This document shows, piece after piece, positions 1 to 64,000 of a DNA stretch of 64,000 bases. Every line of letters starts with the position of its first letter. Position 1 is the first letter of the stretch. Location of the stretch: NCBI GenBank assembly GCA_963930775.1, contig OZ005696.1, positions 6,882,001-6,946,000 on the forward strand, given 5' to 3'. Made by a program: the position numbers and the translations under genes. This DNA is from Cliona cf. orientalis. Taxonomy: Eukaryota; Porifera; Demospongiae; Clionaida; Clionaidae. Under the pieces are notes generated by a model. The model was not told where the DNA came from. It was given only the letters and a program-made list of their open reading frames with translations, and did no database searches.

Positions 1-91
1 GGGTTTATTTCGTATATCACACACCAAGGGAGGACCTTGGGTTAATTGATTGACCTCTGGAGCTTGACATGATAGGTTTTTCGATGTACAG

Positions 92-3000
92 GTTTGTTGA
101 AATGTTTCGCAGTGAGCTCACTGAGGAAGATCTTGAGGAGGAACTGGGACCACCAGGTACTACATGAGATGTGTTCATCATTGTTTGTACATTCCATTAA
201 CGTAACTCTTGGTGTCTTATTCTTATCCCAAGTGTTACCTCAAGTGTTTTGTTTTTGTGTGTAGTAACAGGAGCCTCAAGTATCTCCATCTCGAGAGCCA
301 TCGTTCGAACAAACAGCAATGTTATGGTTAGCTGGGAATCAATTGATAGTTCCATCTCACCTCCTTATCTTTCTCTCTCTCTCTCTCTCTGCCCATCCAT
401 TTACCTTCTCACTTCACTCTCTTTCTCTCTCTCTGCCATCTCATCTTTCTTCCTTCCCCTCCTCCCTCTTTCTCTCTCCCTCCCTCTCCCTCTTTCTATC
501 TTCTTAGCCTATGTGGGGTGGCGGTCCCACCAGTCTCTCCCAAGGCTCAGCCTTCAATAGCAGTCAGCCACTGCCTTTCTCCAGCTTCAATCACCTCCCA
601 GCCACCTCAGCTGCTGGTGTTGGTGTCAGCTCCTCTATTGCCAACCACACACCTACTCCATCTCCACACCAGGCTGCTGTCTCACCACATGAGGTGGGCT
701 GTTGATAAGATTTGGCCTTGCTGGCACACTTTGATTATGCTTGGTCAGCAATTCAGTGACCACTGCTAGCACTTGAAAAATGTGCACCTTCAGCTATTCT
801 CTCTCCATCTCTCACACACACTCATCTCCCTCCCTCCCTCTCTCTGTCTCTCTCTCTCTCCACCACTCCAGCCCTCCTCTTCTACCAACTTCCCATTTGA
901 CACGGAGTCTCCATTAGCTGCTTCCACCCAGCGTCTGCTCACTCCTCCTCCCTCTACCTCTCTCCACCCCACACTGTCAGAGGCATACTCCACCGTCACC
1001 CCAACCATCAGACCTAACATACCATCAAAGTAAGATCTTGATAGCCTCGTCCCCAGGCCCTCCCAGTTTTTAATGTTGCACGCAAAAAACGGGAGGGCCT
1101 GGTACGCGAAGTCACGTGCATAGTGTCATGATGATCGATCGTGACGTGGCATGACGCGAACGAAAAGTAGGTCGATCGAGATCAACAAAACCGGGGCGTT
1201 TCTACGCTATCCATGCCTTCTATCAACTACAAACATACAGTTTGAGCCGACGAAGGATCACCTTTTACTCGTATAACAGCGATATCTCTATATTTCTTAT
1301 CATTTGCGAGCTGTAGCGCTCATAAGTCTGGTGACCTTCGACCCGCGAGGTGTTGTGGACCTTCTCTCACCTTCTCTCTCCATCACGTGACTTCGCGTAC
1401 CAGGCCCTCCCCCTTTTCTGCGTGTAACATTGAAAACGTGGGAGTGGCCTGGGGATGAGGCTAAGATCTTGATACGTGCACAATTAAAGTTTTTTTAAAT
1501 TGTCCTCAAATCAGCACCCACTAGCAAGCCACTTACACGTAAGCAGTCCTTACATAGACAAGTAGTGCTATGGCGGTTGTGTCCCACATTACCACAAAAA
1601 TTGGTGGATTTTAAATTTGGCTGCTCGATACGGGATTGACCTAAGGAATTACCAAGAGTTTTGATGAATTTTCATTTGCTGTTTGTAAAGATAGACCACC
1701 AATTCGCCAAAAGGAGAAGTTTATGTGTTATATAGAATTGCGATTTTGTAATAACATTCCATCCCGATGCCTGTCACACTAAATGAAGACACTGGGTGAT
1801 TCTAGTTCACTTATCTTATTCCTTACATTTTGCAGTCTTCCCATGGCTGGAGAGTACAATTTTGAGCTATCATTTGCTCCAGATGTGAGTTGCAGCTACA
1901 TTGTACATGGGGAGGTACCTTGTAATTATCAACCACTTTATTCCGCACAGAAGAAGAAAACCAAGAATGCCAGTATCACTGTGAGTGCTCCACAAGTACC
2001 CTCACTATTATATACTCTTGGTACCATATACCCCACCATTCCCCAGAGGTAGTCTATGGTCAAAGCAAAACTTAATTTTGCTAATGGGAGGAGTGGTCCC
2101 AAAGCTTATAACATCCAGCAGCCATTAATCTGTACATGGAATTATTATAATAATTATTATGTGTGTGTGTGTGTGTGCAGTACTCCAGCGAAACTCAGAG
2201 GGCTTACATCAAACAGGGCCTGGTGGTCCCTTTCCATTTTAAACTGTCGAGTAAGTCTACCTACCTACATGTACACAGTATCACTTTGGCACTACATGTC
2301 TTTTGTACATGTAAAAGCTTATAGTTTATTGTTACGTGTACCCCCTGTCTTATATCTTTCTATCTCTTTCCCTGTCTCCCATTTCTCCATCCCCCCCCCC
2401 CCACCACCCCTAAGAATCCCCTCCTGATGAGTCTTTTATTCGAGCAATGGCCATTTACAAGGCCCCGGAGATGATCGCAGAGAGCCTCATCTGTTGTCCA
2501 AATCATGTCGATGATCAAAAGAAAGCAGGTGAGATATTAATTCTGCCAGCTATACTACATCACCAGTATGATGCGTGACAGGCAGGTGACGAGTCTAGGA
2601 GACCCAAATTACCAAACCACACTTTTTTTCAACAGTGTGTGCATATACACGACTCAGTGGAGGGTGATTATTCCTTTGTAGTAATACTTTATCTCGTTTT
2701 TTGCAGGAAAATTGTTTCCCTACCACTTTGTGCGCCCCCAGGACAAGGATACCGTCAGTCGGTTCTGTGAGGATCTCAACAGCAAGCGACTCTCCGTGAT
2801 CACACCATTCGAACACCTGCAGAAGAGTGAGTGTGTGTAAATGAGATATACCGTATTTCTTCTAAAAATTCGGCATGAAAATAATACTGCTTTAGCTTCG
2901 CCGAACTTTTAGAGGTTACTATTCAACATTCTGTCTGCATGCACATTCTATTCCCGTTTATAGCATATACACGCGACGACCTTTGCCGAAAATTAGAGAC

Positions 3001-5209
3001 TATTGTTCAATCATTCGGTAAAGGGTGCCGAATAATTAGAAGGGCCGAATTTGTAGAAGAAATACGGTATCAATAATTGTTGATTGTTTTTAGTTCCAAG
3101 TGTATCTATGCTATAAACTGTTAGTAAGTAATTTACAGGACAGCATTAATTGATGTACCTGTACTTCTCACGATGCTTGATTGTATATTAAGTCAATTGT
3201 ACATGTATATCTGGCTTATTCAGAGTCCTCCAACTCATACACGGCTCTCTATCTGTTTCCCTGCTTCACCTCTCAGTTGCCAAAGTGTGGCCAGAATGTC
3301 CAGCTCATCTTCACTCTCGAGTGGTGAGCCAGTACCTAGATATATGTATATTCAATATTTGTGAGCTTACAGATTCCCTGTGCCAAGATAATAGAAAAAA
3401 AGAGAGTAGAGAAAGGAGAGTAGGGAGGAGAGAGGGAGATAGAGGGGGAGAGGGAGGAGGAGGGGGAGGGGGGAGGGAGGGAGAAGAAGAAAGAAAGAAA
3501 GAGAGTGGTTGTCTTCTCTTCTTGTGACAGTATGCAGGAGGTGCTTGGTCGATGCACCGTGGACATTCGCGTGTGTGCCTCCCCTGGTCGGGACAGGGAC
3601 GTGGATGAGATGAGGGCAAGAGGAGAGGACACTTCCACTCCTGATGCTTCCAACAAGCCACCCCCTCCCTCCACCCGAAGAGGAAGAAAGAGGGGTATGG
3701 AGTAACAAGCGTATGTACATGTATGCTAATATCACTGTTTAGTCAATCAACTACAATAATTGGATTGGTTGAACGTTTAATTTATTTTTATCGGACACTA
3801 TAGGTGCTAGAAGTACTCAAGAGGAGGTGGTACAGTGTACAGTTCCTCCTAAACAGGTCTGCCATGGCCTGTCCGGGAGGAAAGTGGACTACACCATCCA
3901 TGTGAGTTATGGGATATAAGCACAATGTGTAGCATACATACATGAAGGTTCATGTGTGTACATGTCTATGCACATGCACTTCTCTGCCATTGCAGACCTT
4001 TCCAGAAATCATTCCCTTCATTGAGGTGTGTGTTAAGATGATGGAGCAGGTATACAATGTCCCAGTGGATATCGACACTCCTACCGTCGCTAATGACAGG
4101 GGCCAACCCAGCCAGGTACTGCATTGTATGAAATTAATTGCACTGTAGGCTTATCCCTTTGTCTGTTAAAACGAACACACACATTCTTTTGTCCCAGTAC
4201 TGTGTGATAATAAGGCTAACAATTATTGTGTATCGTAGCTTTCTTTGACTGAGTGAAGCATTATACATGTAGGGTACATAGTACACTCGCCAGCCTGCTA
4301 TATAGTAATTATTATCCTCTTTGAGACCAAGATGGATCTCAATATCCCCACATTTGACCTCAGGCATGATCTTGTGTTGATGCTATCCACCCTGTAGCCG
4401 TCGTTCACTAGCATTGAGAGCTGGCTGGACCACTTAGAGCTGGGGCGCTATGCCAATCTCCTCAAGAAGCACGGAGTGACGGAGTTATTCCAAGTAACTG
4501 GAATCACCGAAGAGGTATTATCATCAGTAAATACCATGTTATATTATTTTTTGTGCAGTATAGGAGACTAAATTAAAGAACACAGATTAGTGCTGCGCTA
4601 GGGTTTATTAGCGGGTGGGGAGCACAGGGTTTCCCATGCACCCATTGACAGCCAATTTCCCCTCCCTAAAATTATACATTTGTACAATACTATTAAAAAC
4701 CTCAACATTTTAATGTACATGTATATAGCTGTAGTAATAAAATTGTAGCCATACTGATTGCACTTTTTTGTATACATGTATGTGCACACATATAGGAGCT
4801 GAAGCGGTGGGGCATGAAAAGTGTTGCGCATCGCCAAAAGTTCCTTGACGGCAAGGACAAGATCAAGATCAAGTCCGAGGATGAAGAAATGGAGAGCACT
4901 CCAAGAGATGCATCCGGGTCACCTCCTCTCTTTGGTTCCCAGGAGGAGACGACCTTCCCCTCTGGCTCTGGACCCCCTACCTCTTCTGCCGCCATCACCA
5001 GCGATGGCCCCCCTCGTCTCTCTCACCTCCCTCCCTCCTCCTCCTCCTCCCAGCCACGACCCCCTGCCACACTCGCCTCACAGCAGTCGTTCCCTGGAGG
5101 ATCCCAAAGCTCACAGCTGTCCATCGGCTCGACACAGCCATTCGTCTCTTCATCGATGTTCGAGGTGGTCCAGATCCAGTTGAGGAAGAAATTTAATCAG
5201 CAACACTAA
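92..5209 (+). CDS. p53/p63/p73-like transcription factor with C-terminal SAM domain (multi-exon; 5' end outside window)
   Basis: Exons read from GT-AG junctions with matching phase: 92-156, 271-326, 508-693, 872-1029, 1836-1884, 1951-1980, 2181-2250, 2415-2528, 2707-about 2824, possibly a short one near 3092-3121, 3277-3323, 3531-3694, 3804-3901, 3996-4115, 4398-4514, 4796-5209. The first codons lie before the window. The order is an acidic N-terminal piece (SELTEEDLEEEL), a proline/serine-rich linker, a p53-type DNA-binding domain, a short tetramerisation-like segment, a SAM domain and a low-complexity tail. Diagnostic matches are IRAMAIYK, the zinc-ligand-like CCPNH, and DIRVCASPGRDRD, which corresponds to the family motif before the end of the DNA-binding domain. 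Family knowledge: a nuclear sequence-specific regulator of stress response and germ-cell or epithelial integrity; a SAM domain marks the p63/p73 branch. The exon between the 2707 and 3277 exons is unresolved because the phases do not join. A truncated copy lies at 39238-41206. Confidence 0.88.
1042..1463. mobile_element. Foldback MITE of the TAGCCTCG family in a p53-like intron
   Basis: The ends are inverted repeats of about 80 bp: TAGCCTCGTCCCCAGGCC on the left and the complement on the right (ends GGGGATGAGGCTA). Copies of AAGATCTTGA flank both ends, an 8-10 bp target duplication. The insertion lies 12 bp past the splice donor of exon 872-1029. Nothing coding is inside. An 8-bp duplication is typical of hAT elements. 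Confidence 0.8.
2849..3069. mobile_element. TA-flanked inverted-repeat element in a p53-like intron
   Basis: The left end TACCGTATTTCTTCTAAAAA and the right end (complement TACCGTATTTCTTCTACAAA) form terminal inverted repeats of about 25 bp, both bounded by TA. This suggests a Tc1/mariner-type non-autonomous element. It contains a close variant of the TGACGACCTTT core. Confidence 0.7.
3395..3512. repeat. Purine-rich (GA/GGA) low-complexity tract
   Basis: Almost pure A and G on the plus strand, lying just upstream of the splice acceptor of exon 3531-3694. A shorter version is kept at about 39448-39535 in the duplicate copy. Open reading frames drawn across it are compositional. Confidence 0.9.
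3804..4115 (+). other. Tetramerisation-like segment of the p53-like gene
   Basis: Two exons encode HGLSGRKVDYTIHTFPEI and IEVCVKMMEQVYN. The pattern L-x-G-R-x-x-x-Y followed by an amphipathic helix resembles the p53/p63 oligomerisation domain (RGRERFEM in human p53). It lies between the DNA-binding and SAM exons, as in p63 and p73. The match is short, so this is a moderate call. Confidence 0.55.
4398..5209 (+). other. SAM domain exons and C-terminal tail of the p53-like gene
   Basis: Exon 4398-4514 encodes SFTSIESWLDHLELGRYANL and HGVTELFQVTGITEE. Exon 4796-5209 continues ELKRWGMKSVAHRQKFLDG. This is a typical five-helix SAM fold with the ending L-x-x-x-G-x-x-x-x-x-x-R-x-K. The tail is Ser/Pro/Gln-rich and ends MFEVVQIQLRKKFNQQH at a TAA (5207-5209). 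SAM domains bind proteins, lipid or RNA and are found in p63-alpha and p73-alpha but not vertebrate p53. Confidence 0.85.
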
Positions 5210-5600
5210 ACATCATGACTCCACTTCATCAGGATGTTTTACCTGTGCAAACATTTCAACTGGGTTTTAACTTCTGTGTTTTTATTGTTCCTATATTAGT
5301 TCTGCATCTCCTTATTGCTCCTAGTAAAATATTATTTGGCTCTTCATGCACACACAGGATGCAATATATAATATTATGCCATATGCTTATCATGTGATCT
5401 GCCTACAATACATTCTCTGTTCGGTTTGTGTTGCATTGAAGATAGGGCACTTGATGTCTTACATGTATACAGATAATCCAGCAGTGTGCTAATTTTAACA
5501 ATCTGTACCGAGTAATATTCAGCCACAGAGTTAATATTGGGCCTCAATATCAAAGAAGTGGTAAGAGGTCGGATATTCTAGCAGATATCTGACCAAGGCA

Positions 5601-7985
5601 ATGGCGAGCACTATCGATATCCTCGAGGACGTATTTGGCGGCGTCGATCAAGCGAAATTGGACCAACCTTGCAGAGGAAAGCATCTCAATAAGATATCTG
5701 GATCTATAGCCCGCTGGGAGGAACTGACGCCTTACCTGGATCTTGATGAAGTGGAGATTGAGGATATCAAGGAAGAACATAGTTCTCCAAAGCGTCGAAG
5801 GCAAGCCATGCTAGGGAAATGGAAAGAAAAGAACGGGACGAAAGCTACTTACCGAAAGTTGGCGAAAATATTTGCCTCTCAAGGTCGTAGAAATTTGGTG
5901 GAAGAGTTGTGTAAAATTCTAACGGAAGAAAGTTCCAGCAGCGATGAAGACCAGATTCTAGAAAGCAAGCACATGAAGACAAGTGCAGCCATCATAGCAC
6001 AATATGGGGATCACCTGAGAAGTCTTTACCAAACAGAACTGAGCTATTCTTTGGAAATATCTGATTTTATACCATCTCAAACACGCGCAGTGTTTAACTT
6101 GGCACTCGTTGGTCATGAGAGGATCCAATATGGGACTGAAATCGTGAAGCGTATGCAGGAGATCCTTAGTAGTGAAATCGAAGAAAAGAAAGAAGTAAAA
6201 CTGGAAAATATCTTCAAGAGTGGTCAACATGGTGGACGGCAGTTCATTCTTCTTGAAGGAGCACCTGGCGCTGGAAAGAGTGCTTTAGTGTGTTTTATTT
6301 GCCAAAAGTGGGGAGCTGGTGAGCTTTTTCAGGAATTTCAAGTTGTCATTTTCAATGATCCTCATATTCAGTCGGCACAATCGTTGGCTGATATTTTTCA
6401 CAGTGGGTCACGTTTTGACACAGACAAAATTGTGTCCAGCTTGCAGAGTACACAGGGGAGAGGAATTTTGTTCATTATGGACGGCTGGGATGAGTATCCA
6501 CTCCAGTTGGAAGAAGGCTCCTTGATCGAGAAGCTTATTCGCTCTCCTGGAGAGTTCAGCATGCAATTGAGTACCGTAGTTGTCACCTCACGGCCAGTAG
6601 CATCCGGTAAACTACAGCGCTACTGTTCATCACGCTTGGAAATCATTGGCTATAAACAAGAAGAGTTGGAACGTTTTTTTCGTGAAGCGTTACAAGACAA
6701 TCCTCAAAAGATCACAAAGCTTAATGAATTTCTGGAAACAATGCCCTTGATCAAAAAGAGTTGCCGTCTACCACTGAATGCAGCAATTGTTGCCCACACA
6801 TTCAAATGCTCAGATGGTTCCTTACCATCCACTCTTTATGACCTTTATAGGATACTGGTGAGTTCGATCATCCACCGTCACATAGTGAAGGTAGGCCATA
6901 GCTGTGAGTCCAAGTCGGATCCAAACGATGATGATTACTTACGCACCTTACCACTTCCATTCCGTGAGCAGTTTGCTAATCTTTGCAAGTTGGCGTTCAA
7001 CGGTGTGATGAAAAATATGACCATTTTTTCAGCAGATGACCTAGTAAAATGTCATAAGATTTCATCAGAATCCACACTAAGCCTGCTCCATGGTGTACCT
7101 AGCTTCGTTAGTTGTAGACAGTCTGTTTTCTACAATTATATGCACTTGATGATTCAAGAATTCCTTGCAGCTGACTATATCTTACAGTTGCCTTTAGATG
7201 ATCAGATTGAAGCATTTCAGAAATTATTTGGCCAGCCCAGATTTGTGGCAGTATTTCAATTTTATGCTTTTAAGGCAAAATTCGATCACTCAGCTTCTAA
7301 ATTTTGCTCATTTTTTGCAAAGTTTTTTGGACAAATTCGTTCCCATGTTGATAGCCAAAGTCAGAGACTCCCTCAGAAATGGCAGGGAGATCCAGAACGA
7401 TTTAAACACACTGATCCACAACTTGCCCTCTCGGAGATAACTAACACAGAACCAAATTCTGTTCCTCAACCGCTTTCACCACTTGACCCACTTCATATTG
7501 TGGTGTACATTTCCTTGCCCTATTTTGACGTTGGATATGTGCTGGCATCCTTAAGTATAGCTTGTGATAGTGAGCTCAAGTGTGAATTTTATGTCTGTGT
7601 TAGAGACGATGTAATGATGTATGGCCATTTGAGTGGAGTACGACTTCCGCAATATTCTAGCACACCTCTCGCTGGGCTGTCGATATTGCCCCACATATAT
7701 CGTTCGATTGATCTTATTAGTATCTTAACGTCAACTACAGACTTCGACAGTGCACAGCTACTGCAGAGTCTTCCCAAGGTGTATTCCACCATCAAGGATC
7801 GTTTCCTTGTGATGTCATACCTTTCGCCAATACTTGATCACAGGTTATCGCCTATCTTTAACAGCGATGCTGAATATGACTACAGCAACATCCTTTTTGT
7901 TGGCAATGCCACGAGTGAAGTGCAAATGATGCAAAGTGTTTCCGAAGAATTTGAAACCTTACTACAGAACTGTCAGATTCAGTAG
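5601..7985 (+). CDS. Death-NACHT (NLR-like) protein, intact, single exon
   Basis: A 794-residue uninterrupted reading frame. Residues about 15-107 form a death domain (ISGSIARWEELTPYLDLDEV, then KWKEKNGTKATYRKLAKIF). A NACHT ATPase follows: Walker A GAPGAGKS at 220-227, Walker B FIMDGWDEYP at 291-300, and the sensor-like TSRP at 329-332. After a helical NACHT-associated part, the last 230 residues do not show leucine-rich repeats and I do not recognise their fold. Family knowledge: sponge genomes carry many Death-NACHT proteins considered intracellular pattern receptors that oligomerise by ATP and signal through death domains. The start follows CCAAGGCA and is shared with the duplicate at 41611. 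Two broken relatives lie at 41611-44475 and 48430-49381. Confidence 0.92.
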   Translation: MASTIDILEDVFGGVDQAKLDQPCRGKHLNKISGSIARWEELTPYLDLDEVEIEDIKEEHSSPKRRRQAMLGKWKEKNGTKATYRKLAKIFASQGRRNLVEELCKILTEESSSSDEDQILESKHMKTSAAIIAQYGDHLRSLYQTELSYSLEISDFIPSQTRAVFNLALVGHERIQYGTEIVKRMQEILSSEIEEKKEVKLENIFKSGQHGGRQFILLEGAPGAGKSALVCFICQKWGAGELFQEFQVVIFNDPHIQSAQSLADIFHSGSRFDTDKIVSSLQSTQGRGILFIMDGWDEYPLQLEEGSLIEKLIRSPGEFSMQLSTVVVTSRPVASGKLQRYCSSRLEIIGYKQEELERFFREALQDNPQKITKLNEFLETMPLIKKSCRLPLNAAIVAHTFKCSDGSLPSTLYDLYRILVSSIIHRHIVKVGHSCESKSDPNDDDYLRTLPLPFREQFANLCKLAFNGVMKNMTIFSADDLVKCHKISSESTLSLLHGVPSFVSCRQSVFYNYMHLMIQEFLAADYILQLPLDDQIEAFQKLFGQPRFVAVFQFYAFKAKFDHSASKFCSFFAKFFGQIRSHVDSQSQRLPQKWQGDPERFKHTDPQLALSEITNTEPNSVPQPLSPLDPLHIVVYISLPYFDVGYVLASLSIACDSELKCEFYVCVRDDVMMYGHLSGVRLPQYSSTPLAGLSILPHIYRSIDLISILTSTTDFDSAQLLQSLPKVYSTIKDRFLVMSYLSPILDHRLSPIFNSDAEYDYSNILFVGNATSEVQMMQSVSEEFETLLQNCQIQ

Positions 7986-8263
7986 TAATTGAAAAGAGGA
8001 ATCAGACTTTAGCTATAATTTATTCTCGATTTTAATCCTATGCCAGCAAGCAGTGACTGCTATCGAATCTTATGATTATTATTATTGAAAGTTTGCTATG
8101 AAGTTATGCTCACTTCTAGGCAGTTCTTGATTGCCGGGTAATAGTCATAGCAAATATAGTTAAGCTTGTTCTTATTTACACCAACACTGGCCGCAGAAAT
8201 TTTAGCTATTAGCTATAGACAAGAACGAAATCAAATTTAATGCCTTAGCTAGCTATATATTAT
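7986..8263. other. 3' flank of the NLR-like gene
   Basis: AT-rich sequence with no gene seen. It is kept with small changes downstream of the third NLR copy at 49385-49640, so it belonged to the duplicated unit. Confidence 0.7.
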
Positions 8264-8664
8264 ACAAGTATAAAAAGCAATTGAATAAAATTGAAGGATG
8301 AAGTAGGGATGGCAGTGCCAAAAAATACACAAACAAGATTTGTAGGGACAACGTATCACACCCACTATACATCCCTATGCTTGCTTTTTGAGTAGCCGTG
8401 CACACACATAATATTATTATAATAATATATGCATGGGGCACATGCAGGAATGGAAATCAATACCGTAAACCCATGGATAGCAATACTTTACGTACTGAAT
8501 CAGAAGTGTATGATAAGCGTAGGGATGTATAGTGGGTGTGATACGTTGTCCCTACAAATCTTGTTTGTGTATTTTTTGGCACTGCCATCCCTACTTCATC
8601 CTTCAATTTTATTCAATTGCTTTTTATACTTGTTACTGTTCTTTTTTTAGAGCCCTCGGGGTAG
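8264..8664. mobile_element. Foldback element, copy A
   Basis: Two arms of about 130 bp read as complements: ACAAGTATAAAAAGCAATTG at the left and CAATTGCTTTTTATACTTGT at the right, including GGATGAAGTAGGGATGGCAG. A second copy lies at 25267-25691 in the opposite orientation, with an extra 30-bp extension on one side (GAACAGTAACAAGT). The homologous spot after the third NLR copy (near 49640) lacks the element. Confidence 0.8.
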
Positions 8665-8851
8665 CTTATGATTGTCATTAATTTCATCAATGCAGTACAG
8701 TGTGACATGTACATGAACACTTGTTATAATTTCCAAGGCAATAGGGGCATGTGGTAAGGGGATAAGGCTTTAATTGTATTCAGTACTCTTGATTGTATTA
8801 TGGCATGTTATGGGGGACACGTGCCTTGTTGACGATCTTTACCGGAAATGG

Positions 8852-8938
8852 TAGCCTCGTTCCCAACCCCCAATCCCCGCGGATCCATCCCCGCTCCTTG
8901 ATCCTCGAGGGTACCGGATGTGTCTGGGAACGAGACTA
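8852..8938. mobile_element. Short TAGCCTCG-family element upstream of the multi-death gene
   Basis: Begins TAGCCTCGTTCCCA and ends TGGGAACGAGACTA, a 14-bp near-perfect inverted repeat. It lies 22 bp before the ATG of the multi-death gene. Related pieces sit before the paralogous starts at 46448-46495 and 57090-57112, so it moved with the promoter region during duplication. Confidence 0.6.
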
Positions 8939-8960
8939 TTAAAGTTTTATGAAGTTTGTA

Positions 8961-10002
8961 ATGGCAGATCATCAGGCCAGTAGAGGTCAGTCACATATAA
9001 TATTATTATTGATCTGATATAGATATTAATCCTGTAATTATTAAATACTTTTATTATTAGTACTAGACTGGCAGAAAGTGTATGGGTGTGTTTTAGTATC
9101 TGCACTGTTGTTCAGTTATAAATAAAGCTCCGATAGGGCCACTGCTCTCAGTGGAGTATGTACAGTATATTAAAACATAATGTATAATATATTATTATTA
9201 TTATATACATACTCATACACTGGATGGTAGCCAAGTACAGTCTTGATACCCCTAAACTGGTGCCATGCCCCCTCAAGGTTGCTTCTGGTGGGGAGATTGA
9301 TAAGCAATTAAGCCGCCGGTTTTGATGCTGCCTCCTTTTGGGTGGGATCTGGGCTACCCACAGTTCCATACTTGACTGTTTGACCTGGTTCAAAATTTCA
9401 CCTTGACCACTGTGACCTGATGTCACTACTTTGACCCCGGTAGCGAGTGGGAGTACATGTGCAGTCACCTACACGATGCCTTTCCCTCCCTTGAGGCCCT
9501 TAGAGCTGTAAATCATACGTAAAAAAAATCTTTTTAATGTCTTATTGATAGCCTTTTTTCCTTGTAGCCCCGCCCCTCTCAGTGGATGAGGTGCTCAAAG
9601 CAGTGGCAGGAGTCAACTGGAGGACACTGGGAAAGTGGCTCATAGGTGAACGAAAGGAACCTCTAATGAAAAGATATACCAACTTGGACAGAATTCGTGA
9701 TACGCATAAATCTGATGAGGCCCGACTCAGAGCAGTGGTGGAGGAATTTGTTGCTAAAACTGATAGATCATGGAGGAGAGTAATTTGCGCTCTTCACTAT
9801 GCAAAGGAGGTTGACAAGGCACAACAGATCAGCAGCTATGCTGAACCACCACAAGGTATGTACTGTATAGTGTTACTAACTACCTAAGCCTGATCTTCAC
9901 ACATTAATTAAATGGGAAGATCTGATGATCATGACATGTATCCTTACCATGCCTCATGCAGAATATCAATGTTCATTAGAAATGAGCCAATTCGTAGGAA
10001 CT

Positions 10003-10039
<37 letters not shown>

Positions 10040-13000
10040 GCTAGTTTCGCATGCACTTCATGTGTAAATATAACGTGTAGCTATAGTTGTGGCATTATGT
10101 TGGAATAATGGGGGGAGGGATTGGGCATAATAAATTATTGCATAATAATAGTATTATGGTTGCAAGTGGCTTTTCTAATATTAAAACCCAGTATCTAGAG
10201 TTAACATTAGCCTCATACCCAGGCTCTTTAGGGGATGAGGGAAGTAGCCTATATAGTTGGTACACACAGTTTGTGCCCACCTGTGTATGGCAATTCATGA
10301 ATGAGCATGTACTGATTATCCATGTACATGTATGTTTACCTGCCCACTGGCCAAGACCGTAAGCAAGCACTGAAGTTGCCTTACGTTGGATTGACTAAAA
10401 GACGGTCGGGTTGTTGATTGCTCCTCTATATATGCTAAGCATGAACAAGATAAGAAACGCAACTTGTAATTACCAATTTTTCATGAAGCAGTAGCCATTT
10501 TCGTTGTCATTGGGGCGAGCCGAAGCGAGCCCCACACAGGTGATGTCAATCGAGATTTTCCGTTTGTATATAATATTTATTATATATCTGCCGTACGTAC
10601 GTACGTCCGTCATTCCGTATATACCTGTCTTCTATTTCAACGATATACAATATTTCTTCCGTTACGCACATGCGCATACGACGTAGGAGTGAACACTTCG
10701 ATGTGGAGAAAGAGGGCAAGCTCTGTGACATCGAGGGACTAAAAAGGAAGAAAGACTAAGAAAACGCAGAAACAGATATCAGTTTCAAAAGCTTAAGGAG
10801 AGCTGTAGAGACTCAGACTGAGAGAGACAAGGCTACAGAGAAAAATTGTCGTTCTAGGCAGGCAGAGCGAAACATTTTGAGTGCAGAGGGTCCATGTGAG
10901 ACTCCAAATTCAAGGCCCTAAAAACAAGTGACTGTTGCTAGCAAAATGACCATGCATCTCTATGAGGCAAAATGATCATGCATCTCTATGAGGTTACGCT
11001 AAACTATGAGACCACTAGCCAAGTAGCTAGAGACACATTCTAACCATAGTTTCCACTCCCTCGAGTCAATCATAAATTCCGATCTGTATACCAAATTATT
11101 TAGTGTAGACTACTTGTGTGGGGTTCGCGGAGGCTCGCCCCATTGATGTTAAAACATCTTCTCTAGTTAACCCTCGCCGCAAAGCGTAGGCGGAGGGTTA
11201 CTGCAGTTGTTTGGCGATTTTTGTCCGTCTGTCCGTCCGTCCGTCGCAATCCTCCTTTGCTAAATGGTAAGGGTCGTCATAGAGAAAGTACGCTTTCTAG
11301 GTATACATAGCAAAGAGTGGTCATGTTAAGTCCTGCCTAGCCTCGTATCCAGGCCATCCCATGTTTTTCAACGTTGCAACGTTGAAAAACATGGGATGGC
11401 CTGGATACGAGGCTAGTCCTGCCCAGTGGAGTAGTAGTGTGCAGCTGTTGCAACTTGCCAGTCTGTGTTTACATGGCACCTACCTCAACTACATGACTGA
11501 TTGTCATTCTGTGCTTTGCTGGTCAGTTGTCAATGCAGTGACAGTGTAAACAGGCAGTGGCTCTCAAGTGCATAATTCAGTTGAAGTGTGTCACGGAGGG
11601 TTTCAGTTATAGTGGCAGAGCCAGGTGCCTTCCCCCAACTCTTAGATCACTGACTCTAAGGAAAACAGCTAGTTCCAGAACCCTGTTTAGGTGCAGGGTA
11701 TGTACTAGTTTAGTAGTACCACAAACCTGTTCAGGTGCAGGGTATGTAGTTCAATACTCCTGGCATTGACACAGTGACCCATGGGATGCATCGCCAGCTA
11801 TATTATATGCATGCATGTAGCGGTGAGGGTTCTGCACTCCTGTGCATTCATTGTGTCTGCATATAAATTGCTAGACTCGAAGTCTAATTATCAGTGGCAA
11901 TAAATTGGCTCCTTTTTCTTCTAGATGCTATATAGACAGGGACCATGAGCACCACAGATTGGTGCCATTATTGATCACACTTATATAAGCCACGTTTATT
12001 AATGCTATGTGCTGCTTGACTAGCCTCATCCCTTGGTGCCCCGATCATGCACTGAAAAAGATCGAGGCGCCTGGGGATGAGACTATTGCTTGACTGTGGA
12101 TGCTTGAATTTAGCATAATATTATTATATGTATGCTAAATTCCAGTATCCATAGTCAAGCAGTAGTGATCATCAAGTCAGAAATAGCAGTGGCGGATTTA
12201 GGGGGGTTTCGGAGGTTTCGACAGAACCCCCCTTTGGGCTGCACCTAGTTGTAAGAAGTACTGATGATAGGCTAACTGGAATCCCCCTCTCTGGCTACAG
12301 AACTAAGAAAACTGCTGCTATGGCTCACCTTAGCATGCTTTAGCAGAAAATTCGTTCAAAATCCATTGATTGGACTGGTAGGGCTGGTAGTTATGCACCT
12401 ATCAATTACATGCCCCACTACCCCCCCTACGGGAAGGGGTGGGGAGTACAGGGGATTTGACCCATAGCCAAGATCTATATAATACTTACAGCCCCACCCC
12501 GGGAGGAAGTTTAAGGATCAAATCCCCCCACCATCAAGTGGGGATTTGACCTATGAGGTGGGGATTTGACCCGATCACTAAGCAGCATTCTTTCTTCAAT
12601 AAACAGGTGGAAATGTCTATAACAGAATACAGAACTCATGAAGATCAAGATGATTGTGAACACAATAATTTTTACAATAATGACAATCAATTTGAACATT
12701 TTCTGCAAAAGTATTTATCAGATATTGGTTCACTGATAAGACCTTCACATACACAACAGTACCACTGGTTACATAAATCACATCCAATCCAAAATTCTTC
12801 AGTGCAAAGCGAGTACTCCTTGCCACATGTACCACAGTAGCACACTTCCTCTGATTCTTCATCACTGTTGGATGATTGCTCTCTCTGTGGCAGGTGCTGA
12901 GACTGATCTCCTGCTTGTTCTGGCCGGTGCTGAGACTGCTCTCTCTGTGGCTGGTGCCGAGACTGCTCTCCCCCTCCCTCTGGCCGGTGCTGAGACTGCT

Positions 13001-16000
13001 CTCTCTGTGGCCGGTGCCGAGACTGCTCTCCCCCTCCCTCTGGCCGGTGCTGAGACTGCTCTCCCCCTCCCTCTAGCAGGTGCTGAGACTGCTCTCTCTG
13101 TGGCTGGTGCTGAGACTGCTCTCCCCCTCTCTGTGGCCGGTGCTGAGACTGCTCTCTCTGTGGCCGATGCTGACACTGCTCTCCCCCTCCCTCTGGCCGG
13201 TGCTGAGACTGCTCTCCCCCTCCCTCTGGCCGGTGCTGAGACTGCTCTCCGCCTCCCTCTAGCAGGTGCTGAGACTGCTCTCTCTGTGGCCGGTGCCGAG
13301 ACTGCTCTCCCCCTCCCTCTGGCCGGTGCTGAGACTGCTCTCTCTGTGGCTGGTGCCGAGACTGCTCTCCCCCTCCCTCTGGCCGGTGCTGAGACTGCTC
13401 TCCCCCTCCCTCTAGCAGGTGCTGAGACTGCTCTCTCTGTGGCCGGTGCCGAGACTGCTCTCCCCCTCCCTCTGGCCGGTGCTGAGACTGCTCTCTCTGT
13501 GGCCGGTGCCGAGACTGCTCTCCCCCTCCCTCTGGCCGGTGCTGAGACTGCTCTCTTTGTTCTTGTAGCTGACGCTTCATTCTACGAGTTGCAGCAGCTT
13601 TAGCTGCTCCCCGCTTTCTGCTTTGTAGCACTGATAAGAGATGATTTAACCATATCTTAGTATCCTCCACACTCAATAAGACAGCTTTTGCAGCATCACT
13701 GATAAAATCATCCGTAATGTCACCATCCTTCAAATTAGAAAACATTTGCTTTAAAACAATGGATGGCGGCTTAGTGAGGCACTGGAGTGAAGCAGAGTCA
13801 CTAGTATCCACTAGTTTTGTTGTGTAATGGCCAGCACAAACACCCTTGCATGATGAACAGGTTTGTCCACCCCATGGCCTTTCAGGATCTGGAACTGGTA
13901 GAGGAATGTGAGTGATTGATGGCCCACCAGGATACCAGCGGAGGGTGGCAGGTGGTTGACCAGAGTGGCATATAGGGTGCTCACACTCTGGTTGATGACA
14001 ACACCTCAAGAAAAAGATGTAGCAGGAGGGTAGACCCTTCACCATATGGCGATTCCTTATACTCCAGATTTTGGTAAAGTGTGAAAAAAGAGCAGGATTT
14101 TCCCTTTGGAGAGCTTCTTTCTGCTTTTTGGAACCTTTGAGGAAAATTTCAATTTTGTCACTGATAGTGTGGTATTCCATTGAGGTAGATCCTTCATATA
14201 GACTGATAGTTGTGTCTCCCATTGGACAACCGTCAACTCTGCTAATGTATGCTGAAATAGCAAGACTAAGATTTTCTCTCAGCTTGGCTTCGTTTACCTG
14301 CCCTGTATTCCGGTCAATACAAGAACCAGCTAGGGTAGAAGGTATAAAAGTATTAGCATGTCCTAATGATAAACATCCGTTCTGTAACTCCACCCTGTTC
14401 AAGTATGATGAACCACTACTACGAGTAGTAACTAGTGTTGCTATCTTCTCCTTTCTGACATGCCACTCGGTCCACCAGTACTGGACTAGCTCATGACTTG
14501 GTCCCTCGTCCATGGCCCCATCTACTCGTACGCAATCAATTTGCTTGTTTTGAAAGACAGGCTGTAGCTTTTCCTTTTCACTAAGCATCAACAGATCCGA
14601 AAAATGCTGAGTAGGGTTTTTTTTATGAATAGGCACTGCCTTCACAACCCCTACACAAATCTCTGAAGTGGTTCTAGTTGCAGTAAAATTGTATGAAGTG
14701 GTTTGCAACACAGAGTTGTGTCTATTAACATAATCAGTTCTAGTGGTCAGTGTGTTTTTCCCTTGAACAGTTGGTGTTGTGTACTGCTTGCATGTAGTCA
14801 GCGTATCCAATCTGAATCCGGTAGCATCATCACGGTTCATGTTCAAAATATTTCGGCCATCAACATATTGCACCTGATTGAGAGCCTTGTAGAATGAAGC
14901 ACTCCAGTGAGTATCAGGATTAAAGCGGAGACTAAATCCTTTTCTTGCTCTACGCGAGGTGATCTTTGCCAAACTTTTATATCGTTTGCTTGAGCGGCGG
15001 CGTTTATTACGTGGGATACATAACTCAACCACTGTCCCAAATGCAAATCTTCTGTTGTAAACCTCTTCCAGATGTTTCTGGATCTTTTTGTACGTTACTT
15101 TATCCTTCAGCTTTGAATTTCCATCAAAGGTAAGTACACCCGTACGCCGCCATGCGTCCGCTCCCACTTGGTGATCTTCTACAAAAGATTCGATTGTTTC
15201 ACCAATATTTGGACAGTCTTGTAAGACTTTGCTCGTTCTTTTAGACAACTTGCGTGCTAATAATCTACTCTCAGCAATAAGTTTGGCACGCATCCTCCTA
15301 GCTCGTGCTTTGATGCTTACACGTCTCTTACGTACAAGTTCTCTTCCAGCATCACTGGTGACACTCTTTATTCCAATATACTGGTCAGGATCATCCGATT
15401 CTGATTCAGACACAATTTCACCATTTATGCTCCTAGCAATTCTCTCTTGCTCATATGACTCACTTGCATCCGCCTCAAAAGCACGATGAGATTGCACTGC
15501 ATGCTCTATTTGGTTTTGACTAAACCCCACGTGTGGGATTTGAAGGAAAAATTCGTCCAGATTTTTTGAAACATCTTTGCTGTCATTGTGTTCCATCATA
15601 CATTCAACATTTTCATGAAATTCAAACCAATTGAAGTTACTTTCAATCAGAGCTTGGGTAAGCAAGGAATGATCCAGCATTGTTTCACTACTATCTCCAA
15701 GAGATTCACAATCTGAACGGTCAGTTTCTTCGTCACTGCTTTCACTGGAGCTGCTGGATGTACTTTCAATTCCAAGTGTGTCCAGCACTGCTTTGTCTTG
15801 AGAAGAGGCTAGCATGTCAACTGCTTCATATATTTCTTGCACTTCCTGTATGCTGGATTCAATTCGTGCTGCACGTGACGTCATGTTTTCTATACCAAGC
15901 CAACGCCGTGCTTCAGATGGAGTGGCTCCTGATGTCTTATAGACAGCATATTTAATTAATTCTCTCTCTCTTTCATTTTGTGTGAGGGTTAACAGCTTCT

Positions 16001-19000
16001 TTAGCTCTTCTTTAGTGATTCCATGTTCTCTCACCACTTTCTGGATGTTTTCAGTGAAAAAATAAGCCAATCTTTCATAATTGACACCGTTCACCTTCTC
16101 CATTAAGTACAGCTCACTTTGACCCTTCTGCTTTTTAATCTGAAAAGCAACTACTGGCATCTGTAGCAAACGTCGTTTGGCGTTGGATGAAGTGTACGTT
16201 ATAGTTGGAAATACTTGCTTGAATACGGTACTCACAGGAACGATACCACGATCAACAATAATTTGAGCAGCTTGAATCATTGACATACAGTTTGTACATG
16301 GCTGATCATGGTTCTGTTTACAGTGATATTTTCTTGCTGTACAATACTCTACTAGAGTAAGACCTTGAACTTTGCTAACATATATACCTTCTGAAACAGT
16401 ATCGTATTCACTAAGTCCTTGACCTCGACAGTGTATGTACGTACTTACTAGTTCATTTAGTGGCCTCCCTGTAGCATCAGAACCACAGGGAGGCATCTCT
16501 AAAAAGACGTCTGACTATCTTGAGGTTGCTCCTCGCCAGCATCAGTGTTATTTTCTAGCGAGGAGACTGAAGGTGATGACAACTCTTGAGCATGTTGTGA
16601 GAGCACCAATTCTATCACAGAAGGAGAAGTATCACATGAAGGCATACTTGGTGAGAATGAATTCTCATCTGAACCAGTAGATTGTTGTGGTAAGCAGTGT
16701 GATAACAAATCCTCAATATTCTTGGCTAAGGGATTGAGCGAGATGTTACTGCTTAACGGGGAAGAGGAGGAAGCAACTATGAAGGGAGGACATGAAGAAG
16801 TTGTGGCCGAGCTGTGTGGTATCACATCAGTACTACAAGAAATATCAGACTGGGATAACAATGCTTCTATGACTGAAGCTGATTCAGAAGAGGATTGCAG
16901 TGGGCATGGTGGTGCCAGTGTAGCAGAAGACAGCACTCCCACAGAATTAGTCAGCACAGTAGAATCAATGTGGGGAGAGGTGAGAGAAGCAGAAGCAGTG
17001 ATGGGAGCAGTGAGTGAGGAAGCAGTGGCAACAAAATTGCTCGAAATGGCAGCAGTAGTCATTAAAGAGCCATCAACTGGTGGGTCTTCTCGAGGCATCT
17101 CATCCCAGTGTAAATCATAATGTGGGGATCTACATGGGCTGGTCAAATCAACCACATCATGAGACAGATGCTTCGATTGTGCAGGAGTGCTTGGAGTAGA
17201 CTCAGAGCTTGTGAGACTAGTACTACTTGGATCTTCAATCTGGCTCTTCGATGTATCCGAGTTTGGTGTTGTACTCCTAGAATGAGAGCCTCTAGTTCTC
17301 TGTTTTTTGGAATCAAAGTACCACCTTGACTGAGAAGATGATTTCTTCAAACGCTTTGCTTCTGCCTCCAATTGGCGACGCTGATGTTTCAGAGCCGTCA
17401 TTTCTTCCTTCACATCATCACACTTCTTGTACTCCCTTGAGTTTTCATATGCTGCAATACGCTTTTCTTTGAAGGTCAATCTCTCCGCTATATCTTTACA
17501 GTCTTCTTCTATCTCCTTTAATCGTTGCTCACGCATATCCTTTGAGAACTTCCTTCTCTTCGCAGGACGCTGCTGCTCATCCGGACCAGCTACTTTTTTT
17601 GAGCGTGACTTTCCCTTTACAAACTGAAAACCTTCAGCAATTATCTTGCTACGGGATTCTTCAATCAAAAGGGTTCGCTTGTGTAGCAAGGCAGGATTTT
17701 GTAGACAGAGATCTTGGGCCGCTTCATTCATCCTTTTCTGATAAGCTGTTAGGGGGCGATTGGTATCTTTTCGATAAATTTTTGCCATTTCCTTGATTTC
17801 ATCATGACTGTGCAATTCATAATTCATCGCTTGTATATCCTACATAAGCAAATGGTAGTAAAACTGTGCAACAATAGTACAGCTGTACATTTACTACAGA
17901 TCTCAGTACTTTTGATCCTCCAGTAATAAGTCTAGAAATTCAATTATGTACAACTGTTGGTCACTCCCTCAAAAACCTCTAGAAGGTACCATGAGTAAAT
18001 TATGGTTTACCAACTGCAGAGCACTCTATGTAACCCTACAAGGTCACAAAACAGGAAGATGCAAGTTTGTGCATGCAGCTTTCTTTATTGGGTTTCAAGA
18101 TAAATTTTTTTAATTATGAATTATGCACACTTACATGTATAACCCTTTATCTATATTTACTTGGACCCCTCTTATGGCCTTTGAACATAAACATTTAGTC
18201 TATATTATGACAGGTTCATGGGGTCCGATTCTTGCAAAAGGCCAGGTTTTGTGGCTTAATTTTTGCAGTATGGGGGGGGGGGGGGGGGGGGTACATGTAA
18301 TGTGGCAATAAAGGACCATTAGAAAAAGATATGACACTATCAGCAAACATGTCAAACACTCACCTCCTGAGAGGGAAGTTGAAGGGACATTTTTCCAGAA
18401 GAGCCACAAAGTTTTAGTTGTACTGGTCGGCCCGCCATTGAAGATGAACCACTGGACACAAGTTCCTGGCAAAAACAATAATAATAATCATATCATTTTG
18501 AATAGTTTATTTTAAATCATGATACACATACTTTTTCAGTTGAAGTGCCAGGTGCTGCAGAAATTTCATGTGGCTGCACAAAACTGGATTGTGACATGGC
18601 GAGGAGAGGTGGTGGTTTTGGTTTCTGCACCACCACTCTAATTTGGCATGTGTGCTCTATTTCTTGGTCCGGCATAATATCTACATATTCACCAATCCAG
18701 GGACCGGTAGCCGATTTAACCTGCAATGCCCAAGATAGCTAGTCACATACATGTAGCTTGCTAGCTGCATGCTGACTATATGACATACCTGAAGGAGAAG
18801 CTCCGCCTCACTTTCAGCAAGAACATCGCGAAAAGTGTTTCTGACTGCAGTCTGTAGACTGTCGATACCTCCACAAAATTTAACTGGACGCGCTCTTTCG
18901 CCCAAGTGCGCCAAAACCATCTTCTCCTCCATGTCCTCCATGATCGATCGCAGCTTCACAATTCAATGCATGCACGAGGCCCGTGCCGTACACGTCCGGG

Positions 19001-22000
19001 TATCGCCCCGTACACTATAGTGGTCAAATTCCCGGGCCCTCGGGCGGGTATTCAACATCAAATCTCCCTGAAATCCCCCTATACTTCCCGTACGGGGGGT
19101 AGTGGGGCATGCAATTGATACGTGCATTATTCTGAAAACGATCGAAAATGGGCGTGGTTTTAGCCGAAAGTGGGCGTGGCTTCCAAAATTTCGCGCGCAC
19201 TTTGCGCGCAAGAATACAACAGAACCCCCTTCAACAAATTCTGGATCCGCCACTGAATAGCAATGCTGGTATGCAAGTTATAGTGTACTATACACTGGCA
19301 CTGCATGTGAGATATCATTAAGACACAGTTTCAGTAGCTGGATTATCAAATTGATTTGTTATCCTGCATGCATGCACAAGGGATAAAGCAATTGGTTTGC
19401 CTGTCTGTCGTCATCATCGGCGCAAAAATCATCAGATCATCATCTCAAATTCTAGGCATCTATATGTGCTGTACTTAAGCACAATGAATATTAGTGAAAA
19501 ACTGGTTTCTACACACTTCGAATTGCTGAAAATCGCTTAGCTACTCATTATTAGGCGCATTTCGCTTATAAGCGCATATTCGTTATTAAGCGCATATTTT
19601 GTTGGCCTAAGCACTCACTATTAGGCGCATTTCACGTATAAGCACATAATATTATGTGACCCTTGACCTCGATATCTGCACGCTTGCTAGCTTGCCCAGG
19701 GTTTCAGCCTTTTCAAGTTAGTCGAAATCACGATGGCTACTGTCGATTCTCAGATTCTTCCAGTAATGAACGGCATTTCAACCTGGGCGGAATGTAGTAA
19801 CATGAACAATTGTGTGATTGATCGATTGGCCACGCCCCTCAATTAATGATACTGCAAACGCGCATGCATTCTTGGTGTAGCTATTTTTAGTTAGGCGCAT
19901 CTCGCTGTTAGGCACACTTCGCTATTAAGTGCAGGTTTTCTTCCCGTGGAGATATAAGCACATGCGCTTAATAGCGGGAAAATACGGTAGCACTACAAAT
20001 CGTGGATTTTTTGTTCAGTATGCCTGTGGTTTATCGACCACACCCACTCTTCAGGCATGTGCTGATGCAATTGTGCATGCTCGAGCTCAGTGTAGGAAGG
20101 GGTCGTCAAGTCATAACCACAGCTCTGCAGTAGAGTTTTGCAATACTCTACACAACAGTGGCTACAGAGTGCACATGGTATATATGCTCTGAAGAGGTAG
20201 CTACATGTAGACTCTAGTGACTTACCACTATATACTAAACTTTGTTTGCAGATCCCACTCTGACAGTGGAGAGTTTAGTTGGAGTAATGATGAAAGTGAC
20301 ATCAGACGAGGGAAGGAGAAAGGAGGTATGGGGGAGAATACTTGACTTGGATAGTGCTACTCCATCCTCCTATCTTGATGAGGTCTACTCAAAGTACACA
20401 ATTGCAGAAGAGAAGACACATGCCTTAGCTGATGTCTATGTCAACATCAGACCTGACTCTTCATGGCAGCATATTGTCAAAACCTTGTATACTGAGAGTG
20501 AACTGGCAGCAGCAAAGGAAGCAGAGTCATTCCTTCAACAAAATGGTATGTGATACATTTAATCCTCTGCGAATGCACGAGGGTTATGGTAGTTGTTCTG
20601 TGTATATCTGTGTGTCTGTTACCATACTAACTGCTACGTACCTCGGTTGCAAGCCCAAAATGCGGTTTTATAAGGTTCCTTACGGTGTTCCAAACATATG
20701 TATTGCGTAGATTTCACTGAAAGTGCTCTGTTCTCCAGCTTTGACGTCATTTTCTGATGCTAAGCTTCTTGACTTTCGACACTTAACCTTCTCTTTATAT
20801 GTAAAATCATGCATGGGTGGTGCATATATTTATATACAGTATGTGTTTTTAACCATCGACACATGCATGAGGGCTATACACTAGTCATGGTCAGAGGCAA
20901 ATATTGTCATTCTAGGATTCTCATAGTATATCTTAATAGAGTGCATGACGACCTTTACCAGAAAATCACGCGAAATTTATAATCGTAATTATTTTAACTT
21001 GTATTCTATTAGCATAAACACAGTATGTACATACTGCAAGCTATAGCTACATGTACCTGTACCTTTAGATTCACAGTACCGTAAAGTCTGATTACCTTAG
21101 GGCTACAATTATTAGCGGGTACAAATTTTAGCGGATTTTGGAAATAACGCATTTAGCGGGTACTCATTTTAGCGATTTTTTTCAAAACTAACATTCTATT
21201 TTTTTGAAAATGTTGAAAAATTAATATTCGCGGATACGCGAAAATTGGGCAAATCGCTAATTTCGCTAAATTTAGTACCCGCAAACAAAAGTATCCTTAA
21301 GGTAGCTTCCTTCCTGTTGTTATGTATTGTAAGCACATGCGCCCAGTACAGACGACACCGTTCGATCAAGAGTTGTCCATGCTCTACATGGCTAGAATTA
21401 GTTTACCAACCTATTTTCGGATAGCCAGTTGCACGAGATCGGCTATACTCAACAGCTCGGCTATACTATAAAATTAATTTGTATAACTAGACTTGGAAAA
21501 GTACTGATGTCGCAGCCATTGATGCTTGATTGTCGATTATTGTATATATACATTACCATAATATCCCACATACCATGGATACCATGATACTGCAATATTT
21601 TCTGCACAACATACTGTCAGCTACTATTTCCAATACTGCCCATTACTAAATTGGAGGTAAGTCACTACTGATTTCTCATAGCGCCGAGGGTTTGGCACCA
21701 ATGGTGCACTGGTATTCATCAAATTAGAGAGTGTATTACATGTAGCTCATAATAATGATTGCCCCATATTTACTATCAAGCAGGGTTTAGTTTGCTCGAG
21801 AGGGGGCAAGCAATTACATATAGCAGCAAACTTCAAGGGAGGCGATCCCCATATTAAATATAGGGAAAGACAATTTTCAAGGGGGGCAATCAATCCTGGG
21901 GGGGAGCGAAAGCACCCCCTGACCTCCCCTGAATAAACCCTGCCAAGCTACAGAACAAAGAAAACTATAAGCTACAGTGTACTGGGGATCAGACGGTTAG

Positions 22001-25000
22001 TGCTTGTTAATTATTTTCATCTAGCCCATATGCTGACTCTATTAAATTTTTTTGCTAACCTGTAACTAAATTGTGTTGTTTGATAGTGGAACCTCTATCC
22101 AAACACCACTGAGATCCAGTTTCAGTGTGGCTGGTGTATTGGATTAGTTTATTGTGGGTGTGGCTTACCAATGTGAATTATAATTTGAACGAAGTGTCTG
22201 CAAAGGTGTCTTGTACTGAGGCCCTATATGTCAATAATAATTGATATGATATTGTGCAGTATTAATAATTGCTCTTTGTCAGTATTTGACATTTTAACTA
22301 TGGCTATTATTCTTAGGTTATAGTGTTATGTAATGATTTCACTCTTTCCAGATCCCACACTGACGGTGGAGAATGTGACTACAGCCATGGAGAAGGTCAC
22401 AGTTGACGAGAGGAGAGAAGTGTGGTGGGAGATGATGGAGGAGGGAGCTGTTGAAGAGATTTACAGCAACCATTCCAGTGAAAAAGAGAGGCTATATTCT
22501 TGTGCTAGCCATCTTGTTTGCAAAGCTGACTCATCTTGGAAAGACCTTGTTCAGCGGTTGTATGCCAATAGTGAAATGGCAGCAGCAAAAGAAGCGAAAT
22601 TTTTCCTTCAACAAAAAGGTAGGTGGCTGATACTATTAAGAGTACATGTATATCACTTTTCTTATCTCATATGCATGAGTAAGATATCATTGTCCTCCCC
22701 TTAGAACCTGGACAACATATATGTACACGTACATGTATCACTATTAAGCCAGACCAATTTAATTTGTTGTTGCTTGGATATTGTGAGGTAAAATTTGGAC
22801 CGAGCGATCGAAAAAAAAAGAAAAAAAGCAATCAATTGGGGTGTGGTTATAGACCACAATCTAATTAAGACAGACAAATGTGACTCTCTAGGACCAAGGA
22901 ATCAAGATAGAATACAAAAACCACTCTACTGTACATAAGCTCCACCCAACTTAATTAAATTTTTTGTTTGCCTAAAAATTGGAGCAAGCGAATCCGTGCA
23001 ACAACTTATTTAATTGGTCTGGCCTTATAATAATATGCATGTATAGTGATTTTCTGGTATGGGTGATTTGTGTTGCTCCTTTGCTAAAATTGTGGAATCC
23101 ACTAGATATAGAGGTCATGCAGTGTGAGGGGAAAGGAGAGCCTGGTATCTGTTGCGTGCATATTCATTTAATTAAAGTGTGAATACAATCAAATTATGTA
23201 ATCAACATTTGAATAGTGCTGGTATCTTGACAATGAAGCTAGTTTGTTTAATGGCATTGGCCGGAGTAGTTTTACAATTCAAGCAAGCCTCATTGGGTAT
23301 TTGTCTATCAAGATCGATGCTTACCTCCTATTCCTTTGAGCAGTGAAAAACATCGAATGAGGCCAAGAACACTCAGTAAGCCATTGCAGCACAAATACAC
23401 CTCATTCATTGCTTGAAAAATCTTTATTGTTGGGTCGTTCTTGTAGTTCTACTGAATATTTCCCTGGGTTAAAGGTCAAATACACGGAGAGTACATGGAA
23501 AATATCTGATTTCCCCCAGAACCGGGGGGATTTAAGCACATGCAGACTCTCCTTTCCCCGCCCCCTAGAGTTTGGGTACGAGGCTAGTTGTCCATGTGCT
23601 ATCACACACACTGTATGGATCTGACTTCCATCAGCTAAGGCCACACAAACTTGAATGTTAGTTTCTCGTCACCTCCCGCGTCTGTTTTTACCTACCGCAT
23701 CTGCCTTAATTCATTATTGCCTTGAAACACCAGCCGCACCTCTTCTTTGCTAATTATTTGGGCAGTTCCAGGAAACCACACCCTCAAAATGCCCTAATAT
23801 TGAATAATGAATAATGAATGATGACCGCCTGCCCGCATAGAAATATAAAAACAGGTGGACGAGAAACTAACAATGTAGTTTGATTGGCCTAACTAGCTTG
23901 TGTCTCAGATATGATGCATGTGGCAATCTGAGGATTTCCCGAAAGCTATAAAGTTTAGTATAATTCTATAGCTATTTATTTTGGCCCATGATACTTTTTT
24001 CACCCTGGAATAATCATCTTTGCAATTAGTTGAGGTAAGTCGAAGTGGCCTCGCATAAATCACTTATACAGGATACATGTAATTGCTATAGTTGCATGTG
24101 TATCATAGAGTCGGTAGACTCTATAAGTAGGGATGGCACGGATACCACATATATAATATAATACATTACAAAAATCCAAATATCTCAAAACAGGTAACTT
24201 TGTGAACTTTCTAAGCGTCAAAATCAGAATCTACAGCAAATTATCTATCTAATAAGACCAAGATCATCCATCAACTCAATTGTATATGCCAGAACCAGAT
24301 GTTAAAAAAAATAGCCATTTGTCAATCTTTCTTTCTTTCTTTCTTTCTGTTTTCTTCGGCTAACTCAAGACTACCATGATCGCTCACCTTAGTTCGAGTA
24401 TAAATCCACTCCATTTTGGAGCGCGCATGTCTGTGGCACGCTCGTTTTGTATTATCAGGATAGCGATTTAATTGTGGGTGTGTATAGCGCGCGTTTTGCG
24501 AGTGGGTGTGTCCAATTAGCCATTTTGTCATATAATGCGCATGCTCATTTGGTGTTGCCATGGTGAAGTCATGTGACCTATGTAAGTGGCGCGCGTGCGC
24601 CGACGCAGCCAGGATCGATCTAGGACCTGCTCGCCGATCGAGCACGAGCGCTCAGCTGATCAGCTCAGTGAACTGTCGATCATAGTGGCTACTTACCAAC
24701 AGTAAGCTTACTGGCCTATAAAATATCCTCCTGAAACGGAATGTTTTCGTCGCTACTTGGTTCTAAACAGCCTTCTTTCAAGTTTGCCGGTCGAGTCAGC
24801 CAGCTTCAGGATCGAGATAACGAGGGGCGTGGCTTCATTCGCAGGTCAGCTAATTACCTGAGCAGTCTTGAGAACCCCACTGATGCACGTTCAATAGTGT
24901 GTGATGCAAAAGAAGACGTCCTAGCAAGCTACCAAAGACTGCCTGGGATTTGTACTTACAGGAATGTTCAAGTTTGAACTCACGGTGTGTTGGGGTACCA

Positions 25001-28000
25001 TAGCTGCCTGACTCAAAGGCTAAGATCACACAAACATGGTGTACTTGCTTCCCTATAATAATATTGTATTTATTGCTGGAGCACAGTTGGATGTAGAGAA
25101 AAAGTTTTTGAAAAAGCTAGTTCCATGCATTAAATGTTTAATATTAGCTAAACAATAAATAGGCAAACCGGTCGCCATGGTATAGGCCTATGTATAGTCT
25201 CATGCCCAGCCTCTGTCCCCACGAGATTAGTCAGCTAGGTGGCATTGATGAAAATTAATAACTACCAGGCCCTGAGGGCACTAAAAAAAGAACAGTAACA
25301 AGTATAAAAAACAATTGAATAAAATTGAAGGATGAAGTAGGGATGGCAGTGCCAAAAAGTACACAAACAAGATTCGTAGGGATAACGTATCACATCAACT
25401 ATACATCCCTACGCTTGCTTTTTGAGTAGCCATGCACACACTGGCATAATAATATTATATATGGGGCACATGCATGCAGGAATGGAAAATCAATACTGTA
25501 TACCCAGGGATCAATATCAATAGTAGTGACACTTTTAAATTACATGCTGAATCAGATATGTATGAGAAAAGCAAGCGTAGGGATGTATAGTGGATGTGAT
25601 ACGTTATCCCTACGAATCTTGTTTGTGTACTTTTTGGCACTGCCATCCCTACTTCATCCTTCAATTTTATTCAATTGTTTTTTATACTTGTGTTGTATGT
25701 AGTGATAGGTCATCCATGTGCTCAATAGCTCTGAACGCACTCACATAATTCACAATTGGCAGTGCGATAGAAATCATCAACATTGACCCTAAAATAGCTC
25801 ACCAACACGCTACCAGCTCGAGCAGATGGCTAGAAAACGAGAAAAGGTAATTAAGGCACAGGAGTAGTATCTATAGCAACAAGGCTATAGTAATAGTCTG
25901 GGTGCCAAGGATATACATTATGATTAATGCTATAAAGTCTTGGCTAGCTGTACAATTCGTTATGCAGCCATAATAGGGCCAAAGCTCCCGATAATACTGG
26001 GAATACACATGCAGTAGCTGGTGTGATATTATGTGATTGACCATGTCCTCTCTGTCCCAGACCCCACACTGACAGTGGAGAATGTGACTAGAGCCATGGA
26101 GAAGGTCACAGTGGACAAGAGGAGAGGAGTGTGGGAGGGGATGTTCAGGAAGGGAACTGTTGAAGAGATTTACAGCAGTCATTCCAGTGAAGAGGAGAAA
26201 CTACATTCTTGTGCTGATGTCTATGCTAACTGCAAACCTGACTCATCATGGGAAACTCTTGTTAGGGTGTCATTTTTCTGTGGTGAAATGGCAGCAGCCA
26301 AAGAAGCAAAATCTTTCCTTCAATACAATGGTGGGTGGTTCATAGTGTAATACATCAGGTGTTCCCTACACACTAGCCAAATTACATGTAGCTGTTTGCT
26401 ACTTCTGTACCCTAAGCACTGTTTCGTATTTAACTATGACAGTGATACTTAAATATCAGCCCATGGCATCCCCCAGTATAGATCCAATGTAAGGTGCCCA
26501 TGGGCCCTTTTTCGCAAAGGTGCAATCATTAAATTTTTGCTCTACAGTGGAACCCCTCTATAGCGCCAGCGGCCACCATTGGGGAATGAAGTTTTGACCT
26601 TTATAGAGGGGTTGCCCTATCTCAGGATTTTTTTCAAAATTGCAATAATGCAACTTCAATTATGCATAAAAAACTCAGCATGGTGAAAATATTCTTTGAA
26701 TGTGCTCTGCCTAGTGGAGTTGGGGCTCGTATAGCGAAGGAAGGTTAGCCCTATCAGTGGATGTTGCACCTGTGTCTTAGCATCTATCTGCACAGATGGG
26801 TGTGGCATGCCTAAAATTTCATGGAGAAACTATCATGGGTGGCTAGAAAATCGTAAAATTTGTGAAGATTTTCTTCCTCAAAAGTTTTTTGCTATACGGT
26901 ATGTAGCTAATAGGAAAATTGGAACTGTAATTGTTGTATTTGTGGTTTTCCCCAGACCCCACTCTGATGGTGGAGAATGTGGCCGGTGTGATGGAAAAAG
27001 TTGTAGTGGATAAGAGGAGACAGCTGTGGAACAGAGTGCTTAGAAAAGAAGCGCAAAGGATGCCAAAACCCACTCTAGATATTGTTGATGAGATTTATAG
27101 CAGTCATTCCAGTGAGAAAGAGAAGATGCATGCCTGTAGTGATGTGTATGTCAACTGTTGTCCAGAGTCATCCTGGGAACACCTCACCTCACTGCTGTAT
27201 GAAAAGGATGAGCTGACTGCAGTGGATCAGGCCAGACTATTCCTGCCTCCTAGAGGTAAATTGTACACATTAATGATAGTAACACTCAGTACTTGAGAGG
27301 TATTAATCCTTGGTGCTTACGCCATAGGGTACAGTACTCGTTCTCTCTGTCTGCTTGTGTATAGACGACTTAAGGCATGACCGTTTAGCCCATTAACTGC
27401 ACATGTTGGTGGTCAACGCTGCCATAGCTTTTATACAGCGTACGATCGCTAGTGCATTTCTCGTCTCTCAGCTCACCTACGACATCGAAAAGGCATTGAA
27501 GCTTCCGGATGTAACGCTCTCGGGCTGCTGTAGACAAACTGTCGGTGTACTTCTTGCTCGTGATCGATCTTGCTAGCTTCCACTGGCATACTTGCAGTAT
27601 ACGCAGTATTGCCGCTTGACCACCAAAATGGCTGATAGCAACGGCTTGTATGCAGTTAATGGGCTAAACGGTCACGCCTTAAGTCGTCTATATCTGTTAC
27701 CATGAAATCTGCTGCCTACCTTGTTTTTTTACGTCGAAAGGGAGGTGTCATAGGGTTCTTTATGGTGTTTTCAAGATTTTGGTTTTTGCTAAAAACCCTT
27801 TGTTAAAGAGTTCTGGTGTCATTTGCAGGTCACCACCCCCTTCCTTGTTCAATGCATGGTGAGCTTTTGCTTGACAGAAGAGACAGCAATGGCTTCTTTT
27901 TAACGTATGTATGGCAGACATAGATCCAACAAGATGACTGGCTTACATGTATCTTGAACAACACTGCTATGCTATATTGTCGTTGTCTGCTTGTGCAAGT

Positions 28001-31000
28001 AATGCCAACGTGCCGAGGATTATGTGCTCTAGACAGCTCTCCATGGTTCAGCTACAGTGTACCTCATGGTCACTCACACCCATCCTCTACAGAGCCAGCA
28101 ATTTGCCTACAATGTATTTTAATATTCCTAGGCAATGGCAATCAGACATGTATGTGACTACCCTAGTTTTAAATTAAATTTTGGTACCTCTATTAATTAT
28201 TCCTAGTTATACTGTATACAATGGGTCAGACGGACATTTTTCTTATATAGTTTGTATCCTAATCTGGAGGGCATAAAAGATACACTTTCCTACAAGTTTA
28301 GAAGGCTCACAAAAGTTACCAGGGCCTAACATGGGTCTAGGGGCCATAGAGACGCATTCTTGAGCTCAAGCAAGTGGCGCAAAGTGCCGTGCATTTCAAC
28401 AGGCCTGCTTAGCAGGCCTCTGAGCCTCAAGCAAAGCGAGAGCAAGAATATCGCCATTACACAGTGAGTTCGAGCATTGCAGCTACAGCCACTCTTGGCC
28501 TGCAATGAGGGGTGAGGTCTACACCATAATAGCATAGGTTCAAAGTTTGGTGCTGCTTTCATCTGCACATACGCACTGTATTAACTGGCAATCGATTGTA
28601 CATGTACTGAGCATGCTGTTTGTAGTGTTCAGCCACATTATCCCATGATTGTGACATCAAACATACTTGTCATATGTATACAATGTACATGATAGTTTAT
28701 AGCTTAACAAGGATGGGCACACACACTCTCACTTGTCTGTGTTAATAGCAGCTGAACTGTACTAGAGCACCACAGACCCCTGTGTTGATAGCAGCTGAAC
28801 TGTACTAGAGCACCACAGGCATGCATCACCCCATCTACATCCTAAAGCTAGCTGGAAGAGAAAAACTCCGGGCAGCCGCCGGGAATCGAACCCAGGGCCA
28901 CTGACTTAAGCCGCCAGCGCTCTACCACTGAGCCACGACCACCCTTAGGCACCCGAACGCCATGCATGTATGTACAGTAGTTACCTATACTACCCTACCA
29001 TGTAGCCAGAAATTTTGGCGGGAATTAAATTTGGCAGATTGGCCTCAACCAACAAGAATAAAAATGTTGGCGGATTTTAATTTGGCAGATGGCTGAGCCA
29101 TGCCCCAAATCTGCCGTATGCACATGCACGCTGGAGATCATTGAGGTGAGTGGCTTGCTTTCGATTAAGCAATGGAGCGCTGCGTATGTAGGCATCATAG
29201 TATTTGGACTCCAACCATCTATGAGAGATTATTCTGCACTAAAGGAGAAATCGAAAACGAGCCTTGAAGGATCGGTACGTGGTAGAAGTGATTCCAGTGA
29301 GTGATACCAGGTACCAAGTTAGTGCAAATACCAGACGGTGACACCCACCAATTTGCTTCACAATGTGCAATCACCTTCGCGTGTGCAAAATGTGGGAATG
29401 ACTTAATATTGGTAAATTTTAATTTGGTGGCTGGCTGGCTGATCCCCCAAACCGCCAAATTTTCCAGCTATAATTATTATGGTATGTTCAAATCTATAAA
29501 ATCATGCCCTGTATATGTATATTCTGGGCAAGTGCCCACTACTGGATAAGTATTCATGCGCCCACAATGTATCACTGTTTACTTGTCCCCGCAGACCTCA
29601 CTCTCACCACTGATAAACTCACAGAGCTGTTTCAATCAGTGAGGGATCCAGATCATCGTCCAATACTTTCAAGATCTTTGGATTTTGGAATTGGAGGGTT
29701 CCTTGGTCTACCAGAGTCTGCATTAGCAGAGATCAGGATCTGCTACCAGAGCAATGCTAAGCGTAAAGAGGCTTACCTGGATACATACGTCCATCGTCAC
29801 CCATGCCCATCGTGGAAGAAGATTTGTGAGCTTCTGAAGAAATATTTCCTTATACAAGAGGCTTATGAGGTGGAGGATACCTACATTCAAGGCATGCATC
29901 TAATACAAATTTTAAGCTATTAAGCAACATATACAATGTGGCATGTCATGTAGCTGCGTACTTGAGCACAATTGATAGCAGTGCATGCATAGCACCATAG
30001 TTTGTCAGACAGGAAGATGAGAGGGAGAGGGAGAGTATCGAACTGCGTGTAACAGCCGTTCGTACGGTTCATGACCTTTATAATGATATTCATTTGTGCA
30101 AGTCACTCTGGAATGTACTAGCACTTATGCACACGCACTAGCACTACTATGGTACAAGTATATGCACCTTGCATGCCCTAGGAAAGCAATAATCGTATTA
30201 TGTGGCTACAATCTCTTTACCAATGACGGGCCTGACCACTCAAAATTTGCTTCCTACGGCCCTGAGACTCTGTGATTGAAGCTTCAAAACTTAATTGTCA
30301 CTGTCGAAGTCGAGAGCCACTCTCAGATTCCCGATATAGACTATGTACCCACTATAATGACGACCTTTACCACATACGCCACTTCCACCATGCAGCTGCT
30401 AAGGACATGGTCAAGTTTTCATTTAAATATGAATCCATTCCATTTAGTAGCGCGCAGTGCAGTGGCACACTAATTTTGTGTTATCTTGACAGTTACGTAA
30501 TAGTGGGTGTGTACGGCACATTATCGGACAACTGGGCATATCTGATATGCCATTTTGTGATATGATGGACATGCTCAGAATGTGTTGCCATGATGAAGTC
30601 ATGTGACAGCACCCTGGCGCATGGCCAGTCCGGCCCTCGGCGATTCCCTAGCCCTAGCTCTATAATAGATCCTACTTATATCAAATACAGTGATCTGATT
30701 GGTTAAACTGTAGTATCTATCCTTCATAAAATACCTTGTAAGCCCCATAAAAAAAACCTTGTAAGCTCCATAAAAAAACCTGGTAAATTTTGTTAGCCTA
30801 TGGCTAGTTTGTTGCTAGGCAATTGTTTATATAATAAAGCTTTTGGACATTGTTGCTAGGATCTAAAGTAGCTAGACACTGTTCAGTCGGTTTCTACGTG
30901 ATTTAGAAGACCTCAGAGCTCAGTAGAACCCTCGGATTCTACACAGAGCCCTTCAGTCTTCTAAATCACGTAGAAACCTCCTAAACAGTATCTAACTATT

Positions 31001-34000
31001 ATCTAGCACATGCAGCGCTAGTGTTCTAGTGCTCTGCTGGATCGATCAAGGATATGAAAGCACAAGGCTCGAGGAACGGTAAGGCGCTAGGCATAAGCGA
31101 GCTACTTGCTAGCGCATGCAGTGCTAGTGCTCCGCTAGATACCGTAAATCGCAAATATTTTGTGTCTAACATATTTCATGCAATAATTTTTCGTGTTACC
31201 GTGTTTATGCTAATGGAACGCAAGCAAAAAAAAATAATTTCAAATCTGGTTTGCGCACAATTAGAGTCAAAACAATTCCAGGAAGTGAATTTTCTTGTGT
31301 TAATTAGATGTTGCGTTGTAATAGAACAATTAGCATAGCTTTGAGCGACGACGAATAGTGGCTATCGATGGCCGGTATCGTACCTGTGCCCCTGGCCCCG
31401 ATCATCACGAGGGTAGCCTGAGAAAGGCCTTCTGACAGCCGCGCCGCATGGTTAACGATGCCACTGAATCGTGCTGATCACAGCCTGAGGCCCTGGCTGC
31501 TGGACTTAGTGCAGTTCCAACTAAGGTCAGTCCCGAGTGTAGTTTAGTACCCTCATGAACGACGAACGACACTTGCGATTTGGTTAGCTATAGCTAGCAA
31601 CGAGTCCGAGAGACAGAGCGAGATATCCAGAACGCAAGCAGGTGTGGTTTAACCGTGCAGCACGCGGTTTGAGCATGCGCAATAGCCTCACCTTAGCACT
31701 ATTGCGCTAATTGGATTCATAGAAAATAATTACAGACAGTCGCTTCCGTTCTAATAGAATACAGAAAATTCCTGGAATTGAATTTTCTTGCGGTAATTGG
31801 ATCATGCGTTCTATTAGCACAAACACGGTAAGTAATTTTCGGACAAACAACCCTGTACCGCATTATCATTAATATTGTGTATGTATTTTTGCACATTTAA
31901 TTTTGGCATAAGCCAGGCTGTCCGAAAATATTTAACAACGAAATATTCGCAATTTACGGTAGATCATGGATATGAACCCTGCGCAAGGCTCGAGGAGCGG
32001 TAACATACAGATTAATAGCTGCTGCCAACAATAAACCTTAGAACTTGGTTTTCTCCCTAAACGGAAGAGTCTCATCGCTACATCGATATCGGCCACCTAA
32101 CGCTGACTTCTTTGTCAGCATCATAGGCATAGGAATGCAAGTTAACAAGGGGTGTGGCTAAGAATTTTGCGCAGATATGATCTTCCATCTTCTACAATGG
32201 AATATTGACAGCAAACCATGTAAGATGAATTATACTGATCCCGACAAATGGGACAGACACGTTAATTGATGGCATCCCCCTGGACATAATAATTTATATC
32301 CCCCAGACTCGATTCTATAGACGGGGGATGCTATATGGTATGACACCGGTATGCATGAAAGTTGCATGGTATTTGATGAATGCCGCATTAATCCACGAGA
32401 ATTTAGCAAATAGTGTGATCCTTTAAGCTTTAATCCAGGTATATTATTTGTCAGATATAAGAGGTAACTACATAGTGCTGTACACTGTAAGTTACTATCT
32501 ATAAGGTACTGTACACTATAGCTAATTAATGGCTCCAGATGGCCTTAAAATTCGCTTGAAATACCAAATACACTATAGATTACCTCATGGGTTATAATTA
32601 CCTAATCACCACAGAAAAAATAAAGTGCTATTATCTATAAACATCTGATGAAATTTTAATTATTGGCCATGCCATTACATGTAACTATGCAGTATCTGAT
32701 AGAACCCGGCATTACTTTGACATTGCCATGAAAGGAGGAACTTTGATGATCCGAAATGGTGGCGTATTTTTCCTTGGTCCTGGTGGGTCAGGAAAGACCT
32801 GCACTCTTCATGCTCTCCTTCTGGAGCCACCTCCATCTGTACGACAGAGCACTCCATGTGCTAAACGAACAGTGAGAACTATAGCTCAATGCAAGGTGGG
32901 AGTGGAGGGAGTTTACTTCATTCGAATCCAAGATGACCAGTATTCTGACATGCTCAGCACAACAGCCAAGCAGTTACAGCCACAACCGCCCAGCATCAGC
33001 ACAGCCACTCCCACACCACCTGAAGAAGGAGCAATATCGAGAGATGATGCTTCAGTTCCTAGTCCAGCATTAGTCAGTCAACACATTGAGGAGGCAGACT
33101 CACACACTACCAAACAAGAAGAGAATCCAGATGTAAGTCCAGAAAAGAAGCAAAAGAAACCTTCATCTCGCCGCAGTGGTTTCGAGAAAGAATTGCTTCG
33201 TCGAATGCAGTTGGTGCCAAAGAGATCAGAGAATCTCATCGACAAAGATCTAATAGACATGAAGGATTCAGGGGGGCAACCAATGTTCCATGAAGTGCTA
33301 CCCCTCTTTGTCAAAAACACCACGTTCGGTGTACTTACAGTGAAGTTAAATGAAAGGCTGGATAGCTACCCCATGGTAGACTATTACAGCAATGGCAAAC
33401 CAGTAGGAGAGCCATTCCCATCTCCCTTTACCCATCTGCAGACCTTTCGCCACTGTATGAGGGTCCTTCAGTCGACTTGTAGCAAAGGCACCTGCCCAAA
33501 GCTTGTGTTCATCGGCACCCATAAAGACCTCGAGCAGGAATGCCCAGATGAAAACAGAGAGGAAAAAAATCGAAAGCTTCGAAGCATAATCCCTCCAAAT
33601 CTGAAGCAAAGCATCCTCTACTATGAGCATTCAAATGAAGAGCTTCTGTTTGGGGTCAATGTCAAAATACCAGGAGATATCGATCGTAAGATGATAGGGT
33701 GTGTACGAGAAAGAATGATAAAGGAGTTACGAAAGCTCCCACAGGAAAAAATTCCACTTCAGTACTTTGCCTTGGAGAATGCCTTCTTGCGATTGGCAAA
33801 GTACCAACGTAAAGGAGTTCTGAGCAAAGAAGATTGCTTTCAAGAGGCAGCTGCGTATCATTTCACGAAGGAATCTTTTGAAGCAGCCTTGAAGTACCTT
33901 CATGGCCTCAAGCTTATCTTCTACTATGAAGAGGTCCTTCCAGAAGTGGTCTTCAATGATGCCCAGACCATCCTTGACAAGATCACTGAGCTTGTTGAAT

Positions 34001-35746
34001 TTAGTCTGTCAGTGTCTTCACACTCCAAACCAGTACATGAGCTGACCATATCTATGGATATCAAGGAGTTTCAAGAGTTCAAAGCTTATGGCATTCTTAC
34101 ACTAGAGCTTCTTTCACAGTTTAGCTCTCACTATGTGCCAGGCTTATTCATGCAACAGCAGCTAGCCTTGCTCTTGAAATACCTACGGGTGATTGCTGAA
34201 GTTGGCAAAGGTAAGTACCTCATGCCCTGTCTCCTCAGAGTGTCAGCCATACCCCGTCTCTTACCACGCTCTACTGGGCCATCCATATCAGCACTTCTCT
34301 TCTATTTTGGTCCAAATGGTCCTGAGCTTGGAGTCTACTGTTTTCTCCTTGCTTCTCTAATCACTGAAGCCAAGTGGGAGCTCGTGACAGAGAATGATCG
34401 TCCAGTCCAAGTTTCACGCAACCAAGTTCAGTTTAGGCTTCCAGGAGATGACCCTGGTGTTATCACCATCACTGATTCCTTCTCGACTTCCTTTCACGTC
34501 AGTATTGACTTTCCTGAAGATATGGAGGCTGATGAATCTCTTAAGATAAGTAGTAGGGTTTGTCCAGGGATTTATGAAACAATTCTCTCTACAGTTCAAA
34601 AGGTTTCATACAGACTGAACTACAACAATTCAATCCCAAAGGTAGCTTTTCCCTGCACGAAGCATCTACCTGATGCTATACACCCTGCCACCATTTCAAG
34701 TACTGGATTTTTGACCTGTACGATTCATCCTACCTCAGTCTATAGTCGCCTTACAGAACAGCACCAGATCTGGTTCAGAGAGGAGGTTCATGCCAACATC
34801 AAAGGTACAAACATAATTATCCACAATTATTATTGCTCTCATTTCTATTATGTTTTGGAGAAGTATAGATAAGATTATATTTATTACGCTAGTTCACCAC
34901 ATTAGGTACTGACCTTTTTAAATCCTCTAACTAATTAACTCTAGGAGTTGACCAAAGTCGTCAGGTGCTTGATCAGGTGATTGATAGTGACCACAGTGGA
35001 GTGCCAGTGCATCTCGGTCAGATAGCAGACTCCATGTATGAGTGGGAGGGAACAGTTGCCGATAGTCTTGGACTTCACCAAGCTGATGTTGCAGAGATCA
35101 AGGAAGCACATTCTGGAAAACTAAAGCTACAAGCGTAAGTGATAATCCTTCCATGGACAAAAAATGTTACGTGGAAATGATTTTTATCACTACAGGAGAG
35201 CTGCTCTCGAGAAATGGAAGCAGTACAATGGCCCTAGAGCCACCTACAGGAATCTGATTGCTGCATTTGAACAAGCTGGTTGTAAAAATTTTGCTAGCAA
35301 AGTTTATGAGAGAGCCGGTAAGTAAGCCCAAACCACTATTGACCGTTATTCATTGTAGGATGTTATCCTTCTTAGGTGTACATTCAACTGTCACAGAAAG
35401 AAAGATTGAAAGTGGTCAAGCAAAAGCCTGTGCTGGTGCTCAGAAAAAGTATGAGTCGGCCACAATAGCAGCTGAAGGTGGTAAAAAGCCACAATTGGCT
35501 AAAGTATTCAAATTTCTCATTCCAATTGCTGAGGAGTGGCAAAACGTTGGAACTCTATTGGAACTTGAGGACGATGCCCTCACATCAATTGCTGCAGCTG
35601 GCAAGAAAGACATTGATCGCCTACGAGAGATGCTGAAACTGTGGGTAAGCCAAGAGGACCCTGTACCCTCATGGGAAGCACTGGCTGAAGCGGTGGAGCC
35701 ATTCAGTGGTGAAGTGGTTGCCAAGGTGAAGTCACAGTGTGCTTGA
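8961..35746 (+). CDS. Multi-death-domain Roc/COR-like GTPase (multi-exon)
   Basis: Exons joined by phase: 8961-8985 (MADHQASR), 9568-9855, 20252-20545, 22352-22618, 26061-26330, 26956-27255, 29595-about 29892, 32694-34804, 34945-35134, 35196-35317, 35376-35746. The seven N-terminal junctions are phase 1, so each death-like module is a symmetric cassette. The large exon encodes a GTPase with P-loop GPGGSGKT, switch DSGGQP and base motif THKD, followed by a COR-like region. Two death domains end the protein. Family knowledge: ROCO proteins couple a Roc GTPase to COR; death-domain ROCO proteins occur in animals (DAPK1 type) and act in death or stress signalling, probably in the cytoplasm. Whether all modules enter one transcript is inferred. 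Two incomplete paralogues start at 46558 and 57126. Confidence 0.75.
9568..9855 (+). other. Death-like module 1 of the multi-death gene
   Basis: Encodes APPLSVDEVLKAVAGVNWRT, then WLIGERKEP and SWRRVICALHYAKEVDKAQQ. The pattern W-R-x-L-G-x-W-L followed by S-W-R-x-V-I-x-A-L is that of an invertebrate death fold. Acceptor CTTGTAG and donor GTATGT are clear, phase 1-1. The intron before it is itself duplicated with the module at 47855-48247 and 57387-57629. Confidence 0.75.
10003..10038. repeat. Poly(G) run, 36 bases
   Basis: An uninterrupted G homopolymer in the second intron of the multi-death gene. It could form a G-quadruplex. Its length is likely to vary between individuals and assemblies. 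Confidence 0.95.
10511..11166 (+). mobile_element. Helitron-like element, degenerate copy
   Basis: Begins TGGGGCGAGCCGAAGCGAGC and ends in hairpin GATGTT-AA-AACATC, four bases, then CTAG followed by T. The last pattern matches the 3' end of Helitrons. The element at 58358-59427 has the same ends and the same internal TCAATCGAGATTTT block, but here the protein-coding part is short and broken. Nothing intact is encoded. Confidence 0.65.
11338..11415. mobile_element. 78-bp perfect palindromic MITE
   Basis: Two 39-base halves are exact reverse complements with no spacer. The ends are TAGCCTCGTATCCAGG and complement. GTCCTGCC is directly repeated at 11330-11337 and 11416-11423, an exact 8-bp target duplication. 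It is the smallest member of the TAGCCTCG family seen here. Confidence 0.9.
12021..12085. mobile_element. Short TAGCCTCATCCC inverted-repeat element
   Basis: Starts TAGCCTCATCCC and ends GGGATGAGACTA. TGCTTGAC occurs directly before it and again one base after it, a probable 8-bp duplication. It belongs to the same family as 11338-11415. A further palindrome (CTTGACTATGGAT type) follows at 12088-12160. Confidence 0.6.
12687..16496 (-). CDS. Transposon ORF2: putative transposase with Gln/Arg-rich repeats and C-terminal PHD finger
   Basis: A 1269-residue frame. The N-terminal third has Cys/His pairs (CTARKYHCKQNHDQPCTNC). The middle has an acidic-residue-bearing core: CVRVDGAMDEGPSHELVQYW, then TLVTTRSSGSSYLNRVELQN and GHANTFIPSTLAGS. 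Similar blocks occur in long transposon-borne proteins of many invertebrates, and D and E in VDGAMDEG could belong to a DDE-type site, which is an inference. From about residue 975 a tandem repeat EQSQHRPEGGGEQSRHRPQR runs for some 230 residues. A PHD finger ends the protein: CYCGTCGKEY, WIGCDLCNQWYCCVC, CRKC. The frame is intact, so the element may be young. Confidence 0.7.
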   Translation of the reverse strand: MPPCGSDATGRPLNELVSTYIHCRGQGLSEYDTVSEGIYVSKVQGLTLVEYCTARKYHCKQNHDQPCTNCMSMIQAAQIIVDRGIVPVSTVFKQVFPTITYTSSNAKRRLLQMPVVAFQIKKQKGQSELYLMEKVNGVNYERLAYFFTENIQKVVREHGITKEELKKLLTLTQNERERELIKYAVYKTSGATPSEARRWLGIENMTSRAARIESSIQEVQEIYEAVDMLASSQDKAVLDTLGIESTSSSSSESSDEETDRSDCESLGDSSETMLDHSLLTQALIESNFNWFEFHENVECMMEHNDSKDVSKNLDEFFLQIPHVGFSQNQIEHAVQSHRAFEADASESYEQERIARSINGEIVSESESDDPDQYIGIKSVTSDAGRELVRKRRVSIKARARRMRAKLIAESRLLARKLSKRTSKVLQDCPNIGETIESFVEDHQVGADAWRRTGVLTFDGNSKLKDKVTYKKIQKHLEEVYNRRFAFGTVVELCIPRNKRRRSSKRYKSLAKITSRRARKGFSLRFNPDTHWSASFYKALNQVQYVDGRNILNMNRDDATGFRLDTLTTCKQYTTPTVQGKNTLTTRTDYVNRHNSVLQTTSYNFTATRTTSEICVGVVKAVPIHKKNPTQHFSDLLMLSEKEKLQPVFQNKQIDCVRVDGAMDEGPSHELVQYWWTEWHVRKEKIATLVTTRSSGSSYLNRVELQNGCLSLGHANTFIPSTLAGSCIDRNTGQVNEAKLRENLSLAISAYISRVDGCPMGDTTISLYEGSTSMEYHTISDKIEIFLKGSKKQKEALQRENPALFSHFTKIWSIRNRHMVKGLPSCYIFFLRCCHQPECEHPICHSGQPPATLRWYPGGPSITHIPLPVPDPERPWGGQTCSSCKGVCAGHYTTKLVDTSDSASLQCLTKPPSIVLKQMFSNLKDGDITDDFISDAAKAVLLSVEDTKIWLNHLLSVLQSRKRGAAKAAATRRMKRQLQEQREQSQHRPEGGGEQSRHRPQREQSQHRPEGGGEQSRHRPQREQSQHLLEGGGEQSQHRPEGGGEQSRHQPQREQSQHRPEGGGEQSRHRPQREQSQHLLEGGGEQSQHRPEGGGEQSQHRPEGGGEQCQHRPQREQSQHRPQRGGEQSQHQPQREQSQHLLEGGGEQSQHRPEGGGEQSRHRPQREQSQHRPEGGGEQSRHQPQREQSQHRPEQAGDQSQHLPQREQSSNSDEESEEVCYCGTCGKEYSLCTEEFWIGCDLCNQWYCCVCEGLISEPISDKYFCRKCSN
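12870..13570 (-). repeat. In-frame tandem repeat within transposon ORF2
   Basis: Units of 30-36 bases (GGTGCTGAGACTGCTCTC plus variable CCCCTCCCTCTGGCC or TCTGTGGCC parts on the plus strand) repeat about 20 times and encode REQSQHRPEGGGEQ-type peptides. Long plus-strand frames in the same place are its shadow. Confidence 0.9.
16499..17842 (-). CDS. Transposon ORF1 main exon: coiled-coil and Ser/Thr-rich protein
   Basis: Acceptor TTATGTAG precedes GATATACAAGCGATG at about 17842. The frame encodes a charged helical part (RLKEIEEDCKDIAERLTFKE, then EEMTALKHQRRQLEAEAKRL), probably a coiled coil, and then a Ser/Thr-rich part. It stops at TAG 16499-16501, three bases before the ATG of ORF2 and in a frame that differs by -1. 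A run of five T lies just before the stop. I do not recognise the family. Confidence 0.6.
18364..18959 (-). CDS. Transposon ORF1 upstream exons
   Basis: Three candidate exons on the minus strand, about 18959-18789, 18721-18532 and 18467-18364, have GT-AG borders and lead to the main ORF1 exon. They encode MEDMEEKMVLAHLGERARPV, VKSATGPWIGEYVDIMPDQE and MAGRPVQLKLCGSSGKMSLQ. No known domain was seen. The first ATG could be at 18959 or 18941. A 20-base poly(G) run (18272-18291) lies in the next intron. Confidence 0.5.
19530..19990. repeat. Dispersed repeat with recurring AAGCGCATATT and AGGCGCATTTCGC
   Basis: Short blocks TTAGGCGCATTTCGCTTATA and ATTAAGCGCATATTTTG recur directly, and the right part (CACATGCGCTTAATAGCGGG) is inverted to the left. 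It looks like a degenerate inverted-repeat element ending AAAATACGGTA. No coding capacity was seen. Confidence 0.5.
20252..20545 (+). other. Death-like module 2 of the multi-death gene
   Basis: Encodes DPTLTVESLVGVMMKVTSDE, EVYSKYTIAEEKTHALADVY and PDSSWQHIVKTLYTESELAA. Six-helix death-like pattern with a central conserved SSW. Acceptor TTTGCAG, donor GTATGT, phase 1-1. It is closest to the modules at 60258-60551 and 62037-62330 of the third paralogue. Confidence 0.75.
20558..21706. repeat. Dispersed repeat starting AATCCTCTGCGAATGCACGA
   Basis: Shares its start (CGAGGGTTATGGTAGT), body (TCTGTTACC, AAAGTGCTCTGTTC) and end (GCGCCGAGGGTTTGGCACC) with 60640-61228; part of the body recurs at 27700-27905. 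It follows the same module exon in paralogues 1 and 3, so it was present before that duplication. Nothing coding seen. Confidence 0.5.
21093..21304. mobile_element. Inverted-repeat element with TACCTTA ends
   Basis: Left TACCTTAGGGCTAC and right GTATCCTTAAGGTA are inverted repeats, and TTAGCGGGTAC inside is matched by GTACCCGC. TA borders suggest a mariner-type non-autonomous element. Confidence 0.5.
21781..21942. mobile_element. Short MITE with CAGGGTTTA ends
   Basis: Begins CAGGGTTTAGTTTGCTCG and ends AATAAACCCTG. A diverged copy is at 62455-62608, again after a death-module exon of a paralogue. Confidence 0.55.
22352..22618 (+). other. Death-like module 3 of the multi-death gene
   Basis: Encodes DPTLTVENVTTAMEKVTVDE, EEIYSNHSSEKERLYSCASH and SSWKDLVQRLYANSEMAAAK. 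Acceptor TTTCCAG, donor GTAGGT, phase 1-1. About 90 residues. Confidence 0.75.
22700..24370. other. Intron sequence, no gene seen
   Basis: AT-rich intron between modules 3 and 4. It has short simple repeats but no exon-like stretch with good borders. Confidence 0.5.
24380..24600. repeat. Dispersed repeat, copy A
   Basis: Shares AATCCACTCCATTTTGGAGC, TGTATTATC, GTGGGTGTGTA, GCCATTTTGT and GAAGTCATGTGAC in the same order with 30405-30625. Confidence 0.6.
25267..25691. mobile_element. Foldback element, copy B
   Basis: Same element as 8264-8664 in opposite orientation. Arms from ACAAGTATAAAAAACAATTG to the complement at 25691, with the extension CTGAGGGCACTAAAAAAAGA on the left. It lies inside an intron of the multi-death gene. 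Confidence 0.8.
26061..26330 (+). other. Death-like module 4 of the multi-death gene
   Basis: Encodes DPTLTVENVTRAMEKVTVDK, EEIYSSHSSEEEKLHSCADV and SSWETLVRVSFFCGEMAAAK. Acceptor TGTCCCAG, donor GTGGGT, phase 1-1. Closest to module 3, suggesting tandem duplication. Confidence 0.75.
26956..27255 (+). other. Death-like module 5 of the multi-death gene
   Basis: Encodes DPTLMVENVAGVMEKVVVDK, DEIYSSHSSEKEKMHACSDV and SSWEHLTSLLYEKDELTAVD. Acceptor TTCCCCAG, donor GTAAAT, phase 1-1. It is longer than module 4 by an insert (RMPKPTLDI). Confidence 0.75.
27360..27692. mobile_element. Inverted-repeat element with TATAGACGACTTAAGG ends
   Basis: Terminal inverted repeats of about 40 bp: TATAGACGACTTAAGGCATG on the left and the complement on the right, extending through TTTAGCCCATTAACTGCA. 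TA borders. No ORF. Confidence 0.75.
28872..28942 (-). tRNA. tRNA-like sequence (possible tRNA pseudogene or SINE head)
   Basis: On the minus strand an A box TGGCTCAGTGG and a B box GGTTCGATTCC are correctly spaced. The acceptor stem pairs with three G-U pairs, the D stem GCTC/GAGC and T stem CTGGG/CCCGG pair, and the anticodon stem CTGGC/GTCAG pairs. The seven-base loop is GGCTTAA, which lacks the usual U33, so a working tRNA is doubtful; read literally the anticodon is CTT. It lies in an intron of the multi-death gene. Confidence 0.5.
29003..29470. mobile_element. Inverted-repeat element with TAGCCAGAAATTTTGGCGG ends
   Basis: Left TAGCCAGAAATTTTGGCGG and right CCGCCAAATTTTCCAGCTA pair with few mismatches. 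The inner border also repeats AATTTGGCAGAT and complement. A 71-codon open frame inside (29089-29304) has no recognised domain. Confidence 0.6.
29595..29892 (+). other. Death-like module 6 of the multi-death gene, diverged
   Basis: Encodes DLTLTTDKLTELFQSVRDPD, AEIRICYQSNAKRKEAYLDT and CPSWKKICELLKKYFLIQEA. Acceptor CCCGCAG is clear and phase 1 fits. The expected donor after CAA G reads GC instead of GT, so either a GC-AG intron or another border is used. Confidence 0.65.
30405..30625. repeat. Dispersed repeat, copy B
   Basis: Diverged copy of 24380-24600; preceded here by a TGACGACCTTTACC core at 30358. Confidence 0.6.
30873..30997. repeat. Inverted repeat GTTTCTACGTGATTTAGAAG
   Basis: Two arms of about 45 bp (TTTCTACGTGATTTAGAAGA and complement, flanked by ACTGTT and AACAGT) around a short spacer. 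Probably a small foldback element. Confidence 0.65.
31140..31961. mobile_element. TA-flanked inverted-repeat element with TACCGTAAAT ends
   Basis: Left TACCGTAAATCGCAAATATT and right (complement TACCGTAAATTGCGAATATT) are terminal inverted repeats, bounded by TA. It is related at its tips to 49743-49933. The inside repeats AATTCCAGGAAGTGAATTTT and GGAATTGAATTTTCTTG. Confidence 0.65.
32694..34804 (+). other. Roc/COR-like GTPase exon of the multi-death gene
   Basis: Phase-1 entry after ACTATGCAG reads VSDRTRHYFDIAMKGG and then the GTPase. Counting from the internal Met at 32728, the P-loop GPGGSGKT is at 17-24, DSGGQP at 180-185 and THKD at 264-267. A Ser/Pro-rich insert of about 80 residues lies between the first two, long for a Roc domain. 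The region after residue 330 (LENAFLRLAKYQRKGVLSKE, then ALKYLHGLKLIFYYEEVLPE) resembles COR, the dimerisation part of ROCO proteins. Donor at 34805. Confidence 0.8.
34945..35746 (+). other. Two C-terminal death domains of the multi-death gene
   Basis: Exons 34945-35134 and 35196-35317 encode one death domain (LGQIADSMYEWEGTVADSLG, EIKEAHSG, KWKQYNGPRATYRNL) that matches the death domain of the NLR-like gene at 5601 in its KWK-x-x-NG-x-x-ATYR motif. Exon 35376-35746 encodes a second one (LIPIAEEWQNVGTLLELEDD, WEALAEAVEPF) and the TGA stop at 35744-35746. Confidence 0.75.
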
Positions 35747-35984
35747 AACAAATAATTACATAGGTCCCCATCATGTAGTTGCAGTTTCCACTAAATTATT
35801 TATTAGTTTATGAAACAATCGGTGAAATCATGACATAAATTTAATGCTATATATCAATCTGCAAGAAATTTCCCAGCAATATTATAGATACTGGTTATCA
35901 AGTGTTGTAGCTTGTGCCAGAAAGGAATTACAATCATGCTTAACAGGAAGCATGCATTTAATTAGGGCTCACTCAGGTGAACAT

Positions 35985-36545
35985 TATCTCCCCAGTAGCA
36001 ATTTACTTTTTTGTGGTTATGAGGTAATTATAGTGTAATTATGATGAAACCTATGGTGTAATCTATGAGGTAATTATGAGAAAATTCAGGGCCTCGCTGG
36101 AGCCTTTCTGAGACTTGAAAATCAGTAAATATGTAGAGTATCTTACGCGTGTATCCAGCGAATAGATTACAAGCAGAGCGCTACTTTCTCTGAGAAGTAC
36201 TGTTGGTTGAACTTCACGTGTTTTCTTGGCTTACGTAATGCCATGGATAAATAAAGCTAGCCTTGCGCTATATATAGCACGCATCACTGCCACAATTACA
36301 AGGGCCCGCGCGCGACTGCAGCAGCGTGACCAACCTGAACTTCGGAAGGAATACTGTGTTGTAGTCGAGTTCGTCTCTGCGATTGAAGCATCGAAACCTG
36401 TCGCTATCAAGGTTGAGAGTCGATCTTACACGCCATCTCCATGATTTCTGGGGCCAGCATCAATCGATGTGTACGCATTCTATTGACGACCTTTTACCAC
36501 ATGCACCATTACACTGTACAGCTACTGGGGAGATGGTCAAGGGTT
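35985..36545. repeat. Dispersed repeat R1, copy 1
   Basis: Contains TGGTTATGAGGTAATTA, AAATAAAGCTAGCCTTGCGC, TATATATAGCACGC and TGACGACCTTTTACCACATG. The same order is found at 47238-47710 and 52205-52700, with a short piece at 61340-61480. Copy borders were not resolved. Nothing coding. Confidence 0.7.
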
Positions 36546-36898
36546 CATAGCAAAATTTAATATGACGTGCCCTGAGGGCACCAAAATGCTGGATGAAGTG
36601 TGAGCGTAACAATATATTTGCAATTGAAGTCTCTCCTAGCTCTCCAGTAACTACTAGCTACATATTATATCTATAGCCTCCCTTTGATGTCTCTGCATCA
36701 TGATCAATTTGCTTGCTAGATGTATGTGCCTAACAGCGAGCATGCAACATAATAACTCGTGTGCATGTACTTAACATTGAGCTGCACTGAACAACCAGTG
36801 TTTATGGTAATTTCAAAAAAATTAATAATACTCTGTTAATAATATTTGTCAAATATTGTACAAAATAATTATAAATTTTTTCTACTTCTGAATGTTTG

Positions 36899-38400
36899 TT
36901 AATCAACTTTGCATAGCACCAGTGCTACCCTGGAGGGGATATAGACCATGAGCGAGTGTGAGCACCCATCCCAGTCTTCTCGGTTTGTGAAGTGGTCAAC
37001 GTTGTGGTCGATGCGGCCATGGAGAGTGGGAAAGAGAGACAGAGGGAGAGAGAAGGGGGAGGGAGGAACGGAAAGGGAGAGAGAAAGGGAGGAGGAGAGA
37101 GATAAGAAGGGAAAAGAGCAGAGTGAGGGGGTTGGAGAGGAAGGGAAAGGGGAGAGAACAGGAGGAGAAAGGAGAGATGAAAAGAGGAGAGAGAGTTTAG
37201 AGAGGGAATTTTAAACATTACTGAGTTGATAGTGCATATAATTCACTCACCTGCGTTGGATGGAAATTGAATACCCGAAGCAGTCCTCCTCTTTCGAAGA
37301 CGATGAGCTAGTCTCCATCGTGTTTTCTGCTGACGTAGCCAGGGCCCTGGGTCATGAAGTTAAACTTTTCATCCAGCTGCATCATGGCACGGTCAAAATC
37401 ACGAAGGTACTGATATCTGGAAAGAAAAATTCCCCAAGTAATATTATGCACCATGTAGACTGCCTCATATTGAGTCCAACGGAACTAACCTGAGCAGGTG
37501 GTCATCGACCAGGTTCATTTGCCTTCTGGCATAGTAGTAGCTGAAGCCGTTGCCCTCTCAAGGGAAGTCCAGCCACTCTGGGTGACCAAACTCGTTGCCG
37601 ATGAAGTTGAGGTAGGCCTCTCCACCCAGACCCATCGTTATTAACCTGGACACAAAAATGTATCTCACTAATTGCATGTATTGCATACTTTGTTGGAGGG
37701 TGTTCACCTCCACTAGCCATGCAAGCATTTCCCCTTTTGTGACAACTATCTTGCCCTGTCACCTTTTGTTTTGCTGCTACCCCCATCCCAACTGCACTGC
37801 AACACTACCAAACATCTCACAGTAGTACTCACATGCAGGCTTATTTGTACGGAATCTTCATCTAGATCTGATATCTGACCTGATCATCTTGTGTAGAGCA
37901 AGTCTTCTGTCCACGACCACCGTACGAGGAGAGATTGTGGACATGTGGACGTACATCTCAGCATCCATTAGTCAGAAGGCAATGGTCTTGTCCCCCACTA
38001 GGGCCTGGTCATGACACTCCGTGTAAGCTATGCACTTCTCATGGTACCTAGACAAAGAAAATTGGAATCGTTTGAATTTCACAGCATTTGTTTTAAAAGT
38101 TGCATAATACAGTGTCCTCCCCAAGGTATAAAGGGTAAGGCGTATTGGTAGTGTGTGTGGCTTGGGTGGAGCTTGTAACCACATCAATTAACTTTCTCAT
38201 GCACAAATAATAATATAACATTGCTGAAGCTCTATTGTCTAACAGCAGCATGACATTACACACCTCCTGTTGGTGAGGGCCCACCAGATGTTGCTCATGT
38301 TCCATGGCAGTCTTCATCTTTTGTCTCTTGAGCAGTTTGATCCAGATGCATGTCCAGGATCACCATGGCCATTTTGAAATCAAAACAGCTCCATCCTCTC
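36899..38400 (-). pseudogene. GBE1: 1,4-alpha-glucan (glycogen) branching enzyme pseudogene, C-terminal half
   Basis: Five minus-strand blocks keep the exon order of the enzyme: about 38400-38275 (WIKLLKRQK, MSNIWWALTNR), 38051-37885 ([30 protein letters not shown]), 37648-37496 ([27 protein letters not shown]), 37420-37257 (YLRDFDRAMMQLDEKF, FERGGLLRVFNFHP) and 37025-36899 (SLMVYIPSRVALVL). The functional enzyme makes alpha-1,6 branches in cytosolic glycogen. Here there are in-frame stops after DKTIAF, after EWLDFP and after KHDGD, plus frame shifts in the first block. No catalytic N-terminal half was seen upstream. Splice-like borders remain, so it derives from a genomic copy and not from a retrocopy. 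Confidence 0.88.
37028..37200. repeat. GAGAGG-rich purine tract
   Basis: Low-complexity A/G sequence within the branching-enzyme remnant, between its last two blocks. Reading frames across it are compositional. Confidence 0.9.
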
Positions 38401-38599
38401 GAACTGGCCTGGAAGAGCAATACATGATTGCTAGTAACGTATGACAATGTATGCTATCTAATAGATACGCCATAATGATATCTGCATAGATTGTTACAGA
38501 TTATGAATTCTTTTGCCTGAATTGGATAATCATAGCAAGCATGAAGTAACACATAAGGAAGATCATAAAGCTTAACAAGTTCTCGATATAATTCCTTTG

Positions 38600-38850
38600 A
38601 CCAAGAAGAGTTGCTATCTACCACTGAATGCGGTGATTGTTGCTCACACTTTCAATGATTCCTCTCCGTTCACTCTTATAGGATACTGGTGAGTTCGATA
38701 AGCCACCGTCACATAGTGAAGCACTGAAGGTAGGCCATAGCTGTGAGTCCAAGTCGGATCCAAACGATACGCACATTACGATTAGAATTCCATTCCGTGA
38801 GCAGTTCGCTAGTTTAGTTGGCGCCGGTTCAACGGTATGATGAAAAATGT
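38600..38850 (+). pseudogene. NLR-like scrap (NACHT-distal part)
   Basis: Matches 6757-7020 of the intact NLR-like gene, e.g. GAGTTGCTATCTACCACTGA, CACCGTCACATAGTGAAG and GTCCAAGTCGGATCCAAACG, with many indels and no open frame. It marks the left part of the duplicated block before the poly(C) run. Confidence 0.85.
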
Positions 38851-38877
38851 AATGGACTCTTCCATTTAATATGCATA

Positions 38878-38899
38878 CCCCCCCCCCCCCCCCCCCCCC
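38878..38899. repeat. Poly(C) run, 22 bases
   Basis: Uninterrupted C homopolymer right after the NLR scrap. Confidence 0.95.
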
Positions 38900-39237
38900 A
38901 CTGAGGAGTGATAATTACATTCTGAGGGGGCTTTTTTGTGAGTTTCTTGAGGGTCCTTTTGACAATTTAATTGGTTCTTATGGGCCTCTTTTGGTGATTT
39001 TAATTAATCTTGTGGGGTATTTTCTATCAAACATCAGATTCTGGAGGGGTCAAGCAACAACTTTTTAATTTCCAGAGGGTATTTCAGATAAATTTAATTG
39101 ATCGTAGGGGGATCAATTGTCCAAATTAATTATTCTTAGGGGGCAAAACGAGTTAATTAGTTCCTAGGGGTCATTTCACAATTTGCTCCTCAATAGGGGG
39201 TGTTTGCTTTAAATACAAATATTAATGGAAAAGCCCA

Positions 39238-41206
39238 ATTGTACATGTAGCTATATCTGACTTATTCAGAGTCCTCCAATACATGCACGGCTCTCTATCT
39301 GTTTCCCTGCTTCACCTCTCAGTTGCCAAAGTGTGGCCAGAATGTACAGCTCATCTTCACCCTCGAGTGGTGAGCCAGTACCTAGTCTAGATATAATATG
39401 TATATTCAATATTTGTAAGCTTACAGCTTCCTGTGCCAAGGTAATAGAAAAAAGAGAGTAGGGAGGAGAGGGAGGGAGAGGGGGAGAGGGAGGAGAGGGG
39501 GAGGGAGAGAGAAGAAAGAAAGAAAGAAAGAGAGTGGTTGTCTTCACTTCTTGTGACAGTATGCAGGAGGTGCTTGGTCGGTGCACCATGGACATTCGTG
39601 TGTGTGCCTCCCCCGGTCGGGACAGGGACGTGGACGAGAAGAGGATGAGGGGAGAGGACACTTCCACTCCTGATGCTTCCAACAAGCCACCCCCTCCCTC
39701 CACCCGAAGAGGAAGAAAGAGAGGTATGGAGTAATAAGCATATGGTACATGTATGCTAATATCACTGTTTAGTCAATCAACTACAATAATTGGATTGGTT
39801 ATTTTATCGGACACTACAGGTGCTAGAAGTACTCAAGAGGAGGTGGTACAGTGTACAGTTCCTCCTAAACAAGTCTGCCATGGCCTGTCCGGGAGGAAAG
39901 TGGACTACACCATCCATGTGAGTTGTGGGTATAAGCGCAATGTGTAACATACATGAAGGTTCATATAATTATGTACATGTATATGCACATGCATTTCTCT
40001 GCCATTGCAGACCTTTCCAGAAATCATTCCCTTCATTGAGGTGTGTGTTAAGATGATGGAGCAGGTATACAATGTCCCAGTGGATATCGACACTCCTATT
40101 GTCGCTAATGACAGGGGCCAACCCAGCCAGGTACAGTATTGTATGAAATTAATTGCACTGTAGGCTTATCCCTTTGTCTGTTAAAACGAACACACATGTT
40201 CTTTTATCCCAGTACTGTGTGATAGTATGGCTAACAATCGTAGCTTTCTTTGACTGAGTGAAGCACTATACATGTAGGGTACATACATGTAGTACACTCT
40301 CTACCAGCCTACCAGTAATTATTGTCCTCTTTGAGACCAAGACGGATCTTGATATCCCCACATTTGAACTCAAGCATGATCTTGTGTTGATACTATCCAC
40401 CCTGTAGCCATCATTCACTAGCGTTGAGAGCTGGCTAGACCACCTGGAGCTGGGGTGCTATGCCAATCTCCTCAAGAAGCACGGAGTGACGGAGCTATTC
40501 CAAGTAACTGGAATCACTGAAGAGGTATAATATTATTATAATATTGTATTTGACCTCAGCAGTAAATTCCATAATGATAATAATATTATTATTATGACGT
40601 TAATGGAATACTAGTGCTGGGAGTGGGGACCACATACGTACCTTGACAGCCAATTCCTCTCCGCATAGAGAATTGTACTAGAAGCTAATGATTATTTGAA
40701 AGCTGCTGTAATAAAAATTATAGCGATCGTTATAGTACTTAGTGTTCTTGTATGTACACATGTATAGGAGCTGAAGCGGTGGGGTATGAAAAGTGCTGCA
40801 CATCTGCAAAAGTTTCTCGATGGGAAGGAAAAGATCAAGATAAAGTCAGAGGATGAAGAAACGGAGAGTACTCCAGGAGATGCATCCGGGTCACCTCCAC
40901 TCTTTGGTTCCCAGGAAGAGACGGCCTTCCCCTCTGGCTCTGGACCCCCTACCTCTTCTGCCGCCATCATCAGCGATGGCCCCCCTCGTCTCTCTCACCT
41001 CCCCTCCGCCTTCCCTGCTCTCCCTCCCTCCTCCTCCTCGATCCTCCCAGCCACGACCACCTGCCACACTCGCCTCACAGCAGTCGTTCCCTGGAGGATC
41101 CCAAAGCTCACAGCTGTCCATCGGCTCCACGCAGCCATTTGTCTCATCATCAATGTTCGAGGTCGTCCAGATCCAGTTGCGAAAGAAATTTAATCAGCAA
41201 CTCTAG
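39238..41206 (+). pseudogene. Truncated second copy of the p53-like gene
   Basis: High similarity to 3194-5209 starts abruptly at about 39238. Kept exons: 39323-39369, 39560-39723, 39820-39917, 40011-40130, 40408-40524 and 40768-41193. The N-terminus and most of the DNA-binding domain are missing; GRCTMDIRVCASPGRDRD, the tetramerisation-like part and the SAM domain remain, with splice sites intact. Two small insertions near 41005 and 41040 shift the frame, so the conserved C-terminal tail is replaced and the stop moves to 41193. It could still yield a transcript for a SAM-containing fragment, but no promoter or start was seen. Confidence 0.85.
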
Positions 41207-41610
41207 GCATTGTGATTCCACTTCATCAGAATGTTTTACCTGTGCAAACATTTCAATTGGGTTTTAACTTCTATGTTTTTTTTATTGTTCCTATGTTAGT
41301 TCTGCATCTCCTTATTGCTCCTAGTAAAAAGTAATATTATTTGGCTCTCCATGCATACACAGTACTGGATGCAGAAGATGTATTATGCATAATAATAATA
41401 TATGCCTATTATGGTAATCATGTGATCTACCTACAATACATTCTGTATTCTGTTTGTGTTGAAGATAGGGGCACTCGATGTCTTGCAGCGTGCTAAACGT
41501 CAAAATTTTAACGATCTGTACCGAGTAATTATCAGCCACAGAGTTGTTGGGCCTCAATATCAAAGAAGTGGTAAGAGGTCGGATATTCTAGCAGATATCT
41601 GACCAAGGCA

Positions 41611-42369
41611 ATGGTGAGCACTATCGATATCCTCGAGGATATATTTGGTGACGTCAATCAAGCGAAATTGGACCAACCTTGCAGAAGAAAGCATCTCATT
41701 AAGATATCTGGATCTATAGCCCGTTGGGAGGAACTGGCCCCTTACCTGGATCTTGATGAAGTGGAGATTGAGGATATCAAGGAAGAACACAGTTCTCCAA
41801 AGCGTCGAAGGCAAGCCATGCTAGGGAAATGGAAAGAAAAGAACGGGATGAAAGCTACTTATCGAAAGTTGGCGAAAATATTTGCCTCTCAAGGTCGTAG
41901 AAATTTGGCGGAAGAGTTGTGTAAAATTCTGACAGAAGAAAGTTGCAGCAGTGATGAAGACCAAATCATTAGTCTAGAAAGCAAGCACAATTTTGTGCAC
42001 TTGATGATTCAAGAATTCCTTGCAGCTGACTATATCTTACAGTTGCTTTTAGATGATCAGATTGAAGCGTTTCAGAAACTATTTGGCCAGCCCCGATTTG
42101 TGGCAGTATTTCAATTTTATGCTTTTAAGGCAAAGTTCGATCAGACAGAGTCAGCTTCCAAATTTTGCTCATTTTTTGCACAACTTTTTAGACGAATCCG
42201 TTCCCATGTGGACAGCCAAAGTCAGAGACTCCCTCAGAAATGGCAGGGGGATCTAAAACATCTTAAATGCATTGATCCACAAAACACAGAACCAAATTCT
42301 GTTCCTCAACCGCTTTCACAACTTGATCCAGTTCATATCGTGGTCCACATTATGCCCAATAACCAATAA
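41611..42369 (+). CDS. Death domain fused in frame to NLR C-terminal piece (NACHT lost)
   Basis: A 252-residue open frame with the same start as the intact NLR-like gene. It keeps the death domain (to about residue 110), then jumps after LESKH to NFVHLMIQEFLAADYILQLL, a deletion that removes the whole NACHT domain yet keeps the frame. It stops after IVVHIMPNNQ. The rest of the gene copy follows immediately (42372-44475). It could be a death-domain adaptor or decoy if transcribed, or simply the first part of a pseudogene. Confidence 0.6.
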   Translation: MVSTIDILEDIFGDVNQAKLDQPCRRKHLIKISGSIARWEELAPYLDLDEVEIEDIKEEHSSPKRRRQAMLGKWKEKNGMKATYRKLAKIFASQGRRNLAEELCKILTEESCSSDEDQIISLESKHNFVHLMIQEFLAADYILQLLLDDQIEAFQKLFGQPRFVAVFQFYAFKAKFDQTESASKFCSFFAQLFRRIRSHVDSQSQRLPQKWQGDLKHLKCIDPQNTEPNSVPQPLSQLDPVHIVVHIMPNNQ

Positions 42370-44475
42370 CTCGTAAAAATTTGGCGGAAGAGTTGTGTAA
42401 AATTCTGACAGAAGAAAGTTCTAGCAGTGATGAAGACCAGATTCTAGAAAGCAAGCACATGAAGACAAGTGCAGCCGCCATCATAGCACAATATGGGGAT
42501 CACCTGAGAAGTATTTACCAAACAGAACTGAGCTATTCTTTAGAAATATCTGATTTTATACCATCTCAAACACGCACAGTGTTTAACTTGGCACTCGTTG
42601 GTCATGAGAGGATCCAATACGGGACTGAAATCATGAAGTGTATGCAGGAGATCCTTAGTAGTGAAATCGAAGAAAAGAAAGAAGTAAAACTGGAAAATAT
42701 CTTCAAGAGTGATCAACATGGTGGACGGCAGCTCATTCTTCTTGAAGGAGCACCTGGCGCTGGAAAGAGTGCTTTGGTGTGCTTTATTTGCCAAAAGTGG
42801 GGAGCTGGTGAGCTTTTTCAGGAATTTCAATTTGTCATTTTCATACAGCTCATGCAATGATCCGCATATTCAGTCAGCGCAATCATTGGCTGATATTTTT
42901 CACAGTGGGTCACGTTTTGACACAGACAAAGTTGTATCCAGCTTGCAGAGTACACAGGGGAGAGGAATTTTATTCATCATGGATGGCTGGGATGAGTATC
43001 CACTCCAGTTGGAAGAGAGCTCCTTGATCGAGAAGCTTATTCGCTCTCCTGGTGAGTTCAGCATGCAATTGAGTACCGTAGTTGTCACCTCATGGCCAGT
43101 AGCATCCGGTAAACTACAGCGCTACTGTTCATCACGCTTGGAAATCATTGGCTACAAACAAGAAGAGCTTGAACGTTTTTTTCGTGAAGCATTGCACGAC
43201 AATCCTCAAAAGATCACAAAGCTTAATGAATTTCTGGAAACAATGCCCTTAATCAAAAAGAGTTGCCGTCTACCACTGAATGCAGCAATTGTTGCCCACA
43301 CATTCAAATGCTCGGATGGTTCCTTACCATCCACTCTATATGACCTTTATAGGATACTGGTGAGTTCGATCATCCACCGTCACATAGTGAAGGTAGGCCA
43401 TAGCTGCGAGTCTGAGTCGGATCCAAACGATGATGATTACATACGCACCTTACCACTTCCATTAATTCCGTGAGCAGTTTGCTAATCTTTGCAAGTTAGC
43501 GTTCGACGATGTGATGAAAAATGTGACCGTTTTTTCAGCAGATGACTTGAGGTGTCATAAGATTTCATCAGAATCCACACTTAGCCTGCTCCATGGTGTA
43601 CCTAGCTTCGTTCGTTGTAGACAGTCTATTTTCTACAATTTTGTGCACTTGATGATTCAAGAATTCCTTGCAGCTGACTATATCTTACAGTTGCCTTTAG
43701 ATGATCAGATTGAAGCGTTTCAGAAACTATTTGGCCAGCCCCGATTTGTGGCAGTATTTCAATTAATTTTTATGCTTTTAAGGCAAAGTTCGATCAGACA
43801 GAGTCAGCTTCCAAATTTTGCTCATTTTTTGCACAACTTTTTAGACGAATCCGTTCCCATGTGGACAGCCAAAGTCAGAGACTCCCTCAGAAATGGCAGG
43901 GGGATCTAAATTATCTTAAATGCATTGATCCACAAAACACAGAACCAAATTCTGTTCCTCAACCGCTTTCACAACTTGACCCAGTTCATATCGTGGTCCA
44001 CAGTTCCTTGCCCTATTTTGACGTTGGATATGTGCTGGCATCTATGAGTGTAGCTTGTGACAGTGAGCTCAAATTTGAAATTTGTCTTTGTGTTAGAGAT
44101 GATGTAATGGTGTATGGCCATTTGAGTGGAGCACGACGTCCGTCTGCAACACAATATGCAAGCACGCTTCCTGCTGGGCTATCCAACATGTATTGTTCAG
44201 TTGATCTAGCTAGTATATTAGCTTCAAGTAACTTCGATAGTGCACAGCTATTGCAGAATCTTCCCAAGGTGTGTTCCATCATAAAGGATCATGTCCTTGT
44301 GATGTCGTACATTTCACCAGTACTCTGTCAGGGATTAATATCTGTCTTAAACAGTGATGCTTAATACGACTGCAGCAACATCCTTTTTGTCGGCAATGCC
44401 ACAAGTGAAGTGCAAATGATGCAAAGCATTCATCAAGAATTTGAAGCTTTTCAGCAAAACTGTCTGATTCGGTAA
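41611..44475 (+). pseudogene. Rearranged second copy of the Death-NACHT gene
   Basis: After the NACHT-less first part the sequence restarts at 42372 within the end of the death domain (NLAEELCKILTEES) and runs through NACHT to the C-terminus. Compared with 5601-7985 it has a 13-base insertion near 42843, a 4-base one near 43462, a 5-base one near 43764, and a GAA-to-TAA stop at 44362. GAPGAGKS and DGWDEYP are kept; TSRP has become TSWP. Confidence 0.9.
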
Positions 44476-44615
44476 TTTTAACATTAATGTACTCTTAGTT
44501 TTAACGTACTGTTAGTGTAGAATCTGATATACGGTAGTCGAGTAAGGTGAATACTCTTGGTGTGATCAGCAAGCAGCTATCGAATCTTATGATTATTATT
44601 GAATTGTATTATAAT

Positions 44616-45250
44616 TGGGGCGAGCCTGAGCGAGCCCCACATAAACGGTACAGCTGTGCGCGAATTGTATAATATATTATTACTAGTGGTGATGAAAATC
44701 ATCTGTGCGGGGCGAGCCTTCGCAAAAGTCACAAGATTTCTTTGAAAGCACACAGGCACGCATGCGCACATGGGGTTGGTACCCCAATAGCTAAGCCTGA
44801 GAAGCTACCAGAACAGTGAAAGTATCACAGATTGCTAGTATAGTAGCTCTTGTCCAATAATGTTGATCACCTATTTAGTAGTCTATATGCCATGACCATG
44901 AGTCCAAGTACCTGTAGCCAGGCCCATCAGCCTACATGCACTCATCTTCATGCTCAGGAAAGTGGAGTCTACCAGTGATGTTAATCGTGGACTTGAGCCT
45001 TGCCAGAGTGGTACAGCACTCACCTTTCCAGTTTTATGCCTTGCCTATATACACTCGAGTTGTCTCTCAGATCGATGGTGCAGTGCGGGCGTATGCGCAT
45101 GCGCATGACGACCATTACCTTACGCGTTCAAAATTTAACTCTCTCCTCACTGAAATGATCACCCCACAAACATACATATAAAACCGCTTCCTGTACCTCG
45201 TGTATATACATGTATTCGGGGCTCGCTAGCGCGCTCAGGCTCGCCCCGAA
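44616..45250. mobile_element. Element bounded by inverted GGGGCGAGCC sequences
   Basis: Begins TGGGGCGAGCCTGAGCGAGC and ends with the complement (CTCAGGCTCGCCCCGAA). The left tip matches the Helitron-like elements at 10511 and 58358, but a hairpin-CTAG end was not found. A further GGGGCGAGCC lies at 44709. Possibly two truncated copies head to head. Confidence 0.5.
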
Positions 45251-45424
45251 TTATTATTATGGTACGTCGGTCACGCGAAATAATATGGGCCCAGCATGGC
45301 TCTATGGACATAAGCGCGAAATATTCTATTGCGCATTCTCATGCCTGGGCTACGCGCCGTATATACGCCGTTCTAATTTAGCGAATTGCAAATTTACACT
45401 CGTGCCTGCATGTATGAGGCTGCG

Positions 45425-45900
45425 TTGCCAGGGGCTCTTTTGACGACTGTATGCACCAATTTGAGGCCAGCCTCACATTGCCTAGCTAGTACTCACAAGA
45501 TACTTGGTTTACAACGTGAGGCTAGGTAGCTAGAGGCTCCTTTGACGAGTGTAGGCACCAATTTGAGCCCAGCCTCATATTGCCTAGCTAGTACACACAA
45601 GATACTTGGTTTACAATGTGAGGCTGGGTAGCTAGAGGCTCTCTTGACGACTGTACGCACCAATTTGAGCCCAGCCTCACATTGCCTAGCTAGTACACAC
45701 AAGATACTTGGTTTACAATGTGAGGCTGGGTAGCCAGAGGCAAGTGTAGGCACCAATTTGAGGCCAGCCTCACATTGCCTAGCTAGTACACACAAGATAC
45801 TTGGTTTATAATGTGATGCTGGGTAGCCAGAGGCTCTTTTGACGAGTGTATGCACCAATTTGAGGCCAGCCTCACATTGCCTTATACACCAATCTGAGCC
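45425..45900. repeat. Tandem repeat, five units of 94-103 bp
   Basis: Each unit holds CACCAATTTGAGCCCAGCCT, ATTGCCTAGCTAGTACACAC and GATACTTGGTTTACAATGTG. Unit starts (ATTGCC) are at 45477, 45578, 45681, 45775 and 45878. The long minus-strand frame across it reflects repetition. Confidence 0.9.
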
Positions 45901-46557
45901 AGCCTCACTGGCATTCGTTCAATAATACATAGAATAGATTTCTACCATATTCACCTTAGATCCATACATGGACACTACTATATTATAGACTAAGAACACG
46001 ATAAAGATAGACTAGACGTGCTGCTCACTGATGACTGATAACAGAGGCAATAGTAAAATTTTATATTGACTGTCGGCACTGAAGGATGGAGGGGACGTCC
46101 CTATCACGCATGCAGCTGGAGACCTACAGGCTTACACGGCACTGTGAGACTGTCTGTCATTGTTTGCTTGGATCAGTGGTCTTCAAGATCTATCGTGCTA
46201 TGGCTTTATTAAACTTGCGGCTTTTTGAGTCGCAGCTACTGACAGAGACTTACAGAGGCTCAGCTCAGGCTCACCCCAAACAGGCCCTGCATGTCACTAG
46301 TTTATATTATATTAAAAATACTTCCTGCAGTGTGTATACATCTTGGTGAGGTACATGTCATTTCAGAGCTCGAGGATTATTAAGACAGTCAGTGCAGTTT
46401 GCTTATTTTGACTAGCTCTTTTGACGATCTTCACCGGAAAAAGTAGGCTCGTTCCGGACCCCAATCCCCGCTCCTCTAGGGTGGGTCTGGGAACGAGGAA
46501 GGCGACTGTTGAACGAGAATTGAGGATCGCGGTCATTTTAATACGATCGTCTTTATA

Positions 46558-48429
46558 ATGGCAGATCATCAGGCCAGTAGAGGTTAGTCACATATTTGAT
46601 CTGATCTAGACTCTTTTAATCCTACAATGGGCTATTCCAGTTAATAAGGATACACCCCTGTGGAGGAAGGTTGATTAGTACTGAAGGGTCAATTTTTAGG
46701 TGATTTAATGAAGTATCGATGGTATTTTTATGGATTTTAATGAAGTATTGTAGGCACCATTGTGGATTATAATGAAGTACTGAGGGGACATGGCAACGAA
46801 TAACGAGTATTGATGGGATAGCTCATCCAGGGTATGGAGGAATTATCATCAGTTTTATAGGGTAAAATGGGGATTTTGATTAGTTTTATGGGATAAAATC
46901 AGAAAATTGATTAGTATCGATGATGATTTTGCGAATTTAAGTAGTATTTAGGGTAGAAAATGCAAATCTCTTCCTCCACAGGGGTGTACGCCCATTATCT
47001 GGAATAGCCCAATACTTATTATAGTTATTCTATAGATCTAGCGCAAGTTTAATATATTATGCGTGATAGTGACCGTACAGAAAGTGTATGGGTGTGTCTT
47101 GTGTCGCCCAGTTTATAAATACAACCTCTACTCTCAGTAAAGGCCACACAAATTAAATATGCTGTTGCTCGTCCTTCAAGGCACATAAGGGATACAGATA
47201 ATTTTGATGTTTGATACCACACCCCCATTAATTACATGCCCAGTATAAATTTACTTCTCTGTGGTTATGAGGTAATTAGGGTGTAATCTATGAGGTAATT
47301 ACGAGAAAACTCCGGGCCTCTATGGAGCGTTTCTGAGACTTAAGAATCCGTATAATATATGTAGAGTATCTGACGCATGTATCCAGCGAATACATTATAA
47401 GCTGAGTGCTACTTTCTCTGACAAGTATGTACCACCGGCTGAACTTCACGCGTTCTCATGGCTGACATAATCCTGTGGATAAATAAAGCTAGCCTTGTGC
47501 TATATATAGCACGTTCGCTGTGTGCCATGCCATGACCAACCCGATGTTCAGAAGCTGTATGGCCCTGTCGAGTTCGTCGCCTATGATTGAAAATTATCAG
47601 TATCGAGGTCAAGAGTCGGTCTCAGACTCCATCTCTGCGATTGAGGCACCGACATCGATGTGGCTTAGACTGTGTACACACTATATTGACCTTTTACCAT
47701 ATGAACCATTATGTATTAATTAGTTATGGCTTGATGATGTCATCCAGCCGAAATCTGAATATCAAAACTACACACGGGGGGTTTGATGTACGTGCGGGCG
47801 GGGACGAGAAACAGAAGATTAACTTTGCATGGCCAAACATATGTATATACTCATACATAGGATGATAGCCAAGTAGCCTACATGTACAATCTTGAGATCT
47901 TTCTGTCTATACCTGTCCCCCTGACCCTCCAACTGGTGTCACATCATCATGCACCCACTAACTTTGGCCAAATCAGCTTGTAGTGTAGTGTGGAGGCTGA
48001 TAAGCATGCCGGCTCTTTAATGTGCTGCCTCCTTTTGTGTGGGATCTGGGTATGAGACTATCCACAGTTCCATGCTTGACTCAAAATTTTATCTTGACCA
48101 CCTGATATCACTACTTTGACCCCAGTAGCGAGTTGGGAGTACACGTGCAGTCACCTACACGATGCCTTTCCCTCCCTTGACGGCCTTAGAGCTGTAAATC
48201 GCAAAAAAATATTTTAATCTATAGGATATCTTATTATTTCTTTGTAGCCCCGCCCCTCTCAGTGGATGAGGTGCAGTGGCAGGAGTCAACTGGAGGACAC
48301 TGGGACAGTGGCTCATCAGAGAACGAAAGGAACTTCATATGAAAAGATACACTAACCTGGATAGAATCCGTGATACGCATAAATCTGATGAGGCCCGATT
48401 CAGAGCAGTGATGGAGAAATTTGTGCCCA
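46558..48429 (+). pseudogene. Broken second paralogue of the multi-death gene (exons 1 and 2)
   Basis: Exon 1 (MADHQASR) is intact at 46558-46582. Exon 2 begins at 48248 after CTTTGTAG and keeps PLSVDEV, then loses seven bases (CTCAAAG in copy 1), which shifts the frame. The exon ends abruptly near 48426 where NLR sequence begins. The intron between them holds the R1 repeat at 47238-47710 and a copy of the intron block also found at 9208 and 57387. Confidence 0.85.
47238..47710. repeat. Dispersed repeat R1, copy 2
   Basis: Contains GTGGTTATGAGGTAATTA, AAATAAAGCTAGCCTTGTGC and TATATAGCACG in the order of 35985-36545. Lies in intron 1 of the broken second paralogue. Confidence 0.7.
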
Positions 48430-49381
48430 GCGTTCAACGGTGTGATGAAAAATGTGACCGTTTTTTCAGCAGATGACTTGAGGTGTCATAAGATTTCACC
48501 AGAATCCACACTTAGCCTGCTCCATGGTGTACCTAGCTTCGTTCGTTGTAGACAGTCTATTTTCTACAATTTTGTGCACTTGATGATTCAAGAATTCCTT
48601 GCAGCTGACTATATCTTACAGTTGCCTTTAGATGATCAGATTGAAGCGTTTCAGAAACTATTTGGCCAGCCCCGATTTGTGGCAGTATTTCAATTTTATG
48701 CTTTTAAGGCAAAGTTCGATCAGACAGAGTCAGCTTCCAAATTTTGCTCATTTTTTGCACAACTCAGAAATGGCAGGGAGATCCAAAACGATTTAAACAC
48801 ACTGATCCACAACTTGCCCTCTCGGAGATAACTAACACAGAACCAAAGTCTGTTCCTCAACCACTTTCACCACTTGACCCACTTCATATCGTCGTGTATA
48901 TTTCCTTGCCCTATTTTGACGTTGGATATGTGCTGGCATCCTTAAGTATAGCTTGTGACAGTGAGCTCAAGTGTGAATTTTATGTTTGTGTTAGAGACGA
49001 TGTAATGATGTATGGCCATTTGAGTGGAGTACGACTTCCGCAATATTCTAGCACACCTCTCACTGGGCTGTCGATATTACCCCACATATATCGTTCAATT
49101 GATCTTATTAGTATCTTAACGTCAACTACAGACTTCGACAGTGCACAGCTACTGCAGAGTCTTCCCAAGGTGTATTCCACCATCAAGGATCGTTTCCTTG
49201 TGATGTCTTACCTTTCGCCAAAACTTGATCACAGGTTATCGCCTATCTTTAACAGCGCTAGCGATGCTGAATATGACTACAGTAACATCCTTTTTGTTGG
49301 CAATGCCACGAGTGAAGTGCAAATGATGCAAGTGTTTCCGAAGAATTTGATACCTTACTACAGAACTGTCAGATTCAGTAG
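48430..49381 (+). pseudogene. Chimeric third NLR fragment (C-terminal part)
   Basis: Covers the part from FNGVMKNVTVFSADDL to the old stop. Up to 48764 it follows the second copy (AGATGACTTGAGGTGTC, GATCAGACAGAGTCAG); from CAGAAATGG on it follows the first copy (AACTTGCCCTCTCGGAGATA). A deletion of about 65 bases sits at the join and shifts the frame; a lost base near 49331 changes the last residues. The downstream flank matches that of the first copy. Confidence 0.9.
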
Positions 49382-49742
49382 TAATTGAATAGAGGAATCA
49401 GGCTTTAGCTATAATTATAATACTCAGTTTTAATCCTATGCCAGTGACTGCTATTGAACTTCAAGTATGATTATTATTATTATTATTGAATGTTTGCTAT
49501 TATGCTCGCTGCTAGGTGCCGGGTAATAGTCATAGCAAATAGCTACGCTTGTTCTTATTTACACCAACACCGGCAGAAATTTTATTCTTTGTTGGTGTCA
49601 ACAAGAACGAAATCAAATGCCTTTAGCTGTATTATAGTACACTATTCTGACTTGTAGGATTGTGCAGTACAGTATGACATGTACATGAATACTTATTATA
49701 ATTTTCCAAGGCAATAGGAGCATGGCATGTACAGTAATGATG

Positions 49743-49933
49743 TACCGTAGATCTGGAAATTTTCGTGCACAGAAACTTTCGTATGATAAATTTTCGTGTA
49801 AAAATATTTTCGTAGGAACGACCCCTTACCGCATTAGCGTTAATAGTGCATACTAATTTTCGTAAGATTAATTTTCGTAGCCGCCACCGACTACGAAAAT
49901 ATTTTTACAACGAAAATTTCCAGATTTACGGTA
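49743..49933. mobile_element. TA-flanked MITE with TACCGTAGATCTGG ends
   Basis: Left TACCGTAGATCTGGAAATTT and right AAATTTCCAGATTTACGGTA form inverted repeats of about 25 bp; ATTTTCGT is repeated inside. The homologous site in the first copy flank (near 8750) lacks it, so it is a later insertion. Confidence 0.8.
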
Positions 49934-50326
49934 TACTCTTGGTAAGGGGATAAGGCTTTAATTCATGTTATGGGCTAATGGCATCTTTTGTGCATGCGCG
50001 ATCTGTGAAATGGCATTGCCAGCGTCTTTCAGCTTAGCCCGGCTGACAGCTGGATACAAGATTCCTGGCTCGACCTAAGCTTGAGGATTAATTAGGCTTA
50101 TAGTGACGAGAGGTAAAGGTCTAGGGCTGTAAATAAAATTGTGTGCAAAGCACACAAAAAATTTTTGGATCACATGATACGCCTTCAAACCATGCCCATT
50201 ATTATGCTAATTTGGCTTTAAAGTAGACTTTACATCACAAATCTGCAGCTGAAGATGTCAAGGCCTAGTACTATATAGTAGAATAAATATCTTCCTAGGT
50301 TTAGGCACACTTGGCTGACAAGATAT

Positions 50327-50356
<30 letters not shown>
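50327..50356. repeat. Poly(G) run, 30 bases
   Basis: Uninterrupted G homopolymer in intergenic DNA. Confidence 0.95.
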
Positions 50357-50357
<1 letters not shown>

Positions 50358-50527
50358 GGCTACAACTCCCCTGCTTCTTACGCCAGTGTAAAGTAGCTGT
50401 ACAGTCTGTACTCTAGAATCACAAATGAACATCAGTCGAGTACTTACTGAACCAGCGATCCTGATATCAGTATAGGAGTTCAGTAGTAACTTAGCCATGT
50501 CGCCAGGTCCCTAGGGACGAGTCTAGT

Positions 50528-52205
50528 AGTTACGTCCAGAGTCCCAATTCACAAAAAACAATTCGGCCTCGCGATGAGGTAATTATGAGTAATGATGAGT
50601 AATGATGAGTAATTGATGATGAAATTGCTTTCAAAATGTTTAGCGCTCATGAAAGATTGTTGGGACCCAGAATTCGAACCTAGTGTAGAAGACATCATGG
50701 ACTATCCGATGATATCCTTATGGCGTTTCTCTCAGTTCGCTTTCTCTAGCGAGCTCGCTTTCAGGGCAGGGGGATTTCCCTATTCAGTCGAGCACATGGC
50801 AGGTGAAGGTCAACCGGCTTAAGCCGCGCGCCCCAATATTGTACGCGTATACGGAGCATGCGCAGTTTGTCGATGTGTCCTGGTTCGAATTTATGGCGGC
50901 GTATTCGTGAGGGACTCTGGACGTAGTCTCTAAGTTGTTCATTACGTCCAGAGTCCCAATTAGAAACAGAGAATTCGGCTCTCGCTATGATGAAATTATG
51001 ATGAAATGATGATGAAATGATGATGAAACCTATGATGAAACTTATGATGTAATTCCTGTGAAACTGTTTCAAAATTTTTAGCGCGCATGAAAGGTTGTTG
51101 GGACCCAGAATTCGAACCTAGCGTAGAAGACATCGTGGACTATCGATGAGATATGGCGATTTTCTCGGTTCGCTTTCTTTGGCGAGCTCGCACTCGGGGG
51201 GATTTCCCTATTCAGTCGAGCACGTGGCAGGTGAAGGTCAACCGGCTCAAGCCGCGCGCCCCAACATTGTACGCGTATACGGAGCATGCGCAGTTTGTCA
51301 ATGTGTCCTAGTTCGAATTTGTGGCGGCGTTTTCATGAGGGACTCTGGACGTAGTCTCTAAGTTTTTCATTACGTCCAGAGTCCCAATTAGAAAAAAACT
51401 ATTCGGCCGACCGATGAGGTAATTGTGATGTAAAATATGATGTAAAATATGACGAAAATGCGGTTAAGACTGTTTCAAAATGTTTAGCACGCATGAAAGC
51501 TTGTTGGGGCCCAGAATTCGAGCCTAGCGTAGAAGACATCGTGGACTATCCGATGATATCCTTATGGCGTTTATCTCAGTTCGCTTTCTCTAGCGAGCTC
51601 GCTTTCAGGGCAGGGGGATTTCCCTATTCAGTCGAGCACGTGGCAGGTGAAGGTCAACCGGCTCAAGCCGCGCGCCCCAATATTGTACTCGTATACGGAG
51701 CATGCGCGGTTTGTCAATGTGTCCTAGTTCGAATTTATGGCGGCTTATTCATGAGGGACTCTGGACGTAGTCTCCAAGTTGTTCATTACGTCCAGAGTCC
51801 CAATTAGAAAAAAACTATTCGGCCGACCGATGAGGTAATTGTGATGTAAAATATGATGTAAAATATGACGAATATGCGGTTAAGACTGTTTCAAAATGTT
51901 TAGCACGCATGAAAGCTTGTTGGGGCCCAAAATTCGAGCCTAGCGTAGAAGACATCGTGGACTATCCGATGATATCCTTATGGCGTTTATCTCAGTTCGC
52001 TTTCTCTAGCGAGCTCGCTTTCAGGGCAGGGGGATTTCCCTATTCAGTCGAGCACGTGGCAGGTGAAGGTCAACCGGCTCAAGCCGCGCGCCCCAATATT
52101 GTACTCGTATACGGAGCATGCGCGGTTTGTCAATGTGTCCTAGTTCGAATTTATGGCGGCTTATTCATGAGGGACTCTGGACGTAGTTTCCAAGTTGTTC
52201 ATTAC
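50528..52205. repeat. Satellite-like tandem repeat, four units of about 415 bp
   Basis: Units start at TTACGTCCAGAGTCCCAATT (about 50532, 50943, 51370, 51787). Each contains GGGACCCAGAATTCGAACCT, GGACTATCCGATGATATCC, GGGGGATTTCCCTATTCAGT and GGGACTCTGGACGTAGT. Units 3 and 4 are nearly identical. Frames of 69-132 codons (CWGPEFEPSVEDIVDYPMIS) recur in each unit but carry no clear domain and start at different lengths. Confidence 0.9.
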
Positions 52206-52700
52206 ATCCCCAGTATAAACTTACTTTTTTTGCGGTTATTAGGTAATTATGATGTAACCTATGTCATCATAGCGCTAAAATTCAGAGCCTTTACAGAACA
52301 CTTCTGAGACCTGAAATCCACAGAATCATATATTAACTTACATACATATCCAGCGAATACATTAAAAGCTGAGTGCTACTTTCTCCGACAAGTAATGCCG
52401 GCCAAACTTCACGCGTTCTCTTGGCTGACGTAATCCTGTGGATAAATAAAGCTAGCCTTGCGCTATTTATAGCACGCGTCATGCCACGACCGATCTGAAG
52501 TTCGGAAGCTGTACTGTGCTGTCGAGTTCATCTCCTTTGATAGAGGCATCGAAACTCGAAGTCGAAAGTTGATCTTAGACTCCATCTCTACGATTGAGGC
52601 CCTGGCATCGATGTGTGTATTGACGACCTTTACCACATGCACCATTAGAACTATACAGCCACTGGGGATGTGGTCAAGGGTTCATAACATTAACTAAATT
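52205..52700. repeat. Dispersed repeat R1, copy 3
   Basis: Begins directly where the satellite ends (CCCCAGTATAAACTTACTTT) and ends TGACGACCTTTACCACATGC, GTGGTCAAGGGTTCATA. Same order as 35985-36545. Confidence 0.7.
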
Positions 52701-53735
52701 TTTGCAACAATTGCATGGTACTATTAGCTATCATGGCCCTCAGACAACGATGATCACCGACAATACATTAATATCACTTGGATATTTTACAAGGTATCTT
52801 CACCTTCCCTTCCTGTTTTAAATCTCGTTTATCATAAACTCATTAGTCTTATTATACCTGTTTATCTACCTCATAGCTACTATATCTGGTTGCGTGCCTG
52901 TATTAGCTACAATTTCGAATTCAGCTACTCACATTGACCTCTGTCATTTATTGTACAGAAATTGTTATAATTATACACTAATTATACACTAATTATACAC
53001 TAAGTAGAAAAAAAAAAGAATTTATATAATTAATTAATGTTTGGGGGAATTGAGAGCACTTGGGGAGATAATTTTTACATGGGCACGCAGAATGGGTCAA
53101 AACTAGAGATTTGACGGCGGGGAATTTTGATTCACACCTTAGAATTAAAGTTACGGCCCTTTGAAGTTACCCCATATGTTTGTATAGGAAGCCATGCATT
53201 TGCAATGTTTTCCGCCCACGCGCACATTAACGTGACGACCATTACCCACTTTGATCAAAATTGATGCATAAGCTGCCTGCTTGCATTGTATGGTTCTACT
53301 ATGCATCCAGCTCAACTATGTGGCGGTTTTCGAACAATTTTTTTTCTGCTTAGTGTTCTGGTCGCCTTGATATAAAAAAAGGTCTTCACACTAGCTGCAG
53401 GGAACAAAATTATAATACATCACTCTTCATTAAATTTCTTATGCATGGCCAGATATCAAAGATACTAGCTCAATGCATGCTCAATACCGTTTATATTTCT
53501 GACGACCACTACCAATTTTCAGCTTTTCCGTTTCCGCTTTCCTCTTCAATTCAGGGAATCCTGGTGTCAAAGGTCAGCCTACATATGGCTTACATACAGC
53601 ACATATCTTTTGCTGGCATTAATGTCATCATTCATTGTCTATATCCGGGAAGGTTTTACGTGAGGTTAAAGTCCATCTATATGAGCAGCGTATTGTTGCA
53701 GTATTATCAGCCCACATATATGTTCTGCACCGATG
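52701..53735. other. AT-rich intergenic DNA, no gene seen
   Basis: Contains three direct AATTATACACT copies (52970-53001) and TGACGACCATTACCC and TGACGACCACTACC cores at 53233 and 53500. No supported gene. Confidence 0.6.
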
Positions 53736-53739
53736 ACCA

Positions 53740-54390
53740 ACCCAGCCGGTTACGTAACCGGATGCCCGTTACGCAACCGGATATCCAGTTGCACAACAGG
53801 ACGTCCTGTTGATCAACCCTAGCTCTTCTGTGGCCGGTTATGCAACCGGCTATCCCGATGTGCAACCGGACGCCCTGTAATACAACCAGCTTTATCGGTG
53901 TCCTGATGCACAACATTAGGACTCCCTGCTGTGCGCTGCTCTCCGCTGATTTGAGTGATTGTGATGGGATATAATATACAGGCCTTTTCTACTGAATGAG
54001 GCCTAGCTCAGGCTACAACCGGATAGGATCTACTAAGCCGGTTGTACTACCGGACAGTGTGTAGGCAATCCTGATATGCAACTGGCCAGGAATTAAGGAG
54101 GCCTGCTGTACAACCGGACAGGATCGATTGGGCCGGTTGTACAACCGGACAGTGTGTAGGTAATCCTGATATGCAACTGGCCAGGAATTAACGAGGCCTG
54201 CTGTATAACCGGACAGGATCGACTGGGCCTGTTATACACCTCTGCTTTAGTCGCAAGCTAGCTCGAGCCTGCGTGCGCGAATTGAGCGTGTGCACAGGCA
54301 CTAGCGCTAATTATGTGCTGGCCGGCCGGTTGCACAATGGGTCATCCGGTTGTGCAACGGGCCATCCGGTTATACATCCGGGCAGCGGTT
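53740..54390. repeat. Array rich in CCGGTT/AACCGG dyads
   Basis: Many copies of CCGGTTRYRYAACCGG-like dyads (e.g. GCCGGTTACGTAACCGG, GCCGGTTGTACAACCGG) and half sites. From 54016 a unit of about 95 bp (ACAACCGGACAGGATCG, CAGTGTGTAGG, TGCAACTGGCCAGGAATTA) repeats at 54016, 54111 and 54205. No coding potential. Confidence 0.85.
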
Positions 54391-54429
54391 GGTCATCCGT
54401 GCGGAACATATATACCATGATACATTGCA

Positions 54430-54790
54430 TAATATTGGGGAGATTTTACGTGAGGTCAGAGGTCATACATAAATCATCCCCTGATTATTGTGTTGGTAAG
54501 TCAGTATTATATTATGGGAAGATTTTACGTGAGGTCAGAGGTCACACATAAATCACCCCCTGATTATTGTGTTGGTAAATCAGTATTACATGGGAAGATT
54601 TTACGTAAGAACTTTGACCTTACGTAAAATCTTCCCATATAAAGTAACGAATGTAAACACTGGTAATACTTTACATGTGATGTAAAATTCTCCCATGATT
54701 AGATCATGGCAGAAGTCACGTAAAATCTCCCCATGATTAACCCAAGGGAGAAGTCACGTAAACATGATAGAATCATGGCATTTTTCCTAC
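54430..54790. repeat. Direct and inverted repeats of GAAGATTTTACGTGAGGTCA
   Basis: Forward copies at about 54440, 54520 and 54592 (and a weaker one near 53650) and inverted copies (ACGTAAAATCTTCCCAT type) at about 54624, 54720. Two copies are followed by GAGGTCAC or GAGGTCAT, giving AGGTCA direct repeats with one base between. Confidence 0.8.
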
Positions 54791-54992
54791 TTTTACGTAA
54801 AGATCTAAATGACCCCTCGAGGGTACAGGTGTAGTAGAGAAATGGGCCCCCCATAGTTTTGGGTCCCCCCGGTCCCATATCTCTAGTGATATACGCCCCC
54901 CAGGCCTCATATCGCTAGAGATATGCGACCCCGTACCAGGTACTATAATATCACTAGCGATATAGGGCCCGCGTAGGGATATGCACCCGTGA

Positions 54993-55011
54993 CCCCCCCC
55001 CCCCCCCCCCC
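54993..55011. repeat. Poly(C) run, 19 bases
   Basis: Uninterrupted C homopolymer just before the foldback element at 55044. Confidence 0.95.
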
Positions 55012-55043
55012 TTCCCCCAGCTCCATAATCATATTATTATTGC

Positions 55044-55814
55044 TAGCCTCGTGCCCATCCCTATTCCCACCTTTTCAATGTTGCACGCAGAAAAGGGGGA
55101 AGGTCTGGTCGATTTGGTGATGTCAGGATGATGTCACATGGACGTGGTTTGAACTGACCTTGGTCGTGGTCTGGACTTCCTGGTTACCTCGCGCTTGCTG
55201 CCCACGCATGCACGCGTGCGTGCGCTAGCGCTTCAGCGCGAGCGCGTGCACAAGTATAAGCAAATCGACCTTCAGACCTGCCTTGTCAGCACCTTTGCGA
55301 TCGGTATAGCGTTTGTTGTCTTCTTGTCCAGGAATCGTCTTTCACCAAGTCAGTGTCCCACAGGATTTGTTATTAGCTTGTTCTTGCCCAGTTTTTCCAG
55401 TTTTTTTTTTTTTTTTTTCCAGAGATAACACTCACTTGGTCTCAGTATGCAAGTATCATACATATCTTACCCGAAATAAAATCCAACATAGCCAGAAACG
55501 GCCGTCTCCAACTCCCTGAGACGTCTTCATTCATTTTCTGGCAATGCTTCTGTTTAGTTCGCAAAAGTGCTGACAAGGCAGGTCTGATGGTCGATTTGCT
55601 TATACTTGTGCACGCGCTCGCGCTGAAGCGCTAGCGCACGCACGCGTGCATGCGTGGGCAGCAAGCGCGAGGTAACCAGGAAGTCCAGACCACGACCAGG
55701 TCAGTTCAAACCACGTCCATGTGACATCATCCTGACATCACCAAATCGACCAAACCTTCCCCCTTTTCTGCGTGCAACATTGAAAAGGTGGGAATAGGGA
55801 TGGGCACGAGGCTA
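55044..55814. mobile_element. Foldback element with 256-bp arms and 8-bp target duplication
   Basis: Arms 55044-55300 and 55559-55814 are near-exact complements (TAGCCTCGTGCCCATCC tips; CACGCATGCACGCGTGCG inside). ATTATTGC flanks both sides exactly (55036-55043, 55815-55822). The 260-bp centre has a poly(T) run and no clear ORF. Longest member of the TAGCCTCG family here. Confidence 0.9.
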
Positions 55815-56071
55815 ATTATTGCTGCTTCTTGTCATTTGTTTGCGGATCAGCAAGTTCCTGATGACTCTAGCGGGTAATGTTAGCTACTCAGTTACAATGT
55901 AGTCTAGTTACAATGATGATCATCGCCTCTCCGCCGCACGGTGATTGAATCAAGCCACACCCCTTCGACATACGATAAGTAGGAGAAGTCAGTTCCCATT
56001 GTGAAGTAGAGCTTCTCAGTTTTTTTTTTCTAGTCCCATGAAGTCAGACCCCTATTCGAGTATCTGGACTC

Positions 56072-56544
56072 TATAGACGGGTTGCCTTAATGTGATTCAT
56101 GACAAGAAAGTTCAAGCCACATGAACATGCGGCCATGATTAGGAAAATCAATACCATCAAGGCTTGTTGCTATGGCAATGAATGTTTTTTAAGGTAATGC
56201 TATTGACCCATGTAATCATCACACCAACTTTGAGACTTGTCTGATCTATTGCTGATTTTATAAAAATCCTAGAAGTAAGCAATTTTCCCATATGTTTGTA
56301 TGGCAGTAGGGCAAAATGTGCCCTACCGCAATACAAACATATGGGAAAATTGCTCACTTCTAAGATTTTTATAAAATCAGCAATAGATCAGACAAGTCTC
56401 AAACTTCAGTGTGATGATTACATGGGTCAATAGCATTATCTAAAAAAAAAAAAAAATCATTGCCATAACGACATGTCTTGAGGGTACTGATTTTTCTAAT
56501 TTATGACCTTGCCATGCTAATCATATTAAGGCAACCCGTCTATA
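56072..56544. mobile_element. Foldback element with about 230-bp arms
   Basis: Begins TATAGACGGGTTGCCTTAAT and ends with the complement. The arms stay paired up to the centre near 56315 (ATATGTTTGTATGGCAGTAG against its complement). TA borders. Tip similarity to 27360-27692. Confidence 0.85.
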
Positions 56545-56914
56545 CAGTCTCGTATTAAAAACGCTCTATAATAGTATAACAATTATTATCTCGATTGCTT
56601 TGCGCAGCGTACATAAATTAATGAAATTGCATATCACATAATTTAGTAGACCACTATCGACTCTGGCTCGTTCTGGCTCACGGTTATAGGCATTGTTCCA
56701 CTATATATACACAGCCGATTACATTCGTGCAAATGGGGCGTGGCAGAACGGTCGAAGTGGACGTACACCAGTCTACATCAAAGATGATTGAAGGTTTGCT
56801 ACAGTGAATTGTGCAAGTTTAATATGGCCACGACACTCGTGCTGTAGGCGACGAAGCGAGTACGAGGACGCTGTTTTTTACCGGCCATGGACGCTGTTTA
56901 ATACTACGTCTTCA

Positions 56915-56934
56915 CCCCCCCCCCCCCCCCCCCC
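56915..56934. repeat. Poly(C) run, 20 bases
   Basis: Uninterrupted C homopolymer, 190 bases upstream of the third multi-death paralogue. Confidence 0.95.
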
Positions 56935-57125
56935 AAGGCGCTTCGTCACACATAGCCGGGGCTAGGGGTCCATATCACTGGGAGGGTCCAAACCTCTAGA
57001 TATATAGGGCCCCTAGGGGAACCATACCGCTAGCGATATGGGGGTACGGGGGACCCATTTTACGGGGGGTACCATATCGCTCTTACACCGGGTGTGTCTG
57101 GGAACGAGACTATTAAATTTAAATT

Positions 57126-60100
57126 ATGGCAGATCATCAGGCCAGTAGAGGTCAGTCATATATTGATCTGATATCGATTTTAATCCTGCAATACTTTTAT
57201 TATTAGTTGTTCTAGCGCAGGGATGTTTTGTAGTATCCGTGATAATGGGTATTATCGTACTGGCAGAAAGTGTATGGGTGTGTTTTGTGTCCGCACTGTT
57301 GTCCAGTTATAAAATTAGTAAGGCTCCGATAGGGCCACTGCTCTCAGTGGAGTACAGTGTAAACAATATATTATGTACACACTCATACACTGGATGGTAG
57401 CCAAGTACAGTCTAAAATGGTGCCACGCCCCCTCAAGGTTGGCCAAACCAGTTTTTGGTGGGGAGGCTGATACTAAGCATGCCGGCTCTGGATCATAGGC
57501 GGGATCTGGGCTACCTGCAGTCCCATGCTTGACCGCTATTTCACCTTCACCACCTGATGTCACTTTGACCCTGGAGTAGATGTGCAGTTACCTGCATGAT
57601 GCCTTTCCCTCCTTAACCTTTCCTTGTAGCCCCGCCCCTCTCAGTGGATGAGGTGCTCAAAGCAGTGGCAGGAGTCAACTGGAGGACACTGGGAGAGTGG
57701 CTCATGGGAATAGAAATTGAACCTGAAGCAATGTACACTAACCTGGACAGGATTTGTGATAAATATCAATCTGATGAGGCCCGGCTCAGAGCAGTAGTGG
57801 AGGAATCTCTCCCTATACTTGACAGATCATGGAGGACAGTAATTTGGACTCTTTACTGTTTTGGTGACATTGACAAGGCACAACAGATCAGCAGCTATGC
57901 TGAACCAATGCAAGGTATGTGCTGTGTAGTGAAACTATTCGCAATGTGTGCATGAGCTGAAGCAGAAAGCACATGGCCTGATTATAGGGCATGTACTCAT
58001 CCCTGATCGATCATGTGACCTTAACTAGGTTTAGTTACAGCTTGGACCATAACTAGCTGTGACAGTGGACTGCCTTTTGTAATGTCCTAAGTCCAGCTAA
58101 GCCAAGAAAGAAGATTTTCAGGTTGAATAGCTACCTCTCCATAACTAGAGCTCTGTAGAGCACATACCCCGTGTGCACATTGCGCAATCTGTAGATTTAC
58201 TTTCGGTGCATGGCTATAATTTCGTGAACTTCAGAGAAATAATGGAAATGCTGCTTAGTTGTACTGGGGGTTCTGGTGACACTTGAAAAAGTGCTCTCTG
58301 CACCCAGACGTACCCCAGACTAGGAACATATGAATTTCTTTTATTTGTTGTAATAACTGGGGCGAGCCGGAGCGAGCCCCACACTAGTCAGTTCAATCGA
58401 GATTTTTTCCGTTTATATGTTTCTGTCGTACGTCATTCCGTAAATGCGCTACCTCTAATTTAACGAATACGCTACAATTTTCACCTCGTGCATGCGGTAC
58501 GGTGGTATTTTTTTTGCATTTCGAGGTTCACTTGCACTGAACAGTGAAGTATGGATCCTACGTCTACCCCTTCTACTTCTAAGCGACCTTGCCGGAGTGC
58601 TTCACATGAAAGCAAACTTCAACGTAGACGAGAGAGAGAAAGAGCTCGCCGTGCTTCGGAAACCGCGGCTGAAAAGGAAGCGCGGTTAAGAAAGAGAAGA
58701 ATGAGGGATAGAGCGAGAAGAGCTGCAGAGACTGAGGAACAGAGACAAACAAGACTACAGCAAAAACGTTCCAGGGAAAGCGAAAGATTGGCTGCAGAGA
58801 GTGAACAGCACAGATTGGCCAGGTTGGAGCGAGTCCATATTCATACACGTCAAGCACTTGACACTGAAACTCCAGAGCAACGAGATGCCCGGCTTGACAG
58901 GATGAGTGTTCGCCGAAGTGAAATATTGGCTACCGAGACTCCAGAAGAAAGACAGGCCCACCTATCGCATGTAACAGCTTGCCGAAATGAGAGGTTGACT
59001 GAGGAGACTCTGGACCAAAGAGAAGCCAGGCTGCAGGCTGATAGAGAGAGGCACAGGGACCAAGTGACCCATCTACCCTTACTTGAACAGTCATCAGTTC
59101 AATCAAAGATGCTGAAGTTTCATGCACACTGTGCAGCGCTGGAAATGCCAACCTGTACAACTTGTTGTAAGCAATTCCCTGGGCTAAAAGTTAATTCACA
59201 TTCTGGAGAGTGTCTATCATGCAGTCGGGACAAGCATGTACCAAAGTTGTACTCATGCTCATTATTATTCATTATCTTCAATTCTCATTATTTCAAAATA
59301 ATATTGTGATTAAAGTTTATCATCCTCTCTTTACCTAAAACACAATATTGAACAAACAAAATTTTCAATACAGCAGCTATGTTTCTAGCGAAGGCTCGCC
59401 CCAGTGATGTTCAAACATCGTCACTAGTAGTAGTATAGCTATCTTACATTATGATTGGTTCCATAGGGCAGTCACTATAGATATCACGAGGAACATCGAC
59501 GATCTTTACCAGTCACACGCTTGGCCACTTAGTTGTGTACATGAGCAGAAAGCATGCATATGCATTGATGGGCACTGTCGATAGGCGTGGCTACGGTGGC
59601 CAACAAAAAGGCACTATTTGTGACATATGTGGACTGTATCCCTCGATTTGACGCACACTGAAGCCAATTTTTTGCTGAATTCAATTGATTCGTTGTGATT
59701 ATGAGTCGCTTAGACGCCTATATCTCGAGATATGGCGATTTTTGTGCTAACAACAACAACGACAACAACAACGACGACAACGACACGACCGATTACTTTA
59801 CCCCTTGCGCATGCATGCGGGGTAATTAAGCTACTGGTTGGTTGCCTGGAGCTCTCTGGCTAGATTATCAAGCATTGGTGTGGCTTACCACTATAGAACT
59901 TTCTACATAGTTGCCAAGTGTCCCGATTTGGCCGGGACAGTCCCGGTTTTTGGCCCTATGTCCTGGTTGTGTCCCGGTTTACCTGATTTTGCAGCATTGT
60001 CCCGGAATCCAGCTCGATTGCACAAATGGAGGTGTGGCACAAGCATAAATTCAGTATACTATCGAATTTCAGCCCGTATATCTCGATGTTTAGTGCCCCG

Positions 60101-62330
60101 AAAATGGGTGTGGTCATTCGAAAGTGGGCGTGGCCAATAAAATTTCATGCGCGTTACTTCTGTATTGTACGTTGCCCCTGTCTCTCCTCTCATAAACTTG
60201 GCAACTATGTTTCTATGCATTGTGTGTACTAATGATTATGGTAAATTTTGTTTTCAGATCCCACTCTGACAGTGAAGAGTTTGGTTGGAGTAATGGAGAA
60301 GGTGACATCAGATGAGGAAAGGAGAAAGAAGGTATGGGGGAGGGTATTGGACTTGAATGGTGCTACTCCATCCTCCTATCTTGATGAGGTCTACTCTAAG
60401 TACACAACTGCTAAAGAGAAGACACATGCCTTAGCTGATGTCTATATCAACATCAGACCTGGATCTTCATGGCAGCATCTTGTCAAAACCTTATATGCTG
60501 AGAGTGAAATGGCAGCAGCAAAGGAAGCAAAGTCATTCCTTCAACAAAATGGTACCGTATACCATAGCTGGAAATATTGGTGGGAACTAAATAATATTTT
60601 GTGGTTGGGTCCCAGATCTCTTTGGAAAAAATATTGGTTGATTAACCCTCGGTGCATGTGCGAGGGGTACGGTAGTCGTTCTGTGTGTGTGTGTGTGTGT
60701 GTGTGTGTCTGTTACCACGCCAGCTGCTACATATCTGGTTAATACGATGCAAACAAGGTGTCATTAGACTTTTTACGGCATTTTTAAGGTCCGAATTGTG
60801 TGGATTTTGTTGAAAACGCTTTGTTCAAAAGTTCTGGCGACATTTGCTGACCACCATGGCCTTCTTCGCTTCTTGACGAGCTCTTGATCGATGAAAGAGA
60901 CAGCCATGGCTTCATTTCAAGATTAGTAGTGTGTTGCTCTAGTGATAGTTCTTAGAACTTGACTGACTTTTCACCGATCTCAGTAGGCTATCAACTATGT
61001 ATGCTTCTTGGCTTTACTTTGTACTATAGATCTGCGCTGCTGATCTGGCAATGACTGGCATACACGTGGTACTATTACATAATACCGTGCAATCCGTATA
61101 CTACTTGCATTCTTGTGGCTACTCTACAACTACACTCACTGTCGCTTGTGGCTTATATTAATTATCATGCAGCTTGCAAATTTTGCAGACTAGCTATTGC
61201 TATTGCGCCGAGGGTTTTGCACTATAGTGCTTCATTTAAATTTGGTAATTTGACATATGATCATATTATATCCCTAGTATCTGCGTGACGATAATAATGG
61301 TTCGTGTGATAAAAGGTCATCAACATAGTGTGCACATGTTACCTTCTCTGACAAGTATATGTACCACTGGCTGAACTTCACGCTGTCTTAGACTCCATCT
61401 CAGCAATTGAGGCACAAGCATCGATGCAGACTCTGTACACACTATATTGACAACCTTTGACCACGTGCATCATTAAAATTTAATGATGATCAGCTCACCA
61501 TAGCTCATAAACTGGATAGGTCCTTTGTCGGACTAACCTGGGGTGATGAGACATCGAACGCCTTCATTTTAAGCTAGTCTTCGATGAAAATCTATACCAG
61601 AAGCTTACCCAATCGTCTCTGTCTTCCTTGTTGGGGGGTAAAGTGAGTGGGAGCTGACAGTTCGTCTTGATTTTGTCTGAACTGTTTACTGACACTTGGT
61701 AGCATTGAGAACCACCTGGGAGGACGATGGTAGCCTCTAGTCTTCAACAGGTCTCGAAAAGAACAGGTTCAACACAAAATTAATTTCATGGCAGTCCAGA
61801 ACTCTATTTTTAGTAAGATCTAGGATTTTGCTATCTACGTATGTTGCATGCCCTCTTGCTGCTTACGCGGCTCGATAAGCCCTTGGCCACACCCAATCAC
61901 ACATGCACATATATATGATGCAGAAAGTATTCGAGGGTAGGGTTTATTTCATGCATTCAGCTCGAGCCAGATAATTAGTGCGGGATTAATTCAAGGGCAG
62001 GCCTTATTCAAGGAAATAATGTTCATGCAGATCCAGATCCCACTCTGATAGTAGATAATTTAATTGGAGTAATGGAGAAAGTGACATCAGATGAGGAAAG
62101 AAGAAGGGAAGTATGGGGAAGGGTATTGAGGAGCGACTATGCTACTCCATCCTTATATCTTTATGAGGTCTACTCCAAGTACACAACTACTAAAGAGAAG
62201 ACACATGCCTTAGCTGATGTCTATGTCAACAGCAGACCTGACTCTTCATGGCAGCATCTTGTCCAAATCTTGTATGGTGAGAGTGAACTGGCAGCAGCAG
62301 AGGAAGCAAAGTCATTCCTTCAACAAAATG
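57126..62330 (+). CDS. Third paralogue of the multi-death gene (5' part)
   Basis: Exon 1 at 57126-57150 (MADHQASR), module exons at 57630-57914, 60258-60551 and 62037-62330, each intact, with GT-AG borders and phase 1-1. The first module reads APPLSVDEVLKAVAGVNWRT and SWRTVIWTLYCFGDIDKAQQ. No GTPase exon is seen before a retroelement on the other strand at 63024, so the gene either continues beyond the window or is cut short. By homology it encodes a death-fold signalling protein. Confidence 0.7.
57630..57914 (+). other. Death-like module 1 of the third paralogue
   Basis: Homologous to 9568-9855 with changes in the middle (MGIEIEPEAMYTNLDRICDK). Acceptor CCTTGTAG, donor GTATGT, phase 1-1, no stop. 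Confidence 0.75.
58358..59427 (+). mobile_element. Helitron-like element with STPR-protein ORF
   Basis: Left tip TGGGGCGAGCCGGAGCGAGC. Right end hairpin GATGTT-CA-AACATC, four bases (GTCA), CTAG, then T, as at 10511-11166. This right-end pattern is typical of Helitrons. It sits in intron 2 of the third paralogue. No Rep/helicase part remains. Confidence 0.7.
58551..59309 (+). CDS. STPR-repeat protein, N-terminal remnant of a Helitron protein
   Basis: A 252-residue frame starting MDPTSTPSTSKRPCRS. Residues about 24-165 are six to seven degenerate 23-residue repeats of the form ETxEQRxARLxxxRxRxRAR (e.g. RAAETEEQRQTRLQQKRSRE), the STPR DNA-binding repeat. Then come Cys pairs (CTTCCKQFPGLKV, CLSCSRDKHVPKLYS). 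The KVPKLYS-like motif lies just before the Helitron-like N-terminal domain in full proteins, so this copy is cut right there. Its product could still bind DNA. Confidence 0.75.
   Translation: MDPTSTPSTSKRPCRSASHESKLQRRRERERARRASETAAEKEARLRKRRMRDRARRAAETEEQRQTRLQQKRSRESERLAAESEQHRLARLERVHIHTRQALDTETPEQRDARLDRMSVRRSEILATETPEERQAHLSHVTACRNERLTEETLDQREARLQADRERHRDQVTHLPLLEQSSVQSKMLKFHAHCAALEMPTCTTCCKQFPGLKVNSHSGECLSCSRDKHVPKLYSCSLLFIIFNSHYFKIIL
59430..59900. other. Intron sequence, no gene seen
   Basis: Holds an (ACAACG)-type simple repeat at about 59748-59785 and a CGACGATCTTTACC core at 59498. Confidence 0.6.
59906..60209. mobile_element. MITE with CATAGTTGCCAAGT ends and 6-bp target duplication
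   Basis: Left CATAGTTGCCAAGTGTCCCG and right AACTTGGCAACTATG are inverted repeats. TTTCTA is directly repeated at 59900-59905 and 60210-60215. The inside has several TGTCCCGG/GGGACA copies. It ends 48 bp before a module exon acceptor. Confidence 0.8.
60258..60551 (+). other. Death-like module 2 of the third paralogue
   Basis: Encodes DPTLTVKSLVGVMEKVTSDE, EVYSKYTTAKEKTHALADVY and SSWQHLVKTLYAESEMAAAK. Acceptor TTTTCAG, donor GTACCG, phase 1-1. Very close to 20252-20545. Confidence 0.75.
60640..61228. repeat. Dispersed repeat, second copy of 20558-21706
   Basis: Begins TTAACCCTCGGTGCATGTGC, contains a (GT)n run at 60681-60707, and ends GCGCCGAGGGTTTTGCACTA. It follows the same module exon as in paralogue 1. 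Confidence 0.5.
61340..61480. repeat. Dispersed repeat R1, partial copy
   Basis: CTGGCTGAACTTCACGC, GACTCCATCTCAGC and TTGACAACCTTTGACCACG follow the order of the R1 copies at 47238 and 52205. Confidence 0.55.
61481..62036. other. Intron sequence, no gene seen
   Basis: No repeat or exon could be supported before the acceptor of the exon at 62037. Confidence 0.5.
62037..62330 (+). other. Death-like module 3 of the third paralogue
   Basis: Encodes DPTLIVDNLIGVMEKVTSDE, EVYSKYTTTKEKTHALADVY and SSWQHLVQILYGESELAAAE. Acceptor GATCCAG, donor GTATGT, phase 1-1. A tandem duplicate of 60258-60551. Confidence 0.75.
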
Positions 62331-62454
62331 GTATGTGATATATTCAAAATTAGAGTGTTAAGTAGACATACTCTTGCCCTTGCCTCTATTAATCTGGAGC
62401 ATGTGAGCTCATAATATCAATTTAGATTTCATAATAATGTATTTGACATTAAGT

Positions 62455-62608
62455 AGGGTTTACTTCAGGATTTCGCTCAAGAGGGGGCAAACATATAGCA
62501 GCAAACTGTAGAAGGGGGCAATCCCCATATTAAATATAGGGAAAGCCAATTTCTAAAGTGGGCAAATCAATCCCGGGGGGAGGGAGGTGCCTCCAAAGCA
62601 CACCCTGG
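62455..62608. mobile_element. Diverged copy of the CAGGGTTTA MITE
   Basis: Matches 21781-21942 (AGGGTTTACTTCAGG, CAATCCCCATATTAAATATA) with a weakened right end. Confidence 0.5.
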
Positions 62609-63023
62609 CCAGTGTATAGGCTAGATGAAAATAGTCAACAGGCACCAACCATCCAATCCCCAACTTAGCTTATTTTTACACGAAAATAAAATATCTGATC
62701 TTTTGCCACCTATAACTACACTTGTAACCGCCAGGGTCTTAGGCAGCCGGTAGTATCTGCATACGCTCAGACGTAGCCACAGAGAATACTCCGTAAAATA
62801 TCTCATGAGGGGTCTGAACTCTATAGTCAGCCCTGAACACCAGCATTTTATACACAATACAGCATACTAATTACTTCCTGGTACATAAATCAGGGCTACA
62901 CACATAGCTAATTAAAACATTACATCACATTTCCTCCCACTGAGGTAGGAACTCGTCCTCGAGTGGCTTAGCTAGTACACAAATCAAGCAAATTACATAA
63001 TTATATTCAATGTTCTAGGTTCT

Positions 63024-64000
63024 TTAGGTGCTTGACTGAGCTTTCTTGGTCATTGAACGAGTTACCGGTCCAGAAGTTCTAATTGGCCTCTGTGTTTCCT
63101 CCTGCATGCGTGATTTCTTTTTGTTTCGTTTGCGTTTTGCATTGCCACACCAAGAAATGTTGGGTAGTTCTGGATAACATGGTCTTATTCTATTCAAGGA
63201 AACAAAAATCGATTCAGCATCTGGCTTGTCCACCAGCTTTACTTCTAAATTGGTAGGTGTTGTGGCTAGGACTCTGTAGGGTCCATAAAATGGTCTGGCA
63301 AGCTTCCATGCTTTACCTTTCACAGCACCAGGCATGTACACCATTACTCGGTCACCGATTTCATACTGACTCTCCTTGGAATATCTATCATAATTTCGTT
63401 TTTGTTTTTCCTGAGCACTCCTGATATTTTCTTGTGCTGTTTTCCAAGCTTCAGATAATGCAATGGTCATAGTGGTCCTGTAGTCATCCATATCAACTAC
63501 ATATGGGCTTGCAACATGATTCAGAATACTGTCGGTAGGAAGTCGAGGATCTCTTCCGTACAGAAGGTAAAATGGTGATTCTCTAGTTGATTCTTGCACG
63601 CTTGCACGATAAGCAAATAGCAAAAACGGTAGGTGCCTGTCCCAATCACTCCCATTCTTCTGCGCACATTTAGCAATCATGTGTGAGAGTGTATAGTTGA
63701 AACGCTCTACTAGCCCGTCAGTTTGTGGGTGGTAGCCTGAAGTATTCACTTTCTTGATGTTTAACAGCTTACAGACTTCCAGGACTATTTCTGACAAGAA
63801 ATTTGCACCTCGATCTGAGAGCAATTCCTGGGGAGCTCCATGGCGACAGAAAATCTCTTCAACAAGTAGTTGGGCAATTGTTACTGCACTTTGATTGGCT
63901 ACAGGAAATACTTCAGCCCATTTCGTGAGATAATCCAGAAATACTATAGCATACTGGTTGCCGGATTCCGTAAGTGGTAATTGCAGCACATCTACTCCCA
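63024..64000 (-). mobile_element. Ty3/Gypsy-type retrotransposon, integrase end of the polyprotein (partial)
   Basis: The frame is open from the window edge to a TGA at 63024. It carries an integrase core with the first Asp in FLDYLTKW, the second in LLSDRGANF, and the Glu in GLVERFNYTL, followed by a C-terminal SH3-like part (GDRVMVYMPG, YGPYRVL). Upstream protease, reverse transcriptase and RNase H should lie beyond 64000. A purine tract (GTGGGAGGAAA, minus strand) at about 62930-62945 and a TATA-like TGTATAAAATGC at about 62855 suggest the 3' LTR starts near 62929, but its other border was not resolved. Confidence 0.85.

Follow-up and report, generated by a model that had tools for sequence, protein, structure and literature searches.

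A locus of the sponge Cliona cf. orientalis raises the question of whether six death-like modules, a Roc/COR-type GTPase and two Death domains belong to one predicted protein, and whether such a protein is a single-gene oddity in its genome. Roco GTPases have been linked to Parkinson's disease (LRRK2) and to cell death (DAPK1), and to our knowledge their activation is poorly understood; the death fold is usually regarded as a signalling adaptor. We analyzed a stretch of 64,000 nucleotides (C8:6882001-6946000, hereafter the window) and carried out profile and sequence searches over the whole genome of 216.8 Mb.

Gene model and surroundings

Eleven exons on the plus strand, between 8961 and 35746, were assembled from the sequence and join without a stop into a predicted frame of 1511 amino acids. 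The order in the predicted protein is N module, four B modules, Z module, GTPase exon and two Death domains. The exons are the following, with the basis of each assignment given last.

8961..8985, + strand: exon 1, start codon, MADHQASR, ends in phase 1; ATG and GT donor
9568..9855, + strand: N module (death-like), phase 1-1 exon; frame and N-type family profile
20252..20545, + strand: B module 1 (death-like), phase 1-1 exon; frame and junctions
22352..22618, + strand: B module 2 (death-like), phase 1-1 exon; frame and junctions
26061..26330, + strand: B module 3 (death-like), phase 1-1 exon; the copy used for structure prediction
26956..27255, + strand: B module 4 (death-like), phase 1-1 exon; frame and identity with paralogs
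29595..29891, + strand: Z module (death-like), phase 1-1 exon with GC donor; Z-type family profile
32693..34804, + strand: GTPase exon of Roc-COR type, phase 1-1; P-loop, G3 and G4 motifs, then a COR-like region
34945..35134, + strand: first exon of Death domain 1 (DD1); Pfam Death on the spliced domain
35196..35317, + strand: second exon of DD1; Pfam Death on the spliced domain
35376..35746, + strand: last exon, with a linker, Death domain 2 (DD2) and the terminal stop codon; Pfam Death

Acceptors are AG in all ten introns and donors are GT in nine of them. Phase 1 is kept at every junction from exon 1 through the donor of the GTPase exon; the module exons are thus symmetric (1-1), so that the gain or loss of a module leaves the frame intact. 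The stop-free frame and the matching splice phases bear out the original prediction, made from the letters of the DNA, that six death-like modules, a Roc/COR-type GTPase and two death domains lie in one predicted protein. Its end points for the gene, 8961 and 35746, agree with the exon model, and its start of the GTPase exon, 32694, has to be corrected by one base to 32693.

The remaining donor is that of the Z exon, which reads GC (29892-29893); all eight paralogs inspected carry GT there, and a transcript lacking this exon would stay in frame. A GC donor could be the mark of a copy that, within a real family, is decaying and nearing a pseudogene. The fast evolution of the modules would agree with decay, as would a 5 kb element inserted in intron 2, of which a near-identical copy exists elsewhere:

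12687..17839, - strand: transposon-like element in the intron between N and B module 1, outside the coding part of the gene; frames of 1275 and 446 aa

The 1275-aa frame has a coding minisatellite near its end, composed of alternating 27- and 33-bp units, and finds 45 matching pieces in the genome, many of them on C1; one copy on C18 matches this frame at 100% (rounded) over 1063 aa, which indicates that the insertion is probably young. However, GC-AG introns are a normal minority class, and the 1511 codons hold neither a stop nor a frameshift. In comparison with paralogs, dN/dS is 0.19-0.26 for the GTPase exon (6 comparisons), 0.36-0.90 for the modules (15 comparisons) and 0.44-0.64 for DD2 (3 comparisons); the GTPase exon is strongly constrained and the modules less so. 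Decay is unlikely in the face of these findings.

NLR genes are found on both sides. Upstream, 5565-7985 (+) is an uninterrupted Death-NACHT-NOD2_WH frame according to Pfam; downstream, a Death-NACHT-NOD2_WH gene at 41575-43909 (+) is split across several frames, and the Death domains of these two genes are 96% identical. The 25 bases of exon 1 are repeated exactly at 46558 and 57126. The first copy (46558-46582) precedes a partial N module (48270-48443, +), possibly the remnant of another family member. The second precedes a whole N module, and here the next family member starts within the window (57126-62323, +; exon 1, N and two B modules), its GTPase exon lying beyond the window at C8:6960633. 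A tRNA-Lys (ctt) is predicted at 28870-28942 (-), within the intron that separates B module 4 from Z. Two copies of a MITE-like inverted-repeat element occupy 8264-8633 and 25298-25691 (arms of 119 and 125 nt, 99% complementary), and the frames of an STPR repeat protein (58548-59309) and of an rve integrase (63024-63998) are probably pieces of mobile elements.

Modules, GTPase and Death domains

None of the six modules, the N and Z copies included, matches Pfam Death singly in the window exon frames scanned; their death-fold nature is argued from family profiles and from one predicted structure. Pfam Death is found in 7 of 19 members of the N-type family (best E 3.6e-5) and in 12 of 19 members of the Z-type family (best E 7.1e-5), and in 0 of 26 B modules. 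The profiles were compared by hhalign with an alignment of ten Death domains, two from the window and the eight best of the genome-wide Death matches: E is 6.5e-8 for N, 2.1e-8 for Z and a weak 0.016 for B. The B, N and Z profiles also match mutually (hhalign E 9.1e-13, 1.1e-11 and 6.9e-8, each a single comparison). Searches of PDB sequences gave nothing useful with the B and Z profiles, and with the N profile they placed the Fas death domain, at E 0.019, below two repetitive designed proteins and above a terpene synthase.

The original prediction had pointed to structure prediction of the modules and of the GTPase exon as a check, and this succeeded in part. B module 3 is predicted as a six-helix bundle (pLDDT 93.6) that is closest to death domains in structure comparison; the model of the GTPase exon, predicted from its single sequence, is unusable (pLDDT 38.7). 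On these profiles and this model, the N, B and Z modules look like death folds. The B modules differ in length chiefly in the loop that connects helix 2 to helix 3, and B module 4 is 80-85% identical to the last B module in three neighbouring paralogs.

The GTPase exon encodes 703 residues in which GPGGSGKT, DSGGQ and THKD follow each other in the order of Ras, with a polar stretch of about 75 residues separating the P-loop part from the DSGGQ part. The family alignment comprises 22 of 30 loci, since L015 and L034 were omitted for stops; L016, L024, L027, L028, L031 and L038 were also omitted. All 22 aligned members keep GKT in the P-loop, GQP in G3 and THxD in G4 unchanged, and their G3 reads D-S/T-G/A-G-Q. 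THxD is the G4 form of Roc, and the corresponding motif in the LRR-Roc-COR proteins of this genome is THLD. At E up to 10, Pfam Roc is found in 17 of the 22 members (best 3.9e-4; the two scores inspected, 16.6 and 16.3 bits, are below the cut-off of 27) and Pfam COR-A in 14 (best 1.2e-7). In a genome scan that scored the best 150 of 290 candidates, the COR-A cut-off of 35.3 bits is reached by at least 10 of the 95 listed loci (C17:1976952, C11:2211512, C11:2991647, C8:2753836, C8:2676377, C8:9291926, C8:9406983, C7:4347840, C1:4593326 and, only with neighbours in the frame, C16:5677545). When the family profile is set against the LRR-Roc-COR proteins of the genome, the G4 motif and the COR side are aligned (E 6.4e-5, probability 64%); the control comparison of the GTPase profile with the Death alignment gave nothing. 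A PDB sequence search with the GTPase profile returned no Roc/COR chain and five chance-level matches, including KIF19 and FtsE. As judged from motifs and profiles, the Roc/COR label holds for the family, by its G motifs and its COR-A matches, whereas the window copy alone, described in the original prediction as Roc/COR-like, matches neither Pfam Roc nor COR.

Pfam AAA_22 and AAA_16 also appear, in 10 and 9 of the 22 members respectively, with weak E values (best 0.011 and 0.016), and the adjoining genes encode NACHT, as would fit an exon that codes for an NTPase of STAND type in place of a Roc GTPase. Yet both flanking genes match NACHT and the window GTPase exon does not, NACHT is absent from the 14 Pfam families listed for the 22 members, and D-x-G/A-GQ and THxD come after the P-loop and are followed by the COR-A match. 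A NACHT-type NTPase was rejected on the Ras-like motif order, the COR-A match and the lack of NACHT among the listed families, and we hold a STAND-type NTPase to be highly improbable; a Roc-COR type GTPase is the reading retained.

At the C-terminus, Pfam Death gives 41.7 bits for DD1, spliced from its two exons, and 25.5 bits for DD2, against a cut-off of 22.6. Over 78 aa, DD1 has 37% identity with the Death domain of the upstream NLR gene (5565-7985), a likeness which makes shared adaptors conceivable. When tblastn is applied to 29 further loci and their 1.5 kb flanks, DD1-like or DD2-like sequence appears in 15 (L010-L016, L019-L021, L024, L029, L033, L035 and L037), of which L019 and L037 have a Pfam Death match below the cut-off; nothing passed in the remaining 14, flanks included. 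Among these 14, L036 and L038 exceed the Pfam Death cut-off, L022, L023, L025 and L026 have death-like frames by eye only, and L017 and L018, inspected by eye, have no death-like frame. A C-terminal Death domain thus appears to be common in the family, on sequence matches that cover part of its members only.

A probable single gene in a genome-wide family

The same features could be shared out between two neighbouring genes, one for an adaptor made of modules alone (exon 1 to Z) and one for a GTPase-Death protein, kept side by side by tandem block duplication. Block duplication alone could yield a conserved order, and introns of 10.4 kb (N to B module 1) and 2.8 kb (Z to GTPase) separate the parts. 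Against this, Z-GTPase pairs recur on eleven other contigs (C1, C4, C5, C7, C9, C11, C13, C15, C16, C17 and C19). In each of the 30 loci examined, among them that of the window, the acceptor of the GTPase exon is in phase 1 and falls at one and the same codon position; it lies at the listed place in 27 of them, and in L017, L018 and L023 the match begins one codon later. In the family alignment, conserved codons precede the first ATG of the GTPase exon and, with the conserved acceptor, they argue against a separate GTPase gene. In all eight paralogs inspected, the Z donor is at the same place and leaves phase 1. Separate genes for the modules and the GTPase, made unlikely by the conserved order, the phase-1 acceptor and the place of the Z donor, were rejected on these grounds, and the chance that remains for two neighbouring genes is quite small.

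For the family to which this single gene is assigned, the N, B, Z and GTPase matches were listed by their place in the genome and then read in order on each strand. The searches scored 63 of 566 and 66 of 570 candidates for the GTPase, and 150 of 307, 150 of 227 and 150 of 364 for the modules; totals and B numbers are lower bounds. The 95 GTPase loci are composed of all 63 of the first listing and of 32 new ones from the 66 of the second. All 150 listed B matches were used. Of 149 N matches, 95 were used, and 54 (45 on C3, 6 on C4, 2 on C6 and 1 on C14) were left out, being taken as a separate Death expansion or as weak matches. For Z, 126 of 150 were used and 24 with E of 5.5e-5 or worse were left out; one of the latter, C5:2089261, falls in the sole locus counted as N-B-B-G.

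Z is the nearest upstream feature on the same strand within 25 kb for 93 of the 95 listed GTPase exons, with a median distance of 2.9 kb between listed starts. The full order, N followed by 0 to 10 B modules, Z and GTPase, is present at 80 of the 95 listed GTPase loci, and a GTPase exon comes next after 80 of the 88 listed runs of N, any B modules and Z. When labels are shuffled within each contig strand (5000 trials), the full orders average 7.9 and never exceed 19, and Z-GTPase neighbours average 24.7 and never exceed 40. The exon order is therefore beyond chance, and a chance assembly of frames was rejected, as 80 of 95 full orders exceed the maximum of 19. The layout is common to most listed related loci in this genome and is no single-gene oddity; the idea of a protein standing alone is not borne out.

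The number of B modules varies among the 80 runs. Taken as minimum counts, there are none in 18 runs, one in 32, two in 11, three in 11, four in 6, seven in 1 and ten in 1; the window gene, with four, has six death-like modules in total. The longest array among the listed loci, C8:5822938-5858909 (-), places ten B modules between N and Z ahead of the GTPase exon; as a single gene, it would have twelve death-like modules. On contig C3, at about 9.9-10.4 Mb, there is a separate cluster of N-like Death modules, which holds 29 of the 45 listed C3 matches.

Known relatives and proposed function

DAPK1-type Roco proteins (group 3) resemble the window gene in that a Death domain at the C-terminus comes after a Roc-COR GTPase; DAPK1 also has ankyrin repeats. 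A kinase stands ahead of its Roc-COR, according to the available part of a Roco review (PMC6337361). In nine exon frames scanned with Pfam at E up to 1, the window gene shows neither kinase nor ankyrin repeats; in their stead it has six death-like modules, and it ends in two Death domains. No LRR match, the feature of Roco groups 1 and 2, was found in the nine frames at the same limit. In the excerpts available, placozoan ROCO genes carry CARD and death domains (PMC11378527) and the actiniarian NG3 is composed of kinase, death, TIR and Roc/COR (PMC5094078). Both resemble the window gene in combining Roc-COR with death-fold domains, and a tandem death-fold array is not mentioned in these partial descriptions. 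Together with DAPK1, they are the nearest in content among the literature searched, as far as the excerpts reach.

The nearest published parallel in design, within the same literature, is in brown algae, whose LRR-ROC-COR genes are described in the excerpts as expanded candidate immune receptors, with LRR exons of 72 bp in constant phase 2 that are shuffled by exon duplication (PMC11378527). The two systems have in common an expanded family, a ROCO GTPase behind single-exon repeats and one constant splice phase, and they differ in that the sponge gene uses death-like exons of 267-300 bp in phase 1. Another sponge, Amphimedon, has an expanded set of Death-like and TRADD-N proteins, with one to three N-terminal death-like domains before a variable part, in the portion of the report available (PMC8195603). 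It is similar in its large lineage-specific expansion and its N-terminal death-like domains. However, as described there, that set is centred on TRADD-N with the variable part at the C-terminus, whereas the sponge gene of the window is centred on Roc-COR with the variable array at the N-terminus. The layout was not met in the literature searched, much of it in excerpt (subscription papers and the genome annotations of other animals lie outside this scope), in agreement with the original prediction, whose author knew no described protein with this exact layout; against the Roco proteins described in these sources it is unusual.

The gene is best read as encoding a receptor or scaffold of Roco type in which a variable array of death folds stands in the place of the LRRs carried by other Roco proteins. 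We give a probability of roughly 60% to its being one gene of a large Roco-type GTPase family whose product is an intracellular immune or cell-death switch or scaffold. The anatomy comes from computation, and each step of its action is inferred from the families concerned, in part through the available text of the Roco review (PMC6337361). Five steps may be envisaged: (i) the GTP state and COR contacts would set the monomer or the dimer; (ii) death-fold partners that match it, or foreign ligands, would attach to the N-terminal death-fold array; (iii) the array, once clustered, would seed helical death-fold assembly; (iv) the two Death domains at the C-terminus, one of them similar to its counterpart in the adjacent NLR, would draw in shared adaptors and pass the signal on; (v) B modules would change in number and identity as in-frame 1-1 exons are duplicated, so that partner specificity could evolve fast around an unchanged GTPase engine. 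Multimerisation through both COR and death-fold contacts, as originally proposed, is plausible from the families concerned.

A bolder version, which we consider doubtful and put forward tentatively, is that the death-fold array is itself the variable recognition surface that replaces LRRs. Its swappable exons with their length-variable helix 2-3 loop would, by duplication, loss and perhaps alternative splicing, give a combinatorial partner code for immunity or self/non-self, read by a constant Roc-COR switch.

The gene could instead encode a scaffold or regulator that acts constitutively and has no part in immunity, its expansion being ordinary tandem duplication. Roco proteins have many roles in the review text available (PMC6337361). 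But the 95 listed loci, mostly in arrays, and the variable number of modules fit a receptor-like family better, and the higher dN/dS of the modules than of the GTPase and the NLR genes on both sides point in the same direction, so that a purely constitutive role seems rather unlikely, with some weight left to it.

Under the preferred reading of a switch or scaffold, this is a large, fast-changing gene family whose members may act as intracellular immune or cell-death switches. At least 80 natural variants, with one conserved GTPase and varying death-fold arrays, would offer a comparative test of the coupling between clustering and Roc-COR. The family would also add to an animal genome another expanded class of receptor-like genes beside the NLRs, with the death fold as its repeat unit.
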